A stretch of 64,000 bases of DNA from assembly GCA_947305745.1 (NCBI GenBank), contig CAMZEH010000002.1:62001-126000 (forward strand), written 5' to 3'. This document shows, one piece after another, positions 1-64,000 of the stretch (its first letter is position 1; every line of letters begins with the position of its first letter). Made by a program: the position numbers and the translations under genes. This stretch comes from an uncultured Clostridia bacterium. Its GTDB lineage: Bacteria; Bacillota; Clostridia; Oscillospirales; Acutalibacteraceae. The notes beneath the pieces are model-generated. The model did no database searches. It was not told where the DNA came from and saw only the letters and a list, made by a program, of their open reading frames with translations.

Positions 1-676
1 CTTTTCCTTCTATAATTGCTTGCGAAATCGTTTCGCAAATAAGTTTAACGGCTCTGATAGCGTCGTCGTTTGCAGGGATTACATAATCAACGACATCGGG
101 GTCGCAGTTGGTGTCTACTATAGAAATTACCGGTATATCAAGCTTTCTGGCTTCCGCTACCGCTATCCTCTCTTTCTTGGGGTCAACGACAAAAAGAGCT
201 CCCGGGAGTTCTTTCATATCTTTTACTCCGCCCAAGAATTTTTCTAATTTTTCAATTTCCAGACGAAGTTTTACAACTTCTTTTTTCGGCAAAAGTTCGA
301 ATGTGCCGTCTTCTTCCATAGCTTTGAGCTGGTTGAGTCTGCTGACTCTTTTGCGTATTGTTGAGAAGTTTGTAAGCATTCCGCCAAGCCATCTCGCGTT
401 GACGAAGTAAGAACCTGATTTTAAAGCTTCCGCTTTAACCGACTCTTGAGCTTGCTTTTTTGTTCCTACGAACAAAATCGATTTCCCTTCTTCCGTCAAT
501 TCTTTGACGAATTTGTAAGCTTCATCCAACTTTCTGGATGTTTTTTGAAGGTCGATGATATAAATTCCGTTGCGCTGAGTAAATATATACTCCGCCATTT
601 TCGGGTTCCATCTGCGTGTTTGATGTCCGAAATGAACACCCGCCTCCAAAAGTTGTTTCATTGATACTACTGACAT
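1..676 (-). CDS. rpsB: 30S ribosomal protein S2 (3' end outside window)
   Basis: Small-subunit ribosomal protein S2. The minus-strand frame opens with [19 protein letters not shown] and continues with [12 protein letters not shown] and [10 protein letters not shown], all hallmark S2 segments. About 225 codons are present and no stop is reached, so the last residues lie left of the window. The start is fixed by an AGGAGG ribosome site at 685-690, eight bases before the ATG at 676-674. In most Firmicutes tsf (EF-Ts) follows rpsB and would lie outside the window. A strong vegetative promoter sits about 100 bp upstream, leaving a leader in which autogenous control by S2 is plausible but not shown. 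Confidence 0.97.
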
Positions 677-774
677 ATACAATTCCTCCTTGGTTTTTTC
701 CTCCACCGGCGGATAACCCTTTTTGGGCACCTGTGTATTTGTATTTCTCGCCGATGTGTGTATTCAACTTAACC

Positions 775-803
775 AATATAACATATTTTTTTGCTGTTTG
801 CAA
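775..803 (-). promoter_or_regulatory. sigma-A type promoter of rpsB
   Basis: Read on the minus strand there is TTGCAA (798-803), a 17-base spacer and TATATT (775-780). Transcription would start near 768 and give a leader of about 90 nt before the rpsB start. The leader contains a G-rich stretch just before the ribosome site that could fold; S2 autoregulation through it is only an inference. Confidence 0.75.
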
Positions 804-896
804 GAGTTTTTTTGAGTTTTTGTACTGGCACCAAACATGGCGCCCAATCATAAAATAAAGTTATAACGATAAAATATCTCCGAGAAGGTGATTTTT

Positions 897-1574
897 TTGT
901 TTCTGAGCTTATTTAGTATTCTGGCGAGCGTACCATTTCTCGCGCTCCACTTAACAAGTGCGAATTCATTCCCGAAACCACTTTCAAGAGAAGAAGAAAA
1001 TAAATATATCGAGAAGCTTCAAAATGACGACCAAAATGCGAAAAGCAAACTTATCAAGCACAATCTGCGTCTAGTTGCGCATATCGCCAAAAAGTATTAT
1101 TCTGAAAAAACTGAATTTGATGACCTGATTTCTATCGGAACCATAGGTCTGATAAAGGCCGTAAACACATTCAAGCCTTCAAAAAATATTAAGCTGTCAA
1201 GCTATGCCTCAAGATGCATCGAAAATGAGATTTTGATGTATTTTCGCGCAGGTAAAAAGTCATCGCTTGACATCTCTATGAATGAACCCATCGAAACAGA
1301 CAAAAACGGCAACACTTTGACGCTTATGGATACCATATCCACAAGCGATACAATCTTAGAAACGATAGATACCAAAATAAATGTTCAGAAATTAAATAAA
1401 TATCTCGTAAAGAATTTATCACCGAGAGAAAGAATAATTATATGTATGCGCTACGGAATTTGCGGTTTTAAACCTCTTAAACAAAGGCAAGTAGCCAAAA
1501 AACTCGGCATATCACGCTCTTACGTTTCGAGAATCGAAAAAAAAGCGCTTGGAATTTTAAAAAAATCTTTTTAA
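897..1574 (+). CDS. sigK: RNA polymerase sporulation sigma factor sigma-K (intact, with pro-sequence)
   Basis: Late mother-cell sigma factor. A hydrophobic N-terminal pro-segment of roughly 20 residues is followed by NSFPKPLSREEENKYIEKL, matching the region where pro-sigma-K is cleaved by the SpoIVFB membrane protease. Region 2 motifs follow (HNLRLVAHIAKKY, DLISIGTIGLIKAVNTF, SYASRCIENEILMYFR), and region 4 ends with GISRSYVSRIEKKALGIL. I prefer the TTG at 897 because GAGAAGG (882-888) lies correctly before it; a GTG at 888 overlaps that site. In B. subtilis and C. difficile sigK is interrupted by the skin element. Here it is uninterrupted, while cotJC 2 kb downstream is interrupted. Confidence 0.93.
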   Translation: MFLSLFSILASVPFLALHLTSANSFPKPLSREEENKYIEKLQNDDQNAKSKLIKHNLRLVAHIAKKYYSEKTEFDDLISIGTIGLIKAVNTFKPSKNIKLSSYASRCIENEILMYFRAGKKSSLDISMNEPIETDKNGNTLTLMDTISTSDTILETIDTKINVQKLNKYLVKNLSPRERIIICMRYGICGFKPLKQRQVAKKLGISRSYVSRIEKKALGILKKSF

Positions 1575-1654
1575 AAATTATTAATGCTTGTAATTAGATT
1601 TTATACGTGATACAATATTCAGGCTGCCAAAAAATAAAATCGGAGGAATTAGAA

Positions 1655-2347
1655 TTGAAAGACCTTAAAAAATATATAATTGCGATTGCCATATCAACAT
1701 TTTTTTCAATAAATTATCAAGCTCATGCAGGTGCGGGTGTAAGCAAAGTGACATTGCCGGACGATTGCTTGCATCAAATAGAAATAATAAGAAAAGATTT
1801 TGCCGATATATTTTCCAAACGTCCCCAAGAGTACGACAGCTCAAAGCGTCTGACCATAATGATAGTACCATTTCAAGAATCGGAATGCGGTAAAAAACTT
1901 TCTCGTCGCCAAAGCGAACGTCAATTTTTCGCACAAGGTTTGGGGGCAAATCCGACAGATGAATTAAAAAAATCCTCTCGTAAATCACTTGCTCGACATC
2001 AAAGCGAATGTCAATTTGCAAGACCACTTTCAAAAAAAGCGGAAAAACTTATCGGATGTAGTATTATGCCCGATCAGATACCGGTGCCGTGTGCGAATTG
2101 GAAGTATAAAATATTTTCACTTATCAACAAAAAGGATCTGACACCCGCGCAAAAACTTTCTGTACTTAAATTGCTGTGTGAACCATGTTCGGAGGGAACG
2201 TTTATCTACGGAAACGTAGATAAAATTCAAAAATTAAAACCGGAACAAGTTATAAGCATTGAATCTTCGATGGAAGAAACAAACAGCGGTCTACTGAACA
2301 TAACGTGCAGGCTTACCGACGGAAACTGCCTTGTTTGTTTTATATAG
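1655..2347 (+). CDS. Unknown secreted protein with short internal duplication
   Basis: No family recognised. The start is the TTG at 1655, seven bases after GGAGG (1642-1646); the longer frame back to 1607 lacks a ribosome site. The N-terminus (LKDLKKYIIAIAISTFF, then AHAG) reads as a signal peptide. Two short similar segments, SRRQSERQFFAQ and ARHQSECQFARP, lie about 30 residues apart and are similar at DNA level too, suggesting a local duplication. The C-terminal half is cysteine-containing and ends in CLVCFI. It sits between sigK and cotJA in the same direction, so a sporulation role is possible but unsupported. Confidence 0.6.
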   Translation: MKDLKKYIIAIAISTFFSINYQAHAGAGVSKVTLPDDCLHQIEIIRKDFADIFSKRPQEYDSSKRLTIMIVPFQESECGKKLSRRQSERQFFAQGLGANPTDELKKSSRKSLARHQSECQFARPLSKKAEKLIGCSIMPDQIPVPCANWKYKIFSLINKKDLTPAQKLSVLKLLCEPCSEGTFIYGNVDKIQKLKPEQVISIESSMEETNSGLLNITCRLTDGNCLVCFI

Positions 2348-2378
2348 TGGTATTATTTCAAATATACTAATGCAAAAT

Positions 2379-2412
2379 GTTCGAATTTAAATTTCGGGCG
2401 TTTTTTATTTTT
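2379..2412 (+). terminator. Possible weak terminator
   Basis: An AT-rich near-palindrome (CGAATTTAAATTTCG) is followed by GGGCG and a T run. It lies just after the secreted-protein gene and before cotJA. The stem is weak, so this is tentative. Confidence 0.35.
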
Positions 2413-2506
2413 ACATAATTTCCCGTTTCTATTTGTCATTCACCTTAGTTAAAAGATATTCATAATATGGTATCGGAACAAATTCAAATCAAAAAGGAGA
2501 AAGAAT

Positions 2507-2707
2507 ATGAACAGTAAAATTTTTGCTATGAAAGCTGCGGAATACGGGATAACACCTTTCCCCGATGACCCGCAAGTCACAATGGCTTATATCCCGTATC
2601 AAATCGACGGGGCAGAAAATATATATAATCCCGAAAGAGGTATGTGTGCAGGCACTATGTTCCCGGATTTACACAAGCCTTTTATGCCTGAAGGAGATGA
2701 AAGATGA
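2507..2707 (+). CDS. cotJA: Spore coat associated protein CotJA
   Basis: Small (66 aa) inner spore-coat protein, first gene of the cotJABC operon. Family features are MAYIPYQIDGAENIYNPERG followed by GTMFPDLHKPF, matching the CotJA pattern of a tyrosine/proline-rich segment and a terminal FPxLxKPF. GGAGAAAG precedes the ATG. Its stop overlaps the cotJB start (ATGATG at 2704-2709), indicating translational coupling. In B. subtilis the operon is transcribed by mother-cell sigma-E; I could not identify a convincing sigma-E promoter here. Confidence 0.9.
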   Translation: MNSKIFAMKAAEYGITPFPDDPQVTMAYIPYQIDGAENIYNPERGMCAGTMFPDLHKPFMPEGDER

Positions 2708-2967
2708 TGTCAAAGCGTGAGCTACTTTTAAAGCGTATTGCGGCAATTGATTTTGCTGTAGTTGAGCTAAACCTTTACATGGATACTCATCCAGATGATG
2801 TTGAAATAAATGAAAAATTAAATATGTACCGCGAGAAAAGCGCCGATCTCAGAAGCGAATATGAATCTTTATATGGACCCTTAACGCTGGATAATCAGGA
2901 AAAAAATCAATGGGGCTGGATTTCAGACCCATGGCCTTGGAATAACTGTGAAGGAGATGAAAGATAA
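2704..2967 (+). CDS. cotJB: Spore coat protein CotJB
   Basis: Small (87 aa) coat protein of the CotJB family. Diagnostic are LLKRIAAIDFAVVELNLYM followed by DTHPDD, and the tryptophan/proline-rich C-terminus WISDPWPW. The start overlaps the end of cotJA by four bases, and the stop (2965-2967) shares one base with the cotJC ATG (2967-2969). All three genes therefore form one tightly coupled transcript, which makes the break inside cotJC clear. A second in-frame ATG at 2707 could also be used. Confidence 0.9.
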   Translation: MMSKRELLLKRIAAIDFAVVELNLYMDTHPDDVEINEKLNMYREKSADLRSEYESLYGPLTLDNQEKNQWGWISDPWPWNNCEGDER

Positions 2968-3080
2968 TGTGGGTTTATGAAAAAAAATTGCAATATCCTG
3001 TAAAAATTAAAAATACCAATCCAAAACTTGCAAAAATGATAATCACTCAATATGGTGGTCCAAACACCGAAAGGATATAA
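2967..3080 (+). CDS. cotJC: cotJC, first segment (codons 1-31), interrupted by element 1
   Basis: N-terminal piece of the manganese-catalase-like coat protein CotJC. The frame begins MWVYEKKLQYPVK and reaches ITQYGG, the start of the conserved QYGGPDGEL motif. It then leaves the family: it continues PNTERI and stops at 3078-3080, inside element 1. The missing sequence resumes in frame at 6871. The break falls just before the metal-ligand glutamate (residue 35 of the rebuilt protein). Joining 2967-3058, 6873-7187 and 22657-22852 gives 200 codons, a normal CotJC length. Uninterrupted translation of this piece would give a useless 37-residue peptide. Confidence 0.9.
   Translation: MWVYEKKLQYPVKIKNTNPKLAKMIITQYGGPNTERI
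3051..3079. other. attL of element 1
   Basis: Host sequence (CAATATGGT) meets element sequence (TCCAAACACC) at the GG core 3057-3058. The element arm carries GATATA at 3074-3079, mirrored by TATATC at 6849-6854 on the other arm, as expected for the two arms of a serine-integrase attP. Confidence 0.75.
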
Positions 3081-3083
3081 TAA

Positions 3084-3284
3084 TTAGGTCATCGGCGATA
3101 AAAAATTTTTCCACTCATCTTGCTGCGATGAATAGTAATTTGAAATTTGTTTACTTAAATTTTTGCATATAGAGGACATCATTTTTTTTCTCTCGTTTTC
3201 GTCAAGTTCATCAATCGAGATTACAGTGCCATCCGGTAGAATCACCTTCGATGGCAGCAGTATTAGATTATTTTTGCTTTTCAT
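3084..3284 (-). CDS. Small element-borne protein of unknown function
   Basis: A 66-residue protein next to attL. It contains VILPDGTVISIDELDENERK and then a predicted helix (KKMMSSICKNLSKQISNYY). I do not recognise the family. Its position beside the attachment site, opposite the recombinase, makes a recombination directionality factor or regulator conceivable, but nothing in the sequence proves it. No signal peptide or membrane segment is seen. Confidence 0.5.
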   Translation of the reverse strand: MKSKNNLILLPSKVILPDGTVISIDELDENERKKMMSSICKNLSKQISNYYSSQQDEWKNFLSPMT

Positions 3285-3386
3285 TTTATCTCACACCTAC
3301 TTTTTTATTAAATATATGATTGCTCTATATCCTCAAGACCATAAAAATTATTGCTTTTAATTTTAATATTAGTTTTTATAATAGCA

Positions 3387-3425
3387 AAATAAACCGCTCA
3401 AACTACTTGTTTGAACGGTTTATTT
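3387..3425. terminator. Bidirectional rho-independent terminator
   Basis: A strong stem (AAACCGCTCAAAC / GTTTGAACGGTTT) with a TACTT loop and T-rich tails on both strands. It lies between the convergent ends of the 3446-5065 minus gene and the small plus-strand intergenic region, and would end the lectin/glycosyltransferase transcript. Confidence 0.8.
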
Positions 3426-3445
3426 TGGTTTTTTAGATGTTGATT

Positions 3446-5065
3446 TTAATGATTGTCCTGGGTGATTGATCTCAAATTTTCCAAGGACTTTTTAAATATT
3501 TCATTCGAAGTGATTTTTAAATTGTCTTGCAAGGTGCCATATTCGTCTTGAGGGCAGTTTATGGCTTTTTCCATTGCGTACCCGAGATTATTATCGTCTA
3601 TAATAGCATTTTCAGAATTAAAATGGTAAAAATCTGCGAATTCTTTATTAATAACGGGCGGTGTATTAAACCCATAGACTAACTGAGCATTACCCGTTAC
3701 CCGAGTGGTTTTATAGCGCAAATGATCTTCAGATTCCGGATCGAGAAGCATTAAAATAAAATCCGCGTTTTTGACTTCATCGTACATTTGTTTGTAACTG
3801 ACCCTGCCTTTGAAATCAAAATATTCTTTTATGCTTTCGGGAATATCTAAACTTGCGTTTCTTCCGAAGACTGTAATTTTAAAATCTAATTTTTTTTTGG
3901 ACAGCTCTTGCACAGCACCTAGCAACTGACTGTAATTCCTGCATTTTGCCCATGTGTTGCCCACAACAACGAAATTCGTTTTCTTATTTTTTGAAGTTAT
4001 TGGAATTTGACCGAAATAATGCGGATTTATGTATGTACCATGGCTAACCTCGCCCAAAGTAACCACTCGCTTCCTTCGGAGCAAATCATCAAAACCACTG
4101 TCTTTTGGCGTATCGGTCGCATGGTCAACCACTATAGAGTTGGGCAATTGGAATATATTCAAACACCTAAACGCTCTCTTTGCGCCGGAATTAATAGTAT
4201 TTAAAAATACATATTTATATTTACGCAGTATCGAACGCAGTATCAGTTTATTATTAAATATTTCTTTGTTACTTTTATAACCATAAATTTCTAACTTATC
4301 GGTTTTATCGAAAGCGCAAAAACTGTCAACCCCTTCGTCCAATATGAGTACATCGACATTGTAGCCCAAATCCAGAAAATACTTCGCGTAACCCGGCAAA
4401 CACTCGTGATGATAATTATTCGGCTCAAAAAGCAGTACGGTATTCTCTTTAGTATTTTTTGATATAAAATTCTCCATATTTCCGCAGAACAAATTATCAA
4501 TTTTTCTGAATTTGCCCAAATTTTTTGAGCATTTCGCAAGTTTGAATTTTTGTGCTTTACCACTGTTCTTTCGCAGACACTTTATATCTCCACCATTTGC
4601 TTCGCTGAAGTTCGTCACCGTCATATATAATCCGTTGGATTTCGAAATTATCCCGTAGGTACCGTCATCGTTTTTCTCAACTGCCCATTTTTGAGCATCT
4701 TTGCCGTTATCAGTGCGTTCGCATACTAAATTATCCGCTTTTTTAGTGCTATACAGTGATTCCAACATCTTACCTGAATATTTCGATTGAATCGTATAGT
4801 AGCCGGCCCCGTCGTATAAAAAATTAAACTTATCGGCGTCCCCCAAGCTGTGGATGTTAGACTTTGCCTTAGTTTTGTTTTCTTTTTTTGAATGATAAAT
4901 ATCCGCTGCTTCTTTTCCGCGCAATACGCTTTTTATTCGATATGTGCCATTTTCCGGTGAAGGCTTCAAAGTTGTGGCCCCACATTCATAAGCGCTAAAA
5001 ATGCTACTGGTAAGACAAATCATCAAAAAAACACCGGATAATTTTTTAAAAATTTTCCTATCCAT
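3446..5065 (-). CDS. Secreted ricin-B-lectin / glycosyltransferase-like fusion protein (cargo of element 1)
   Basis: 539 residues in three parts. Residues 1-30 look like a signal peptide (KKLSGVFLMICLTSSIFSAY). Residues about 35-175 resemble a ricin-type beta-trefoil lectin (GTYRIKSVLRGKEA, GYYTIQSKYSGKMLE, AQKWAVEKNDDGTYGI). Residues about 200-539 resemble a GT-B glycosyltransferase: an N-lobe with LLFEPNNYHHECLPGYAKYF and a C-lobe with NFVVVGNTWAKCRNY, KITVFGRNASL, FDFKGRVSYKQMYDEV and ADFILMLLDPESEDHLRYKT. The same protein having a signal peptide and a nucleotide-sugar-type fold is unusual, because sugar nucleotides are not expected outside the membrane. It may act in the forespore intermembrane space or simply bind glycans. 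Domain calls are by eye. Confidence 0.65.
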   Translation of the reverse strand: MDRKIFKKLSGVFLMICLTSSIFSAYECGATTLKPSPENGTYRIKSVLRGKEAADIYHSKKENKTKAKSNIHSLGDADKFNFLYDGAGYYTIQSKYSGKMLESLYSTKKADNLVCERTDNGKDAQKWAVEKNDDGTYGIISKSNGLYMTVTNFSEANGGDIKCLRKNSGKAQKFKLAKCSKNLGKFRKIDNLFCGNMENFISKNTKENTVLLFEPNNYHHECLPGYAKYFLDLGYNVDVLILDEGVDSFCAFDKTDKLEIYGYKSNKEIFNNKLILRSILRKYKYVFLNTINSGAKRAFRCLNIFQLPNSIVVDHATDTPKDSGFDDLLRRKRVVTLGEVSHGTYINPHYFGQIPITSKNKKTNFVVVGNTWAKCRNYSQLLGAVQELSKKKLDFKITVFGRNASLDIPESIKEYFDFKGRVSYKQMYDEVKNADFILMLLDPESEDHLRYKTTRVTGNAQLVYGFNTPPVINKEFADFYHFNSENAIIDDNNLGYAMEKAINCPQDEYGTLQDNLKITSNEIFKKSLENLRSITQDNH

Positions 5066-5399
5066 TATATTAAACCTCGCTTTATAAATAATATTAATTA
5101 AATCGACATTGAACCATATAGTTCAACAAAGATTTCAATGTTATTTTATAAAATCATCTCAAATTATGCAATTAAATTTAGAGTTTAGGGCTTATTATAT
5201 TTTGCAATCGTGTCCATTAAGTTTTAAACACTCTCGCCAAAAATTATCTCGTTCGCAAAATTCATACTAGAATATGTAGATGTTCATAGGTACAAACGCC
5301 CGCACAGCTCATAAAAATCCAAAAAAAATAATAAGTTTAATAAACTAAAAAATAAAAGTATTAAGTCTCAAACTAATACGGATTTTGTGAGGTAAAATA
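5066..5399. other. Intergenic region of element 1
   Basis: AT-rich spacer between the divergent lectin/glycosyltransferase gene and the recombinase gene, and so presumably the promoter region for both. I see no gene in it. I looked for a sigma-E or sigma-K type promoter before the recombinase and found no convincing match. Confidence 0.5.
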
Positions 5400-6830
5400 A
5401 TGAAAACGGCCGCTGCATACATAAGAGTATCCACGGAAGATCAAACAGAATTTTCACCCGACAGCCAAATTAAAAAAATTCAAGAATACGCCGTTCACAA
5501 TAATATCGTTCTGCCTAAAAAATTTATATTTGTAGATGAAGGCATCAGTGGGAAATATGCAACAAAACGTCCCGAATTCATGAAAATGATATCGGCCGCA
5601 AAAACAAAACCAAAACCGTTTGACTTGATATTAGTGTGGAAATTTTCAAGATTTGCACGCAACCGACAAGACAGCATAGTTTACAAATCAATGCTCAGAA
5701 AAGATTTTAATATTGATGTGATATCCATAACAGAGCAATTATCAAAGGACCCCACGTCTATGTTAATCGAAGCTCTTTTAGAAGCAATGGATGAATACTA
5801 CTCCATCAACCTAGCTCAAGAAGTAAGGAGAGGAATGAATGAAAAATTTTCGAGGGGCGGAGTCGTCAGTTCCCCCCCGTTTGGATACAAAATGGGTAGA
5901 AACAATTTTGAACCGGATGAGAGAAATTCTCAAGTCGTAAAAATGATCTTTGATGATTTTACAAACGGTATGTCCACAAGAGAAATAGCAGTCAAACTAA
6001 ACAACATGGGTATAAGCTCGAAACGCGGCAATAAATTTGAAAACCGAACTGTAGAATATATTCTTTTGAACCCTGTATATATCGGAAAATTAAGGCGTAA
6101 TATGAACGGATTCGATAAACGCGACAGATATCGTACCGGAAAAGATATTGCTTTTGTCAATGGCAAACATACGCCCATAATAGATACCAAAACTTTTGAA
6201 TCGGCACAAAATATGCTCTTAGGTATAAAAAAACGTCATAGATCGGATACCAAAAGAACTTTTAAAGGCTTTATGCTTAAGGGGCTTGTGCGCTGCGGAA
6301 ATTGCGGCGCCACATTAACACAATCAGCTCGTGGTAAATCACTACAGTGTAATAAATACGCCAAAGGCCAGTGTGACAGAAGCCATAGTATATCTATAAC
6401 CAAAATAAATAAAGCGATTTTGATGAAACTGCAAACAGATATAACCGGAGGAATGTTAGACATCACTCTCAAAAATGCAAATAATAACAGCACAAAAAAC
6501 ATTTCAAAAATACTACTGAGAAAAGAATATCGAAGATTGGAAAGAGTAAAACTGGCATACGAAAATGGCATAGATTCAGCAGATGAATATAAAATAAATA
6601 AAGAAAAAATACTAAAAAGAATCAAAGGTTTGAATAGAGAAATTTCAAAATCTGTTGATAACAGCATAAAAGCAAAAAGCAAATTAAAAATGCAGCTTAA
6701 AAATGTGTTGGAAAAACTTGAATCCACAAAATTAAGCGAGTGCGAAAAGAACGTAATCTTAAAAGCATTAATACATAAGATCACATTTAACAGAAGTGAC
6801 AATAGCCTTCAAATATACTATTATATATAG
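5400..6830 (+). CDS. Large serine recombinase of element 1
   Basis: 476-residue site-specific DNA recombinase. The N-terminal resolvase domain starts AAAYIRVSTEDQTEFSPDSQ, with the catalytic serine in IRVST; VWKFSRFARNRQDS and EEYYSINLAQEVRRG-like segments follow. The middle recombinase domain has PPFGYKMG, STREIAVKLNNMGI and ILLNPVYIGKLRRN. A zinc-ribbon with two CxxC-type pairs follows (GLVRCGNCGATL, LQCNKYAKGQC), then a C-terminal coiled coil. Such enzymes insert and excise DNA at attP/attB. The gene ends 40 bp before the right junction, the usual position for an element-encoded integrase. It shares little with the element 2 enzyme outside the family motifs. Confidence 0.95.
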   Translation: MKTAAAYIRVSTEDQTEFSPDSQIKKIQEYAVHNNIVLPKKFIFVDEGISGKYATKRPEFMKMISAAKTKPKPFDLILVWKFSRFARNRQDSIVYKSMLRKDFNIDVISITEQLSKDPTSMLIEALLEAMDEYYSINLAQEVRRGMNEKFSRGGVVSSPPFGYKMGRNNFEPDERNSQVVKMIFDDFTNGMSTREIAVKLNNMGISSKRGNKFENRTVEYILLNPVYIGKLRRNMNGFDKRDRYRTGKDIAFVNGKHTPIIDTKTFESAQNMLLGIKKRHRSDTKRTFKGFMLKGLVRCGNCGATLTQSARGKSLQCNKYAKGQCDRSHSISITKINKAILMKLQTDITGGMLDITLKNANNNSTKNISKILLRKEYRRLERVKLAYENGIDSADEYKINKEKILKRIKGLNREISKSVDNSIKAKSKLKMQLKNVLEKLESTKLSECEKNVILKALIHKITFNRSDNSLQIYYYI

Positions 6831-6848
6831 TGGTTTTTGTTTGTTAGG

Positions 6849-6880
6849 TATATCTTTTTAGGAATTCGGGGGACCTGATG
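6849..6880. other. attR of element 1
   Basis: Element arm (TATATC at 6849-6854, AATTCGGG) meets host cotJC (ACCTGATGG) at the GG core 6871-6872. From 6871 the frame reads GPDGELGASLRYL, continuing the CotJC family exactly where the first segment stopped. Confidence 0.78.
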
Positions 6881-7203
6881 GCGAACTTGGCGCATCACTA
6901 AGGTATCTGAGCCAAAGATTTTCAATGCCTTATCCCGAACTGAAAGCTATTTTGACAGATATCGGCACGGAAGAACTCGGCCATCTTGAAATGATAGGTT
7001 CTATCGTGTATCAGCTCACAAAAAATCTCACACCTGAAGAAATTAAAAAAGCAGGTTTTGAAGATTATTTTGTTGATCATACAACGGGCATATATCCGAC
7101 CTCCGCGAGCGGCCAGCCATATACGGCAGCCAGCATGCAGGTTAAAGGCGACCCGATAACCGATTTGCATGAGGATTTGGCAGCAGAAGCTGCAACCACA
7201 TAA
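6871..7203 (+). CDS. cotJC: cotJC, middle segment (codons 31-136), flanked by both elements
   Basis: Middle part of the manganese-catalase-like coat protein. It contains the metal-ligand helix GPDGELGASLRYL, then LTDIGTEELGHLEMIGSIVY (the ExxH-type ligand pair), the loop SGQPYTAASMQVKGDPI and DLHEDLAAE. It has no start codon or ribosome site at its left edge; the internal ATG at 6925 is not a plausible start. On the right it runs six codons past the element 2 core and stops at 7201-7203. The family's last two helices are missing here and are found at 22655-22852. Confidence 0.9.
   Translation, partial: GPDGELGASLRYLSQRFSMPYPELKAILTDIGTEELGHLEMIGSIVYQLTKNLTPEEIKKAGFEDYFVDHTTGIYPTSASGQPYTAASMQVKGDPITDLHEDLAAEAATT
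7172..7203. other. attL of element 2
   Basis: Host GATTTGGCAGCA joins element AGCTGCAACCACATAAG at the GA core 7186-7187. The element arm GCTGCAAC....TAAG is the mirror image of the arm at the right end (CTTA....GTTGCAGC at 22638-22653). Confidence 0.82.
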
Positions 7204-7356
7204 GAACTACATTTAAAAAATAAATAATTTTAAAGCAAGTGATAAAATAATTAGTCCTACTAAAAATATTTAATTTTAATTTATTTGAAAATAATCGTGT
7301 TTTGGATTAGTATATTTTGTAAGAAAACAAATTTTAAAATAAGGGGAGCGTAAAAA

Positions 7357-8100
7357 ATGAATGATTATATTAATCTAACCATGAATAACATTGATAAAGA
7401 GCATATTTGCTGTGCTATTGGCGACCCAAAACATCAAAAAGGTGTTTTTTGCAAGAAAGAATGGATTAAATCCAAACTAAAAGACGGACATGTTTTCAGA
7501 AAATTAAATGAAAGAGGCAAAGTGTTCATTGAATATGAACCACTAAACAATGCCTGGGCACCAATTAGCGGCGATAATTACATGTACATATATTGTCTAT
7601 GGGTTTCAGGCAAATTTAAAGGTAAAGGAATTGCCAAAGAATTGCTTGAATATGCAATAAACGACTCAAAAGAAAAAGGAATGAATGGTATTTGCGTTTT
7701 ATCTTCCAAGAAGAAAAAACCATTTCTCAGCGAAAAAAAGTTTTTCGAGCATTTTGAGTTTAAAATTGTTGACGAGATAAAAGATTATTACCTCTTAGCA
7801 CTTGATTTTAGTGGCAAAAGTACTCCCAAGTTCAATGAAAATGCCAGATTAATGAAAATAGAAAACAAAGAATTTACAATTTATTATAGTCCAAGCTGCC
7901 CGTTTGTCGAACATCAAGTTGACGAATTATCAAATTACGTAGAAAAAAATAATGTAAAAATTAATTTTATAAAAATAGATTCGCTTGAAAAAGCGAAAGA
8001 AGTGCCTTGCGTATTCAACAATTGGGCAAATTTTTATAAAGGCGAATTTATATCAAACACAATACTCAATTCAAAATCCTTTGAAAAATTGACTAAATGA
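7357..8100 (+). CDS. GNAT family N-acetyltransferase with YoaP-like C-terminal domain
   Basis: 247 residues. The first 150 or so form a GNAT acetyltransferase: MYIYCLWVSGKFKGKGIAKE is the acetyl-CoA pyrophosphate loop (Q/R-x-x-G-x-G/A type, here KFKGKGIA), followed by LLEYAINDSKEKGMNGI. The C-terminal part (IYYSPSCPFVEHQVDEL) resembles the thioredoxin-like tail of YoaP-type acetyltransferases. GGGGAG precedes the ATG. The substrate is unknown; YoaP relatives are often linked to resistance or small-molecule modification. It is the leftmost cargo gene of element 2. Confidence 0.75.
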   Translation: MNDYINLTMNNIDKEHICCAIGDPKHQKGVFCKKEWIKSKLKDGHVFRKLNERGKVFIEYEPLNNAWAPISGDNYMYIYCLWVSGKFKGKGIAKELLEYAINDSKEKGMNGICVLSSKKKKPFLSEKKFFEHFEFKIVDEIKDYYLLALDFSGKSTPKFNENARLMKIENKEFTIYYSPSCPFVEHQVDELSNYVEKNNVKINFIKIDSLEKAKEVPCVFNNWANFYKGEFISNTILNSKSFEKLTK

Positions 8101-8507
8101 ACTGTTATTATCAATACTTGCATGTATTTTTAAATATAATGCTTGTTTTTAGGTAAATATAAGTAACCAAAACACAAGTTAATCACAAAGCTAAGATAGG
8201 GGGATAATTTACATTAAACCCAGCGGATTAAGTAGCTGAAAATTTAAAAGTTACGCAGCGATAATCTAGGTGGAAATCTTTAAAACACGCTCTAAAAAGC
8301 TTCAGTATAATGAGCAAAAACAGACTCAAAATATCGAAGCTTTACTTTTTTACTATTTAAATTAATTATTAAAACCGGTATTTACGCACTTTTCGCAGAG
8401 CTTTAGAAATTTTGGAATTTAAAAAACATAAGTTCAAGCGATAAGCACTAAGCTTTTGCCACGTTCTTGCAGAGCTCTTAGATACCAAAATCAGCATATC
8501 TTATAGT
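8101..8507. other. Intergenic region, no gene seen
   Basis: About 400 bp of AT-rich DNA between convergent genes in element 2. I see no reading frame with a ribosome site, no RNA gene and no clear terminator. It may be residue from earlier insertions. Confidence 0.5.
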
Positions 8508-9185
8508 TTATATTTTCAAACTTCTTAAATATTCTTTTTGCCGAGCGGTTATTCTATAACTTTCTCTTGCTTTTTGAATTGTTTTGTTGTGAATCGGGGT
8601 ATCCAACTTTTTATTTTCAAGATATATTATTGTTTCTTCCCAATGCTTAGATAAAGCGGTTGCAAAAAACCAAGATATCATCATATTTACGTAGTATTCA
8701 TCGGATTTTATATTTGCCACTATTTCTAAATATTCAGGTTTAAAATCATCATCTAAAAAGTGTTTCATAAGCATTAATATTCCAAATCTGCAAACGTAAG
8801 TTTCTTTAGACGAAATCCAAATTTTGATTTTTTCGATAAGTTTTTCCTTATTATTTTTAAATACTTTAGGTGAAATCGTATCACACACAGCCCAGTTATC
8901 AATAAACGGGAGAAATTTTTCAAGCTCGTTTATGCACTCGTTATAATCTTTAATCTCAGAAATAAGCATTCCGTGAAGCAAATTTTCATCGTAGTATTTA
9001 TGCGGTAAACTACTTAAAAACAGCTTTGATTCTTCACTTTTAAAGCACTCTTTTGCAAGCTTTCGCATTTTTGGGACTCTAACTCCGATTATTTTTTCTC
9101 TCGGAATATGCGGAATTAACTTACCGTGAAAATCAGCGTATTTTTTATCTTGAAGCTCAAATAGTTTATCTAAAATTTTAAGCAT
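8508..9185 (-). CDS. DNA alkylation repair protein, AlkD-like
   Basis: 225-residue all-helical (HEAT-like) protein of the DNA alkylation repair family. Recognisable segments are IIGVRVPKMRKLAKE near the N-terminus, FIDNWAVCDTISPKVF in the middle and WISSKETYVCRFGILMLMKH. AlkD glycosylases remove bulky or cationic alkylated purines without base flipping. The conserved NWAxCD motif is present. It is the last gene of a three-gene minus-strand cassette with ICMT-like and TfoX-like genes (spacings about 20 bp), probably one transcript. Confidence 0.85.
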   Translation of the reverse strand: MLKILDKLFELQDKKYADFHGKLIPHIPREKIIGVRVPKMRKLAKECFKSEESKLFLSSLPHKYYDENLLHGMLISEIKDYNECINELEKFLPFIDNWAVCDTISPKVFKNNKEKLIEKIKIWISSKETYVCRFGILMLMKHFLDDDFKPEYLEIVANIKSDEYYVNMMISWFFATALSKHWEETIIYLENKKLDTPIHNKTIQKARESYRITARQKEYLRSLKI

Positions 9186-9204
9186 TTATACCTCCAAAAT
9201 TTAG

Positions 9205-9876
9205 TTACCATACAAAAGGAATTAATTTATATCTGACTTTTTTCTTATACTCCATATAACCCTCTAAATTTTTTTCAAGTACCATTTCTTCGTTTTTAAT
9301 TCTTTTTGCAATCAAGATAGGATAAGGTAAGAATATGAAAAAAGAAACAAACGAGCCTAAAATCAGCGGAATACTCAAAAACATTAAAACGCTCGCTGCA
9401 TACATTGGGTGCCTAACTATTCCATAAAGCCCTGTGTCTATTACTTTTTGGCCTTCTTCTACTTTGATAGTCCGAGAAAGATATGCGTTTTCTCTTAAAA
9501 CTTCGCCATAAAGTGCATATCCCAAAAGAAACAAAGCCGAAGATATAATTACTGCTGAGTTTGGAATTTTACTCCAATTATACCTATAATCCAAACCCGC
9601 AGCAATAAAACCCAGCAAAAACATTACTCCACTAAGTACCACAACCCATTTTTGATCTGACTGTTTTTCTTTGAAATCCAGTCTTTCTTTTAATAATTTC
9701 GGATTTTTCACTATTAAAATAATTCCGGCAATAAACATCGGAATAAATAAAATTGCCATAAGTAGCCGGCCGTTTGGGTAATCAAGCGAACCTGCAGGAA
9801 TGAATATCAAAAGCCCAGTGATTAATACTCCGAGAAAAAATTTCATCATAGCTTCGAAAAATAATTTTTTATTCAT
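9205..9876 (-). CDS. Isoprenylcysteine carboxyl methyltransferase (ICMT)-like membrane protein
   Basis: 223-residue integral membrane protein with about five hydrophobic segments. The C-terminal half has LYGIVRHPMYAASVLMFL and later RIKNEEMVLEKNLEGYMEYK, the RHPxY and E-E pattern of the ICMT/phospholipid methyltransferase family that binds S-adenosylmethionine. In bacteria the substrates are mostly unknown and may be lipids or small molecules. It is flanked by the TfoX-like gene (16 bp upstream) and the AlkD-like gene (20 bp downstream). Confidence 0.8.
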   Translation of the reverse strand: MNKKLFFEAMMKFFLGVLITGLLIFIPAGSLDYPNGRLLMAILFIPMFIAGIILIVKNPKLLKERLDFKEKQSDQKWVVVLSGVMFLLGFIAAGLDYRYNWSKIPNSAVIISSALFLLGYALYGEVLRENAYLSRTIKVEEGQKVIDTGLYGIVRHPMYAASVLMFLSIPLILGSFVSFFIFLPYPILIAKRIKNEEMVLEKNLEGYMEYKKKVRYKLIPFVW

Positions 9877-9891
9877 ACTTCACTCCGACTT

Positions 9892-10194
9892 TTACTTTTT
9901 GCTTTTTTGAAGTCCTTTGCAAGTTTCGGCAACAATTTCTTTTAGAAGTTCTTTGTTATCAACATCCTCTACAAAGTACATAGGTTTTGCCCCTTCGTAA
10001 GGAAACTGCTTTTCCATGCCGTATTTTTCATTATTGGAAACTATTTTTACAAGTAATCTATCATCGTAAATTCCGCCAAATAAAACTCCTTGATAGTAAA
10101 GCAAATATTCACCCATCATTGCTCTGCAAGTTATATCATCAAGTAAATTTAGCTGCTCAAGTATAAAATCTTTATATTCTTTAGATGTTGACAT
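9892..10194 (-). CDS. TfoX/Sxy N-terminal domain protein
   Basis: About 100 residues starting MSTSKEYKDFILEQL, with the core RAMMGEYLLYYQGVLFGGIY and KPMYFVEDVDNKELL typical of TfoX N-terminal-domain proteins. The start at 10194 is preceded by GAGGAGA (10201-10207); the longer frame to 10212 covers that site and is less likely. Stand-alone domains of this type are common in Firmicutes and have no established function; the name comes from the competence regulator TfoX of Gammaproteobacteria. It is probably the first gene of the cassette with ICMT-like and AlkD-like genes. Confidence 0.8.
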   Translation of the reverse strand: MSTSKEYKDFILEQLNLLDDITCRAMMGEYLLYYQGVLFGGIYDDRLLVKIVSNNEKYGMEKQFPYEGAKPMYFVEDVDNKELLKEIVAETCKGLQKSKK

Positions 10195-10272
10195 AGTTAA
10201 TCTCCTCTGCAAATCGTTCCGTATTTATTAATTTAATTATACTATTTAAAATTTTAATGTACTCTTGAAAAC

Positions 10273-10286
10273 GAAACGTACGTTTC
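10273..10286. promoter_or_regulatory. 14-bp perfect palindrome upstream of the TfoX-like cassette
   Basis: GAAACGTACGTTTC is a perfect palindrome about 80 bp before the start of the minus-strand cassette. It may be an operator for a dimeric repressor; which protein binds it is unknown. Confidence 0.4.
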
Positions 10287-10355
10287 TTATGTATATATCT
10301 TTGTTTTTCTACCATAAATAGTTTTTACCCATATATAGCATATATTTTTACTTTT

Positions 10356-10564
10356 TTATAAGTCTTTTACAGCATTTGCCATTTCATCTACAGATTGAAA
10401 ACGTTCTTCACAATTTACCGCCAAACCCTTACTTACAAATTTACGTAAGTTTATACTTTTAGTATTTGAAGTGCTAGTTTTACCGGACATTACGAAGTAT
10501 ATTAACCTTGTTAAAGCATATGTTTCGTGTACAGTTTCGTAATTCAATCTTGCTGAAACAAATT
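10356..10564 (-). pseudogene. C-terminal fragment of a serine/threonine protein kinase
   Basis: The frame reads VSARLNYETVHETYALTRLI, then YFVMSGKTSTS and ERFQSVDEMANAVKDL, which resembles the end of a Hanks-type kinase domain (last helices and the RFQSVDE motif). No ATP-binding or catalytic loop is present, and the frame is cut at its 5' side near 10565 where unrelated sequence on the other strand begins. It is a remnant and is probably not expressed. Confidence 0.6.
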
Positions 10565-10759
10565 CAAGATGAATCGCTTGAGGGAATTATTCGATTTTAT
10601 TCAACGCAGCCCAAACAGGTATTCATTTCTCTGGACAAGGAGGAGTCATTTACACCCACAACACAAACGATGCTTAAGACATCTACTGTACTTCGCCTAT
10701 ATCCTGGCGGTGGTGAGTTGTTTGGTAAATCTTGGAATGAAGAAAGCGAGGAAAAATAA
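10550..10759 (+). pseudogene. C-terminal fragment resembling a DUF2326 protein
   Basis: The segment LKQIQDESLEGIIRFY through VFISLDKEESFTP to LRLYPGGGELFGKSW resembles the end of DUF2326-type proteins, large ATPase-like proteins found in mobile islands. The N-terminal bulk is absent. The break at about 10550 coincides with the truncated kinase on the opposite strand, marking a junction between two pieces of DNA. The stop (10757-10759) directly abuts the next start, so it was originally the upstream gene of the HTH protein. The family call rests on memory of the motif. Confidence 0.5.
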
Positions 10760-10984
10760 TTGGCTAGAACAATTAGCTACAACAAATTGTGGAAGCTCCT
10801 AATTGATAAGGGGTGGACGAAATCTGAGCTGGGTAAGCATGCCAATATCAGCCCAGCCTCGATTGCAAAACTGGGCAAAGGAAAAAACATCACGACCGAT
10901 GTTTTACTCAGAATCTGTGATGCACTTGATTGTGACATTGAGGATATACTGGAAACCGTGAGGATAGATGATGGGATTGGATAG
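10760..10984 (+). CDS. Small XRE-family helix-turn-helix regulator
   Basis: 74-residue Cro/C1-type DNA-binding protein, starting with TTG directly after the previous stop. The HTH is visible in LLIDKGWTKSELGKHANISP and ASIAKLGKGKNITTDVLLRI, followed by CDALDCDIEDILETV, a YozG-like ending. The start is fixed by GCGAGGAAA just upstream. It may regulate the adjacent restriction-modification genes or be left over from the DUF2326-type locus to which it is coupled. A terminator follows at 11092-11130. Confidence 0.8.
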   Translation: MARTISYNKLWKLLIDKGWTKSELGKHANISPASIAKLGKGKNITTDVLLRICDALDCDIEDILETVRIDDGIG

Positions 10985-11091
10985 TACCATCTAATTGCAA
11001 AATATTGGACACTTTAATTGAAAGTGTTCTAAGCCCTCTTAACTAATTTTCTAAAATGCTTTTGCACTTTCGGATTTTAGTACAAATATAG

Positions 11092-11131
11092 GACATAGGC
11101 TAGCCACGAAAGCGAGCCTATGTCTTATTTT
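11092..11131 (+). terminator. Rho-independent terminator
   Basis: A perfect 10-bp stem (GACATAGGCT / AGCCTATGTC) with a 13-base loop followed by TTATTTTAT. It separates the HTH gene from the methyltransferase promoter. Confidence 0.8.
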
Positions 11132-11202
11132 ATATCTTGAGAAAAACTGGAATGCAACAAAAAGACGATGCGTTAATATTTTCATGAGAAATCTATTTGA
11201 AC

Positions 11203-11231
11203 TTGAAAAATAAGGCGCCATTTGTTATAAT
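11203..11231 (+). promoter_or_regulatory. Strong sigma-A promoter of the methyltransferase gene
   Basis: TTGAAA (11203-11208), a 17-base spacer and TATAAT (11226-11231), close to consensus. Transcription would begin near 11238, only a few bases before the AGGAGG (11240-11245) used by the ATG at 11252. Confidence 0.8.
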
Positions 11232-11251
11232 TAATGGTCAGGAGGCATGTT

Positions 11252-14146
11252 ATGGAATTAATTAAAATACTGAATTACCAGGGAAATAAAGCTTCATTGA
11301 TGCCCTTTATCAGTGAAAATATTCGCAAGTACATTTCTCCTGGAGAAAATATATGCGATTTATTTGCTGGTTCAGGGAGCGTTGGCGCCTACCTTAAAGG
11401 CAGCTACTCTGTAGTTGCAAATGATGCTGAGTTATACTCATCTATCATCTCTTCTTCTTTGTTAAACACACCTTCAACCAGTTCACTACTAAATGCTAAG
11501 GAAGCTTTTTTTAAAGGATATAAAACAAATTTCCGAATGTTACTTTCAAGTCATGAAGAGGCTGTTGCAAAGGAAAGAAATCTTCTTGTATCCGATTCTA
11601 CAAATGGGTTAATTTCTTTATACGAGAGTTTCCCAACAATATGGAACGGATTAGATGAACTGATTAATTATAAACAGCTTGGTAAAGATAATCAATACAA
11701 TTTGTTCTTGTATTATTACTCGGGTAGTTATTTTGGGATCGAACAGTCTGTTCAAATTGATTCTATTATAAAAACGATTCATGAAGTGGACAGTGTCGAA
11801 ACTCAGAATGTATTACTGAGCTGCTTGTTTTATGCTATGAACGAAACAGTTTTTTCAAAAGATGGCCATATGGCACAGCCGTTGAACATCGAAAAAAATA
11901 GCACTCGTCATCTTAAGCAAAGAAAAAGAAATGTTATTGCGTACTTTGAATCTAAATTAGATGAGTTCATTAAAAAAAGCCCTGAGTCTGAACCTATTGA
12001 AAAAAGCAAAGTATTTAATCAAGACATGTCCGCTCTCCTCAAAAACTCAGAGTTTAACCAACAACGAATCAAGTTAATATATGCTGACCCTCCATATACT
12101 GACATGCAGTATTCTAGGTACTACCATCTGTTAAATGTCGCTGCTAAATATGATTACCCGGAGCCAACTATCTCGAGAGGTAAGTTTACTAAAGGACTTT
12201 ACACCGAGGGGCGTAATCAATCTGACTTGAGTAAAAAAAGTACCGCAAAAGGACGTTTGGAAGAACTGTTTAATTATTGTCACGAAAACGGCGTAGTGCT
12301 CGCTTTAAGTTATGCTTATCCTAAAGATGAATCAAACCAAAAGACCGATAGATATACTGTTTCTATTGAGGAATTGGTAGATATTGCGAAACGTGTATTC
12401 GGCAATAAGAGAGTGCAAATTGAGCTTAAAGACTATCAGCACGCGAACAATAGAAATAGCTCAGCTAAAGAAGTATTTGAGTACTTAATACTTTGCGGAC
12501 AAGAGGTTCATAAATCACAATATGACTTGATTGAATTAAAAAATGAAATCAAGAGTCTCACCCCCACCTCAAAGAATCCGGTATACAATACCCATTTATA
12601 TTGGTCGCAAAAGTCTTTTAATGTAATCGACTCTTTAATAAGCCATCTTTCATCTGAAAACGATATAGTTTTCGATCCATTTATGGGTTCTGGCGTAACA
12701 GTACTAGAAGCGGTGCAGGGCAACATGAATCGAATTGGAATAGGGTGTGATGTAAATGAGATGTCAAAATTCATCACAAGTAATATTCTAACTGATATAC
12801 CTCATTCAGATTTAAATCAATTATTTTCAAATCTAGAGAATAAACTAAATGATTTATCGCATTACTACGAAACCAAATGTGACAACTGTGGCGGAATTGG
12901 AATTACTTCAAAAGTTGTATTTGACAAACCAGAACGAACGACAAATAGTTTTTCCATAAAAGCTATCTCTTACACTTGCCCGAATTGCAAAAAAAGAGTT
13001 AAAGAACCTGATGAAGATGATTATTCTAAATTCAGCACCGTTGAAAACGATCGATTTGTTCCAAATGTTCAACTGATACAGAATAGTAAAATTGCTGTCG
13101 GAGCTTCCGATAGAATTAGCGATATTTTTACTCCACGAAATTTCTCTGTGTTAAACGAAATTGTGGAATATATTCAGGCTACTGATAGGGACGAGGATAG
13201 AAATGTATTAAACTATCTGCTTATGTCTATGCTGCATCTTGCAAAAATCACTGATACTCATTCTAATTCGCAATGGCCACTATGGATTCCGAAAAGCAAT
13301 TGTGTAGAAAAAAATATCATAGATTTATTGCGGCGTCGTATTAAGAATTTGGTACAAGCTAAAAAATATATTACTCAACACTATGCAAAGGGTAAATTGG
13401 CTTCGAATTACTCAGAACTTAACGCGAATGATGCTTTGGTATTAACCAAAGGAAGTCAGTACATTACAAATGATGATATCCCAGATGATTCAGTTTCCTT
13501 AATAATTACTGATCCACCATATATGGACCAAGTGCTCTACTCTGAATATATGCAACTTTACAAACCTTTTATTGGTGTTGGTTTTAACTTACATGATGAA
13601 ATCATTGTATCTTCCGCCCCGGAAAGAAACAAAGGTAAAGATGAGTACTTCACCCTTTTATATGAAGTATTTGAGATGTGTAAAAGGAAATTGAAGGAAA
13701 ACAATATTATGTGTCTTTTCTTTCATGATAGTAACCTTGATGTATGGGTAAAGCTCCTACAGATTCTTGAAAGCAACGGATTTAAGTTCATTTCCCAAGA
13801 ACACATTAAGAAGTCTAAGACGGTTAAAAACATCCTAAGCCCTAAAAAATCGCTAAGTGGTGATGCTGTACTTTTCTTTGAAAATACTCGTCAAGCGCTT
13901 CCCAAACCGATTACTACCACCTCCGTTGAAGATATTAAAGATTCAGTAGTTATGTTAGCAAAAAAACTTCTCGAAAAACACGGAGATTTAAGCACACCGG
14001 AACTCTATGACTTGGGCATCATGGAAATGCTGATTGAAAACGGTTGGCTAGAGCAACTATCTAAAAAATATAAATCCCTAGTTGAAATTTTCGAAGAACA
14101 TTTCATTTGGAAAAAAGACTCAGCAAAATGGCACCTTCAAGCTTAG
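11252..14146 (+). CDS. DNA methyltransferase with two methylase modules
   Basis: 964 residues from the ATG at 11252, six bases after AGGAGG. The first module has NICDLFAGSGSVGAYLKG (SAM-binding FxGxG) and YADPPYTDMQYSRYYHLL (catalytic DPPY), like adenine methylases. The second has DIVFDPFMGSGVTVLEAVQG and LIITDPPYMDQVLYSEYM, a beta-class arrangement. Between them is a zinc-ribbon-like segment with two CxxC pairs (CDNCGG, CPNCKK). It probably methylates adenine or cytosine-N4 to protect host DNA. It faces the methylase-nuclease gene tail to tail 18 bp away. The two DPPY modules in one chain may each modify one strand of an asymmetric site; this is an inference. Confidence 0.85.
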   Translation: MELIKILNYQGNKASLMPFISENIRKYISPGENICDLFAGSGSVGAYLKGSYSVVANDAELYSSIISSSLLNTPSTSSLLNAKEAFFKGYKTNFRMLLSSHEEAVAKERNLLVSDSTNGLISLYESFPTIWNGLDELINYKQLGKDNQYNLFLYYYSGSYFGIEQSVQIDSIIKTIHEVDSVETQNVLLSCLFYAMNETVFSKDGHMAQPLNIEKNSTRHLKQRKRNVIAYFESKLDEFIKKSPESEPIEKSKVFNQDMSALLKNSEFNQQRIKLIYADPPYTDMQYSRYYHLLNVAAKYDYPEPTISRGKFTKGLYTEGRNQSDLSKKSTAKGRLEELFNYCHENGVVLALSYAYPKDESNQKTDRYTVSIEELVDIAKRVFGNKRVQIELKDYQHANNRNSSAKEVFEYLILCGQEVHKSQYDLIELKNEIKSLTPTSKNPVYNTHLYWSQKSFNVIDSLISHLSSENDIVFDPFMGSGVTVLEAVQGNMNRIGIGCDVNEMSKFITSNILTDIPHSDLNQLFSNLENKLNDLSHYYETKCDNCGGIGITSKVVFDKPERTTNSFSIKAISYTCPNCKKRVKEPDEDDYSKFSTVENDRFVPNVQLIQNSKIAVGASDRISDIFTPRNFSVLNEIVEYIQATDRDEDRNVLNYLLMSMLHLAKITDTHSNSQWPLWIPKSNCVEKNIIDLLRRRIKNLVQAKKYITQHYAKGKLASNYSELNANDALVLTKGSQYITNDDIPDDSVSLIITDPPYMDQVLYSEYMQLYKPFIGVGFNLHDEIIVSSAPERNKGKDEYFTLLYEVFEMCKRKLKENNIMCLFFHDSNLDVWVKLLQILESNGFKFISQEHIKKSKTVKNILSPKKSLSGDAVLFFENTRQALPKPITTTSVEDIKDSVVMLAKKLLEKHGDLSTPELYDLGIMEMLIENGWLEQLSKKYKSLVEIFEEHFIWKKDSAKWHLQA

Positions 14147-14159
14147 AAGGCGCCATTTT
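14125..14159. terminator. Bidirectional terminator between convergent R-M genes
   Basis: AAAATGGCACCTTC pairs with GAAGGCGCCATTTT around the stop codon of the plus-strand methylase, with T/A runs on both sides. It ends both convergent transcripts. Confidence 0.75.
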
Positions 14160-14164
14160 TTATT

Positions 14165-16552
14165 TTATTTCAAATTGGAGTTGTAGTACTTGCCAGGGAA
14201 ATATCGATTCAACTTAATCAACAGCTCTTTGCCGTCTACAAGCTCTACATTTTGGAGTTTTGCCACTTTCTTCGCATCCTTAGTGTAATCAGATGTAGTA
14301 TAGCAAGCAATCTTGTTAGCACCAAGACGTTCACGCTCTGAAACTAAGCGTTGGATTGGGGTTGCATCAACTTTGTTTACCCACCGCTTACACTGCACAA
14401 GCCATATCTCACTTGTATTACCGTTAAACCATTTCGCAACGATGTCCACACCCATATCTCCGCTACCGCCTTTTCGATGAACATCAGCATAGTTTTCGTG
14501 TTCCAACAATGACTTACAAAGATCTTCGAAGTCATAAGCATCCATTGTCGCCACATCAATTGCATCAGCATTAAAATCTTTTGGAAGTTGCTTTTTAACG
14601 TAGTATTTACCGTCAGGACTTTTATCAGTCTTGTCTCTAACCAACCTATTGATTCCTTCAATATTATCATCATCATTTAGCAAATCATATAAAGTCCGGT
14701 TATTACCATCAGATAACTCATCTATCAACTCAACATACAGGTCTTCCAGAACGAATTTCCCTTTTTGTTTCAGTAATTTATCAACGTAAAAAGGGACTAA
14801 GTCGTATAATTTTTTGAATAAGGTATCTTCATCTTCTTGGTCCAAATAGAGTCTCGTCTTATCCAATTGAATATCCTGGCCATCTACGTAAAAATTATTC
14901 TTGATTACTTCAACTATCAGATGTTGAATTGTATCATCAAAATGCACACCTTTTTGGGTTAGCTCTTTTTTTGCATTAGAAACCGCTGCAGTCATGGTAT
15001 AAGGGGCATCCTTAACTTTCTTCAACGCCCGATATATATCATCAACTAATTTGCTTTCATAGTTTTCGTCGCCAATGTACAAATAGCGCTTGGATTCTGG
15101 AAGTTTCTCAAAACCAATGACTACCTCATTGATGAGAGTATTTTTATATGCAGATTGTTTGCGCAATGTAGGATCGCTCTTCTCTACACCCACACGGAAA
15201 GTATATTCAAAACCGTTTTTTCGTGCATAATCAACAACACGGGCAAAAACGTTAAAATACTTCATCTTTCCTAATTTCGTAAAAATTACCACTGGTGATC
15301 CAACTTTCAAGTGTTCAGAAAAAGTCTTAAACATCTTATCAATGTCATGATAATAATGGTCTAAATCTTTCTCTTTTCTAGCAACTGCATTAGTTACCAC
15401 CATTTCACTTTCCAACATCTTCTCTGTCAGCATAAAATGCTCACGGTCATCATCAAAATGATTCAGCCAGATTCTAAACATTTGATTTCTTTCCAAATAC
15501 GGCACCTGGTCAGTATATGGGAAGTCAGTAACGATTGCATCAAACATCAAGCCTTCGTGATTCTTCAAGTACTCATAATAGTCGGCATTAACAACTTTAT
15601 AAGTGCTACCTTTATCGAAATGATCTGTTAAAATGCTTTTGTATTCCGTTTGAAACGTAACAAACTTTTTATAACGTGACTCAAATAAAAACCAAACATT
15701 CATGTCTTGCGCCTTTTCATGAACAACATGATATAGAATATCCGTAGAGCTACCATACATGGCAATACGGGCAAGACTGAGTGATGCAACTAAAACTTGT
15801 TGTAAAAATTCTTTTTCTTTCGAAGTTGGTAATTTTGAAATTTCACTCTGAATCATTAATAGTGCAACTTTATTTCGGTGCGAGAAAATTTCTCCATACT
15901 TATCGGCACCAGTCGATTTTGTGATATTAATACGACTGTTTTCATAATATGTATCATCAGGGAAACCGCTAGCATCCATTTTCTCAACTTCTTGAAGTTT
16001 ATTCCAATCCACTTCATCAAATCTCTTAGAACTATTGCCTTTGGAAGATTTCTTCATCAAGATAACATTGCGCCCGTTTTTAATTTCTCGGTTTTCCTCA
16101 GGATGAAAGTAACCATCCTTCCCATTTTTACGATCAAACAATACCTTCTTAATATAATTTGTTTCACCATCGCATTCTGTCTCATATAAAGACATCACTC
16201 GGTCTTTGACAGAATCTTCTATTTGTTTAAAAAGCTTCTTCAATTCCTTAGAATCTACTTTTTCAAACAGAGTCTTATCCACGGAGTATGTGTAGTTATC
16301 TAATTCAATTCCGAAGAACTTGCGTTGAGCGTTTTGCGATGCGATTAAAGTCATTCCGCTACCCAAAAATGGATCTAATATAATGGAATCACTACCAGTC
16401 AAAGCCAATATTACACGTTCCAGAAGCTCAGGTGATTTACGACCCTTGAAGGTGTACGTTTCTTTTACCAACCGAGGAACCAAGTTTTTTGCATCTGCTA
16501 ATGCGTGATTGACCTTGTTTCGAGTCCCTTGTGTTTCAATTTTCTTCTTCAT
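14165..16552 (-). CDS. Methyltransferase fused to an Mrr-like endonuclease domain
   Basis: 795 residues. The N-terminal part is a DNA methylase (SIILDPFLGSGMTLIASQNA, the SAM site; MFDAIVTDFPYTDQVPYLER, a catalytic variant DFPY instead of DPPY). The C-terminal 130 residues are an Mrr-type restriction nuclease: DAYDFEDLCKSLLEHE, GGSGDMGVDIVAKWF and EIWLVQCKRWVNKV, giving the D...QxK catalytic core, then ACYTTSDYTKDA. It is probably the cutting partner of the convergent two-module methylase. Its first bases overlap the end of the upstream HTH gene by four bases. The DFPY change may reduce methylation. Confidence 0.82.
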   Translation of the reverse strand: MKKKIETQGTRNKVNHALADAKNLVPRLVKETYTFKGRKSPELLERVILALTGSDSIILDPFLGSGMTLIASQNAQRKFFGIELDNYTYSVDKTLFEKVDSKELKKLFKQIEDSVKDRVMSLYETECDGETNYIKKVLFDRKNGKDGYFHPEENREIKNGRNVILMKKSSKGNSSKRFDEVDWNKLQEVEKMDASGFPDDTYYENSRINITKSTGADKYGEIFSHRNKVALLMIQSEISKLPTSKEKEFLQQVLVASLSLARIAMYGSSTDILYHVVHEKAQDMNVWFLFESRYKKFVTFQTEYKSILTDHFDKGSTYKVVNADYYEYLKNHEGLMFDAIVTDFPYTDQVPYLERNQMFRIWLNHFDDDREHFMLTEKMLESEMVVTNAVARKEKDLDHYYHDIDKMFKTFSEHLKVGSPVVIFTKLGKMKYFNVFARVVDYARKNGFEYTFRVGVEKSDPTLRKQSAYKNTLINEVVIGFEKLPESKRYLYIGDENYESKLVDDIYRALKKVKDAPYTMTAAVSNAKKELTQKGVHFDDTIQHLIVEVIKNNFYVDGQDIQLDKTRLYLDQEDEDTLFKKLYDLVPFYVDKLLKQKGKFVLEDLYVELIDELSDGNNRTLYDLLNDDDNIEGINRLVRDKTDKSPDGKYYVKKQLPKDFNADAIDVATMDAYDFEDLCKSLLEHENYADVHRKGGSGDMGVDIVAKWFNGNTSEIWLVQCKRWVNKVDATPIQRLVSERERLGANKIACYTTSDYTKDAKKVAKLQNVELVDGKELLIKLNRYFPGKYYNSNLK

Positions 16553-17007
16553 CTGTTTACCCTACTTTCTAATAATTGATATGTTTGTATGCCTAAAATT
16601 TTTGCCAGTTTATCTATCGTGTTTAAATTTACAGTCTTATTATTCCCATTGATATAGTAGCGGAAGGCCCCATAGCTTACTCCGCACCGCTTTTCATCAA
16701 ACCATGATTTGTGAATACCCTTTTCTTGAGTATAACGCCCAAGATTCTCGATAAAGTTTCTTTCAACATTATCCCTCCAAATTGGGGAAGTTATACTTAT
16801 CTCGATATCCTGAATCAACAGCTTAGAAACCTCTACATTAATGAGATACGCAATTTTATCAAGTTGATCTAATTTGGGGGAGCTTCTTCCTGAAGACCAA
16901 TTCAGCAGAACATTACCTGACATTTCAATCTTCTTAGCTATATTTCGAAGTGAATCTACTCCATAATACCTTCTTAAATTTTCTAGAAGAATATCAATCG
17001 TTCTCAT
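16549..17007 (-). CDS. Two-HTH regulator upstream of the methylase-nuclease
   Basis: 152 residues with two helix-turn-helix-like regions: one near the N-terminus (LRNIAKKIEMSGNVLLNWSS, then GRSSPKLDQLDKIAYL) and one near the C-terminus (KRCGVSYGAFRYYINGNNKT, then LNTIDKLAKILGIQTYQLL). It overlaps the nuclease gene by four bases, so the two are translated together. This layout matches controller proteins that time restriction after methylation. GGAGG precedes the ATG. The regulatory role is inferred from position. Confidence 0.72.
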   Translation of the reverse strand: MRTIDILLENLRRYYGVDSLRNIAKKIEMSGNVLLNWSSGRSSPKLDQLDKIAYLINVEVSKLLIQDIEISITSPIWRDNVERNFIENLGRYTQEKGIHKSWFDEKRCGVSYGAFRYYINGNNKTVNLNTIDKLAKILGIQTYQLLESRVNR

Positions 17008-17039
17008 TTTTGGCCTCCTCTCTTTTACAATATAATCAT

Positions 17040-17372
17040 ATCACGAACAATAAAATTCCACAATGAAATTAAAGAGTTACCGTTTCGATATTCTACATCA
17101 AATTATTTCACATGAGGTTTTTGGGAATGGAATATAGTACACAGTAGTCAATTTGATTAGATTTTGGGTAACGAAAGGCTGGTAGCAAGCTAGTGGTTAC
17201 TGTTTGTATCTGTGTCAAAGTTAAGCATAGCATTATGAATGTGAGCCGAGAACTTTGGCAACCGTTACACCCCCTACACACCCCTCACACCCCCTGAAAA
17301 TCGGTTGAACTCCCCAAGGCAGAAAAAGGCAAAATAAAAAGGCCTCCCACTCACGGATACGAGTGAAAAGCC
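17040..17372. other. Intergenic region with C-rich block and hairpin
   Basis: No gene seen. It has a C-rich stretch at about 17268-17297 (repeated CACCCCCT-like units), unlike the AT-rich surroundings, and a hairpin region around 17344-17374 (CACTC...GAGTG inside GGCC...AGCC). The base composition and position next to the truncated hsdM suggest that this is the right edge of an inserted restriction-modification island. Confidence 0.5.
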
Positions 17373-17426
17373 CTAATAACAAGCCATTTCAAGCCTGTTT
17401 ATTTGTATCAATTTCAAAGTGATTAT

Positions 17427-18067
17427 ATCATATAAAGTTCCATTATATGGTTCAACCATTGCAGCAATTAATTGAACTACGTCATGCGGAGTGTAAAACT
17501 CCCCTTCTTCTTTAGTTGCGTTTACTGCAAACTCCTTAAGAAAATATTCGTACACATGTCCGATGAGGTCTTTTTCTTCCCCGAACGCCTTATGACTGAT
17601 TTTGTTTACTTCGTCTACAAGTTTTTTAATGTCATTGGGTGCAAGATTGCGTGTCGTAAATGTGCCCTCTATAAAACAGCCTTTTAAATCTTTAGATTCT
17701 GTTGCAATATCATGAAGAGCGGTATCCAATGCTACATTAAGCTCCGGTGCAGGCGTGTTGATAATTTTTGATCACCTGGCACTAAGTGGCAAATTATAAG
17801 TACCGTCAGTAAAAGTAGCATCATCAAAAAACGCTGCCTTTATATTTTCATCTTCCGGGTCAAGTCCCTGAGCAATTAAATTTTGACGAAGCTTTTCGAT
17901 TCCGTCTTCGTATTTTTCTCCGATAAAACGCAAAAACACAAGTGTGAGCATCATATCTCTTTTTTCAAAAAATGAACCTGAATTTTTAGCCGCACGTAAG
18001 ATATTTCTGCAGTTGAATAAAATGTTATCTATATTTAATGCTTTTTCGGTAGTTTTTTCTTAGCCAT
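17427..18067 (-). pseudogene. Type I restriction methylase hsdM remnant
   Basis: N-terminal part of an HsdM methylase, broken three ways. (1) The start ATG (18067-18065, MAKKK) is followed by a one-base slip in an A run before TEKALNIDNILFNCRNILRA. (2) A TGA at 17774-17772 replaces the expected tryptophan in the NLPLSARW-like motif; the same frame continues SKIINTPAPELNV. (3) The gene stops matching after EFYTPHDVVQLIAAMVEPYN and GTLYD near 17427, before the SAM motif (DPACGSGG in intact relatives). No specificity or restriction subunit is nearby. This is decayed defence DNA. Confidence 0.8.
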
Positions 18068-18243
18068 ATTTTAAATATTCCTTCCTATTTTTAATTCGTT
18101 GAATTAAGTCAATTGAAAAATGTCGAATTTTGTATATTCACTTGGAATATTATACCAAAATATTATTGTTTTTTCTATCACGTATCGATAATAGTCGAAA
18201 AATGTAAATCAAATGAGTTTTTTCGAAACGATTAAAGAACAGT

Positions 18244-18358
18244 AATGTGAAACAAAATATAAATATTTTCAAAAAATGTTTCACATTTTATATTTTCTAT
18301 GATATAATAATTATGCGAAACAAAAACCAAGAAAATAACTTAAAATGTTTCACATTGA
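18244..18358 (+). promoter_or_regulatory. Repeated GTTTCACATT operator-like sites upstream of fic
   Basis: The 10-mer AATGTGAAAC occurs at 18244-18253 and its complement GTTTCACATT occurs twice, at about 18283-18292 and 18346-18355. TATGATATAATAATTATG lies between the last two copies and includes a TATAAT-like -10. Repeated sites on both sides of the promoter suggest binding by a repressor, possibly the Fic protein's own regulator. Confidence 0.55.
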
Positions 18359-18370
18359 GGAGAGAACATC

Positions 18371-19303
18371 ATGGATAATAAATCTGAGATTATAGCACTT
18401 CTTCAGGATAAACAATTGCTTGAGCATCAGCTCGAGTTGCTTACGTATGGTTCGGTTGAAATAAGAGAAAGAGGATCAAATAAGTACATTTACGTTCATT
18501 ATAGGGAAGACGGCGTTTCTCTTACAAAATACGTAGATCAGTATTCAGACGATCTATATAATCTTATTTTAAATAACAACATAAAGGCCAAGAAATTAAA
18601 AAAGCAAATCAGAAGTATAAATAAAGAGCTTAAAAAACTTAATTATACTGAAAACGAACTACATAGCGATGTGGAAATTAATATAGATTTCGCAAAAAGG
18701 CATCTAGTCCAAACAATTTATAAACAAGCGATATTAGAAGGTGTTGCCACAACTTTTGCTGATACCGAAAGCATTATTGAGGGCGGAAAAGTCAATAATA
18801 TGACCTCCGAAGATATAATGAAAATAGTAAATTTAAAACATGCTTGGGAATTTATATTAAATAAAAATGTCATATCATCGGATACTGATTTTGCACTGCT
18901 TTGTGAGATCAACAAAATGGTAGAGGAAGGCTTTTATTACACCGCCGGGAAAGTACGAGACATTCCCGTAAGTATTGGAGGTACCAAATGGCAGCCCGAT
19001 TTGCCGATTGAATCAGTTATAAAAGAAGATTTAAATAGAATTTCCGGTATGGGAGCAGATGAGGTTGATAAAGCAATAGAATATTTACTTTACACCATGA
19101 AAAAACAAATATTTATTGATGGAAATAAAAGGACTGCCGTAATATTCAGTAATCACTACCTTATTTCCAAAGGGAAGGGAATAATTGTTATTCCTGCAGA
19201 TAAAACCGAAGAATTTAAAAGTTTACTCATACCATTTTATGAGGGAAAAGATAACGAAAAAATAAGGACATTTATAAAAGAAAAATGCTATATGAAAATA
19301 TAA
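18371..19303 (+). CDS. Fic domain protein with altered catalytic motif
   Basis: 310 residues. The N-terminal third is helical and basic (LQDKQLLEHQLELLTYG, IKAKKLKKQIRSINKELKKL). The C-terminal Fic fold has a possible autoinhibitory helix motif (ESIIEGG, like SxxxEG) and the active-site loop QIFIDGNKRTAVIFSNHYL. Typical Fic enzymes transfer AMP using the histidine of HPFxxGNxR; here the first position is glutamine (QIFIDGNKR), so classical AMP transfer is doubtful. Fic proteins often act as toxins in toxin-antitoxin pairs; no separate antitoxin was seen, and the inhibitory helix may be within the protein. GGAGAG precedes the ATG. Confidence 0.85.
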   Translation: MDNKSEIIALLQDKQLLEHQLELLTYGSVEIRERGSNKYIYVHYREDGVSLTKYVDQYSDDLYNLILNNNIKAKKLKKQIRSINKELKKLNYTENELHSDVEINIDFAKRHLVQTIYKQAILEGVATTFADTESIIEGGKVNNMTSEDIMKIVNLKHAWEFILNKNVISSDTDFALLCEINKMVEEGFYYTAGKVRDIPVSIGGTKWQPDLPIESVIKEDLNRISGMGADEVDKAIEYLLYTMKKQIFIDGNKRTAVIFSNHYLISKGKGIIVIPADKTEEFKSLLIPFYEGKDNEKIRTFIKEKCYMKI

Positions 19304-19565
19304 GTTTATATGGCTTAATGTTTTAGAAATTAATGAAATGATTTTGTGGTTTACAAAGATAAGTTTCCTTCTTAGGAGACTTATTTTTTGGTTTAAAGCC
19401 AATTTTCAGATATAAAAAATTACCAATACAATAAAATTTGTTATAGGAGTATAACGAGTTTAACTGTTACAATTTAAACATGATATTTGTGTTTGCAAAT
19501 ATAAAAAAATAACGAATATAAAAAACTATATATCGGTAAATAATTGATTTAAAGGGTGAAAATTT

Positions 19566-19940
19566 ATGACAACAAAGCAACTTGCAAATCTTAAAAATCT
19601 CAAAGCAGAAATTAAGATGTATGAAGAAAAGATAACTGAGCTCAAAGCTTTACCGAAAAGTATTTCTGCTAAAAACGGATATTTGGCAGAAAAACTTTAT
19701 GACACAAAAGATAAAATTTCAAACGATTATGCTGAAATAATGAATTATATTGAAAACGTTGATGATCCAATTGTTAGTATGATTTTAAAGTACAAATACA
19801 TAAATAATTTTAGTTGGCAAAAAACTGCTTTTAAAATCGGAGGCGGTAACAAAGCAGCTAGCCTTAGAAAACGTCTTTATAGATATTTAAAAAAGAGGGA
19901 AAACACCCATTCTTATCTAGCAAACAAAGGAGAAATCTAA
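19566..19940 (+). CDS. Small helical protein, phage-type regulator-like
   Basis: 124 residues with a long N-terminal helix (LANLKNLKAEIKMYEEKITE) and a C-terminal HTH-like segment (MILKYKYINNFSWQKTAFKI, then GGGNKAASLRKRLYRYL). The arrangement resembles short sigma-70-region-4-like/ArpU-type activators found in phages and integrative elements. It is four bases from the next gene, likely one operon. Function not proven. Confidence 0.6.
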   Translation: MTTKQLANLKNLKAEIKMYEEKITELKALPKSISAKNGYLAEKLYDTKDKISNDYAEIMNYIENVDDPIVSMILKYKYINNFSWQKTAFKIGGGNKAASLRKRLYRYLKKRENTHSYLANKGEI

Positions 19941-19943
19941 ACA

Positions 19944-20285
19944 ATGGCTGAAACATTTAAAGGAATTTGGATACCCAAAAAAGTTGCCGATTTCGAAAAA
20001 TTAAGTTGGACAGAAAAAGTTTTAATCTCAGACATTTTAGCACTTTCAAACAAAATGGAATGTATAGCAAATAATGCACATTTTTCTGAAAGATTAAAAA
20101 TCACAAAAGAAAGTGCCTCGCATATGATTAATAAACTTGTACGACTTGGCTATTTGCAATCAACCATCAATTTTAAACCGAATACCAAACGAGTTGAAAG
20201 TAGAATTTTAAAAGTAAATAAAGACCTTGCCATTAACACAAATGAGGATACCCCCTTAACATACATGCAAATTACCTCCGTATAA
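19944..20285 (+). CDS. Winged-helix / replication-initiator-like small protein
   Basis: 113 residues starting MAETFKGIWIPKKVAD, with a winged-helix-like core (NNAHFSERLKITKESASHMI, then NKLVRLGYLQS). The pattern resembles N-terminal domains of replication-initiator-like or helix-turn-helix proteins carried by phages and mobile islands, where a short helical protein similar to the preceding gene often comes first. It stops in TYMQITSV, with no ATPase or primase domain, and may be truncated. Confidence 0.6.
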   Translation: MAETFKGIWIPKKVADFEKLSWTEKVLISDILALSNKMECIANNAHFSERLKITKESASHMINKLVRLGYLQSTINFKPNTKRVESRILKVNKDLAINTNEDTPLTYMQITSV

Positions 20286-20849
20286 ATATATAGCACCCTC
20301 CCTATATAAACCTTAAAGAAAGAATATATAGAGAGAATACATACTAATAATAAATAATAATAACAACACTATCGCTCAAAATTTTTTCAAAATTAAAAAC
20401 AACTCCAGGAAAATACTGAAAAATTTGAGCAAGACTTCTGCTTGCTTTATAAAAATAATTTTAAGTAAAAAAATACCGAGCTTTCATCGTATCAAAACGA
20501 TGAAAAGCTCGCCGCAAAAGTGATTAAACAAGTAAAACATATATTCAAACGATAAAATTAGAATCGTAAATATGCGTTGTACAGCAGAGACTTTTGATAA
20601 AGTGCGAGGCAAACTTCCGAATGTAAAATATTTATAAGAATTACTTTGACAAACCGTTTTATGTTGCTAAGCAACCATGATTTATAAAAATTTATATTTG
20701 TCCCTTTGTGTATACCTTTTATGCAGTAAAATATAAAATGTAAGATTGTACGCTCTCGAAAGAGGGCTATTTTTACTGCAAAAATAAAACGAATAATATT
20801 GCAACGTTGATAATTCATATTTATTTAGAAAAAGCTTCGAGGTGATAAA
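20286..20849. other. Intergenic region with one hairpin
   Basis: About 560 bp with no convincing gene. It includes a strong hairpin at about 20478-20512 (GAGCTTTCATCG ... CGATGAAAAGCTC). An 86-codon minus-strand frame at 20558-20818 lacks a ribosome site and is probably chance. The stretch may be remnants of lost element genes. Confidence 0.5.
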
Positions 20850-20984
20850 TTGGCAAATGGAAAAATTACTTGCAAGAATTTTTTTAAAAATACCGAAAGA
20901 AAAAAGCTAAAAGAGCAGTTTAACAAAAGATGGATTGAACTTATAAATGAATGCGAAAAAAACAAATTGATATTTCAAAAATAG
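20850..20984 (+). CDS. 44-residue element protein before the recombinase
   Basis: TTG start with a good ribosome site (GAGGTG at 20839-20844). It is a basic, helical peptide (CKNFFKNTERKKLKEQFNKR and WIELINECEKNK). It ends 88 bp before the recombinase start, the same direction. Family and role are not recognised; a position beside the recombinase is compatible with a regulator or directionality factor. Confidence 0.5.
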   Translation: MANGKITCKNFFKNTERKKLKEQFNKRWIELINECEKNKLIFQK

Positions 20985-21072
20985 AATTTACAAATTGGCT
21001 CTATTGATGCTAAAATCAGATTGTAGGGCTAGTTTGTTTTTATCACTTCTTATCCGGGAGGAAGATAAAAGC

Positions 21073-22629
21073 ATGCCAAAAGTCGCGATATACTGCAGAC
21101 TATCAGAGGAGGATAAAGATAAAAAATGCGAAAATATTGATAGCGAAAGTATACAAAACCAAAAGAAAATGCTATGTGAATACGCATTAGAAAAAGGCTG
21201 GGAGATATATAATATTTACAGCGATGACGACTACGCTGGAGCGGATAGAAAACGTCCTCAGTTTAATAAACTTCTTGAAGACGCCAAAGATAAAAAGTTT
21301 GATATAGTGCTTTGCAAAACGCAATCGAGGTTTACAAGAGAGCTTGAGCTTGTTGAGAAATATATTCACGGACTTTTTCCTATTTGGAACATAAGATTTG
21401 TAAGTATCGTGGATAATGCCGACACGGCAAACAAAGGCAACAAAAAATCACGGCAAATTAATGGTCTTGTGAACGAGTGGTATCTTGAGGATATGTCCGA
21501 GAACATCAAAAGCGTACTTACAAACAAGAGAAAAAATGGCATCCACATTGGAGCTTTTGCACTTTATGGGTATAAAAAAGACCCTAATCGAAAAGGGCAT
21601 TTGATTATCGATGAAGAAGCAGCAAACGTGGTAAGAGAAGTATTTACTCTATTTTCAAAAGGCTATGGTAAAACTGCAATTGCGAGGATTTTAAACGAAA
21701 GAGGTGTACCAAATCCCACAGAATACAAACGTTTAAAAGGACTCAGGTATAAGCAGCCTACAAGAAAAAACAGCACGCTTTGGAAGTATTTTGCAATTTC
21801 GAGTATGCTCACAAACGAAATTTACATAGGCAATATGGTTCAGGGCAAATATGGGAGCATTTCCTACAAAACCAAACAAAATAAACCTCGCCCAAAAGAC
21901 GAGTGGTTCATCGTGAAAGGAACTCACGAAGCTATTATCGATAAAGAGCTTTGGGATAAAGTCCAAGATATGATAAAAAACCGCTCCAAGCCGTTTAAAT
22001 CGGGAACTATCGGGCTGTTTGCGGGTAAAGTAAAGTGCATGCACTGCGGATATACTATGAGGTCGTCAAAATCACACGATAAGTATTATCTTAAATGTTC
22101 AAGCAAACACATTTCAAAAAACGCTTGCATAGGCTCTTTCATTTCGGTGGAAAAACTTGAAAATGTGGTCTTAAATGAGCTTAAAAAGATGTCAGATGAG
22201 TTTCTCGATAAAGAAAATTTGGAAAAAGGCGTTATTCTTTGCGATACATTAAAAAAGCAAAAAGAGAATTTAGAAAAGGAAATTTTGCTGCATAATAAAA
22301 AAATAGCCGGGTATTCGAAAGCGATAAAAGAGCTATATTTCGATAAAGTCAAAGGGATAATCACGGAAGCTGAGTATATAGAGTTTTCCAAAGAATTTGC
22401 AGAAAAGAAAAAACAAGCTGAAAATATACTCCTCGAGCTAAAAGAAGATATAGAAAAAATAACTGAGCGAATAAATAGTGATGATAATCGGCATAAAATA
22501 ATCGAGGAATATACGAACACCAGTAAATTAAGCCGAGAAATAGTTCAAAAACTTATTGACCATATTTGCGTTGGAAAGAAAATTGCAGGCTCAAAAGAAG
22601 TTCCGATAGAAGTGCATTGGAATTTTTAA
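21073..22629 (+). CDS. Large serine recombinase of element 2
   Basis: 518 residues from the ATG at 21073 (GGGAGG at 21056-21061); the longer frame to 20995 lacks a ribosome site. Resolvase domain: MPKVAIYCRLSEEDKDKK, with the catalytic serine in CRLSEED, then IVLCKTQSRFTRELELVEKY and a DMSENIKSVLTNKRKNG helix. Recombinase domain: ALYGYKKDPN, GKTAIARILNERGVPNPTEY and MLTNEIYIGNMVQGKYGS. Zinc ribbon: VKCMHCGYTMRSS and KCSSKHISKNAC. Then a coiled coil. It ends 20-26 bp before the right attachment core. It belongs to the same broad class as the element 1 enzyme but differs in sequence, and the two elements have different cores, so they are independent insertions. Confidence 0.95.
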   Translation: MPKVAIYCRLSEEDKDKKCENIDSESIQNQKKMLCEYALEKGWEIYNIYSDDDYAGADRKRPQFNKLLEDAKDKKFDIVLCKTQSRFTRELELVEKYIHGLFPIWNIRFVSIVDNADTANKGNKKSRQINGLVNEWYLEDMSENIKSVLTNKRKNGIHIGAFALYGYKKDPNRKGHLIIDEEAANVVREVFTLFSKGYGKTAIARILNERGVPNPTEYKRLKGLRYKQPTRKNSTLWKYFAISSMLTNEIYIGNMVQGKYGSISYKTKQNKPRPKDEWFIVKGTHEAIIDKELWDKVQDMIKNRSKPFKSGTIGLFAGKVKCMHCGYTMRSSKSHDKYYLKCSSKHISKNACIGSFISVEKLENVVLNELKKMSDEFLDKENLEKGVILCDTLKKQKENLEKEILLHNKKIAGYSKAIKELYFDKVKGIITEAEYIEFSKEFAEKKKQAENILLELKEDIEKITERINSDDNRHKIIEEYTNTSKLSREIVQKLIDHICVGKKIAGSKEVPIEVHWNF

Positions 22630-22633
22630 ATTT

Positions 22634-22672
22634 CGCACTTACAAAGTTGCAGCAGAGCAAAAAGCTCGCACT
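22634..22672. other. attR of element 2
   Basis: Element arm CTTACAAAGTTGCAGCA meets host GCAAAAAGCTCGCAC at the GA core 22655-22656. After the core the frame reads QKARTTYDNILRF, the exact continuation of the CotJC family. Confidence 0.82.
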
Positions 22673-22852
22673 ACGTATGACAATATACTCAGATTTTGCG
22701 ACGACCCTGACGTAAAAGATGCAATAAGATTTTTAAGGGCAAGAGAAGTAGTACACTATCAGAGATTCGGCGAAGGTCTGCGTATTTGTACAGATAAGCT
22801 AAATAGTAAAAATTTCTACGCGTTTAACCCTTCGTTTGATAACAAAAAATAG
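22649..22852 (+). CDS. cotJC: cotJC, last segment (codons 134-200)
   Basis: C-terminal part of CotJC with no start codon of its own. It reads AAEQKARTTYDNILRF, then DDPDVKDAIRFLRAREVVHY and QRFGEGL, containing the fourth-helix ExxH-type ligand pair (REVVH) needed for the dimetal site. It ends in FYAFNPSFDNKK and TAG at 22850-22852. Adjacent frames and the ORF-level view would miss it as a gene because it is a headless fragment. A hairpin terminator follows. Only after both excisions does this join to the first two segments as one 200-codon gene. Confidence 0.9.
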   Translation, partial: AAEQKARTTYDNILRFCDDPDVKDAIRFLRAREVVHYQRFGEGLRICTDKLNSKNFYAFNPSFDNKK

Positions 22853-22861
22853 CTATAAAAA

Positions 22862-22892
22862 TATCCCTCACGAAAATTTTCGAAGAGGGATA
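22862..22892 (+). terminator. Hairpin after cotJC
   Basis: TATCCCTC pairs with GAGGGATA, with an inner CGAAAATTTTCG palindrome. It lies just after the cotJC stop and probably ends the restored cotJABC transcript, although the T tail is weak. Confidence 0.6.
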
Positions 22893-22930
22893 ATATTTCT
22901 GTAAAGATTAGCGCGGTAAAAATTAATTTT

Positions 22931-23278
22931 CTAATTCTTTTCGTCTTTAAATTTATTTAAAATCAGTTGCAAAACTTCATTTCGGGATGTACTCGATAGC
23001 AATCTGTAAGCAATTAACAAGCATTTCTCGTTTTGATCAAGGTCATTAAACTCTGAAATTTCACGATCGGTTTCACTCACCCTTAAATCTCCGCAGTTTT
23101 GCACACCGTATTCAGATTCCAAAATGGTTGAATAATGAACTCCAAATATGCGAGATAACTTCATAACGGTGGTTACATCAGGTTTAATCTTTCCAAGCTC
23201 ATAATAGCAATAAGTGGACCGATCTACTCCGAGTAAATCGGCCACATGTTTTTGTGTATATCCCATTTTTATTCTCAT
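22931..23278 (-). CDS. XRE-family helix-turn-helix regulator
   Basis: 115 residues from the first ATG, with an N-terminal Cro/C1 HTH (GYTQKHVADLLGVDRSTYCY, then YELGKIKPDVTTVMKLSRIF). Upstream in frame the sequence continues VIISDAIKKM, which would complete helix 1, and GGAGG (23311-23316) lies before an ATT at 23302-23300. The real start may therefore be that non-standard ATT. The C-terminal part contains DLDQNEKCLLIAYRLLS. It sits just outside element 2, so it is native flank or another accessory gene. Confidence 0.8.
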   Translation of the reverse strand: MRIKMGYTQKHVADLLGVDRSTYCYYELGKIKPDVTTVMKLSRIFGVHYSTILESEYGVQNCGDLRVSETDREISEFNDLDQNEKCLLIAYRLLSSTSRNEVLQLILNKFKDEKN

Positions 23279-23376
23279 TTTCTTTATTGCATCAGAAATA
23301 ATAACCGTGTACCTCCTGCGTATTTTAAAACATCATAACATTATTTGAAGAAAAATTCAACTCGTTTTCGATAAAT

Positions 23377-26300
23377 TTATTCCTCCTCGGCATTTTCACG
23401 ATCTTTCCTGCGCTTTACAAAGAAGTATATCATAAGGCCTATAAGAATTAAGATCATTAAAACAAGTATTAATCTCAGAGCACTGCCGACTGCAGTAACT
23501 TTATTATTTCTGCTCCTGAATTTTTCATCAATGTTCCCCGATAATTCGTCATTTTCCGAATCGGGACTTAGATCATTATAATCACCGTTTCCGGAACCCG
23601 ATCGAGTAACTCTGTTTGTGTTATTACCAAAGACCGAAGCTGCAAAATTAGATATCGCACCTAAATTTGCATCAGCAGCGTCTAAAAGCGAGGAGCGTCC
23701 TGGAGTTGAGCTACGACTTGCAATTATTCCCATCGGGCTGAATGAATCAGTTTGGAATGTGGTTGTACTACCACTTATAGAAGGCGTTATGAAATCAATT
23801 CTTCCACTTTCTTTTTCATGAATCGCGGTCGGTTTTTCAAAATAAGTCATATCAGGCGTAGGAAGTGTAATAACTGCGCTTTGACCTTCGGGCAAAGTAT
23901 AGCGAGTATCGGTCAATGTGTTCCATAAATAAACATTGTAAAGAGAAAGAATGTATTCCGAACCGAGCTTTTTATAAATCCTTCCGCAAGCATCGGTATC
24001 ATCGGTTATGGGGATAGCATAAAGCTTAATATACCAGTCGATTCCACTGATTCTGACGTCATTGCTGACATGATGAAACTGTTTTACCTGTTCTTGAAGT
24101 GCTTTAAGCTTATCCGCATTTCCTATAAGTGCTTTTTGACTGTCCGATAATGCTTCATAAGCTTTTGTTGCCTCTATAACATTATCCACATCCCCAAGAC
24201 TATTTAAAGTATCCGGAAGGTTATTGATTTTATTAACAAGCAAACTCTCATCATTTTGCTCAATTCCCACGACTGTTACGGTCTTGCTTTCGGATATTTT
24301 GGAAATGGTATAAAAACCGTTTTTATCGACGCTCATAGGAGTATCACCAAGCATGACTGTTATATCTGATCCCACATACGCTGGATAAAGCTGAACTTTG
24401 AACGAAAAGTCGGAATAATGTTCGGCTTGATTATCGCCTGTGATAATTTTCCCGGAGGAATTATAATAATCTATTCCCTCTGCACCCACCAAAGTAACGG
24501 TATACGTATTTTTCCTTACGTTCCCCACTTTTATAGTCATATCTTCGGAAACGTTTGGCACCACATATCTTCCCGATGCAAGTTTTTGCGCGTAACTTTG
24601 AGTGCTTCTTCCGTCGTTCACAATTATGTTAATTCCGCCGAGTGAATCGTCATATTCATCACTGAGCGAAATCGAAAACTCAAAATTGCGTCCGTGTTTT
24701 ATTTTCACATAATCTCTTATGACATTATCGACATCATTGAGATAAGTCACACCATCCACCGGGACAAGCGTAATTGTATACACTATGTCTTCCACGTTTT
24801 CGACACTTACGGTGCAGGACTGAGTAAGATTACTTATCTTATATACATCATTACTCGGCTGCAAAGTAGTGGTTTGACCGTTTGCATATCTAAGATACAC
24901 AACCGAATCATCGCCCATGGTATATCCAGAATTTGGCTGAACTCTGAATTCAAAGCTATCTCCATGAGAAACGTCGATTGTCCCCGAAAGTGCGCTACCA
25001 TCTTTATTTTTATACGTTGCTCTCGGGTTTGAGGCAAATGTTACCGGGTATTTATTTAACGAAACGTTGCTGACTGTAATGGTTCCGTCCGAAGTGATAT
25101 TATTGAGTATATATCTCCCATTAACCTTGGAAAGCTCAGTATCGTTAAATTTAACTTTTATATCGGATTGATTACAGTTTTCAGGGAGAGTAACCTCAAA
25201 AGCTATTCCTTGACCGTAAAGAACCATAATATCTTGGTTTACACTCGCGCCATTATAAATATAATCACAATTCCCGAAATCTCCACCCAAACTTTTATTA
25301 AATGTTATTTTTTTCTGAGTAGCGTGAACGTTGCCCGTAATGGTTATCGGATACTTTGCTTCAGATCCAGCTATGGTAAGAACATAATAACCATCTTCGG
25401 ACCTCTTCTTTTTAAATTTTTCACTGTCTTCGGTAAACTCTGTGCCGTTTGCCCTCATTTCTAAAGTAGAATCATCGTAGCCCTCGTTACACTTTACTGC
25501 AAATGAAAATTCTTGGCCGTAGGGTATGCTTATCGTTCCTTGAATGGAAGAATCCATATCAATCGTCTTATCATCTTTGACGTTATAATATTTAAATCCC
25601 TCAACCGGTGTGAATTTCACGGGCGGAGCAGATTCAGAAGGGTCATTACACACAATTTTGTCACCGTCATCAAATTTACTTGGATTTACATGGAATTTGA
25701 CTCGGTTAAAGTTTTCGAGAACAAGATCTTCGACGCCTTTGCCCTCAACACAGGTTAAATCAAAAATTTTGGAATAATCGGGGTACATAATAACATAGTT
25801 TGCTCCACCTTCAGCGGGGACGCCCAAGGTAACCTCGCGTCCAAAATCGTTCGGAGCGGTTGCTATATGCTGCAGTGTTCCGTCGCTCTTTTCAAGATAT
25901 AAAATAGCTTTTGGACAAAGAACTATCGGTATATTTTTAAGAGAACTTTTTAAGTTATCTACTTTAAATTTAATTCTTGTACGATAAGGAGCTCCTTCGC
26001 AGTCGGGGTTGAGTCTGAATACAAATTTTTTGTTAGAAGGCGTACCTACTACAGATGCCTCACCTTCAACTCCGCCGTCAATACTTACGGTCGCTTGCGA
26101 TAAATCAACATATCTACCGTCACAACTCAAAGTATAGATTAAATCATTGTATAAAACGTCAGAAACTGTGGAAACGTTGACAATATCCGAGTGATTACCT
26201 TTTTTGAGTTCTATTAATTCGCCTTGTTCACCGTTTCCTTTGTGAAGTTTGATACTTTGGAATGCTTCGTCTTCATAGGATTCATCAACAAAACTGAAAT

Positions 26301-28632
26301 CCACCGAGAAATCAGCACTTGATATCTTCCAATTAAATAAATCCGAAGGAATCGTGATATCACGCTGCGAAGTGCTGTGCGGTATCGTCAAAGTAACCGA
26401 AGTATCGCTGTTACGTAAGCACCGCATATCGTCGAGACCTGTATTCACGCGTTTAATGGCCGAACACACTTCATCTGCGCTTTTAAAAATCTTGCGCTCA
26501 TTAACCAAATCAAGATTTACGGTAAAGCTTTCGTCGTGAGCCAAATCAGCGGTAATGCTCTTGCCCCAGTTATTGGGGTCATTGTTTACATTCACGTCAT
26601 TTCTTACGGAATCGTTCTGGGGATTAAATTCCACATCATAGTGCCATTTAATATTATCTATAGTTATTTGATTATCTTGCAAGGGCGTAGTACAGAAAAT
26701 TGCCAAAAATGTCTCTTCAGTCCCGGTTTCGCTCTCTTCCAATTTTTGTAGCCAATAAAACCCATTTTCATATTCATCTTCCAAATCCTCGTCAAAGCTT
26801 TCCACCTTTGGAAGAGCAGTTCCGTTAAGTTTAACCGTAACATCGTCATCTATCATATAACCTTGATTCTTTTTGACCAGAAACAATCCTGCATATTTTT
26901 CGGGATCTGAAGAAATATTGCTGGCAATGGTCCACGTTTGGATAAAAATGCCTTGTACTTCGTCTTTTGGTATCGGATCACCTACAAAAAGAATATAATA
27001 GGGCATTACAGCGGCACATAAATCTGTCAATTTATAACTGGTGTTTTCATACTTAAACGTAGTTTTAAATTCGGTATATTTCTGATTTCCTACTTTTACG
27101 AATGCTTCTGCTGGAGAATTAGCATCAGCAGATGCTGTAAACGTCATTTTATTTCCGGTAAGCGCCCCTTTTGTTGCAGTGCATCCTGTTGCACTGAGAG
27201 TGTAAGCCGTAGAAGTATCAAATTCATAGCCCAAGTTTGGTGTTATGTTAAAAGTTTGCTGGCTAAATGTATCGTTATAAACTATCTTCCAAGCACCTTT
27301 CGAATAATCATCCGACGGCGATACCGTTGTTTCGCCCGTACCCGTGCCGTATTTTAAAATATAGCCGTTTTTGAACGCTTCGTTTTGCCAAGGATTGTCT
27401 TCCTGTCCATGCGTGATCGACCCAAAATAAAGTGCTTTTGTGTAGGCGTTAAATGCCACTGTAGCATCTGAAATACAGCGGACAGATAAAATTTTATTTT
27501 CCGGAGAATATGTGCATGAACAGCCAGACGTCGAGGTATTTAATTGTTCCTGCTGCACGGGCAAATAGTTAACATTTGTCTTAGTGTAAAATTCTATAAG
27601 CTTTTCAAATCCCCAAGTGTATGTGTCCGTACCTGTTTTATACTTACGAGGATTTTTATAGTCATTGCTGTCGCTATTATTAAAATAATACGAATTTGTA
27701 AACTTCGTGGCCCCTTCCAAAGCATTACCGGCCGTATCTGTCAATGTGATTTTAATACCTTTGGCCATACAAGGTATTTTATAATTCGGTGTTGACGAAG
27801 ATGTGTCAACTGTAAAATCAGTCATTACTTCTGAATTCAACGTGCTTTGACCGGGCACATCGATAGGTTTGTAGACTCCAATTCTCGAATTCTCTGCTGT
27901 GGTAATCACATACTTCGTCGTTGCGTCATGATAACATTTCTCGCTCCATCCCACGTTTTCCAATGTGCTTACGGCAGTTTCTTTGCCGTGACCTACGCGC
28001 TTAATGGTGCAATTGGTCTGCGCTTCACTCAAAGTACAGTTTAATAAAACATCTGGAGAAATTTCCACTGTTTTATCGCCGCCGGTGCCAAAATAGATGG
28101 AATCGTAAGGTTTATTTTCCCTTGCAGCATCTTTCAAAGTCTCTATGACACCTTTACCGTCATGCATAGTCCAGTAAGCCGCATCCGGCGTTACTTCTGT
28201 GCTGATTACTTCGTCTGTTGCATTGCGTACCAGTGTTACGGTATATGGCGTGTTTGGCGTTCCAAAAATAAAAACCAATTTATCTGCCGGGAGTTTTACC
28301 CAGTGGTTATTTTGATCATAAATACCGGCCACTGAACCTGACACAGTACCCCCCACTATATCTTCTTTATAATAATAATTTAAGCCACTGGGAATTTCTC
28401 CATAGACGTGTAAGTAAATATACTGATTTGCAGCCGGTCCAAATCCTTCTGTAACGACAGTTCCATACGTCTGTGTGTCCTCAGTAGGAGCATCGGCCGC
28501 ATCGGCATCCAATTTATGTCCAACAAAAAGCGCACCGACAATACCAACGGTTATAAGCAATATTTTAAAATATCTACTGCTTACTCCCTTAAATTTATTC
28601 CAAAATTCTGTGTATCTTCTTGAAATATTCAT
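23377..28632 (-). CDS. Giant membrane-anchored surface protein with repeated modules
   Basis: 1,751 residues. The N-terminus has a hydrophobic segment (FKILLITVGIVGALFVGHKL) acting as signal or anchor. The C-terminus has one membrane helix (LRLILVLMILILIGLMIYFF) followed by KRRKDRENAEEE, so it is anchored with a short basic tail and no LPXTG. The middle third to C-terminal half holds at least six similar modules of about 70-80 residues (each with a Y-T-V-T-x-V start, a GxxYxN turn, a FxFxVxL strand and a YxxxxVSxxxTVxVxxV end), resembling bacterial repeat/B-repeat folds. An acidic linker with DESLLVNKINNLPDTLNSL and QKALIGNADKLKALQEQVKQ helices precedes the tail. Adhesion or envelope function is inferred. 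Confidence 0.8.
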   Translation of the reverse strand: MNISRRYTEFWNKFKGVSSRYFKILLITVGIVGALFVGHKLDADAADAPTEDTQTYGTVVTEGFGPAANQYIYLHVYGEIPSGLNYYYKEDIVGGTVSGSVAGIYDQNNHWVKLPADKLVFIFGTPNTPYTVTLVRNATDEVISTEVTPDAAYWTMHDGKGVIETLKDAARENKPYDSIYFGTGGDKTVEISPDVLLNCTLSEAQTNCTIKRVGHGKETAVSTLENVGWSEKCYHDATTKYVITTAENSRIGVYKPIDVPGQSTLNSEVMTDFTVDTSSSTPNYKIPCMAKGIKITLTDTAGNALEGATKFTNSYYFNNSDSNDYKNPRKYKTGTDTYTWGFEKLIEFYTKTNVNYLPVQQEQLNTSTSGCSCTYSPENKILSVRCISDATVAFNAYTKALYFGSITHGQEDNPWQNEAFKNGYILKYGTGTGETTVSPSDDYSKGAWKIVYNDTFSQQTFNITPNLGYEFDTSTAYTLSATGCTATKGALTGNKMTFTASADANSPAEAFVKVGNQKYTEFKTTFKYENTSYKLTDLCAAVMPYYILFVGDPIPKDEVQGIFIQTWTIASNISSDPEKYAGLFLVKKNQGYMIDDDVTVKLNGTALPKVESFDEDLEDEYENGFYWLQKLEESETGTEETFLAIFCTTPLQDNQITIDNIKWHYDVEFNPQNDSVRNDVNVNNDPNNWGKSITADLAHDESFTVNLDLVNERKIFKSADEVCSAIKRVNTGLDDMRCLRNSDTSVTLTIPHSTSQRDITIPSDLFNWKISSADFSVDFSFVDESYEDEAFQSIKLHKGNGEQGELIELKKGNHSDIVNVSTVSDVLYNDLIYTLSCDGRYVDLSQATVSIDGGVEGEASVVGTPSNKKFVFRLNPDCEGAPYRTRIKFKVDNLKSSLKNIPIVLCPKAILYLEKSDGTLQHIATAPNDFGREVTLGVPAEGGANYVIMYPDYSKIFDLTCVEGKGVEDLVLENFNRVKFHVNPSKFDDGDKIVCNDPSESAPPVKFTPVEGFKYYNVKDDKTIDMDSSIQGTISIPYGQEFSFAVKCNEGYDDSTLEMRANGTEFTEDSEKFKKKRSEDGYYVLTIAGSEAKYPITITGNVHATQKKITFNKSLGGDFGNCDYIYNGASVNQDIMVLYGQGIAFEVTLPENCNQSDIKVKFNDTELSKVNGRYILNNITSDGTITVSNVSLNKYPVTFASNPRATYKNKDGSALSGTIDVSHGDSFEFRVQPNSGYTMGDDSVVYLRYANGQTTTLQPSNDVYKISNLTQSCTVSVENVEDIVYTITLVPVDGVTYLNDVDNVIRDYVKIKHGRNFEFSISLSDEYDDSLGGINIIVNDGRSTQSYAQKLASGRYVVPNVSEDMTIKVGNVRKNTYTVTLVGAEGIDYYNSSGKIITGDNQAEHYSDFSFKVQLYPAYVGSDITVMLGDTPMSVDKNGFYTISKISESKTVTVVGIEQNDESLLVNKINNLPDTLNSLGDVDNVIEATKAYEALSDSQKALIGNADKLKALQEQVKQFHHVSNDVRISGIDWYIKLYAIPITDDTDACGRIYKKLGSEYILSLYNVYLWNTLTDTRYTLPEGQSAVITLPTPDMTYFEKPTAIHEKESGRIDFITPSISGSTTTFQTDSFSPMGIIASRSSTPGRSSLLDAADANLGAISNFAASVFGNNTNRVTRSGSGNGDYNDLSPDSENDELSGNIDEKFRSRNNKVTAVGSALRLILVLMILILIGLMIYFFVKRRKDRENAEEE

Positions 28633-28770
28633 AATATCACCATTCCGTTCTGCTATTTTTTTAAACCGATGCTAATATTTTAGATCTTTTTTATAAATTA
28701 TATTTCTTATGAACAAGTATATAATTTAATTTGATGTTTTTCAACCCTATTTTTAAATTTTTTAAAATAA

Positions 28771-28815
28771 AAAACTTTGCACTCATATGATTATTTTCAC
28801 ACAGTGCAAAGTTTT
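28771..28815. terminator. Rho-independent terminator
   Basis: A perfect 13-bp stem (AAAACTTTGCACT / AGTGCAAAGTTTT) just after the trxB stop, with A/T tails on both sides. It ends the trxA-trxB transcript. Confidence 0.85.
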
Positions 28816-28836
28816 AATTCACATACAAAAAATTTT

Positions 28837-29751
28837 TTATTTTACGCTACCTGAAATTACAAATGATGACGCATTGCTTCCCGCAACAGCTCCGTCTGAA
28901 ACAGCTGTTGCAATTTGTCTGAAAGGTTTTATCCTGCAGTCGCCCGCAACGTAAACTCCTTCGGCCGACGTCTTACAGCTTTCATCTGCCACAAAATATC
29001 CGCTTTCGGTCATTTCTATTTGACCTCTGTAAATTTCGTTATCGGGCTCGTATCCTATCGCTATAAAAACGCCGTCTATATCTTTGGTTTCTGGGCTGTC
29101 TTGCGAAGCTACCCTGATTTTTTCGACTTTTTTATCCCCGATTATTTCTTCAATTCGGCTCTCAAAACAAATGTTTATGTTTTCTTTATTTTTTACAGTA
29201 TTTACCAAAAAATTTTCAGCCCTAAAATGGTCTTTGCGCACTATTAGCGTTACTTCACTGCAAATATTTGCAAGATAAAGAGCATCTTCGAGCGCAGTAT
29301 TTCCGCCGCCCACTACAGCTACTTTTTTGTCTTTGAAAAAAGCCCCGTCACACGTCGCGCAGTATGAAACTCCACGACCCGCAAATTCTTTTTCGCCTTT
29401 GCAGCCGAGTAACCTACGTTTAAGTCCGTTTGCAATTACGACCGTTTTGGTTTCCAGTGGTTCACGATTTTTAAAACTAATCTTTTTAATTTCAGATTTT
29501 AAATCTACTTTGTTTACTTCATCAAAAATAAATTTCGCGCCAAAATTTTTTGCTTGGTTAAAAAGAATTTCAGCAAAATCGAATCCAGAAATTTTTTCTA
29601 TTCCCGGATAGTTTTCGATATTCTCTATTATCGACGTCTGACCGCCGTAGACATTTTTTTCACAAACAGCCACGCTAAGCCCTGCTCTAAGAGCATAAAT
29701 CGCTGCTGTTATGCCCGCGGGGCCTGCGCCGATTACCGCCAAATCTACCAT
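28837..29751 (-). CDS. trxB: Thioredoxin reductase
   Basis: 304-residue NADPH-dependent flavoprotein that reduces thioredoxin. FAD site AVIGAGPAGITAAIYALRAG, active-site pair CATC in VSYCATCDGAFFKDKKVAVV, NADPH site GGGNTALEDALYLA and a C-terminal FAD contact VYVAGDCRIKPFRQIATAV. It lies 20 bp after trxA in the same direction, so it is probably co-transcribed. Length and motif order match the family. Confidence 0.95.
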   Translation of the reverse strand: MVDLAVIGAGPAGITAAIYALRAGLSVAVCEKNVYGGQTSIIENIENYPGIEKISGFDFAEILFNQAKNFGAKFIFDEVNKVDLKSEIKKISFKNREPLETKTVVIANGLKRRLLGCKGEKEFAGRGVSYCATCDGAFFKDKKVAVVGGGNTALEDALYLANICSEVTLIVRKDHFRAENFLVNTVKNKENINICFESRIEEIIGDKKVEKIRVASQDSPETKDIDGVFIAIGYEPDNEIYRGQIEMTESGYFVADESCKTSAEGVYVAGDCRIKPFRQIATAVSDGAVAGSNASSFVISGSVK

Positions 29752-29771
29752 TTTAATACTTCCTTTAGCTA

Positions 29772-30128
29772 TTACTTTTCTGTTTTTACAGATGAAAATT
29801 CAGTTTCTATTATGTTAATTATCTCACTTGCAGGCATAAATCCGCTCTCACGTCTGACGAGTTCTTTTCCGTTGAAAAATAGTAAAGTAGGCACAGATTG
29901 AATTTCGTATTTTTCCGCTAAATCCGGATACAAATCAATATCGACTTTTACAAATCTTACCATTCCTTCGTACTCTTCCATTACGCTCTCGATTATAGGC
30001 GCAAGCATCTTACACGGTCCGCACCACGAAGCGTAGAAATCTACTATAACTGGCATGGCGTATGATTTTAGTTCTTCATCAAAATTACCGATATCAAACT
30101 CATCTTTTCTGTTTGCGATTATTCCCAT
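29772..30128 (-). CDS. trxA: Thioredoxin
   Basis: 118-residue thioredoxin with the active-site WCGPC in DFYASWCGPCKMLAPIIE and the cis-proline loop QSVPTLLFFNGKE. It has about ten extra N-terminal residues (MGIIANRKDEFDIGNFDEEL) compared with the usual thioredoxin. It forms the electron-transfer pair with the trxB gene directly downstream. Confidence 0.95.
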   Translation of the reverse strand: MGIIANRKDEFDIGNFDEELKSYAMPVIVDFYASWCGPCKMLAPIIESVMEEYEGMVRFVKVDIDLYPDLAEKYEIQSVPTLLFFNGKELVRRESGFMPASEIINIIETEFSSVKTEK

Positions 30129-30191
30129 ATCAATGACCCCTTTTCATAAATTTTATCAACCAATATATATTAACAAGTATTAGAAATTAAT

Positions 30192-31481
30192 TCAAATATA
30201 CTCGCACAAGATATAATTATCTTTTATCGTACCCATTTTTGTGGGCAAAACTTTACCTCTCAAATCCTTATCACTCTTGGTTTTCACAGGTATATATTCT
30301 TTTGTATAGCCTTCATATAATCCGTCTTCGTCAATCGTTTCGTAAAGTACTTCACATGTTTTCCCTACAAACGACTCTAAAACCTTTTGGCAAGTTTCTG
30401 ATGATTTTTCCATGACTTCATGAACTCTTTGTGTTTTAACAGGTTTCGGAATTTGCCCGCTAAAATTTTCCGCCAACGTACCAGGGCGCACAGAATACGG
30501 AAATACATGAACTTTTAAAAATCCGACTTTTTCTATTAAATCCAGCGAATCTTTAAAATTCTCCTCATTTTCTCCCGGAAATCCGACCATTAAATCCGTC
30601 GTGAAAGTTGCACTCGGGAAAATTTCTTTTATTTTGTCCACAACCGAAATATATTCTTCGCGTGTATATCTACGCCGCATACTTTTTAAAATTTCATCCG
30701 AACCGCTCTGGAGCGCCAAGTGAAACTGATGGCAAAGTTTTGGCTCTTTTGAAAGCTTTAATAAAATATCGTCCGTCATAAGGTCAGGCTCCAGAGAGCT
30801 GAGCCGAACGCGTTCTATGCCGCCTACAGCGCAGACAGCCTCCACCGCATCGGCTAAATTTTTACCTATATCCATTCCGTAAGACGAAAGATTTATTCCA
30901 ACCAGTACAACTTCTTTATATCCGTTTTTTGCAAGGATTTTTACATCGTTTTCTATGTCGCTTATATTCTTTGACCTCACCCTACCTCGTGCGTACGGAA
31001 TTATGCAGTAACTGCAAAAACGATTGCAGCCGTCTTCGATTTTAAGAAATGCCCTCGAACGGTGAGGCGCGTAATTTATAGTTTCATTTGGAAATGATTT
31101 CAAATTAAAAATCGGGTCGACCTTTAAGGTCGGCTTTTTGTTTTGCAGATATTTTCTGATTATATCAGGTATATCAATTTTATTTGAATTACCTATGACT
31201 ATATCAACACCGGACACTTTGGAAATCTCATCGGATTCAGCCTGCGCTACGCAGCCTGTAACGGCCAAAATACAATTTGGATTTTTATGTTTTATTTTGT
31301 GTATAGACTGTCTGAGCTTCCTGACGCTTTCGCCTGTAACCGCGCACGAATTAAGCAAAACAATATCGGCTTGCTCATAGCTACCGCAAATCCGAAAGCC
31401 GTTTTTTTCCATTGATTTCGCGATATTTTCCGATTCACACTGATTCACTTTACAACCAAATGTCAAAATAAAAAACGTCAT
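30192..31481 (-). CDS. mtaB: tRNA (N6-threonylcarbamoyladenosine37) methylthiotransferase MtaB
   Basis: Radical-SAM enzyme that adds a methylthio group to t6A37 of ANN-decoding tRNAs. N-terminal UPF0004 domain with ILTFGCKVNQCESENIA, the radical SAM cluster CNRFCSYCIIPYARGRVRS (CxxxCxxC) and a C-terminal TRAM domain with YEGYTKEYIPVKTK. The start is placed at 31481 (MTFFILTFG) because GGGAGA lies just before it. About 430 residues, the normal length. The FGCKVN motif separates MtaB from MiaB. Confidence 0.93.
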   Translation of the reverse strand: MTFFILTFGCKVNQCESENIAKSMEKNGFRICGSYEQADIVLLNSCAVTGESVRKLRQSIHKIKHKNPNCILAVTGCVAQAESDEISKVSGVDIVIGNSNKIDIPDIIRKYLQNKKPTLKVDPIFNLKSFPNETINYAPHRSRAFLKIEDGCNRFCSYCIIPYARGRVRSKNISDIENDVKILAKNGYKEVVLVGINLSSYGMDIGKNLADAVEAVCAVGGIERVRLSSLEPDLMTDDILLKLSKEPKLCHQFHLALQSGSDEILKSMRRRYTREEYISVVDKIKEIFPSATFTTDLMVGFPGENEENFKDSLDLIEKVGFLKVHVFPYSVRPGTLAENFSGQIPKPVKTQRVHEVMEKSSETCQKVLESFVGKTCEVLYETIDEDGLYEGYTKEYIPVKTKSDKDLRGKVLPTKMGTIKDNYILCEYI

Positions 31482-31509
31482 AAAAAATCTCCCATAAAAT
31501 AACAACAGC

Positions 31510-31541
31510 CAAAAATAATAACAGCCCCCTATAAAGGAGGC
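31510..31541 (-). terminator. Terminator after tRNA-Val
   Basis: On the minus strand GCCTCC-TTTATA-GGGGGC is followed by a T-rich tail (TTATTATTTTT), directly downstream of the tRNA. Confidence 0.8.
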
Positions 31542-31548
31542 AAAAGTC

Positions 31549-31624
31549 TGGTGGACGTTAACGGACTCGAACCGCTGACCCTTCGCACGTCAAGCGAATG
31601 CTCTACCAGCTGAGCTAAACGTCC
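31549..31624 (-). tRNA. tRNA-Val (anticodon GAC)
   Basis: A 76-nt cloverleaf on the minus strand. Acceptor GGACGTT pairs with AACGTCC, the D arm is GCTCAGCTGGTAGAGC, the anticodon loop TTGACGT sits in the TTCGC/GCGAA stem, the T arm is GGTTCGAGTCC, and CCA is encoded. The anticodon GAC reads GTC/GTT valine codons. Confidence 0.95.
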
Positions 31625-31704
31625 TAACAAGGCTTAGTATAGCACAGCCGAAAATTAAATGCAATAGTTTTTTATTATTTTTTGATTAATAAATTTATGA
31701 AATT

Positions 31705-32766
31705 TTATTGTCTTAAACACAATATTTTTGTGTTGGGTCCACTCGGGCTCGACGCAAATCCAATTCTGCGTAGAAGGAGCGTTTTAAATATATCCCAGTC
31801 GATTGTACCTTTGGTCTTTTTCCTGTTTATGACGCCGTTTTCAAATTGGCAATTTTTAGCTAATTTCTCAAACAGATCCAAAACATCGTTTTTAATAACT
31901 CGCTGTGAACCCGACAAACCGATTGAATTTTGCCAACAACGTGTTGCGTTTGCCTCCAAAAGCGAAGTTAAATTTTCATTTTTATGACAATTATTTTCAA
32001 TTTTGGATAAAAATTCAACCAAAAGCTTTAATTGCTCCGGATCTCTCTCATTCTGCACTGTGTTATATGGTTTAGATTTTTTACAAAATTTATTTATCTC
32101 CTCAGAAACCGAAAATGAAATTTCTATTTGCAGTTCTTCGTTTAATTTGAGTTCTTCTCCTGGTTTTGGGGAGGGAGTCCTTGGAGTGGGAAAGATTTTT
32201 GGGGTCAAAGTTCCAACATCAGAAGTATCGTCAATATTATAATGCCCTTCAAAAAGCTCTCTTACACCACCAAAATATGAATAATCCTCCGAAACAGCAT
32301 TTTTTTCAGGCGTGGGCATAGAATTTTTGCCCTGCTCAGAACTCATCGAGCAAACGTTATTACCGCCGTTTTGCTCGTAAGTAAGTTCGGCGATACGTTT
32401 CTCGTTCGAAGAAACTTCATCCTTATCATCTAAAGCCAAGTTATCTGCTCTTTTTTCATGGTCAGAACTCGTATTTTTGTGCATTACCACACCTAAAAGA
32501 AAAAGTAGGAGCACCCCGAGCCCTACACCTACCCCTATTTTTGCTGATTTTTTCGGATTGCCAACTATTTTATTTTTGAAAACCTCAAAACCGCATTTAA
32601 TTTTTTGCCCAAAAGAAATATCGGCACCTGATCTATCATTTTTTATTGCCTTTGCGCCGAAACACCCACCATTTTGAAAAAGCATCAAAGCAGACATAAA
32701 AATTGCAGTGTTACGTTTTATATTTAACTTCACGTTAAAATCCACATCCATATAATAATCATTCAC
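31705..32766 (-). CDS. Unknown membrane protein with low-complexity linker
   Basis: 353 residues from a GTG. A hydrophobic N-terminal part (RNTAIFMSALMLFQNGG) and a second membrane helix (IGVGVGLGVLLLFLLGVVM) are followed by a charged, proline-rich linker (PKIFPTPRTPSPKPGEELKL) and a helical C-terminal domain. A sigma-A promoter places the transcription start within a base or two of this GTG, so translation likely begins further in, at the ATG 32751 or the GTG 32733 (reading KLNIKRNTAIF). No family recognised. It is in the same block as three other secreted or membrane genes. Confidence 0.6.
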   Translation of the reverse strand: MNDYYMDVDFNVKLNIKRNTAIFMSALMLFQNGGCFGAKAIKNDRSGADISFGQKIKCGFEVFKNKIVGNPKKSAKIGVGVGLGVLLLFLLGVVMHKNTSSDHEKRADNLALDDKDEVSSNEKRIAELTYEQNGGNNVCSMSSEQGKNSMPTPEKNAVSEDYSYFGGVRELFEGHYNIDDTSDVGTLTPKIFPTPRTPSPKPGEELKLNEELQIEISFSVSEEINKFCKKSKPYNTVQNERDPEQLKLLVEFLSKIENNCHKNENLTSLLEANATRCWQNSIGLSGSQRVIKNDVLDLFEKLAKNCQFENGVINRKKTKGTIDWDIFKTLLLRRIGFASSPSGPNTKILCLRQ

Positions 32767-32801
32767 GTGATTATTATATCATTTTTGGATGTGACTTTCA
32801 A
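32750..32801 (-). promoter_or_regulatory. Promoter overlapped by a 12-bp inverted repeat
   Basis: TTGAAA (32796-32801), 17-base spacer, TATAAT (32773-32778) on the minus strand. A perfect 12-bp inverted repeat (ATATAATAATCA / TGATTATTATAT, 32750-32779) covers the -10 and the start region, compatible with an operator or an RNA hairpin at the 5' end. Confidence 0.65.
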
Positions 32802-32840
32802 TTGTTTTTTATTCCATTTATACACACACTTAACACTTAC

Positions 32841-33362
32841 TTAGCAATCTGAAATATCAATATTGCCCAAATAATCACAGCTTATTTGCCTGCTGAATTT
32901 GTCTTGAGTTTCGCCTCTGTATTTAAATTCCGTATCAGCAATTCCCGCACCTTTTCCGGTGGTGTTATTGGCTTTTCTTGTAGAAATATTGACTGCATAA
33001 TCGCCATCTTTGGCTATGCTACCGTATGACGTACTCAAGCACTGAGCCTGTTTGGACTTTTCGTTATATTTGAATTTCATCACAATAGTAAATTCAGACA
33101 AGACGTCACGCGTAATTTTATTTATGTAAGAAACTACGTTCTTCACACTTATATACTTAAAAGGATTTGAACTCAGTTTCCCATCGTATTCGTATCTGAC
33201 TACACGCCTATGCTCCTCTCGATCCAAAGTAGCCGTGATTTTTTTGTTGGCTGTTTCCTCTTCACTTGAAACAGCCTTGCCCGTGTCGATGCAAATCGCC
33301 CTAAAAGACATCACCGAAAAAACAAGAATAATTCCAAAAGTAATTTTAATAATATTTTTCAT
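32841..33362 (-). CDS. Unknown secreted protein, paralogue of the next gene
   Basis: 173 residues with a signal peptide (KITFGIILVFSVMSFRAICI). The rest is beta-rich (YEYDGKLSSNPFKYISVKNV, FTIVMKFKYNEKSKQAQCL) and ends ISCDYLGNIDIS, similar in layout and ending to the neighbouring 188-residue protein (IFCDSNGEIGIS). GGAGGGAG precedes the ATG. No known family. The pair probably arose by duplication. Confidence 0.7.
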   Translation of the reverse strand: MKNIIKITFGIILVFSVMSFRAICIDTGKAVSSEEETANKKITATLDREEHRRVVRYEYDGKLSSNPFKYISVKNVVSYINKITRDVLSEFTIVMKFKYNEKSKQAQCLSTSYGSIAKDGDYAVNISTRKANNTTGKGAGIADTEFKYRGETQDKFSRQISCDYLGNIDISDC

Positions 33363-33383
33363 AACTCTCCCTCCTTATCTTTA

Positions 33384-33944
33384 TCATCGCACGTCGGAGC
33401 TTATACCTATTTCACCGTTAGAGTCACAAAATATTTCAAAGTATCCGTCGCACATATACTGAAAATTTCCAATAAAATTTTTATCATACACTCGGTACTG
33501 GTTAGAAACCGAACATATTCCATCATCAATCGATATCGCTGTAAGTGGGCTTATTTTCCAATTTGTAATGGTAACCTCGCTTGAAATATTTTCAGGCGAA
33601 ATCTCAGCTCTATCCACCTTGTCGTATACAAAAGTAAATTCTTGACGTATTTCCGCTTTGACATCATAAATGTTTTCTTTTACGCGCTTTTTAAACTGCT
33701 TCGTAAGGCTTACCTTTTTACTATATACTTTAATATCATTGTCGTTCTCAATAAACTCTTGTTCTTCACCGCATTCAAGAGTTTCAAACATTTGGATCTC
33801 ACCGTCAAACAAAATTTTACCGCAAGAAATTTTTTCGCAGCGCGTGGGCTTGGCGGATACACAGTGATAAAGCGTCATCGCAAAGGCAAAGGCAACTCCG
33901 AAAAGAAAACAGACGAGGGTTCTCAAAAATAATTTTCGTTTCAT
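33384..33944 (-). CDS. Unknown membrane-anchored or secreted protein, paralogue of previous gene
   Basis: About 186 residues; the start at 33944 follows AGGTGG, and a TTG two codons earlier is closer to it. N-terminal hydrophobic segment TLVCFLFGVAFAFAMTLYHC. The remainder has cysteine pairs (RCEKISCGKI, ETLECGEEQ) and the segment QEFTFVYDKVDRAEIS, comparable with EFTIVMKFKY in the neighbouring protein. It lies 22 bp from that gene, so both are likely one transcript with the phospholipase-like gene. Confidence 0.65.
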   Translation of the reverse strand: MKRKLFLRTLVCFLFGVAFAFAMTLYHCVSAKPTRCEKISCGKILFDGEIQMFETLECGEEQEFIENDNDIKVYSKKVSLTKQFKKRVKENIYDVKAEIRQEFTFVYDKVDRAEISPENISSEVTITNWKISPLTAISIDDGICSVSNQYRVYDKNFIGNFQYMCDGYFEIFCDSNGEIGISSDVR

Positions 33945-33970
33945 ATTCAAATTCCACCTGCCTTACAAAC

Positions 33971-34744
33971 TTAATATTTTGAAATTTCTTTAACAAATCT
34001 GTACATAACACCCGAAACATTTTTTTGAGCGTTTGAAACTGCGTACTTTGCGAGTTTCTCTTTATCTATTTTTTTATTTTCAAGATAATAAAAATTATCC
34101 GCTGAAAGCGTTGCAGCAAACCTTGCAATTGTATCGAAAGTGTTTAGTTCATAATACTTTAACGACGGCGGAACAAGCTCCAAAGTACACTCCGAACACA
34201 AGCTATCACACGCTTTTTCAAAGTCAACATGCATCTGCAATTTTTTGACAGAATCAGAAGGCAATTCATATGCGGTATGCACGGGAGTATTCATATCCTC
34301 CATAAAATGCACCGATCTTCCCAGCTCTTGATAAGCGATATTTTTTTCGCCCTTTTTATAATTGTCTACGGCATTTTCAAAATGTTCTTTAGAGCGCTTG
34401 AGAGCTGATTCTTTTTCGTTCATAAAATTTGTTTCCGTTATTGGATTGTAAAAATGATATTTGTATATCCCCTGAGTTTCATCTATATCCGGTTGGGTAC
34501 TATATGTAATAAAAAGATCTTTGTATTCTTTCTCATCTTTTTTAAAAAGCTCCGAAGCCTGAGCCAAATCAGGATAATTTTCACGAATATTGTCATCGCA
34601 ATTCATCTTGCTAAAGGCTTCAAAACTTGTTTTTGTAACGTATTTGTGAGCAGCATCATTGAACGCACCGGCAATAAAAAGAGAAAAAACACCTAAGCAT
34701 AAAACCGACGGCATTAGCTTTTTAATAATTATCCTTCCAAGCAT
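33971..34744 (-). CDS. Zinc-dependent phospholipase C-like secreted protein
   Basis: About 257 residues; start at 34744 just after GGGGAGG. Hydrophobic leader VLCLGVFSLFIAGAF, then FNDAAHKYVTKTSFEAF, YKYHFYNPITETN and LGRSVHFMEDMNTPVHTAYE. The HxxxxD-x-P-x-H ending is the metal-binding pattern of the zinc-dependent phospholipase C / S1-P1 family (alpha-toxin-like). It is shorter than toxin members and lacks a C2-like domain. It may act on host or own phospholipids; substrate not known. First gene of a run of secreted genes on this strand. Confidence 0.78.
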   Translation of the reverse strand: MLGRIIIKKLMPSVLCLGVFSLFIAGAFNDAAHKYVTKTSFEAFSKMNCDDNIRENYPDLAQASELFKKDEKEYKDLFITYSTQPDIDETQGIYKYHFYNPITETNFMNEKESALKRSKEHFENAVDNYKKGEKNIAYQELGRSVHFMEDMNTPVHTAYELPSDSVKKLQMHVDFEKACDSLCSECTLELVPPSLKYYELNTFDTIARFAATLSADNFYYLENKKIDKEKLAKYAVSNAQKNVSGVMYRFVKEISKY

Positions 34745-35025
34745 CATTACCTCCCCTTTCAAAAAACTAAAGTATAATTATAAACTCCCCCCTTTACTTT
34801 AGAATAAATCAAACACATAAAATATAAAATATTAGTTTATACTTATGATGTATAATATTATAACATATTTTTGTTGGAAGTAAACAGTTTTTATAAAAAT
34901 ATTGAGTTTATTAATTTTATACACCGAAAAATCATCGTATTCATCTAAACAAAACAAACATATTGATAAATGATATTTAAAAGTATATCATTAATAAGGT
35001 AGGTATAAATCATCGGAGGAAAATT

Positions 35026-36120
35026 ATGAAAATAGGTATCGTGGGTTTACCAAATGTTGGTAAAAGTACACTTTTTAACGCAATAACAAATGCCGGAGCG
35101 ATGTCGGCGAATTATCCTTTTTGTACGGTGGAGCCCAATATAGGCGTGGTTTCCGTGCCTGACAGACGTCTGAAAAAACTCACCGAAATGTATGATCCCG
35201 AAAAAGTAACGCCCGCAACCATTGAATTTGTGGATATCGCAGGGCTCGTTGAAGGCGCATCAAAAGGAGAAGGACTCGGAAATAAATTTCTTGGAAATAT
35301 CCGTGAAGTCGATGCGGTTGCGCACGTCGTCAGATGCTTTGAAAACAACGACATCATTCACGTCAACGGTAAGGTCGACCCAAAGAAAGATATTGAAATT
35401 ATTAATCTGGAACTCATCTTCTCTGACATAGAAATGATTGAGAAAAGAATCGCAAAACTTCAAAAGCTTCTCAAGGCAGATAAAAAATATGAAGTTGAAA
35501 TAGAGCTTTGCCAAAAAGTCTTGGAAAATCTACAATCGGGCAAAATGGCAAAGGCGATAGATTACTCTACAGAAGAACGGGAAATAATCGAAAAAATTGA
35601 CCTTTTGACGTTAAAGCCCGTTATATATGTTGCAAACGTGTCGGAAGACGATTTCGCCGAGGATATATCAAAAAACAAAAATTATAACATAGTTAAAGAA
35701 ATCGCTGAAAGTGAAAATTCGGCCGTATTGCCCATTTGCGCCGAGCTTGAATCTCAAATCTCGGAAATGGAAGAAAGCGAAAAATTAGATTTTCTTAAAG
35801 ACATCGGACTTAAGGAATCGGGGCTGGACAGGTTAATCTCCGCTTGCTACAAGCTTTTGGGGCTGATTTCGTACTTAACCGCAGGTAAACCCGAAGTCAG
35901 AGCTTGGACGATAAAAAAAGGCACCAAAGCACCACAAGCTGCAGGAAAAATACATTCTGATTTCGAAAGAGGTTTTATCCGTGCAGAAGTAATATCATTT
36001 GACAAACTAATAGACTGCGGCTCGCTTGCCGCGGCAAAAGAAAAGGGTCTTGTACGCTCCGAAGGCAAAGACTACGTTATGAATGACGGCGATGTAGTAC
36101 TTTTTAGATTTAATGTTTAG
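35026..36120 (+). CDS. ychF: Redox-responsive ribosome-binding ATPase YchF
   Basis: 364-residue Obg-family P-loop protein that prefers ATP. MKIGIVGLPNVGKSTLFNAI is the G1 motif, VDIAGLVEGASKGEGLGNKF the G3 region, and the C-terminal TGS-type domain contains TAGKPEVRAWTIKKGT and KDYVMNDGDVVLFRFNV. Typical length. GGAGG precedes the ATG. The downstream uracil-DNA glycosylase is 16 bp away, so they are likely co-transcribed. Confidence 0.96.
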   Translation: MKIGIVGLPNVGKSTLFNAITNAGAMSANYPFCTVEPNIGVVSVPDRRLKKLTEMYDPEKVTPATIEFVDIAGLVEGASKGEGLGNKFLGNIREVDAVAHVVRCFENNDIIHVNGKVDPKKDIEIINLELIFSDIEMIEKRIAKLQKLLKADKKYEVEIELCQKVLENLQSGKMAKAIDYSTEEREIIEKIDLLTLKPVIYVANVSEDDFAEDISKNKNYNIVKEIAESENSAVLPICAELESQISEMEESEKLDFLKDIGLKESGLDRLISACYKLLGLISYLTAGKPEVRAWTIKKGTKAPQAAGKIHSDFERGFIRAEVISFDKLIDCGSLAAAKEKGLVRSEGKDYVMNDGDVVLFRFNV

Positions 36121-36136
36121 ACTGGAGTAAAATTTA

Positions 36137-36712
36137 ATGTACGAAGAATGGGAAACACTCAAGAAAGAATGCTTAAAATGCACAAAATGCAGGCTTTGCG
36201 AAACGAGAATGAACGTCGTTTTCGGATACGGAAATCCGCTTTCGGAGATAATGTTCATCGGCGAGGGGCCCGGCGAACAAGAAGATTTACAGGGCAAACC
36301 GTTTGTCGGGCGCTCAGGAAAGCTTCTCGACAAAATGCTTGCGGAAATCGGGCTCAGCCGTGAAGAAAACATATACATAGCAAATATCGTAAAATGCAGG
36401 CCGCCTAAAAACCGCGACCCTCTACCCGAAGAACAAGAAATGTGCATCGATTGGCTGAGGAATCAAACCGCGCTTTTAAAGCCAAAAATAATCGTGGCTG
36501 TCGGGCGAATTGCCGCTATGAAAATAATTGATGAGAACATCAAAATAACAAAGGATCACGGCAAATTTTATAAAAAGAAAAACATACTTTTTATGCCCAC
36601 GATACACCCTGCAGCAGTGCTGCGAAACCCAAAACAAAAAGCATTGGTGGAAGAAGATTTTTTAAATCTGAAGCAAAAAATCGAAGAAATCTGCACATCT
36701 ACGTACGACTGA
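36137..36712 (+). CDS. Uracil-DNA glycosylase, family 4
   Basis: 191 residues with an iron-sulfur ligand set. CTKCRLCETRMNVVFGYGNP carries the first cysteines, followed by IMFIGEGPGEQEDLQGKPFV (uracil-pocket GEGPGxxED), ANIVKCRPPKNRDPLP and the catalytic FMPTIHPAAVLRNPKQKAL. It removes uracil from DNA in base-excision repair. Same strand as ychF, 16 bp after it. Confidence 0.93.
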   Translation: MYEEWETLKKECLKCTKCRLCETRMNVVFGYGNPLSEIMFIGEGPGEQEDLQGKPFVGRSGKLLDKMLAEIGLSREENIYIANIVKCRPPKNRDPLPEEQEMCIDWLRNQTALLKPKIIVAVGRIAAMKIIDENIKITKDHGKFYKKKNILFMPTIHPAAVLRNPKQKALVEEDFLNLKQKIEEICTSTYD

Positions 36713-36722
36713 AGAACACGGA

Positions 36723-36769
36723 CATGATTAAATTCATACTATACCTTAGAAGGAGTGGATTTAATCATG
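36723..36769 (+). promoter_or_regulatory. 11-bp inverted repeat enclosing a ribosome site
   Basis: CATGATTAAAT (36723-36733) and ATTTAATCATG (36759-36769) form a perfect inverted repeat; the second arm contains the start codon of the next gene, and its AAGGAG ribosome site lies in the loop. Such a structure could occlude the start codon. Function not shown. Confidence 0.45.
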
Positions 36770-37873
36770 TCTAATGCTTTTACAAAGGATTTTTTCTTGG
36801 CGACTAAAACTTGTGATGGATTTTTTTCTGTTTTTGATCATCTTTATTATCCAAAAGAGGGCTGGTTTTGCTACGTTTTAAAAGGCGGGCCGGGTACAGG
36901 AAAATCAACACTGATGAAAAAAATCGCAGAAAAAGCAGAAAAAATGCGTATTGAAACCGAGCTGATTCACTGTTCATCAGACCCGAAATCGCTTGATGCG
37001 GTAGTATTACCGGAGCTTAAAACCTGCGTCGCTGACGGTACTGCTCCCCATGTAATCGAACCAAAATATCCGGGAGTGGCTGAAAAAATAATCAATTTGG
37101 GCGATTTTTGGAACGAAAAAAAGCTCCGAAAAAATTCGGAAACTTTAATTAAATTATTCGAAGAAAACGAGAGCTTCCATAAAAAAGCTACGGCATCTTT
37201 AAAAGCTTTGGGGGGAATTAAAAAATCTCAAAAATTTATATTCGAAAACGCCCTGGAAGCTGAAAAACTTGAGGAATTCACCGATAAATTTGTATCTTCC
37301 GTATTCGGAAATTTAAAATATGAAAAAACTCCGACCGAAAAACTCAGGTCCATAGACGCCATCACACCTGAAGGACATATGGTTTTTGAAAAATCCATAA
37401 AAAACTATGGAGCAAAAACAGCCTACGTGATTGAAGACAAATATGAAATAATTTCAAATCAAATCTTGCAAAAAATACGTTCGGAAGCATTAAAAAATAA
37501 TATGGAAATCATCTCTTTGCTCTCTGCCTTATTCGCCGAAACTCACTTACGAGCTGTTTATTTACCAGAAATTTCGGCCTTGTTCGTTGCAAAAAATCCA
37601 AAAACCGAACCACATTTATTTAGTAATTTGAAAAACGTCAAAAAAATTAACACTACAAAATTTTTAAACCTTGCAGCACTAAAATCTCATAAAAATCTAC
37701 TAGGGCTTTACGAAAAAATTTCGGCAGAACTCATGAACCAAACTACTGAAAACTTGTCCCTGGCTCTAGAAAACCACGACAAAATAGAAGAAATATATAT
37801 ATCGGCAATGGACTATAAAAAGGTAAATAAAACAGCAGATAAACTAATATCTGCCATCCTATCAAAACGTTAA
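36767..37873 (+). CDS. P-loop ATPase of the PRK06851 type
   Basis: 368 residues from the ATG at 36767. One clear Walker A, GGPGTGKSTLMKKIAEKAE, follows YVLKGGPGTG and precedes HCSSDPKSLDAVVLPELK. A second half repeats the overall layout (PEGHMVFEKSIKNYGAKTAY) but has no clear P-loop, as in this family. Biochemical role unknown; members are common in spore-forming Clostridia. The start codon sits in an inverted repeat. Confidence 0.75.
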   Translation: MSNAFTKDFFLATKTCDGFFSVFDHLYYPKEGWFCYVLKGGPGTGKSTLMKKIAEKAEKMRIETELIHCSSDPKSLDAVVLPELKTCVADGTAPHVIEPKYPGVAEKIINLGDFWNEKKLRKNSETLIKLFEENESFHKKATASLKALGGIKKSQKFIFENALEAEKLEEFTDKFVSSVFGNLKYEKTPTEKLRSIDAITPEGHMVFEKSIKNYGAKTAYVIEDKYEIISNQILQKIRSEALKNNMEIISLLSALFAETHLRAVYLPEISALFVAKNPKTEPHLFSNLKNVKKINTTKFLNLAALKSHKNLLGLYEKISAELMNQTTENLSLALENHDKIEEIYISAMDYKKVNKTADKLISAILSKR

Positions 37874-38043
37874 CAGCGGTTATAATTATATCTTGATGGG
37901 TCCTTGACCGAATCAATATGCGCGCCACAGTTATTTAAAAATGTAATTGCAAGCATGGGATACCCACAAACAGCAACTACAAGCTTGGCCACTTTGACTG
38001 TTCCGTCCCAAATTTCTTTAGTAATTTCCAATGGTTTAGACAT
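37870..38043 (-). CDS. 57-residue peptide of unknown function
   Basis: A short gene with GAGAG a few bases upstream and a start at 38043. Sequence: MSKPLEITKEIWDGTVK, then VAKLVVAVCGYPMLAITFL and NNCGAHIDSVKDPSRYN, ending YNRC. It has a hydrophobic middle with a cysteine and two other cysteines, and no match I recognise. A second small gene lies just upstream in the same direction. Candidates are a small membrane peptide or a bacteriocin-like peptide. Confidence 0.5.
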   Translation of the reverse strand: MSKPLEITKEIWDGTVKVAKLVVAVCGYPMLAITFLNNCGAHIDSVKDPSRYNYNRC

Positions 38044-38062
38044 TTAATATTCTCTCCTAACT

Positions 38063-38173
38063 TTATTTGAAATATTTTAAAACTAACTTTATAACGTTCA
38101 TGCCGTCTGTCATCAATCCATCTGTACCTTTTATCAAAGCACAAAATGAACAAATAGCACCTATAAACTGCAT
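38063..38173 (-). CDS. 36-residue peptide of unknown function
   Basis: ATG at 38173, preceded by GGGAGG (about 38184-38189). Sequence MQFIGAICSFCALIKGTDGL, then MTDGMNVIKLVLKYFK. The hydrophobic start has a CxxC. It ends 19 bp before the 57-residue peptide gene, suggesting a two-peptide unit. Not recognised. Confidence 0.5.
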   Translation of the reverse strand: MQFIGAICSFCALIKGTDGLMTDGMNVIKLVLKYFK

Positions 38174-38302
38174 AAATCCCTGACCTCCCAACTTAAAAAT
38201 CATTAGGGCAAATGCAGTATAATTGTAGCAAACAGCAAAATGAATTTCAATAATCGCAAAAGAATAATTTTTGAGAGAATAATTAAACTTTTAATAAATT
38301 TT

Positions 38303-38695
38303 TCATAAATTCAGATATTTGGTAAGCTCTGCAATACGTTCAAACTGTCCGCTAAGATATAAATACCCGAAAACAGCCTCTAAACCAGTTGCAGTGTGAT
38401 AAACTTGCGGAGAAGATTTCTTAGGCACATTGCCGATATGCGCATTCCTACCACGTTTATAAACTGTGATTTCTCTATCATTCAACACAGTTTCAATCGT
38501 GTGAAAGAACTCAGCCTGCGCCTCACAGCACACCGCGTTTACTTTTAGCTTATTAATTTCTCCGATATTCATGCCATGTTTACAAGAAATATTTTCTCGA
38601 ATCAGAAGCTCAAAAACAGCATCACCAACAAACGCAAGTTTTTCAGAGCTGAGTAAAAACGCTTCTTTTTCAGGATATACAGTATCTAAAAACAT
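38303..38695 (-). CDS. mrnC: Mini-ribonuclease III (MrnC)
   Basis: About 130 residues, a RNase III catalytic domain without the dsRNA-binding domain. AFVGDAVFELLIRENISCKH has the signature catalytic region, then GRNAHIGNVPKKSSPQVYHT and ATGLEAVFGYLYLSGQFERI. It matures 23S rRNA in Firmicutes. The ATG at 38695 is taken; the open frame extends to 38725 and overlaps obgE. It follows obgE directly on this strand. Confidence 0.9.
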   Translation of the reverse strand: MFLDTVYPEKEAFLLSSEKLAFVGDAVFELLIRENISCKHGMNIGEINKLKVNAVCCEAQAEFFHTIETVLNDREITVYKRGRNAHIGNVPKKSSPQVYHTATGLEAVFGYLYLSGQFERIAELTKYLNL

Positions 38696-38708
38696 AGTCA
38701 CACCGCTT

Positions 38709-39977
38709 TTATTCAAAAAATTCAAATTCCATATCGTCTATTTTTATCGTATCGCCGGGTTTCGCGCCTTTAGCCTTTAAAGCATCCATAAGCCCAGCCT
38801 TAACTATATAGTTTTGGAAGTATTCCATAGAATCGTAATCGTTGAAATTCACCGAATTCATAAGTTTCTTGAGCCAGCCCGCACTCGCCACATAGACCCC
38901 GTTCACATTTTTTATTGTGAGCGGTTCGTCTTCATTAATTTGCGCCAAATAATTGCCTGCGTTCGGAGTGAAGAGGCTCGCGCTCGGCAATTTACTGAGC
39001 ATTTCGGCCACTTTATCGAGCATTTCTTTAATTCCTTTTTGGTTTATCGCAGAAATAGCTATAAATTCATAGCCTTTTTGCTTTACGTAATTTTTAAGCT
39101 TATCTATCTGCTCTTTCGTGGCCATTTCGGACTTATTTCCAATCACGAGCGTAGGCCTTTTGGCAAGTTCACTGCTGAATTTTTCGAGTTCCGAATTGAT
39201 TATATCAAAATCGTCGCAAGGGTTTCTCCCCTCGCTACCGGAAACGTCAACAACATGCAAAAACATCCTGCAGCGCTCAACATGCCTTAAAAATTTATGT
39301 CCGAGCCCCACGCCTTTCCATGCACCTTCGATAAGCCCCGGTATATCTGCCATTACGAATGAAGTTTCATCGTCATATTTCACAACGCCGAGAATTGGTG
39401 AAATTGTCGTAAAATGATAGTTTGCAATTTGCGGTTTGGCCTCGCTCACACTTGAAATTATAGTCGATTTCCCAACGTTGGGATATCCCACCAATCCGAC
39501 ATCTGCAAGAAGTTTTAATTCCAATTTGACAAGAAGTTCGGGAGTATCTTCACCCGGTTTCGCAAAACGTGGCGACTGTTTAACAGGGCCGGCAAAATTC
39601 ATATTCCCCGCTCCGCCTCTGCCTCCGGGCGCAACAACATACGGCTTGTCCTCCGAAACATCGGCTATCAATTTATCGCTTTCGGCATCTTTTATAAGCG
39701 TGCCAAACGGAACACGAATAACAAGATCCTCGCCTTTTTTACCCGATTTTTTACCTGATGAGCCATTCTGACCGCACTTGGCAAAAAACTTTTTCTTATA
39801 TCTAAACTCGGAAAGCGTTGACAAATTACTATCGGCTTTGAAAATAACAGAACCGCCTCGCCCCCCGTTACCGCCGTCGGGGCCGCCTGTCATAGTGTAT
39901 TTATCGCGGTGAAACGAAATCGCTCCGTCTCCGCCTTTGCCCGCTTTGATTTTTATCCGAGCGGTATCTACAAACAT
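38709..39977 (-). CDS. obgE: GTPase ObgE/CgtA
   Basis: 422-residue ribosome-assembly GTPase. Obg glycine-rich fold KIKAGKGGDGAISFHRDKY and GGPDGGNGGRGGSVIFK; G domain with VGLVGYPNVGKSTIISSVSE, PGLIEGAWKGVGLGHKFLRH and NKSEMATK; C-terminal OCT domain ending IDDMEFEFFE. Typical length. Located between rpmA and mrnC, a common Firmicute arrangement. Confidence 0.96.
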   Translation of the reverse strand: MFVDTARIKIKAGKGGDGAISFHRDKYTMTGGPDGGNGGRGGSVIFKADSNLSTLSEFRYKKKFFAKCGQNGSSGKKSGKKGEDLVIRVPFGTLIKDAESDKLIADVSEDKPYVVAPGGRGGAGNMNFAGPVKQSPRFAKPGEDTPELLVKLELKLLADVGLVGYPNVGKSTIISSVSEAKPQIANYHFTTISPILGVVKYDDETSFVMADIPGLIEGAWKGVGLGHKFLRHVERCRMFLHVVDVSGSEGRNPCDDFDIINSELEKFSSELAKRPTLVIGNKSEMATKEQIDKLKNYVKQKGYEFIAISAINQKGIKEMLDKVAEMLSKLPSASLFTPNAGNYLAQINEDEPLTIKNVNGVYVASAGWLKKLMNSVNFNDYDSMEYFQNYIVKAGLMDALKAKGAKPGDTIKIDDMEFEFFE

Positions 39978-40070
39978 TTTTACACCTTCTTTTTATTAAT
40001 TATAAAACAAATTGCGGATCATCAAGCGAATGACCCGCATAACAAAATGTATATTTAAATTTCTATACAA

Positions 40071-40355
40071 CTAAGCTTCAACGGCATATACGCTGACACG
40101 CTTGCGGTCACGTCCAACACGCTCAAACTTAACTCTTCCATCTGTCATCGCGAAAAGCGTATCGTCAGAGCCTCTGCCCACGTTTTCGCCCGGATGAATT
40201 TTAGTACCACGCTGTTTAACTAAGATATTCCCCGCCAAAACAAATTGTCCGTCCGCGCGCTTAACTCCTAAGCGTTTCGATTCCGAATCACGTCCGTTGG
40301 AAGTCGAGCCTTGACCTTTTTTATGAGCGAAAAGCTGGATATTAATCATCAACAT
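40071..40355 (-). CDS. rpmA: 50S ribosomal protein L27 with cleavable N-terminus
   Basis: 94 residues. Starts [20 protein letters not shown], i.e. an extension before AHKKG that in Firmicutes is cut off by the Prp protease (encoded directly upstream). Then [19 protein letters not shown] and [24 protein letters not shown] precedes the ATG. Sits between prp and obgE. Confidence 0.95.
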
Positions 40356-40361
40356 AATAAT

Positions 40362-40688
40362 CTACACCTCCACATAATTCACTTTAATATTTTTCGAATA
40401 CATTTCTTCGAGTAAAATCAAATGCATCTTAAAGCCATTTAAAATATCGGAACACCTTGAAACATCTTTCTCGGACACGAAAGCTCGCATAATGCCGAGT
40501 TTGTCGTCTACATTCACGTCTACATCGGCTCTAATCACATCCGTCAAAGTGTTAACCGTCATATAAGCTGCGGAAGAAACCGCTGCACAAACTATATCCG
40601 TACCCGACTGCGAAAAATCCGAATGCCCCGAAATGCTAAATCCTACTATGCTTCCCGACTCGGAAACATAAATTTCAGCTTTGATCAT
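40362..40688 (-). CDS. prp: Ribosomal-processing cysteine protease Prp
   Basis: 108 residues. The catalytic histidine lies in GFSISGHSDFSQSGTDIVCA, and the cysteine in that same segment (CAAVSS) completes the pair. Prp cleaves the L27 N-terminal extension. It lies between rplU and rpmA, as in other Firmicutes, with 6 bp to rpmA and 16 bp from rplU. Confidence 0.9.
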   Translation of the reverse strand: MIKAEIYVSESGSIVGFSISGHSDFSQSGTDIVCAAVSSAAYMTVNTLTDVIRADVDVNVDDKLGIMRAFVSEKDVSRCSDILNGFKMHLILLEEMYSKNIKVNYVEV

Positions 40689-40704
40689 AAACTATCTCGA
40701 TTAC

Positions 40705-41013
40705 TTAAAAATTAATAGATTCGATTTGTACTTTTGTGTACCACTGTCTGTGCCCGATCTTACGCTTACAGCTCTTCTTCGGCTTATATGTAAAGACGGT
40801 CACTTTCTTGGCTTTACCATTTTTGAGTACCTTTCCGACAACTTTAGCAGAAGCTAAATCGGGAGTCCCAAAGTGAAAACCTTTTTCGTCTTGACCTGCA
40901 ATAGCTTTGAATTCAACGTTTGATTCTTCGAGTTCATCGAGCTTTTCAACGTAAATAACATCTCCGACGCTGACTTTGTATTGCTTGCCACCGGTTTCAA
41001 TAATTGCGTACAT
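40705..41013 (-). CDS. rplU: 50S ribosomal protein L21
   Basis: 102 residues from the ATG at 41013: MYAIIETGGKQYKVSVGDVI, ending with the conserved KRKIGHRQWYTKVQIESI motif. The open frame extends four codons further (MRKR) but AGGTAGG sits just before 41013. It begins the rplU-prp-rpmA operon, with an L21 leader and promoter upstream. Confidence 0.95.
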   Translation of the reverse strand: MYAIIETGGKQYKVSVGDVIYVEKLDELEESNVEFKAIAGQDEKGFHFGTPDLASAKVVGKVLKNGKAKKVTVFTYKPKKSCKRKIGHRQWYTKVQIESINF

Positions 41014-41092
41014 TCTTTTACGCACCTACCTTTTTATTATCTCGCTACTGTCCCAGGCAGATATAAGTCTTTTATGGCCTGCAGTATGCGGC
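41014..41092 (-). ncRNA. Ribosomal protein L21 leader RNA (probable)
   Basis: 5' leader of rplU-prp-rpmA on the minus strand. It contains GCCGCATACTGCAGGC and TATCTGCCTGGGACAGTA, matching in arrangement the conserved L21 leader fold of Firmicutes that controls this operon. Family assigned from layout and motif, not by covariance search. Confidence 0.65.
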
Positions 41093-41098
41093 TTAATT

Positions 41099-41127
41099 AT
41101 TCTATCACGTTTTTTCTTTAAAGTCAA
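41099..41127 (-). promoter_or_regulatory. sigma-A promoter of the rplU operon
   Basis: TTGACT (41122-41127), 17-base spacer, TAGAAT (41099-41104) on the minus strand. Start of transcription lies at the 5' end of the L21 leader. Confidence 0.82.
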
Positions 41128-41198
41128 GAATTTTGTTATTTATTGTTAACGTCACTGCCAAACCCCGATTAATAAAGAGTCGCGGCTTATTAAATTCC

Positions 41199-41233
41199 AA
41201 AAGCTCCGGTACCAATCGCGGTAACGGAGCCGA
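41199..41233 (-). terminator. Terminator after yajC
   Basis: On the minus strand GCTCCGTTACC and GGTACCGGAGC form a hairpin followed by TTTTGGAATTT. It lies directly after the yajC stop. Confidence 0.75.
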
Positions 41234-41235
41234 AA

Positions 41236-41535
41236 TCATTTCTGTTCGTTTTTATTGCAACTTGCAATTGCCCATTTTTTAACTTTAATTTTATCGGAAG
41301 CTGTTTCGATAACAATCGAATCGGTATCGTCTTTAATGCTCACAACACGTCCGATGATTCCGCCTATTGTAATTACTTCATCTCCGATTGCAATTGATCT
41401 GCGAAGCTCGTCTTCTTGCTTTTTGCGCTTTTGTTGGGGCCTGATCATCACTAAATACATAAGTCCGAAAAATCCCACAAACATCATCAATTGCATAACT
41501 GTTTGGCCGATTTGCCCTTGAAAAAATTCTTGCAT
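41236..41535 (-). CDS. yajC: Preprotein translocase accessory subunit YajC
   Basis: 99 residues with one membrane helix (TVMQLMMFVGFFGLMYLVMI) followed by the family motif RPQQKRKKQEDELRRSI and DEVITIGGIIGRVVSIKDD. It associates with SecDF and holds the Sec translocase. GGAGAG precedes the ATG. Confidence 0.93.
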   Translation of the reverse strand: MQEFFQGQIGQTVMQLMMFVGFFGLMYLVMIRPQQKRKKQEDELRRSIAIGDEVITIGGIIGRVVSIKDDTDSIVIETASDKIKVKKWAIASCNKNEQK

Positions 41536-41626
41536 CTAATATTTCTCTCCAATTTTATTTTATTTGCGCAAACACACATGCACTAATTAGATTGTACCGC
41601 AAAACAGTCAAGATTTCAACTGTTTT

Positions 41627-42724
41627 TTAATCTAGATAATCTTTGAGTTTTTTGCTTCTGCTCGGATGGCGAAGTTTTCTCAGTGCTTTTGCCTCGATTT
41701 GCCTGATTCTTTCACGCGTAACATCAAACTCTTTGCCGACTTCTTCCAAAGTTTTTGGCTTACCGTTTCCGATACCAAAACGCATTTGCAGGACTTTCTT
41801 TTCACGAGGGGTAAGAGTATCCAAAACCTCCAAAAGCTGCTCTTTCAAAAGCGCGTTAGATGCTTCTTCAACGGGTGCGGGGGCATCGCCGTCGGGTATA
41901 AAATCCCCCAAATGGCTGTCATCCTCCTCGCCTATCGGCGTTTCCAGGGAAACTGGGTCCTGAGACGCTTTCATAATTTCACGAACTTTTTCGGGAGTAA
42001 TCTTAAGCTCTTGTGCGATTTCTTCGGGAGTAGGTTCCTGGCCGTTATTGTGAAGTAATTGGCCCGAAACACGTTTGACTTTATTCATTGTTTCAACCAT
42101 GTGAACAGGAATTCTTATTGTCCTTGCCTGATCAGCTATGGCTCTTGTAATAGCTTGCCTTATCCACCACGTTGCGTAGGTCGAAAACTTAAATCCTTTT
42201 GAATAGTCGAATTTTTCAACCGCTTTTATAAGTCCCATATTTCCCTCTTGGATCAAATCCAAAAAGTGCATCCCGCGTCCGAGATACCTCTTTGCAATGC
42301 TTACCACTAGCCTGAGATTCGCCTCGGAAAGCCTTTTTTTAGCGTTTTCGTCGCCTTCGGCCGTGCGTTTTGCAAGCTCCATTTCTTCTTCTGCGCTCAG
42401 AAGCGGAACGGAACCTATCTCTTTCAAATAAACTTTTACAGGATCATCTGTTGTGGAAGCTTCACCGACAAGCGGCATAGCCTGGTCATGAGATTTTGAT
42501 TCATCTCCATCATCGTGTGAATGCTCGTCCATACCGTCGACGATCTCAACGCCCATAGATTCCATAGAATCATAAATAGATTCTATTTGATCAGGATCAA
42601 AATCCACCTCACCCATCGCTTCAAGTATTTCGTTTGTACTGATATGACCTGACGATTTACCATGATTTACCAAATCTTTGATTACAGAATCAACTGTTTT
42701 CGTGCCGGGCATAATATCACTCAT
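41627..42724 (-). CDS. rpoD: RNA polymerase sigma factor RpoD (sigma-A)
   Basis: 365-residue housekeeping sigma factor. Region 1.1 is acidic and short; [18 protein letters not shown] marks region 1.2; [20 protein letters not shown] and [20 protein letters not shown] region 2; [20 protein letters not shown] region 4.2. Follows dnaG on the same strand (dgt-dnaG-rpoD macromolecular-synthesis operon). GGAGG precedes the ATG. Confidence 0.97.
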
Positions 42725-42763
42725 AATTTTGCCTCCTCTTTATAATTCATAGATTTTCTAAAA

Positions 42764-44530
42764 TTATTTTTTACTTTCTTTCAGGGTTTCTATATATTTT
42801 TTGATTTCCGATTCAGAAATTTCACTTTTATCTATACTTTTTTTACGTTTTTCTTCCAAAAGAGTATTTATATATTCATTTATCGACTCGCTAGTCCCCA
42901 TATTGGGCTTATAGAGACACATAATCTTAGTTATCCTGCCGATTTCCTCCAAAGAAAATTCATCTTGCGAAAGCAAACTTACATCAAAACTTTTATTCTG
43001 CTCGATCTGCCTCTTTACAGCCTTATAAATCCGCTTATTAAGTTCGGTCACAAACGCATCTTCATTAATCCGTGAAAATATATTATTTGCAATATCGGGA
43101 TTATTTATAATACAAGAAAGTATTGATTCTTCGGCGCATGCAGCCCTCAGATTTTCTCGCTTTTCTTTATTTATTTTGTCATTTACGGCGGCGGTTACTT
43201 TGGAAATATTTTTAAATTCATTCTTTTTGTGTTTTTTTAAATTCATTTTCCGATATTTTTCTATCTGAAGCGACACTGCAGATTTATTTATACCGGTTTC
43301 TTCGCAAAGTTTTGATGAAAATATATCACGTTCTATGGGGTTTTCGCAACTTGAAAGCACTTTTGCTGCTTCTGTGAGGTATTTTATTTTACCTTCAGAT
43401 GATGATACATCAAACTTGGATTTCAAACTTTCAAGTTTGAACTCGGTATCACTTTTGGACTTATCTACTAAATTTTTGAATTTTATTGCGCCATCCTTGC
43501 CGTTTGAACGTATGTATTCATCGGGGTCTTTTGCCTTTGGAATTGACAAAACTTTAACATTTATTCCGTTTTCACGAAGCATATCCATCGCTTTTTTCGC
43601 GGCCTTTTGCCCTGCTTCATCGGCATCATACGAAAGCACAACTTCGTCCGCATATCTTCCCAAGAGCTTAACTTGTCCGAGCGTAAGAGCTGTACCGAGC
43701 CCTGCAACGGTATTTGAAAAACCCGATTGGTGGAGCGATACTGCGTCCATGTAGCCTTCCGTGAGTATCAACTTATTTTGACCCGAATTCTTAGCGAAAT
43801 TTAATGCAAACAAATTCGAGCTTTTCTTAAATACAGGCGTATCGGAAGTATTAACGTATTTCGGCATCTCGTTTTTAAGCGTTCTTCCGCCAAAAGCTAT
43901 AACATTGCCGCGAACATCTATAATCGGAAACATGAGCCTATCTTTAAAACGGTCTCTGCATTTTGAATATCTGGTTTTCATGCCCAAATTTGCAAGGATT
44001 ATAACATCTTCAGAGTATCCAAGCCCTTTCAGATAATCCGTTAAGGCATATCCCGATGAAGGAGCATATCCAAGCCCGAAATGCTTGACAGTTTTTGGGA
44101 GTATGTGCCTACTTTTCAAGTAATTTATAGCCTCGGCGCCTTTATCGCTCATCAAAGAGTTATGAAAAAATTTCGCGGCATCTCTATTCACTTTATACAC
44201 AAGCGCTTTTTGCTTATGTATCTCGTTTTCTTCGTCGCTTACCATGACGTTCATTCCGACTCGCTCCGCAAGATATTTAACAGCTTCAACATAATCAAAA
44301 TGTTCGGCAAGGCGCAAAAAAGTAATTACGTCTCCCCCTACCCCGCAGCCAAAACAATAAAATGAACCGTTATTGGGATAAACGCAAAACGAAGGCGTCC
44401 GCTCAGCGTGAAATGGACAAAGGCCAAGCAAATTCTTGCCTTTACGGCTTATATTTACGTATTCGGATATTATTTCTTCGATGTTGTTTCTTTCCTTAAG
44501 CTCTGAAATAAAATCTTCGGAAAACACCAT
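42764..44530 (-). CDS. dnaG: DNA primase
   Basis: About 588 residues. N-terminal CHC2 zinc finger (LLGLCPFHAERTPSFCVYPN, then SFYCFGCGVGGDVITF), Toprim core with LILTEGYMDAVSLHQSGFSN and EVVLSYDADEAGQKAAKKAM, and a C-terminal helicase-interacting domain. The ATG at 44530 (MVFSEDFIS) follows AGGTGG and is preferred over an upstream GTG. Middle gene of dgt-dnaG-rpoD. Confidence 0.95.
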   Translation of the reverse strand: MVFSEDFISELKERNNIEEIISEYVNISRKGKNLLGLCPFHAERTPSFCVYPNNGSFYCFGCGVGGDVITFLRLAEHFDYVEAVKYLAERVGMNVMVSDEENEIHKQKALVYKVNRDAAKFFHNSLMSDKGAEAINYLKSRHILPKTVKHFGLGYAPSSGYALTDYLKGLGYSEDVIILANLGMKTRYSKCRDRFKDRLMFPIIDVRGNVIAFGGRTLKNEMPKYVNTSDTPVFKKSSNLFALNFAKNSGQNKLILTEGYMDAVSLHQSGFSNTVAGLGTALTLGQVKLLGRYADEVVLSYDADEAGQKAAKKAMDMLRENGINVKVLSIPKAKDPDEYIRSNGKDGAIKFKNLVDKSKSDTEFKLESLKSKFDVSSSEGKIKYLTEAAKVLSSCENPIERDIFSSKLCEETGINKSAVSLQIEKYRKMNLKKHKKNEFKNISKVTAAVNDKINKEKRENLRAACAEESILSCIINNPDIANNIFSRINEDAFVTELNKRIYKAVKRQIEQNKSFDVSLLSQDEFSLEEIGRITKIMCLYKPNMGTSESINEYINTLLEEKRKKSIDKSEISESEIKKYIETLKESKK

Positions 44531-44551
44531 GGTATTCACCACCTATGTTTC

Positions 44552-45556
44552 TTAAAATGCCGTGAGTGATTTCGGAATAAAAATCTTTTTAAAAAGTGCC
44601 GTAGCATATTGATCAGTCATGCCTGCTATATAGTCGCATACCGCTCTTTCGAGGGTTTCGTCATGCGCTATTTTTTGGAGGTACTCGGGCATTTCTTTAT
44701 AGTTATTTTTAAAATGCTCATAAAGCGAAGAAATAATGAATGGCACTTTGTGGTCTTCAGAAAATGCTTGCTTATTGAGGTATACCGAAGTATACATAAA
44801 GTCATGCATTTTGATAAAAATATTTTGCATCTCGTCCGACATATTTATATTTCCGTTTTTACTGCTTTCGACTATCGAAGTTACCATAGAATTAACTCTC
44901 TGCGAAAAACGTTCTCCAAAATTTTCTATAAATTCTTCGGGTATATCCGAGAACTCTATGACTCCCGCTCTGAGCGCGTCTTCGATGTCGTGGTTTATGT
45001 ACGCAACTTTGTCGCAAAGTCTAACGATTTTGCCCTCTGCAGTAAAGGCCTCATCGCCTTTTGTGTGGCAACGTATACCGTTTATTACTTCCTGAGTTAG
45101 ATTAAGCCCTTGCCCGTCTTTTTCAAGATAAGAAACAAGCCTTACACTCTGCAAATAGTGTTTAAAACCATCGGGGCAAAGACTATTAAGCGCACTCTCG
45201 CCCGCGTGCCCGAAAGGAGTATGTCCCAAATCATGTCCAAGAGCAATTGCTTCGGTTAGGTCTTCGTTAAGCCTCAGCGCTCTGGCAACGGTTCTGGAAA
45301 TTTGCGAAACTTCGAGCGTATGAGTAAGCCTCGTGCGGTAATGGTCGCCCTTCGGCGATATAAAGACCTGCGTTTTATGCTTAAGCCTTCTAAAAGACTT
45401 GCAGTGCACAATTCTATCTCTATCTCTCTGGAATTCCGTCCTGATATTACATGGTTCTTCGTATACAGCTCTGCCTTTAGAATCCTTTGAAAGCGCTGCA
45501 TACGGAGACAAAATCTCAGATTCGAGTTTTTCGGTTTGTTCTCTTATGCTTAGCAT
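44552..45556 (-). CDS. dgt: Deoxyguanosinetriphosphate triphosphohydrolase-like protein
   Basis: 334 residues with an HD hydrolase core: HCKSFRRLKHKTQVFISPKG, RTRLTHTLEVSQISRTVARA and AIALGHDLGHTPFGHAGESA (HD motif). It converts dNTPs to nucleosides plus triphosphate. First gene of the dgt-dnaG-rpoD unit, 22 bp from dnaG. The ATG at 45556 follows AGGTGAG. Confidence 0.9.
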   Translation of the reverse strand: MLSIREQTEKLESEILSPYAALSKDSKGRAVYEEPCNIRTEFQRDRDRIVHCKSFRRLKHKTQVFISPKGDHYRTRLTHTLEVSQISRTVARALRLNEDLTEAIALGHDLGHTPFGHAGESALNSLCPDGFKHYLQSVRLVSYLEKDGQGLNLTQEVINGIRCHTKGDEAFTAEGKIVRLCDKVAYINHDIEDALRAGVIEFSDIPEEFIENFGERFSQRVNSMVTSIVESSKNGNINMSDEMQNIFIKMHDFMYTSVYLNKQAFSEDHKVPFIISSLYEHFKNNYKEMPEYLQKIAHDETLERAVCDYIAGMTDQYATALFKKIFIPKSLTAF

Positions 45557-45590
45557 TACACTCACCTGCGCATCAACAAATTTTAAATCA

Positions 45591-46208
45591 CTAAATAGCT
45601 ATGTATTCATCGCCCGATTTATCATTAATACTGCATTCGGAAATTTGAAACATTTTATCTTCAAAACTTTTAAAATTTATTTCTGGAATCGCGACTGAAA
45701 TTTTTATATTATCTTCGAAATCCGTTTTCAAAACTTTTGAGCCAAAACTTTCTATAATCTTTAAAACCGCACCGTATTTACTATATGATACTTCCAATCC
45801 GGCTTTTTTGCAAAGCGTAAAATGAGTTTTCCCTGATATTTTTAAAACATTTTTTGCTCCGGAATAGTACATAGAACGTAATCCTGAAGTGCCGAGGAGT
45901 ATTCCGCCAAAATATCTAACGACAACCACGAGAGTATTAGCTAAATTTTCGCTCTGAATAGCATTTAAAACGGGCAATCCTGCCGTCCCGCCCGGTTCGC
46001 CGTCATCAGAAAATTTAACAGCTGAGTTTTCATTCAAAACGTAGGCATAAACGTGATGTTTCGCGTCCCAATGCTTTGATTTTACCGTATCCAGTTTAGC
46101 CTTAACATCTTCGGCGCCACTTACTCTAAAGCTATATGATATGAATTTGGAACGCTTTTCCGTCTCTTCAAAAACCGATTCCTCAGATATAGTAAAAAAA
46201 TCATTCAT
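45591..46208 (-). CDS. YigZ/IMPACT family protein
   Basis: 205 residues. N-terminal IMPACT domain with KSKHWDAKHHVYAYVLNENS, KFSDDGEPGGTAGLPVLNAI and VVVVRYFGGILLGTSGLRSM; C-terminal DUF1949-like domain. The role of bacterial members is uncertain (possibly translation-related RNA binding). It sits between dgt and rpmE. Confidence 0.9.
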   Translation of the reverse strand: MNDFFTISEESVFEETEKRSKFISYSFRVSGAEDVKAKLDTVKSKHWDAKHHVYAYVLNENSAVKFSDDGEPGGTAGLPVLNAIQSENLANTLVVVVRYFGGILLGTSGLRSMYYSGAKNVLKISGKTHFTLCKKAGLEVSYSKYGAVLKIIESFGSKVLKTDFEDNIKISVAIPEINFKSFEDKMFQISECSINDKSGDEYIAI

Positions 46209-46304
46209 AAACTCACCATACCGACAACAGGCAACGCACCATGAATGCGTCGCCTAAATGATAAAGCTAAATTAATCAAAATTTGGGATTTGAAAATCGT
46301 TTCA

Positions 46305-46511
46305 CTATTCCTGATTCCAACGCTTTTTGAATTTTCCGATTCTTCCGCCTGTATCGACAAATCTTTGTTGACCCGTAAAGAATGGGTGGCATTTTGAACA
46401 TACTTCAACTGAAACTTCTGCTTCACCGGAAGTTGATTTTGATTCTATGACATTACCGCATGAACATTTGAATTTTGTGTCCGTATACTCAGGATGTATA
46501 TCTTTTCTCAC
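46305..46511 (-). CDS. rpmE: 50S ribosomal protein L31 (zinc-binding type)
   Basis: About 68 residues from a GTG at 46511 (VRKDIHPEYTDTKFKCSCGN), preceded by GAGGTG. Zinc ligands lie in KCSCGN and EVCSKCHPFFTGQQRFVDTG (C-x-C and CxxC), the zinc-containing L31 form that zinc-limited cells replace with a zinc-free paralogue. An upstream open frame from 46556 includes noncoding leader. Confidence 0.93.
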   Translation of the reverse strand: MRKDIHPEYTDTKFKCSCGNVIESKSTSGEAEVSVEVCSKCHPFFTGQQRFVDTGGRIGKFKKRWNQE

Positions 46512-46615
46512 TTTTTTCACCTCTTGAACCTGATTGAATTCACAGCATACCTGCATGAGTATAGATTATACCACAAAAATTTCAAATTATCAATAGTAAG
46601 TTTTAATTTTTCTGA

Positions 46616-48142
46616 TTATTGTACTTTATAAACTTCAAACTTCGCGCTTTTGATGACTGAAAGATCAAGTTTGCTGCCATCAAGATACAAATTTCTTTTT
46701 ATGGTTGCGGGCTCATATATTTTAGCAATTCCATTATCGGAAATATCAAATCTGAACGACGTTGCAGAGCCGTTTGTAGGTGTAGTTTTCAAATTTCCCG
46801 AAACGCGTTTGAGATAAGAGCCGTTCGAAAGCATTATTTTCCAGCCGTCTGCTGATTTTACCAAAGTCCAAAAATCTTTCACATCGTCACTGATGACAAA
46901 TTTGCCGGATTCATAGTTTCCTGCGTTTCTGCAGTTTAGGCTGTCGCCAAAAAAGGCGTCACAAGAAGACGGCGATTTTATTAGAATCTTTATCTTATTT
47001 GAAAGCTGTGAGCTTGAGGTAAGTTTTTCACAAATAATCTTCGGCTCTTTGCGTGCGTTTAATTTTAAATTATAATCAAGTATCTTTTGATTGACTTTAT
47101 TGTTGAAATCTCCATAATCTGTGGTAACATCATCAAACCACACACACGGCATCACAGAAAGCCAATACTCAAAACGGGGATCATCTAAAACGGTTATATT
47201 GTGTTTTTGCGCACTTTTAATCAGCGATCCGGTGGCTAACTCCAGGGCTATTGATGACGCGCATGGAGTTGTATTTACCTGATTGCACTTAAATCCGACG
47301 CAATCCTCACGATCAAACGATTTAACGATATCATCGATTTTTGAGATTAAACTTGATGATGATGGATCATTATACCAATACGTATATTTATTTTTGTATT
47401 TAAAATAGTCACGCAAACTTGCGTTGGATATTGGAATTTCTTTATCCGGTGCTTTGTGAATACTATTGGCAACGATTACCAATCCGGCACAATCACCGTT
47501 TTTGGTCACGTCATTATAGGTTATATCAGCAAAATTTTTAGATGTATCGTAATGTATAAAATCATAAATATTATAATCTTTACCATTTTTGTTAACTTTG
47601 ATGCTTCCCATAAAATTTGCCAAATCAGTAGCATCTCCGCCAAAGCTTGCAATATCAAATACAACAAATTCTCCTGGATTATTGATCAAAAATTCAAGCA
47701 ATTCTTTTAAGTAGTCTTCAAGTTTGCCGCCGAACAGACTATGTACCGTACGATAAACACCGTCCAACTGTGCAATTCTGGCATCAACATATCGCACTCC
47801 TCTGAGCAGCTGCTCATCGAGAGATTTTGACTGAGCTCTTGCATAATTGACGGAAATTGTTTTTACTAATGCCGTATCTTCCAAACCGCACATTTGAGGC
47901 ACACTTGTAGTGGAAGTATACGGAGAGTCCTCATTAATTTTATCGCTAAGTGCATCATGTGAGCCGAGCAATCCAATATCGTAGATTTTCGAATTACCGA
48001 AACTTGGATTACCATCTCTTGCCTGCCGCAAGACATTACTACACGTTGTGACTGATCTCACTTGATTGTAGCAACATAAACTGCATGTAATAATTAAAGA
48101 TAAGGCTGCGGAAAAAATTTTTTTGAATTTGCTTTTTAACAT
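46616..48142 (-). CDS. Secreted PI-PLC-like phosphodiesterase
   Basis: 508 residues. A signal peptide (KIFSAALSLIITCSLCCYN) precedes a phosphatidylinositol-specific phospholipase C X-like domain: DIGLLGSHDALSDKI (first catalytic His), LLRGVRYVDARIAQLDGVYR and TVHSLFGGKLEDYLKELLEF (second His). NNPGEFVVFDIASFGG and GDCAGLVIVANS continue the barrel. The last 130 residues (FWTLVKSADGWKIMLSNGSY, then LKRVSGN) look beta-trefoil or ricin-like. It may cleave phosphoinositides or glycolipids outside the cell. The second phospholipase-C type secreted protein in this window. Confidence 0.82.
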   Translation of the reverse strand: MLKSKFKKIFSAALSLIITCSLCCYNQVRSVTTCSNVLRQARDGNPSFGNSKIYDIGLLGSHDALSDKINEDSPYTSTTSVPQMCGLEDTALVKTISVNYARAQSKSLDEQLLRGVRYVDARIAQLDGVYRTVHSLFGGKLEDYLKELLEFLINNPGEFVVFDIASFGGDATDLANFMGSIKVNKNGKDYNIYDFIHYDTSKNFADITYNDVTKNGDCAGLVIVANSIHKAPDKEIPISNASLRDYFKYKNKYTYWYNDPSSSSLISKIDDIVKSFDREDCVGFKCNQVNTTPCASSIALELATGSLIKSAQKHNITVLDDPRFEYWLSVMPCVWFDDVTTDYGDFNNKVNQKILDYNLKLNARKEPKIICEKLTSSSQLSNKIKILIKSPSSCDAFFGDSLNCRNAGNYESGKFVISDDVKDFWTLVKSADGWKIMLSNGSYLKRVSGNLKTTPTNGSATSFRFDISDNGIAKIYEPATIKRNLYLDGSKLDLSVIKSAKFEVYKVQ

Positions 48143-48387
48143 AGTTTACCAACTCCCAAAAACTAAAATTTTTGATCATAACTAAATATCTAAAATTATA
48201 ATAGTACTGGAAATTTTGTAAACTAAAATAATTATATAAATTATTGATTATAATAATTATTATTAATCTAAATATATATCACTACAATACATTTATTTAG
48301 AATTATTTATTACATTTTCTCCAAAACTATTTTAAAACAAAAATCTAGATGACAAACATTGGGGCAGTTTAAAAGTATTAAGTTATA

Positions 48388-49140
48388 TTAACTTGATTCA
48401 CCAACTATAAATCTGAATAAGAAATTTTTTGTTCTTTCGTTTTGCGGATTGACGAGAATTTCTTCGGGTGTACCTTCTTCACAGATCATGCCGTCGTCCA
48501 TAAATACAATCCTATTTGAAACTTCTTTTGCAAACGCCATTTCGTGCGTAACTATTATCATAGTCATTTGAAGTTCAACTAAATCACGCATAACTTTAAG
48601 GACTTCTCCGACTGTTTCAGGGTCAAGGGCAGATGTAGGCTCATCAAAAAGCAAGACTTCGGGATCCATTGCAAGAGCTCTTGCTATTGCCACTCTCTGC
48701 TTTTGACCGCCGGAAAGCTGTTTCGGTTTTGCATCTATGAACTTAGACATCTGGACCTTGTCCAAAAATTTAAGTGCATTTTCTCTAGCTTCTGATTCTT
48801 TTCTTTTCAAAACTTTCATTTGTCCGACCATACAGTTTTGGAGAACATTTAAATTATTAAAAAGGTTAAACTGCTGAAAAACCATTCCAACTTTTGAACG
48901 ATACAAATCAACATCGTATTTATCTTCGAGAACGTTCTTGCCTTTATATATAATTTCGCCTTGCGTGGGATAATCGAGGAGATTAATACATCTCAAAAAA
49001 GTAGATTTTCCGGATCCCGACGGGCCGATAATGCAAGAAACATCGCCTTTGTTTACGCTAAAATCTATTCCGTTGAGAACATTATTTCCGCCAAAAGATT
49101 TATGAAGGTTTTTTATGGTTATAATATTATTGCTATCCAT
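48388..49140 (-). CDS. glnQ: Polar amino acid ABC transporter ATPase (GlnQ type)
   Basis: About 250 residues from the ATG at 49140 ([18 protein letters not shown]), after GGAGGA. Walker [22 protein letters not shown]-loop [10 protein letters not shown], signature [20 protein letters not shown], Walker [19 protein letters not shown]. Last gene of an ATPase-permease-binding protein operon; its start overlaps the permease end. Substrate probably glutamine or another polar amino acid, but not provable from sequence. Confidence 0.92.
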
Positions 49141-49909
49141 TATTTTTATCCTCCGGTTTCTTAGCAAATACTATCGGCATTGTAGATGAAACGTGAACGA
49201 ATTCTTGAGGGCCGTCCATATGCTTTTCCAAAAGCTTGAGGAGCCTTGTAACCGTTAGGGTTAAAACGAAATAAATAACCGCGGCAACTATAAAAGTTTC
49301 GTACGTTCTGAATATTGCACCTTTAATCGTTTTCGTCACAAAAAAGAGTTCCGTAACCGATATAACATTAAGCACAGACGTATCTTTTATATTAATTATG
49401 AACTCATTTCCGGTTGCGGGAAGTATATTTCTTATCGTTTGCGGCAAAATTACATTCCACATAGCCTGGCCGTGCGTCATTCCGATAGCTTTTGCAGCCT
49501 CCATTTGTCCGGAATCCACGCTTTCTATTCCTCCGCGTACAACCTCAACCATATAAGCACCCGTATTAATCGAAACTATAATTATACCGGCTATGGTTGG
49601 TTTGAAGTTTACACCTAGAAACTCTTGCATACCAAAATATAAAACTATGGCCTGAACCATCATCGGAGTGCCACGGAAAATTTCAACGTAGCAGGTTATC
49701 AAAAAGTTAACAACAGACATAATCACTCTGTTAAACTTACTCCGAGAAGGGGGAATTTTTTTCACCGAGCCAAGGCCGAGGCCGATCACAAAACCTGCCA
49801 CTGTACCCACTAAAGCTATCATTAATGTATTGGCGGTACCTTGTAAAAACCACTTGCCATAATGCTGAAGTATATAGGAAATCCACTCGAAAAATGACTT
49901 TTCTACCAT
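49133..49909 (-). CDS. Polar amino acid ABC transporter permease
   Basis: 258 residues with about five membrane helices and the family EAA-like loop [20 protein letters not shown], then [21 protein letters not shown]-terminal HisM/GlnP-type signature ([20 protein letters not shown]). Partner of the ATPase (overlapping by eight bases) and of the lipoprotein 22 bp upstream. Confidence 0.92.
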
Positions 49910-49931
49910 TATTTTAATATACCTCCATAGT

Positions 49932-50771
49932 CTAATCTATTGCCGATGCCGGCTGATGTTCTACCGCTGTTTCCATCAGATGCGTTCTTGTTTCGCCATT
50001 GATCATAGAAAGCGCCGCATTCATTTCTTCTCTTATTGAATTACCTTTCTTTACGCCAATAGCAATCGAAACTTCATCTTGCGAGAAATTAAAACCTTTT
50101 CCCTTTTCAAATTCTATGTACTTTAAATTCGGGTTAGTATAAGCGGCGACCATTGCAGACGGTTTTTCGCTCACGTATCCGTCAACCTTACCTGCATTAA
50201 CAGCCGAAACCATCGCAGAAAAATCTTCCATTGCAACTTGTTTTTCAACTCCCGGTATTTGATCTATAAACAAATCATAATGAACAGTACTAAGCTGACC
50301 GGTTATCTTCGCACCGCCAAAATCTTCAAGCGATTTCGCATTTGCGTATTTTCCTTCTTTTTTCACCACGATTACTATATCACTGTCATAATAATTATCG
50401 GTAAAATCCATACTGCGCTTTCTGTCTTCGGTTGCAGACATACCTGCAATTATTGCATCGATTTTCCCTGAAGTAAGCGCAGGCAACAAGCCGTCCCAGT
50501 CGATCTTGACAATCTTGAGCGTTCTTCCCATATTTTCAGCGACAAGTTTCGCCATATAGACGTCATAACCTCCCGCATACCAGCCCGGAGCAACTTTAAC
50601 CGCCCCATAATGATCATTCGGCTGTATCCAGTTAAAAGGCGCATAAGAACATTCCATGCCGACTTTGAGTACAGGTTTTTCGTTATCTTTATCTTTTGTG
50701 CAACCGGAAAGACATAGCAAAACAATAGAAAAAATTATACTAGTTTTTAAAAAATTTATAAACGCTTTCAT
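49932..50771 (-). CDS. Amino-acid-binding lipoprotein of the ABC transporter
   Basis: About 279 residues starting MKAFINFLKTSIIFSIVLLC, then LSGCTKDKD, a lipobox (LSGC) for lipid anchoring. SBP family 3 features: LKVGMECSYAPFNWIQPNDH, KIVKIDWDGLLPALTSGKID and IAGMSATEDRKRSMDFTDNY. Binds a polar amino acid outside the membrane. First gene of the operon; ATG at 50771 follows AAAGGA. Confidence 0.92.
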   Translation of the reverse strand: MKAFINFLKTSIIFSIVLLCLSGCTKDKDNEKPVLKVGMECSYAPFNWIQPNDHYGAVKVAPGWYAGGYDVYMAKLVAENMGRTLKIVKIDWDGLLPALTSGKIDAIIAGMSATEDRKRSMDFTDNYYDSDIVIVVKKEGKYANAKSLEDFGGAKITGQLSTVHYDLFIDQIPGVEKQVAMEDFSAMVSAVNAGKVDGYVSEKPSAMVAAYTNPNLKYIEFEKGKGFNFSQDEVSIAIGVKKGNSIREEMNAALSMINGETRTHLMETAVEHQPASAID

Positions 50772-50810
50772 TTTATTATTCCTTTCACACATAATAATTT
50801 ATACCTATTA

Positions 50811-50849
50811 AAAAAATTGTGCAACTACTTTTTTTGAGTTGCACACAAT
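50811..50849 (-). terminator. Terminator before the ABC operon
   Basis: Minus strand: TTGTGTGCAACT ... AGTTGCACAA hairpin followed by TTTTTTT. It ends the 50906-51388 gene and precedes the ABC transporter start. Confidence 0.8.
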
Positions 50850-50905
50850 ATAAATTACGGCATAAGCACTAACCAACGAAAGCCTTATACATTAAACTAC
50901 ATAAT

Positions 50906-51388
50906 TTATTCTTCTTCGCTACAGTGGCAACCGCACTCACAGTGTTCATCGCAATCACACTCAGGATTGCAATCGCATTCACAATCACACTTGCCCAAGT
51001 CGCTCAAATCAAACTCCAAAAGCTCACCACAATTTGGGCAATCGATTTGCCCATCACAAAGCGTATCTTCATCGAAACACGAAACTTCGCCGCAAGAAGG
51101 ACACTTCACTTCATAGAATTCTTCGTCATCATCACAGCCGCAGCAATCACAATCTCCGCACTCATCGTCACCGAAAACTTCTTTCTCGACATCACAAAGA
51201 TCTTCATCAATAATGCTGAGTTGCTCGCAGATATCATCAACATCCTCTTCAAGATTTCCGAAAGATGATGAAATACTGTCCATCCAATCGAGAATTGCGT
51301 TTATAGCTTTTGTTTCTTTTTCGCCTTCGTCAAGATCCAAACCTTCGATTAGACCTTTAACGTAAGCCGCTTTTTCCTTAACTGTCAT
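50906..51388 (-). CDS. CD1247-like protein with zinc ribbon and Cys-rich tail
   Basis: 160 residues. N-terminal helical domain (TVKEKAAYVKGLIEGLDLDE, then GEKETKAINAILDWMDSI) matches the CD1247-type domain. A zinc ribbon (VKCPSCGEVSCFDEDTLCDG and DCPNCGELLEF) follows. The last 40 residues are an alternating Cys/Asp/Glu stretch (CDCECDCNPECDCDEHCECG), probably a metal-binding tail. Function unknown; the family is widespread in Clostridia. It lies just upstream of the efp gene's end on the same strand. Confidence 0.75.
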   Translation of the reverse strand: MTVKEKAAYVKGLIEGLDLDEGEKETKAINAILDWMDSISSSFGNLEEDVDDICEQLSIIDEDLCDVEKEVFGDDECGDCDCCGCDDDEEFYEVKCPSCGEVSCFDEDTLCDGQIDCPNCGELLEFDLSDLGKCDCECDCNPECDCDEHCECGCHCSEEE

Positions 51389-51433
51389 TTTAAATTTCCT
51401 CCGTAATTTTAGTGTATTTTTCTATAGTATTCA

Positions 51434-51991
51434 CTACGCTCTTTCAAGATATTCGCCTGTCCTGGTGTCAATCTTTATCTTATCGCCCTCTTCAACAAAA
51501 AGCGGGACTTTGATTTCTGCTCCTGTTTCGAGAGTTGCGGGTTTCGTGGCATTTGTTGCAGTATCTCCCTTGAACCCTGCGTCGGTTTGAGTTATAAGAA
51601 GCTCAACAAAGAGCGGCGGTTCAACTCCGAATACGCTTCCTTTATATGAAAGCACCTTGCAGACCATATTTTCTTTAACAAATTTAAAATTATCACCCAA
51701 AACCGATGAATTAATAGGAATTTGCTCGTATGTTTCGTTATCCATAAAGTAGTAAAGATCGCCATCATTATAAAGATACTGCATCTCTCGGCGTTCTATG
51801 AATGCTTCTTGATATTTATCGCTCGGATTAAATGTTTTTTCGGTAACTGCCCCCGTAATAACGTTTTTAACTTTCGTTCTCACGAATGCCGCACCTTTTC
51901 CCGGCTTAACATGCTGGAATTCAACGATTGAAACTACGTTTCCGTCCAGTTCAAAAGTCGTTCCATTTCTAAAATCTCCCGCTGATATCAT
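51434..51991 (-). CDS. efp: Elongation factor P
   Basis: 185 residues from the ATG at 51991 (AGGAGG at 52000-52005). [40 protein letters not shown] (the tip lysine region that is post-translationally modified in many bacteria) and the C-terminal domain ending [18 protein letters not shown]. Relieves ribosome stalling at polyproline. The longer frame to 52072 is upstream noncoding. Confidence 0.95.
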
Positions 51992-52164
51992 AAAATTCCT
52001 CCTGACAAAAATTAGGATACAATATTCGGTTAAAACTTCCGATCGTAATAAGGATACTATAAACCTTTTCAATTATATATCATAAAGAAAAATTATGCAA
52101 CAAAAAAATAAGGCAATTTTTAATTCTGTTTCAACGTTAAATTATATTTCTGGACCAAATGCAC

Positions 52165-52200
52165 ATAAAAGGCCAACCTTCACTTGGTCGACCTTTTATA
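52165..52200. terminator. Hairpin terminator
   Basis: ATAAAAGGCCAACC pairs with GGTCGACCTTTTAT (two G-T wobbles), flanked by T/A runs on the plus side. It lies just beyond the 52211-54097 gene. Confidence 0.65.
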
Positions 52201-52210
52201 GATTTTTTAA

Positions 52211-54097
52211 TCAATTAACCTCTTCATAAAAAGAATCCGCTTGACCATACTCAACATTTAAATTTGACATAACTTCCAGCATGGGCAATGTTATTTTAAG
52301 TTCATTTATACCTTCTAATATGTCTGCTTTATATTGTAAGATTTTCGCATCAACTTTTTTATTTATAGTAAAAGATCTGGTTTCAAACTTTGCAGCTGTT
52401 TTCAAAAGATCATCGATTTTTTTCTGACCTTTTTCAGATTTAAAATCGATACAGAAACGTTTTTCATTATTATCATAAAATTTTTTGTTAATTAATTGTA
52501 AAACTATATCAGGCCCATCAAATAGCTGTTTAATAATTTCAACAGCACTATCTTTGTCTGACACATTAAAACTTATAACAATAGACAGATCATTTAATTC
52601 GCTACCGATCAATTCAGTAAATTTTATTACACGTTTTTCCATCTTTATTGTTTCTTTAGTTCCGTTATGTGTATATCCAAAAAGAGGATTTTCAGATTTT
52701 TTTTCAAATGATACCTCTATAATATTTTTGAATAGTAGTTCTATCTTTTGTTTATCCTCAGAATATTTTTTCATCAACATATCTTTAAATTTCGCGCACA
52801 AATCATTTGTTGCCTTTGAAGTAGCATCTTTGACGAATGCGAACAAAGTTCCATAAGTTATTGTGAGCCAATCATATAAATTAGAATCTCTCATCACGCC
52901 ATAATTCTTTACCCCGGCTTCTATATACCTATCAACATCTTGTTCGCTAAAAGAAGGTGCTTCAGATTTAGAATCTTTTTCAGGCTCTTTCTTCTCTGCA
53001 TCCGCCTTTTCTTCTATTTTTTTGGTTTGGGATCTCGTTTCAGATTCCGGGTTGGGCTCCACTCTTGCGCCTCCCTCTGTCTCCCCTACCTCGGCTGATG
53101 ATAATTTACTTTTATTAGCTTCTTCCCCTTCATTTTTGAGTTCAACGTGTACAGAGCCCTCCCGAGATACTTGTATTTCTTCGGACGGCGGCTGCTGTTC
53201 AGATTGTGGCTTGGGCTCAGATTCTGAATTAAATAATCCGCTATTACCCTCTTTGTATTCCCATTGTGAAACGTCTTCTAATTCTATCTCCTTCGTGGTA
53301 GGATATTTTAGATCATTTGTTGATTGATTTTCGATTTCATCATTTTTTCCATACCCTTCCAAAGGCGTCGTTTCCCACTTCTTGTATCTTTCTTCCTGCT
53401 CTTTTTGTTTTCGTTCTTTTTCTTTCTGCTCTTTTTGTTTTCGTTCCGCCTCCGCCTTCTTCTGCCTTTTTATCGCAAATTCTACGCCTTTGGCAGCAGC
53501 TTCCTTAGCAGCAAGCGTACGTTTAAACCCATCTAATTCTTGCTTTCTTTGCTCGTCTAATTCCTTCTGATTTTTTCTTTGGAATTCACTAAGCCCATTG
53601 TAGCGGAAATCATCTATTAGTTTTACTACAGCTTCTTTATTCTTGCGCCAAGGAGTTATTTTTGCTACTCGATTCTTAAAATTATTTATAATTATCGTTC
53701 TTTTTACTTTGTTTTCATCATTCGGAAGATAGCATTTCAAAACAATATCCATCGCCTGATCAAAGTATGCCTCCATGAAATAATATTTTACCTGGTTTCC
53801 ATTACCTTTTTTAAGCTCTTCAAACAACTTATCCAAAAAGCTCCCCTGCCTTGCTACAGTCAGCACAAAAGTCTTAAGAACGTTATTTTCGGATTTCAAG
53901 CAATAGGTACAAAAAGCAACAATTATAAGGGCCATATTATAATCCAAAGTGCCGCTCCATTTGTACTCGCTCAGCAATTCGGGAAAATCATCATCACCGT
54001 TAATGCCCGCAATCACTAATTCTTTTGTTTTGCTCGTTGCCAATTTAAATATTGGTTGAATTTTGATCTCAGATTCTTTTAAGGGTCTTAGTGCCAT
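52211..54097 (-). CDS. Unknown coiled-coil protein
   Basis: About 628 residues from the ATG at 54097 (MALRPLKESEIKIQPIF; the longer frame to 54136 lacks a good site). Three regions: a globular helical N-terminus (about residues 1-170), a highly charged helix (QKKAEAERKQKEQKEKER, about residues 180-240) and a proline/glutamate linker (SEPKPQSEQQPPSEEIQ), then a helical C-terminal domain (DVDRYIEAGVKNYGVMRDSN). No signal peptide or membrane segment. Not recognised. A terminator follows. Confidence 0.65.
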   Translation of the reverse strand: MALRPLKESEIKIQPIFKLATSKTKELVIAGINGDDDFPELLSEYKWSGTLDYNMALIIVAFCTYCLKSENNVLKTFVLTVARQGSFLDKLFEELKKGNGNQVKYYFMEAYFDQAMDIVLKCYLPNDENKVKRTIIINNFKNRVAKITPWRKNKEAVVKLIDDFRYNGLSEFQRKNQKELDEQRKQELDGFKRTLAAKEAAAKGVEFAIKRQKKAEAERKQKEQKEKERKQKEQEERYKKWETTPLEGYGKNDEIENQSTNDLKYPTTKEIELEDVSQWEYKEGNSGLFNSESEPKPQSEQQPPSEEIQVSREGSVHVELKNEGEEANKSKLSSAEVGETEGGARVEPNPESETRSQTKKIEEKADAEKKEPEKDSKSEAPSFSEQDVDRYIEAGVKNYGVMRDSNLYDWLTITYGTLFAFVKDATSKATNDLCAKFKDMLMKKYSEDKQKIELLFKNIIEVSFEKKSENPLFGYTHNGTKETIKMEKRVIKFTELIGSELNDLSIVISFNVSDKDSAVEIIKQLFDGPDIVLQLINKKFYDNNEKRFCIDFKSEKGQKKIDDLLKTAAKFETRSFTINKKVDAKILQYKADILEGINELKITLPMLEVMSNLNVEYGQADSFYEEVN

Positions 54098-54215
54098 GAA
54101 TATCACACCCCATTTATAAAAATATACAAGCCACATTACATAACTTGTATATAATTATATACTAAATATATTTTTTATCAACTAAAAATTTAAATTAAAT
54201 TATTTTATACAATAT

Positions 54216-55628
54216 TTATCTTATTAACCCTTTTAGCATTGATTCTATTTCTTGAGCGTTTCCTCTGCCACGGGTCTGTTTCATAACACATCCAAGCAAT
54301 GCTTTCAAAGCCTTTTCTTTACCGCTGAGGTAATCTTTTACTGCGTTTTCGTTGGATTTGATAGCCTCTTCGCATAGTTTTTTCATCTCTTCGGGCGAAA
54401 TTCCTTGCATATCGCTTTCAGAAACAAATTCCGTAACAGGTTTTCCGCTTTCAAGCATTTTTATAAGTGCTTTCTTTGCCAAATTCATATTGAGTTTGCC
54501 AGATTCTATGAGCTTAACTAATTCATTCATTTGGCTCGGGGTTGTTAAAATCTTAAACTCTTCTTTTTCGGCCTCTGTTTCCAAACTTCTGAAAATTTGT
54601 CCGATTATGAAATTAGAAACCGTCTTGGCGTTCTTAAGTCCTTTAATTGATTTTTCAAAATAATCGGAAACATTTTTGTATTTTACCAAAAGCATTGCCT
54701 CTTTTTCGGCTATTCCAAATTCATTCACATATTTTTTCAATCGCACATCAGGTAGTTCGGGCAAAGTGTTTCTAATTTCTTCAATTTGATCTTTCCTAAG
54801 AACTATATCAACAAGATCCGGGTCACGAAAATATCTATAATCTTGTGCATCTTCCTTGCTACGCATGCTTTCGGTCGAATTAGTTTCCGGCAAATATCTT
54901 AGAGTTTGCTGCTCAACTTTTCCGCCGTTTTCAATAAGCTCTATATGACGCTCACGCTCATAATCTATAGCCTTCACCATAAAAGTTATTGAGTTCATAT
55001 TTTTTATTTCTGTGCGAGTTCCGAGTTTTTCCGAACCTTCAGGCTTTACCGATACGTTTACGTCACATTTGATTGAACCTTCTTGCATTCTGCAATCAGA
55101 AACGCCTATATAGCGCATTATCATCTGTAACTTTTCAAGATACTCTGCGGCTTCTTCCGAAGAACTTATATCAGGCTCGGTAACTACCTCCAAAAGCGGT
55201 ACTCCCCCTCGGTTATAATCCACATAAGTATCTCCGCTTTTGTAAACAAGTTTTGCCGCATCTTCTTCCATATGAATGTGATTTATACGAATTTTCTTAC
55301 CGCTATCAAGTTCAATATATCCATTTTTGCATATAGGCTCATAAAACTGCGATATTTGATACGCTTTAGGCAAATCGGGGTACACATAATTTTTTCTATC
55401 CATTTTGGAAACCAAGCTAACCTCACAGTTTAGTGCGAGCGCCGCTTTTATCGCAAAATTTACTACTTGTCTATTGAGTTTTGGAAGCGTACCCGGAAGT
55501 CCTATGCAAATTGGGCAACAATTCGTGTTCGGCTCAGAGCCGAATTTATTTGCACAGTTACAAAAAATTTTAGTTTTTGTATTTAGTTCAACGTGTGTCT
55601 CGAGTCCTACCACCAAATCATATTTCAT
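54216..55628 (-). CDS. gatB: Aspartyl/glutamyl-tRNA amidotransferase subunit B
   Basis: 470 residues. MKYDLVVGLETHVELNTKTK and zinc ligands FCNCANKFGSEPNTNCCPIC; the kinase-like core has RKNYVYPDLPKAYQISQFYE, and the tail domain contains KTVSNFIIGQIFRSLE. Phosphorylates and amidates Glu- or Asp-tRNA with GatA and GatC. The start at 55628 overlaps gatA by four bases. Confidence 0.95.
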   Translation of the reverse strand: MKYDLVVGLETHVELNTKTKIFCNCANKFGSEPNTNCCPICIGLPGTLPKLNRQVVNFAIKAALALNCEVSLVSKMDRKNYVYPDLPKAYQISQFYEPICKNGYIELDSGKKIRINHIHMEEDAAKLVYKSGDTYVDYNRGGVPLLEVVTEPDISSSEEAAEYLEKLQMIMRYIGVSDCRMQEGSIKCDVNVSVKPEGSEKLGTRTEIKNMNSITFMVKAIDYERERHIELIENGGKVEQQTLRYLPETNSTESMRSKEDAQDYRYFRDPDLVDIVLRKDQIEEIRNTLPELPDVRLKKYVNEFGIAEKEAMLLVKYKNVSDYFEKSIKGLKNAKTVSNFIIGQIFRSLETEAEKEEFKILTTPSQMNELVKLIESGKLNMNLAKKALIKMLESGKPVTEFVSESDMQGISPEEMKKLCEEAIKSNENAVKDYLSGKEKALKALLGCVMKQTRGRGNAQEIESMLKGLIR

Positions 55629-57094
55629 AGTCTTACCCCCATATCCAAACACTTATTATTCACGTAATCCGTTGCAATTTCATATTTATGGGCAACATTC
55701 AAAATCTTACTCTCGCTGAATTTATCGCCCAAAATCTGCATACCGATCGGCAAGCCTTTTGAATCAAATCCGCACGGAACGGATATTCCAGGTATCCCTA
55801 CCGTGTTCACCGGTACGGTGCAAATATCTGCAAGGTATATCTCTTGGGGATTACTGTAACTTTTGTTCGCGGGGAAAGCGGTCGTCGGCGAAACAGGCGT
55901 AAGAAGAACATCATATTTCTTAAACGCTTCATAAAATGCCGACATTATAACTTTTCTTAAATTTTGTGCCTTTTTATAGTATGCGTCATAATAGCCTGAG
56001 CTGAGAACGTAGTTACCGAGCAGAATTCTTCTCTTAACTTCGGCGCCGAAGCCCTCGCTACGTGTTTTGCACATCATTTCATTTATATCTTTGTAATGCT
56101 CTGTGCGGTAGCCATATCGCACGCCGTCAAATCTCGCCAAGTTTGACGCAGCCTCCGCACACACCAAAATATAGTACACGGGGAGCGTATATTTTACTTC
56201 GGGCAAACTAAAGTGTTCAATTTTAGCTCCCAAACTTTCATATACCTTCATTGCCTCTTCAATAGGTTTTCTGACTTCTTCGTCAACGCCGTCGTAATAC
56301 TCTTTAGGTATGCCTATTTTGAGTCCTTTTATATCATTATTTAAACTCTCATACGAATTTGGTTCGTAATTTGGGTTGGAAGTTGAATCCATCGGGTCGT
56401 ATCCTGCAATTGCATCAAATATGATAGACGCATCTTCGGCAGTTTGCGTAAGAGGCCCTATCTGGTCAAATCCCGAGCCATATGCTATAAGTCCGTAACG
56501 CGAAACACTTCCGTATGTCGGTTTTAATCCCACAATGCCGCAAAAACTCGCCGGTTGACGTATAGACCCGCCTGTATCCGATCCGAGCGCATAAGCTGCA
56601 ATATTTCCTGCGACCGCTGAAGCTCCGCCGCCCGAACTTCCTCCCGTGACGTAACCCGTATTATGCGGATTTTTCGCTCCGCCAATGCACGAATTTTCGC
56701 ATGATGAACCCATCGCAAATTCGTCCATGTTCGTCTTGCCCAAAAGAACTGCGCCTTTATCTTTGAGCGTTTTCCACGCGCTTGCGTCGTAAATCGGTCT
56801 GTATCCTCTTAATATCTTTGATGCGCATGTTGTTTCGATGCCTGATGTCGAAATATTATCTTTAAGAGTCATGGGTATGCCCGCAAGCACATCGACCTCT
56901 TCGCCCGAACTTATTTTCTTATCGACATTCTCCGCGCTCGCCATTGCCTCGTCTTCCGACAAGCTTATATATGCATTCAACTCACTTTTCTTGATTTCAT
57001 CAAGATATTTCTGCGTCAATTCCTTGCACGAAATTTCTTTTTTCGCAAGCATACTGTTCACGCGTTTAATAATTCCTCGTTTTTGTGCGCTCAT
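55625..57094 (-). CDS. gatA: Aspartyl/glutamyl-tRNA amidotransferase subunit A
   Basis: 489 residues, amidase signature enzyme that supplies ammonia. The Ser-Ser-Lys triad lies in GIPMTLKDNISTSGIETTCA (Lys) and NTGYVTGGSSGGGASAVAGN with LGSDTGGSIRQPASFCGIVG (Ser). Overlaps gatB and follows gatC by 12 bp. Confidence 0.96.
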   Translation of the reverse strand: MSAQKRGIIKRVNSMLAKKEISCKELTQKYLDEIKKSELNAYISLSEDEAMASAENVDKKISSGEEVDVLAGIPMTLKDNISTSGIETTCASKILRGYRPIYDASAWKTLKDKGAVLLGKTNMDEFAMGSSCENSCIGGAKNPHNTGYVTGGSSGGGASAVAGNIAAYALGSDTGGSIRQPASFCGIVGLKPTYGSVSRYGLIAYGSGFDQIGPLTQTAEDASIIFDAIAGYDPMDSTSNPNYEPNSYESLNNDIKGLKIGIPKEYYDGVDEEVRKPIEEAMKVYESLGAKIEHFSLPEVKYTLPVYYILVCAEAASNLARFDGVRYGYRTEHYKDINEMMCKTRSEGFGAEVKRRILLGNYVLSSGYYDAYYKKAQNLRKVIMSAFYEAFKKYDVLLTPVSPTTAFPANKSYSNPQEIYLADICTVPVNTVGIPGISVPCGFDSKGLPIGMQILGDKFSESKILNVAHKYEIATDYVNNKCLDMGVRL

Positions 57095-57106
57095 CAAATC
57101 GGCCCC

Positions 57107-57385
57107 CTAATTGAATTTTTTGATGTAAAAATATCCGTCTTTTCCGCCGTCTACGTTTTCTAAAATTTTGCTCTGCGGACAAGATTTCTTTATCTCATCG
57201 TCGTGAAAAGCATTGTTTATGCCGCCTAGTTCGGGTAAATTCTCGCAGTCGGCTTTGATTTTATTGATTTCATCGGCAAAACTTATCATTCCGTCCATTT
57301 CTTTTTGAGCACCCTCGATTTCCGATTCATCAAGATAAAGTTTAGAAAGATTTGCTATGTTTAAAACTTCTTCCCTACTTATCAT
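57107..57385 (-). CDS. gatC: Aspartyl/glutamyl-tRNA amidotransferase subunit C
   Basis: 92 residues with EEVLNIANLSKLYLDESEIE and MDGMISFADEINKIKADCEN, the usual GatC layout. Stabilises the GatA-GatB complex. Overlaps the aspS end by four bases, in the operon aspS-gatC-gatA-gatB. Confidence 0.92.
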   Translation of the reverse strand: MISREEVLNIANLSKLYLDESEIEGAQKEMDGMISFADEINKIKADCENLPELGGINNAFHDDEIKKSCPQSKILENVDGGKDGYFYIKKFN

Positions 57386-59145
57386 AATGCGGCCTCCTTT
57401 TGACCTCTGATTTTTATGTGGACTTCTCTGAGTTGCTGTTCGCTGACTTCGTTCGGTGAGCCGAGCATTACATCTTGTGCATTGCTGTTCATCGGAAATG
57501 CTATGATTTCTCTTATGTTTTCCTCGTCCGTAAGCAGCATTATCATTCTGTCTACTCCCGGAGCCATTCCTGCGTGCGGCGGTGCGCCGAATCTGAATGC
57601 ATTATAGAGCGCTCCGAATTTTTCCTTTATTGTTTCTTCGCCGTAGCCTACAATCTCAAACGCTTTAAGCATTATTTCGGGGTCATGGTTACGCACCGCG
57701 CCCGACGAAAGCTCGATTCCGTTACATACCAAATCGTATTGATACGCAAGTATATCAAGCGGATTTTTATTCTTGAGTGCATCAAGCCCACCTTGAGGCA
57801 TAGAAAATGGGTTGTGCGTAAATATAATTTTGCCTGTTTCCTCATCTTCTTCATACATCGGAAAATCAACTATGAAGCAAAATTCAAATTTACTCTTATC
57901 TATTAAATCGAGTCTATTTGCAAGCTCTGTGCGAATCTGTCCTGCAAATTTTGGAGCTGCTTTTGCACTATCGGCAATGAAGAAAATTACGCTTTCGGGT
58001 ACTAAATTTGTTCTGTTTATGAGTTCTTCTCTTTTGTCATCAGGTATGAATTTATTTATCGGTCCGTTAAATTCTCCGCCTTCGGTTACTTTGATGTATC
58101 CAAGGCCTTTCATACCGATTTCAAGCGCATAATCATTCATCTTATCGAAGAATTTTCTCGGCTGACCCGCACATTTCGGTACTGTTATCGATCGAACGGT
58201 CTTGCCATCAAAGGCACCAAATCCCGAACCTTTAAATATATCACTGACATCAATAATTTTAAGCGGATTTCTGAGGTCCGGCTTATCCGAACCATACGTA
58301 AGCATCGCTTCTTCATAAGGAATGCGTCTGAAAGGCTTCGGTGAAACTTCTTTCTTGGAGAATTTGCTAAACGTTTCGTAAATTACATCTTCAGTTACCT
58401 TCAATACATCTTCCTGAGTCGCAAATGACATCTCATAGTCAAGCTGGTAAAACTCTCCCGGCGAACGGTCGGCTCTTGAATCTTCATCTCTGAAGCACGG
58501 CGCTATCTGATAGTACCTATCAAATCCCGAGACCATTAACAGCTGCTTGAAAATTTGCGGCGCTTGCGGAAGTGCATAGAATTTCCCCTGATGCTTTCTG
58601 CTCGGAATCAAATAATCTCTTGCGCCCTCAGGCGACGATGCCGATAAAATCGGCGTTTGTATTTCCGTAAAACCCAGTTCGTGCATTTTGTTTCTCAAAA
58701 AGTGAAGAATTTGTGAGCGCAGTTCTATCCTGCTGTGGACATCTTTATTTCTGAGGTCTAAAAATCTGTATTTAAGTCTGAGCTCCTCTTTTGTGTCGGT
58801 CGAGCTCGTTACCTCAAACGGCAAAAGTTCTTTTGGCTTACTTAAAATCTTAAGCTCGCTGCACTTTATTTCTATATTACCCGTTTTAAGTTTTGGGTTT
58901 ATGTTTTCGGGCGTCCTGGCAACGACCTCGCCGTAGGCCGAGATTATCGTTTCTTTTGAAATATTATTTAAAAGCGCGTCATCGTTAAGCACAACCTGCA
59001 CGTTCCCATAATGATCACGCACGTCTAAAAATGTTATTCCGCCGTGATCGCGGATATTCTCGACCCAGCCTGAAACTCTTATATTCTTTCCGATAAATTC
59101 TTCGGTAACATGACCGCAATTGCAACTTCTATACTCGTTTTCCAT
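57382..59145 (-). CDS. aspS: Aspartyl-tRNA synthetase
   Basis: 587 residues, bacterial type with an inserted GAD domain. OB domain VSGWVENIRDHGGITFLDVR; motif 2 FRDEDSRADRSPGEFYQLDY; motif 3 GMAPGVDRMIMLLTDEENIR. Co-transcribed with gatCAB, which suggests the enzyme may be non-discriminating (also charging tRNA-Asn with Asp for amidation), but this depends on residues not checked here. Start at 59145 preferred over an in-frame ATG at 59151. Confidence 0.95.
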   Translation of the reverse strand: MENEYRSCNCGHVTEEFIGKNIRVSGWVENIRDHGGITFLDVRDHYGNVQVVLNDDALLNNISKETIISAYGEVVARTPENINPKLKTGNIEIKCSELKILSKPKELLPFEVTSSTDTKEELRLKYRFLDLRNKDVHSRIELRSQILHFLRNKMHELGFTEIQTPILSASSPEGARDYLIPSRKHQGKFYALPQAPQIFKQLLMVSGFDRYYQIAPCFRDEDSRADRSPGEFYQLDYEMSFATQEDVLKVTEDVIYETFSKFSKKEVSPKPFRRIPYEEAMLTYGSDKPDLRNPLKIIDVSDIFKGSGFGAFDGKTVRSITVPKCAGQPRKFFDKMNDYALEIGMKGLGYIKVTEGGEFNGPINKFIPDDKREELINRTNLVPESVIFFIADSAKAAPKFAGQIRTELANRLDLIDKSKFEFCFIVDFPMYEEDEETGKIIFTHNPFSMPQGGLDALKNKNPLDILAYQYDLVCNGIELSSGAVRNHDPEIMLKAFEIVGYGEETIKEKFGALYNAFRFGAPPHAGMAPGVDRMIMLLTDEENIREIIAFPMNSNAQDVMLGSPNEVSEQQLREVHIKIRGQKEAAL

Positions 59146-59339
59146 AAACATAAAACAAAATTCCTTCCTATTAAAGTATAAAAATAAACATACAAGGGAG
59201 ATTATACCATAAACCCAAGTTATCTTTCAATTGATTTCCATATACAAAAAATCGACAAATTTTAAATGTGCAAAATGAACATAAAAAGAATATGTTAAGT
59301 GAAAATTACATTTATGTATCCAAACATAGCCCCAAAATG

Positions 59340-59367
59340 TTGATTTTTTGTAATTTTTTGTTATAAT
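59340..59367 (+). promoter_or_regulatory. Probable promoter of the M23 endopeptidase gene
   Basis: TTGATT (59340-59345), 16-base spacer and TATAAT (59362-59367). It is the only clear promoter in the divergent region 59152-59447 between aspS and the endopeptidase gene. Confidence 0.6.
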
Positions 59368-59447
59368 AATTTAAGAAAGGTCTTTTAAATGAAGTTATCA
59401 TTAACGCACTTTTAAGTTAATGGTTAAACAAGGAGGAGCTTCAGTTA

Positions 59448-60794
59448 ATGAATTCAGACAATAAGAAACTTAAAAAAATTGTTAAAAATAGTATTTTACC
59501 TGTCCTTTCTTTTACATTATTTTTAGGAACAGTTTGTTATCTAAATAGTCAAAATTACGGTCTTGCACTTGAATATAATGGCGAGCAAATCGCAACAGTT
59601 TCGCACGAAGAAGTATATGAAAAAGCGAACCATATGATTATGGATCAGCTTACAGCGGACGGAAAATCAAAAGTTGAAAGTAAATATTCTCAGATTAAGC
59701 TAGTACCGGTGAATAGTGCAGATTGCTGCGAATCGCCGAGCGAAATTAAAAATAAGATAATTGAAAATTCACAGGATATATTTGTGGAAGCATGCGGAAT
59801 ATATGCAGACGATAAGTTAATCGGCGTCGGCGAAAACGAAGAATCGCTCAGAAAAATGGTAAATGAAGCGATCGAGGAACAGAAACAATTAAACCCAGAT
59901 AAAAATATAGATATTATGGAAAATATTGAGTTTAAGACGGGCTTTTTCGATCCCGACGACGTTGAAAGCAATGTTGATCTCAAAAATTACCTGTTTAATG
60001 AAACGGAAAAAGAACTAAAGTACATTACTTCAGAAAATGAAACCGTTTCAAGCATTGCTGAAAAATTTGACGTTTCTGAAGAAGTGATAAGAGAGAAAAA
60101 TGACATCGCAGGCGATAAAGTTATGCCACACGACATTATTATGATAATGTTTAAAGACTCTATACTTCACTTTGAGATTTCTCAGACCATAGAAGAAGAA
60201 GTAGAAATTTCGTTTGAAACCGAAGAAAGAGCAAATAATTCACAGTATAAATCTTGGTCTAAGGTAGTCAGGGAAGGAGAAAACGGTAAAGAGACTTTCA
60301 CCTATGAAGTTAAATATGACGTACATGGCAGAGAACTGAGCAAAACCGAACTGAGCCATGCGGTTGTTTCAGAGCCTATAAATAAGATAATTGAAAAAGG
60401 TACAAAAGAAGAACCTGAAGGATTTTTATGGCCTGTACCCTATACACATAATATAACAAGTCCATATGGACCGCGCTGGGGGACCATACACAGAGGAATC
60501 GATATAGCAGCTGCAGGAGTTCTTGGAACCGATATAATTGCATCGGAAGGCGGAGTTGTCGAAAAAGCAGCTCATGGGTCAACGGGTTATGGTAACCATG
60601 TAGTTATCAAACACGCAGGTGCATATTCAACGCTATACGGTCACTGCAAAGAGCTTTGCGTAAGCGCGGGGCAAAAAGTTACAAAAGGTCAAGTAATCGC
60701 AAAAGTCGGAAGCACCGGAGATTCCACAGGCCCGCACTTGCATTTTGAAATCAGAGTAAATGGTAAGCAAGACAACCCGCAAAAATATATTTAA
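59448..60794 (+). CDS. Peptidoglycan endopeptidase: membrane anchor, LysM, G5, M23
   Basis: 448 residues. N-terminal membrane segment (ILPVLSFTLFLGTVCYLNSQ), then a LysM (YITSENETVSSIAEKFDVSE, about residues 197-245), a G5-like domain (HFEISQTIEEEVEISFETEE through KTELSHAVVSEPINKIIEKG), and a C-terminal M23 domain: SPYGPRWGTIHRGIDIAAAG (zinc His and Asp), then YGHCKELCVSAG and STGPHLHFEIRVNG (HxH). M23 enzymes cut stem-peptide or cross-link bonds in peptidoglycan; this architecture is common among Firmicute cell-wall and sporulation hydrolases. GGAGGAG precedes the ATG. Confidence 0.93.
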   Translation: MNSDNKKLKKIVKNSILPVLSFTLFLGTVCYLNSQNYGLALEYNGEQIATVSHEEVYEKANHMIMDQLTADGKSKVESKYSQIKLVPVNSADCCESPSEIKNKIIENSQDIFVEACGIYADDKLIGVGENEESLRKMVNEAIEEQKQLNPDKNIDIMENIEFKTGFFDPDDVESNVDLKNYLFNETEKELKYITSENETVSSIAEKFDVSEEVIREKNDIAGDKVMPHDIIMIMFKDSILHFEISQTIEEEVEISFETEERANNSQYKSWSKVVREGENGKETFTYEVKYDVHGRELSKTELSHAVVSEPINKIIEKGTKEEPEGFLWPVPYTHNITSPYGPRWGTIHRGIDIAAAGVLGTDIIASEGGVVEKAAHGSTGYGNHVVIKHAGAYSTLYGHCKELCVSAGQKVTKGQVIAKVGSTGDSTGPHLHFEIRVNGKQDNPQKYI

Positions 60795-60800
60795 TAAAAC

Positions 60801-60836
60801 AAAAAACACAGACGCATAAAAATGTCTGTGTTTTTT
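60801..60836. terminator. Bidirectional rho-independent terminator
   Basis: AAAAAACACAGAC pairs with GTCTGTGTTTTTT, a perfect 13-bp stem with T and A runs. It lies between the plus-strand M23 gene and the convergent 60848-61372 gene. Confidence 0.92.
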
Positions 60837-60847
60837 ATCGTACAATG

Positions 60848-61372
60848 TTAGAGTTCATCCTTGATTGCACCACTAATCAAATCGACGGCACCACCGGCAA
60901 TCACTCCGGCAAAGGGCGCACCTACCAATAAAGATGCTGAGGCGGCGTGTAAATCCGATGCGTATTTTTTATAATATTTTGCTTTCATGTCATTACCTTT
61001 AGCTATTTCTTGTGTTCCTTTGTGCATATAAACCGCGGAAGCTACAAATGTACCGGCAGATGCAGCCAAACTGGCCAGCGCTACTGAACCCCCAACTATC
61101 ACTCCGGCATCTTTACCCCCAACAATATTTGCTATGGCTTCATCGCTAAGTTTTTCTGCGGGCACGGATAAAATTTTATACGTCGCATTCATAACCTCGT
61201 TTGCTTCTTTGGCGCTAAGATCAACATCGAATTCCTTAAACTTATTGATATAATCCCGTTCCGTTACCGTACCTCCAGACACTTTGCCGATAAATTCCTC
61301 GTCTTTTACGAATTCTTTCATCTTATTCTCATCGCTAAACAGTGCTTTGAGCTTTTCTGTGATATTTGCCAT
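60848..61372 (-). CDS. Possible double-glycine-leader peptide precursor
   Basis: About 174 residues from the ATG at 61372 (GGGAGG upstream). The first 85 residues resemble a Nif11-type leader: MANITEKLKALFSDENKMKE, then FVKDEEFIGKV and KLSDEAIANIVGG, ending in a Gly-Gly like those cut by peptidase-ABC exporters. After the GG is a hydrophobic, alanine/glycine-rich part (VIVGGSVALASLAASAGTFV and AGVIAGGAVDLISGAI). No dedicated modification or peptidase-transporter gene was found next to it, although an ABC exporter pair lies directly downstream on the same strand. It might be an orphan bacteriocin or just a membrane protein. Confidence 0.5.
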   Translation of the reverse strand: MANITEKLKALFSDENKMKEFVKDEEFIGKVSGGTVTERDYINKFKEFDVDLSAKEANEVMNATYKILSVPAEKLSDEAIANIVGGKDAGVIVGGSVALASLAASAGTFVASAVYMHKGTQEIAKGNDMKAKYYKKYASDLHAASASLLVGAPFAGVIAGGAVDLISGAIKDEL

Positions 61373-61483
61373 AAATACCAACCTCCCATTAAATTTTTGG
61401 ACCCCTATTTCGGATCCTGTAGTAATGATAACATATATATTACGTTGTCAACAGTTTTTTGAAAATACTTTTTATAATTTATA

Positions 61484-61515
61484 AACCCCCCGGTTCTGAT
61501 GAACCGAAGGGGGAA
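61484..61515 (-). terminator. Terminator after the ABC exporter
   Basis: On the minus strand CTTCGGTTC-ATCA-GAACCGGGGGG is followed by TTTATAAATT. It ends the ABC exporter transcript (62382 and 61534 genes). Confidence 0.75.
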
Positions 61516-61533
61516 GTTTATATTTTAACTCTT

Positions 61534-62382
61534 TTAATCGATGTCTCTCTTTTGGAACGTAAATACTCCGACCGCAGTCGCCAAGACTATGTATACCACG
61601 CAGACAATTAATCCTCTCGTGAGTATCGGTTGGAAGAAGTCCATGTGCAGAATATCTACGTCAGTGAATTCCGAAAGATACGGATAAGGCCAATAATTAT
61701 TTGACGAGAAATTCTCAATTTTTAGCCAGCTACTGAGCCAATCTATCGAAGCGACAGCAGGTGCAAGCCAGTTGTTTACCGCCATATCAATCAAATTAAG
61801 TACCATAGTTGGTAAAAATGCGAAAATCGCAATATTTGTTCCAATAGTCCAACCTGTGCTGCGAATGATGAAGCCAAACATTTGAAAAATGCTTTGAATT
61901 GCAATTTCTGCCAAAAGAAAAAGGCCGAAAATTTCCAGCATATCTAGGAAAACAGTTCTGTTAAAATCTCCAACACCTGCAATGCAGCAGCCCACTACGA
62001 ATGATGCCGAAGCGCAAAGAAGAGTATAAACAGCTGAAACAAAAACTGTAATTATATATTTTGAAAAGTATATTTCCGCTCTGCCAATGCCTCTAGAAAC
62101 AATGTTCTTAATAGTTCCGAATTTAAACTCACTGGCCACAAACATTGAAACTAATATGGTTATAAACAACGTGGCTGAGCTGATACCTATTGTTATAGAA
62201 TATATTCCGGTGTACTGCGAAACAAACATATCTTCAAGACCGTACAGCGCATACTGTGCCTTGTCAAGAGTATTGAGCGAAAAAATTCCAAGCCCCGCAA
62301 ATATCGCTGCGAGTATGCCGCATATGTAGAATGATTTCATTCTAAAAAGTTTGTAAAAATCGGATTTAATAAGTCTTAACAT
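61534..62382 (-). CDS. ABC-2 type exporter permease
   Basis: 282 residues, six membrane helices (for example SFYICGILAAIFAGLGIFSL and FGLFLLAEIAIQSIFQMFGF). It overlaps the ATPase gene by one base (62382), forming a two-gene exporter. Substrate unknown; BcrA/BcrB-type exporters move lantibiotics or lipids. A role in exporting the nearby possible leader-peptide product is conceivable. Confidence 0.88.
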   Translation of the reverse strand: MLRLIKSDFYKLFRMKSFYICGILAAIFAGLGIFSLNTLDKAQYALYGLEDMFVSQYTGIYSITIGISSATLFITILVSMFVASEFKFGTIKNIVSRGIGRAEIYFSKYIITVFVSAVYTLLCASASFVVGCCIAGVGDFNRTVFLDMLEIFGLFLLAEIAIQSIFQMFGFIIRSTGWTIGTNIAIFAFLPTMVLNLIDMAVNNWLAPAVASIDWLSSWLKIENFSSNNYWPYPYLSEFTDVDILHMDFFQPILTRGLIVCVVYIVLATAVGVFTFQKRDID

Positions 62383-63290
62383 TATTCTTCGCCTTCTTCC
62401 ATAAGTTTAATGAGGTATTCTTCATAATCATCATTTATCTTCGTCATTGAGGTTATGATTATATCATTTTCTTCAAGGCATTTTTTTATTTCTTCATATT
62501 TGTCAACAGCTTCGTTAATGCGTATCCAATTACCTTGAACTTCCATATCGGTTATTCCAAAAAGCTCCTTAAAAACCGCTTTTGCTTTATCGGGGTGATT
62601 CACAATAAACTCTGCTTGAGGTTTAATGGCCTCTCTCATTTCTTCCGTTGTTATTTGTTTAACGAGCTTGCCGTCTTTTATAATTCCGTAGCAATTTGCA
62701 ATTTTCATAAGCTCACCCAAAATATGGCTCGAAATAAGAACGGTAATGCCGGCCTCTTGGCTAAGTTTCAAAATTAAATTTCTCACATCTCTTATACCGC
62801 TCGGATCAAGACCATTTATAGGTTCGTCCAAAATCAAAAATTGGGGATTATCCACAAGAGCAATTGCTATAGCGAGTCTTTGCTTCATACCCAAGGAAAA
62901 TTTCTTGGCTTTCTTATTTCCTACACCGCTAAGGCCTACTATGTCCAGGATTTGATCGGTAATTTCTTTGTCGCTTATACCTTTGAGTATACGCTGAACT
63001 TCTACGTTCTGACGTGCACTCATGTATGGATATATAGCCGGATTTTCAATAATTGTTCCCGTTTTGCTGCGCCCATCTGCAAGATTATCACTCCCAAAAA
63101 GCGTCATCTCACCCGAAGTCGGGCTTGCAAGACCTGAAATCATTCTTATCGTTGTCGTTTTTCCGGCGCCGTTTTTTCCGATCAGCCCATATATATCGCC
63201 TTTGCGAATTTTAATGTTTACGCTGTCTACAACGGCTTTTTTGGAATATTTTTTGGTTAAATCTTTTGTTTCCAATACATATTCTGTCAT
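62382..63290 (-). CDS. ABC exporter ATPase (BcrA-type)
   Basis: 302 residues. Walker A IGKNGAGKTTTIRMISGLAS, signature KFSLGMKQRLAIAIALVDNP, Walker B FLILDEPINGLDPSGIRDV. C-terminal extra region (VNHPDKAKAVFKELFGITDM) typical of bacitracin/antibiotic exporters. It shares one base with the permease start and probably has the same substrate. Confidence 0.93.
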   Translation of the reverse strand: MTEYVLETKDLTKKYSKKAVVDSVNIKIRKGDIYGLIGKNGAGKTTTIRMISGLASPTSGEMTLFGSDNLADGRSKTGTIIENPAIYPYMSARQNVEVQRILKGISDKEITDQILDIVGLSGVGNKKAKKFSLGMKQRLAIAIALVDNPQFLILDEPINGLDPSGIRDVRNLILKLSQEAGITVLISSHILGELMKIANCYGIIKDGKLVKQITTEEMREAIKPQAEFIVNHPDKAKAVFKELFGITDMEVQGNWIRINEAVDKYEEIKKCLEENDIIITSMTKINDDYEEYLIKLMEEGEE

Positions 63291-63380
63291 AGAAACTCCT
63301 CCTCCAGTTTAATTTTCAAATGCAAACTTAATAATATACCGATTTTAAAAATAAGTCAATACACATTAAACACTTTTAAT

Positions 63381-64000
63381 TTATTTGCTTTTTGCAAAAA
63401 TCCCATGCATTTCTTTCACCATTGCACCCGCAATCGGCCCCGCGGATTTTATGCCGAAATCGCCGTTTTCGACAACTACCACAAAAGCAATCGGAAACTT
63501 TTCATCATAAGAAAAACCTACCATCCAGCCGTGCGGGAGTTTATCTTCGCCGACCTCGGCCGTACCAGTCTTGGCGCACATCGGAATGCCTCCGAAAAGC
63601 GAATCGTTATACTGGTTTTTCATCGTAAAACGCATCATTTCTTTCATTTTACCCGCCGTGATTTTTGAAATAACCGATTTTTCCGATGTTTTGGTAAGTT
63701 TTTGATTTTCTTTAGCACCCGAGACAGAAAAAGATTTTACGACAAACGGTTCGACAAGATTTCCTTCATTTGCAAGAGTGCCCATAATTTTCAGCATATG
63801 CATCGGGTTAAGCGTATCGGTATATTGCCCTATTCCCGACCAGCCAAGATCGGCTTTTGATGCCAAATTTACATCGTAAACGCTTTTCGTAAGCTCAATG
63901 CCCTCAAAATATTGCGACGAATTAAACCCGAATTTTTCGAGTGCTCGGGTCATCTTTTCTTTCCCAAGCTCTATGGCAATATCGCAAAAAGCAATATCGC
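63381..64000 (-). CDS. Penicillin-binding protein transpeptidase domain (5' end outside window)
   Basis: C-terminal 206 or so residues of a PBP; the frame is open to the window edge (upstream AFCDIAIELGKEK). KTG motif in MCAKTGTAEVGEDKLPHGWM, then VGFSYDEKFPIAFVVVVENG. Typical of PBP2-like monofunctional or FtsI-type enzymes; the catalytic SxxK is outside. GIGQYTDTLNPMHMLKIMGT is the conserved transpeptidase middle. Confidence 0.9.
   Translation of the reverse strand, partial: DIAFCDIAIELGKEKMTRALEKFGFNSSQYFEGIELTKSVYDVNLASKADLGWSGIGQYTDTLNPMHMLKIMGTLANEGNLVEPFVVKSFSVSGAKENQKLTKTSEKSVISKITAGKMKEMMRFTMKNQYNDSLFGGIPMCAKTGTAEVGEDKLPHGWMVGFSYDEKFPIAFVVVVENGDFGIKSAGPIAGAMVKEMHGIFAKSK

Follow-up and report, generated by a model that had tools for sequence, protein, structure and literature searches.

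Two serine-recombinase elements divide the spore coat gene cotJC of an uncultured Clostridia bacterium at predicted metal-ligand motifs

Introduction

The window analysed here, a stretch of 64,000 nucleotides from the genome assembly of an uncultured Clostridia bacterium, carries the genes of a coat operon in the order cotJABC. Its last gene, cotJC, encodes a Mn-catalase-like coat protein and is present as three in-frame parts, between which lie two elements, A and B. This arrangement raises the question of how the protein could be made from a gene in three pieces, and whether the division is an accident of one genome or a recurrent feature of related bacteria.

Results

The divided gene and its junctions

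Pfam Mn_catalase (PF05067) was matched separately by each of the three cotJC pieces, and the ends of both elements are each flanked by one of them (Table 1). A preliminary description of this DNA had attributed the division to two independent serine-recombinase elements, and this was confirmed: the pieces are in frame, and resolvase, recombinase and zinc-ribbon domains are present in both recombinases. The piece coordinates it gave were right to within the ambiguity of the shared cores. Its expectation that the frame would read through was also borne out, since cutting out the inserts at these cores yields 603 nt with a single open frame of 200 aa. In a profile search, the only Mn_catalase matches in the window's assembly (1.1 Mb, 14 contigs, 94.84% complete) were the three pieces, and a second, intact cotJC, which the preliminary description had named as evidence that would count against it, was not found there. 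Nor was the gene differently spaced in relatives, as it had also considered; in the close relatives G007-G009, cotJC is uninterrupted and colinear, with the expected empty-site codons. No intron or other known RNA family was detected between the pieces, as Rfam gave no match at the gathering threshold in window positions 1-24000.

When the protein of an intact relative (L004) was aligned with the Mn catalase of known structure 1jku, residues E35, E65, H68, E135 and H168 corresponded to chain positions 35, 66, 69, 148 and 181, which we take to be the Mn ligands. Histidines 69 and 181 are described as active-site residues of Mn catalase in a published study (PMC11796326). The sigK-like gene upstream of the operon scored E 1.9e-83 against TIGR02846, yet remained below the cut-off of that model.

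Table 1. Coordinates of the cotJC locus and its two elements in the window
Feature	Position	Strand	Evidence or remark
sigK-like sporulation sigma factor gene, intact, upstream of cotJ operon	888..1574	+	NCBIfam PRK05803 SigK subfamily above cut-off
cotJA	2507..2707	+	Pfam CotJA 3.6e-13
cotJB	2704..2967	+	Pfam CotJB 8.2e-27
cotJC piece 1, first 31 codons	2967..3058	+	Mn_catalase E 1.3e-8, profile 1-35
Site-A core GG (within GGNCC)	3057-3058 (attL-A) and 6871-6872 (attR-A)		Shared at both junctions
Element A, 3,814 bp, at site A (predicted ligand Glu35 motif GGPDGE)	3057..6870	.	Junction comparison
66-aa ORF at attL end, phrog_26314-like; candidate recombination directionality factor	3084..3284	-
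Element A cargo: protein with ricin-type lectin domain	3446..5065	-	RicinB_lectin_2 1e-19
Site-A large serine recombinase, 476 aa	5400..6830	+	Resolvase, Recombinase, Zn_ribbon_recom domains
cotJC piece 2, site-A core (6871-6872) to site-B core (7180-7187)	6871..7187	+	Mn_catalase E 5.8e-27, profile 29-152
Site-B core GCAGCAGA	7180-7187 and 22649-22656		Shared at both junctions
Element B, 15,469 bp, at site B (predicted ligand Glu135 motif AAEQKA)	7180..22648	.	Junction comparison
Element B cargo: GNAT acetyltransferase/YoaP-like	7357..8100	+	Family search
Element B cargo: large DNA methyltransferase (D12 + N6_N4_Mtase)	11234..14146	+	Family search
Element B cargo: N6_N4 methylase with Mrr-type endonuclease domain	14165..16552	-	Family search
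Element B cargo: Fic-domain protein	18371..19303	+	Family search
44-aa ORF upstream of site-B recombinase; possible partner or directionality factor	20850..20984	+
Site-B large serine recombinase, 518 aa	21073..22629	+	Resolvase, Recombinase, Zn_ribbon_recom, DUF4368 domains
cotJC piece 3, site-B core to stop codon	22649..22852	+	Mn_catalase E 2.5e-11, profile 148-197

The elements and their recombinases

Each element carries one large serine recombinase, located at its right junction, the stop codon of which lies 40 bp (A) or 19 bp (B) short of the attR core. Residues R9 and S11, the latter of which we take to be the catalytic serine, were unvaried in 12 of 12 aligned recombinases. The 66-aa ORF of element A was found in the locus of only 33 of the 67 site-A recombinases with room for one, and its dN/dS was near 1 in the single pair compared; the 44-aa ORF of element B has relatives in six of ten other B elements compared. 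Element A is a 3.8-kb remnant. No phage structural genes were seen in A or B among the listed ORFs inspected by eye and the ORFs given to family searches. The attP letters of the window showed weak symmetry, with a best score of 11/30 at site A and 18/28 at site B. A strict sigma-E-like pattern had no match upstream of either recombinase, of the 66-aa ORF or of cotJA, which served as positive control; as cotJA failed too, this pattern was without power.

Relatives of the element A recombinase are located in phage genomes. One complete circular phage combines an integrase, an attP-like repeat and the 66-aa gene, a layout whose integration would yield element A. When genome loci were sought by site-A recombinases alone, 63 of the 80 found directly adjoin a piece of cotJC, and a further 10 contain one elsewhere in the locus. 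In 26 of 49 loci lacking cotJC, the recombinase is followed by an attP-like inverted repeat that is unbroken. In a tree of 123 recombinases abutting cotJC, built by a quick method with long-branch warnings, a few near-copies and only two rows for site D, the site labels required three changes, the minimum possible, against a mean of 34.6 when shuffled.

Interruption of cotJC in relatives

The survey set comprised 150 genomes of the family, with a Mn_catalase match in 116 and none in 34. A split boundary was found in at least 51 of the 116, which is a lower bound because genomes whose weak pieces went unlisted would be missed. The tally was based on 56 genomes picked among the matches listed and searched again, plus G000 and G004, with rows entered by hand; weak ferritin-like matches and contig-end pieces were kept out of it, and G029, G060, G098, G120, G122, G129 and G152 were left uncounted. 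The split lies at site A in 25 genomes, at site C in 27 and at site B in 14, with two or more sites used in 13. Pieces on both sides of the boundary were present in 31 of the 51 split genomes and on one side only in the other 20. A full-length copy is missing in 42 and also kept in nine, so that some species may not need the split one. As a control, SpoIVA was examined in 150 genomes drawn likewise; 3 of 129 had it in two pieces, and 5 more showed only a short partial match. This split count omits G051, where the full gene is accompanied by three short copies of its end, as well as the nearly full G011, G047, G068 and G146.

Together with site D, which was found separately from this tally, there are four split sites (A, C, B and D), and each lies on a predicted Mn-ligand motif. 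Relatives were found with cotJC interrupted at up to three of them. In Ruminococcus flavefaciens SAb67, cotJC is in four pieces on a single contig, interrupted at sites A, C and D, and comparable splits occur in the single-contig genomes G183 and G294 and in the named strain L. saccharolytica An817, at sites A and C; both named strains have split copies only; the splits from the class-wide survey are untallied examples among the matches listed. Two interruptions are therefore not the limit, as the family has four sites and four-piece genes. Within the genus, a site-B split was found in the window's genome only, among the genomes with cotJC. G010 was rejected as a site-D split: its cotJC is at a contig end and shares an 18-residue overlap with the partner contig, which suggests a contig break. 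Since dozens of other genomes are split at identical sites, chance is excluded as the origin of the split gene.

Selection on the pieces and an ileS gene inside element A

The split pieces gave dN/dS values of 0.020 (G001/G004), 0.030 (G003/G004) and 0.013 (G000/G005), and pairs of intact cotJC genes gave 0.021 and 0.023. Judged by these ratios, the split pieces of the genus are under purifying selection. The site-A recombinase is also constrained (dN/dS 0.14 and 0.21). In G001 and G004, the only ileS over the cut-off sits inside element A, and G003 is consistent with this. With the sole ileS of these two relatives inside element A, only a cell that is doomed anyway would be expected to tolerate excision of the element there. 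G001 and G004 also carry nearly identical C and D elements; their recombinase dS values (0.033 and 0.010) are far below the cotJC dS of 0.48, from which we conclude that these elements moved recently.

Discussion

By analogy with skin and sigK, it is likely that cotJC is rebuilt from its three pieces in the sporulating mother cell by two precise excisions. Each recombinase would recombine its own attL with its own attR, a small element-encoded factor would turn it toward excision, and excision would be confined to the terminal mother cell, so that the germline would retain the elements. As the preliminary description also proposed, both recombinases would then have to act before CotJC can be made. 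Temperate phages, together with small integrative elements, are the probable ancestors of the elements, their recombinases having come to recognise DNA encoding the predicted metal-ligand motifs of CotJC. If four lineages each took one motif, insertions would accumulate in a single gene and several recombinases would be needed per protein. A broader reading seems to us probable, albeit with less assurance: cotJC would be a class-wide hub for four recombinase lineages, one per metal-ligand motif, two to three of which assemble the gene in the mother cell in many Clostridia, and in one clade the trapping of ileS would have made the element impossible to lose.

The observations could also reflect ordinary lysogeny with curing at the population level, for example by phage induction, in which case only cured cells would make CotJC and the selection seen would be that on cured ancestors. 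Phages with attP-like sites do occur in free form, and the recent movement of C and D elements in G001 and G004 agrees with this explanation. Nevertheless, where element A contains the sole ileS, as in G001 and G004 and, consistent with them, G003, its loss from the germline should be lethal, yet the pieces and the recombinase are constrained. This argument does not reach element B of the window itself; we regard curing as rather unlikely. Decay, whereby a broken and dispensable cotJC would merely offer a safe landing site, is a good deal less plausible still. Where the genus has the gene split, the dN/dS of 0.01-0.03 across the pieces is as in intact genes, the recombinase is conserved, and the junction codons agree with the shared core in the pieces compared. 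In favour of decay are the nine of 51 split genomes with another full-length copy, the 34 of 150 family genomes with no Mn_catalase match and some matches that cross stop codons (G034, G151).

That the pieces are translated separately and the protein assembles from fragments would be compatible with every piece being open and with the fold of CotJC, presumably a four-helix bundle able in principle to reassemble. However, an in-frame ATG, GTG or TTG is absent from piece 3, the first in-frame start of piece 2 is codon 49 of the protein (position 6925), with which the Glu35 region would be lost, and the junction cores and recombinases indicate joining at the DNA level, leaving this account with very little probability. 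An artefact of assembly or binning deserves hardly more credence: many genomes are fragmented, and G010 illustrates how a contig break with overlapping ends can mimic a split, but all pieces of the window lie on one contig, G183, G294 and the named strains are similarly split, and SpoIVA was so rarely in two pieces. It is equally hard to believe that insertion regenerates the gene, with the element supplying its own 3' part of cotJC and an uninterrupted hybrid always present. In G107 and G154, where this may apply, a displaced 3' piece does lie downstream of a full-length copy on the same strand, at a distance of about 5.5 and 15 kb; in the window, by contrast, the frame of unjoined piece 1 ends at a stop in codon 38, seven codons beyond the core, and the assembly lacks a full-length copy.

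Reconstruction by excision has precedents. In Clostridioides difficile, the skin element of sigK is served by the recombinase CD1231 and the 72-aa directionality factor CD1234 under sigma-E and SpoIIID (PMC5025042). The cotJC elements likewise interrupt a sporulation gene, encode large serine recombinases with the identical three Pfam domains, and carry a small conserved ORF as a candidate for the partner protein. In contrast to skin, one element in one regulatory gene, two to three elements occupy a single structural coat gene, and the adjacent sigK-like gene of the window is intact. SP-beta in spsM of Bacillus subtilis, vfbin in spoVFB and vrin in spoVR (PMC4191935) are prophage-derived, lie in mother-cell sporulation genes and restore the frame by precise excision; as described there, they are single insertions and form no multi-site hub. 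The frame of cotJC would be restored in the same way, with element A reduced to a remnant. Element B looks similar in kind to gin in gerE of Bacillus cereus, which has no phage genes and places three serine recombinases in one small sporulation gene (PMC5595907), but the cotJC elements are separate, and every site has its own recombinase lineage. The prophage-like yin in yabG of Clostridium botulinum, with a serine recombinase and a putative small directionality factor (PMC10747680), also interrupts a clostridial sporulation gene; it is reported there as one insertion in one gene of one strain.

Heterocyst-forming cyanobacteria have 10 genes with multiple interruption elements, including one nifD with four (PMC4874684). 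These are excised during differentiation and, as in cotJC, several may occupy one developmental gene. Unlike these elements of cyanobacterial nitrogen-fixation genes, those of cotJC use four fixed sites at predicted ligand motifs in many Clostridia, one lineage having a housekeeping gene inside. The preliminary description had held a doubly interrupted coat gene to be undescribed. For cotJC this stands, as we found no report of any element in this gene, or of such a hub, in searches of the open-licence PMC literature, although one may exist; as regards several interruptions in one gene, the heterocyst genes provide earlier examples.

If the proposed reconstruction is correct, programmed multi-step gene assembly would be common in gut and rumen Clostridia, beyond the handful of cases in Bacillus and C. 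difficile, and the broken appearance of cotJC in so many genomes would be accounted for. Automated annotation may accordingly score a working gene as lost. The named strains R. flavefaciens SAb67 and L. saccharolytica An817 allow immediate testing. Serine recombinases of four families would then be available whose target sites are fixed and highly conserved, and the ileS-bearing species would require that excision be restricted to the doomed cell.

The interrupted cotJC gene

Our analysis confirmed the preliminary description, according to which cotJC, a spore-coat gene with a Mn-catalase-like product, is split into three pieces by two independent serine-recombinase elements (A and B). Three pieces matching Mn_catalase were found after an unbroken cotJA and cotJB. 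The right junction (attR) of each element carries a large serine recombinase, the two recombinases belong to different lineages, and in silico excision of both elements yields a single frame of 200 codons. No further Mn_catalase match was found in the assembly (1.1 Mb, 14 contigs), which is 94.84% complete, and its missing part could hide a copy. A sigK-like gene about 1 kb upstream is unbroken.

Element A also holds a 66-aa ORF by its left junction (attL) and a ricin-lectin protein. Element B comprises, among others, genes of methyltransferase and restriction type and a gene for a Fic protein. Its cargo is defence-like, with an Mrr-type endonuclease domain and a type I methyltransferase-like fragment besides the DNA methyltransferases and the Fic protein. 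The ORF directly beyond piece 3 encodes 1,751 aa and looks, by eye, secreted and membrane-anchored.

Positions in the window of the cotJC pieces, the two elements and the adjoining ORF
Feature	Position	Length	Remark
cotJC piece 1	2967-3058		matches Pfam Mn_catalase alone
Element A	3057-6870	3,814 bp	
cotJC piece 2	6871-7187		matches Pfam Mn_catalase alone
Element B	7180-22648	15,469 bp	
cotJC piece 3	22649-22852		matches Pfam Mn_catalase alone
ORF beyond piece 3	23377-28632		

Split cotJC among relatives

cotJC is present in nine of the 11 genomes of the window's genus. It is split at site A, the first of four fixed integration sites (A, C, B and D, in gene order), in G000, G001, G003, G004 and G005, is intact in G007, G008 and G009, and stops at a contig end in G010. 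Within a sample of 150 genomes of the family, 116 gave a Mn_catalase match at E 0.001, and a second search under a relaxed limit covered 56 of these. A split boundary was present in at least 51 of the 116 (site A in 25, C in 27, B in 14), including 13 with two or more split sites; both sides of a boundary were located in 31 of the 51 and one side only in 20. Nine of the split genomes also hold a full-length copy; a split copy is thus not the sole cotJC in every such genome. Split pieces were also seen, as examples rather than a tally, in other families of the class.

The conserved sporulation protein SpoIVA, a control sampled in the same way, was divided into two pieces in 3 of the 129 genomes that gave a match (G024, G121 and G125), and a short partial match only was obtained in five more (G065, G069, G075, G094 and G114). 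In G125, where cotJC is interrupted at site A, the spoIVA pieces cover profile positions 2-402 and 398-492 on separate contigs; this is possibly another interrupted sporulation gene.

Some genomes carry three or four pieces on one contig. G115 has four (sites A, C and B), as does Ruminococcus flavefaciens SAb67 (A, C and D), whose pieces lie in order on a 336-kb contig and take up about 88 kb to encode a single coat protein. In L. saccharolytica An817 there are three (A and C). No Mn_catalase match besides these pieces was found in SAb67 or An817, both taken to be cultured since their records carry strain names and no MAG label. Two single-contig genomes are split as well: G183, at A and C with a diverged longer copy nearby, and G294, with pieces 28-63 and 56-199. 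Site D lies at the QRFGE motif, where pieces stop in G001, G004, G134 and others; the missing tail follows a recombinase directly in G001 and G004 and lies downstream on the same contig in G134.

In G107 (locus L060), G154 (L072) and G183 (L295), a displaced 3' piece is preceded, at a distance of about 5 to 15 kb, by a full-length or near-full-length cotJC. It may be that some elements come with a 3' part of cotJC of their own or with an additional copy. In another single-contig genome, G195, the two cotJC parts at site C (L298, L299) are separated by about 157 kb; if one element filled this distance, it would be far larger than the others measured.

Integration sites and recombinases

The four integration sites are non-random. 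In an alignment to 1jku, a Mn catalase of known structure, each site is no more than a few codons away from one such position: A from E35, C from E65/H68, B from E135 and D from H168. These residues align to chain positions 35, 66/69, 148 and 181, presumably the metal ligands. His69 and His181 are given as active-site residues in PMC11796326. Short cores are common to both junctions: GGNCC at A, GGT at C and a GCAGCAGA-like core at B.

Among the best 80 of 492 confirmed genome loci found with site-A recombinases alone, 63 have the recombinase directly next to cotJC, 10 have a cotJC piece in another part of the locus and 7 lack one. On a quick tree of 123 recombinases lying less than 600 bases from a cotJC piece, most of them from a search with site-A recombinases, the site labels required three changes, as few as four labels allow, compared with 34.6 after shuffling; site C counted alone required two. 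Site-A elements occur in either orientation (L049, L112, L114 and others), the recombinase ending at attR or at attL, so that insertion at the site-A core seems possible in both directions.

Viral relatives and small ORFs

Among viral contigs, the best 80 of 158 loci with site-A-like recombinases included 18 abutting cotJC, one with a piece elsewhere and 61 with none, for 19 of these because the contig stops within 120 bases. A strong inverted repeat directly follows the recombinase in 31 of 49 cotJC-free loci (genome and viral collections, at least 70 bases past the recombinase; 0.4 expected from shuffles), and 26 of these repeats hold a Gly-Gly-type core, as in attP. The complete circular phage record PQ006094.1 exhibits an integrase of 64% identity, then an attP-like repeat and, on its far side, the 66-aa gene, a layout that integration would turn into element A of the window.

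Of 67 site-A recombinases with enough space in their locus, 33 are accompanied there by a member of the 66-aa family (phrog_26314, no assigned function), on the opposite strand in 31, and 34 are not. The family also occurs in six loci without label A, the window among them, all of which contain a site-A element. B elements have in common an ORF of 44-58 aa, located upstream of their recombinase (the window and 6 of 10 others). By position and conservation, we propose both ORFs as candidate directionality factors; a dN/dS of about 1 for the 66-aa ORF in one pair speaks against this proposal.

Comparison with known elements

Single elements are known in sigK, spsM, spoVFB, spoVR, gerE and yabG (PMC5025042, PMC4191935, PMC5595907, PMC10747680), and heterocyst cyanobacteria carry several per gene, up to four in a nifD (PMC4874684). 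In the open-licence literature searched, nothing turned up that describes an element inside cotJC, more than one element in any spore gene, or ligand motifs serving together as integration sites; several elements in cotJC at ligand motifs are apparently new.

Selection and the ileS gene in element A of relatives

By a simple counting method, dN/dS of split cotJC was 0.020 (G001/G004), 0.032 (G001/G003), 0.030 (G003/G004) and 0.013 (G000/G005), similar to the intact pairs with a value (0.021 and 0.023); several other pairs gave none, their synonymous sites being saturated. Site-A recombinases gave 0.21 and 0.14. Between G001 and G004, both the C recombinase and the D recombinase are more than 99% identical, and they have thus moved recently.

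Each of eight genus genomes has a single ileS over the family cut-off. In G001 (L051, contig C16) and G004 (L050, contig C87), element A encloses this sole copy: piece 1, ileS and the recombinase follow one another in this order on a single contig. In G003, ileS is located about 1 kb past piece 1, in the same orientation, and the recombinase and piece 2 are found on a different contig; in the other five genomes, ileS and cotJC are on separate contigs. In element A of G001 and G004, ileS is accompanied by lspA- and rpe-like genes, named by eye. With the sole ileS in element A, loss of the element in a growing cell should be lethal. Given this expected lethality, the continued constraint on the cotJC pieces is best accounted for by excision in a non-reproducing cell. 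This argument, which comes from relatives and not from the window itself, is the strongest one for excision in the mother cell.
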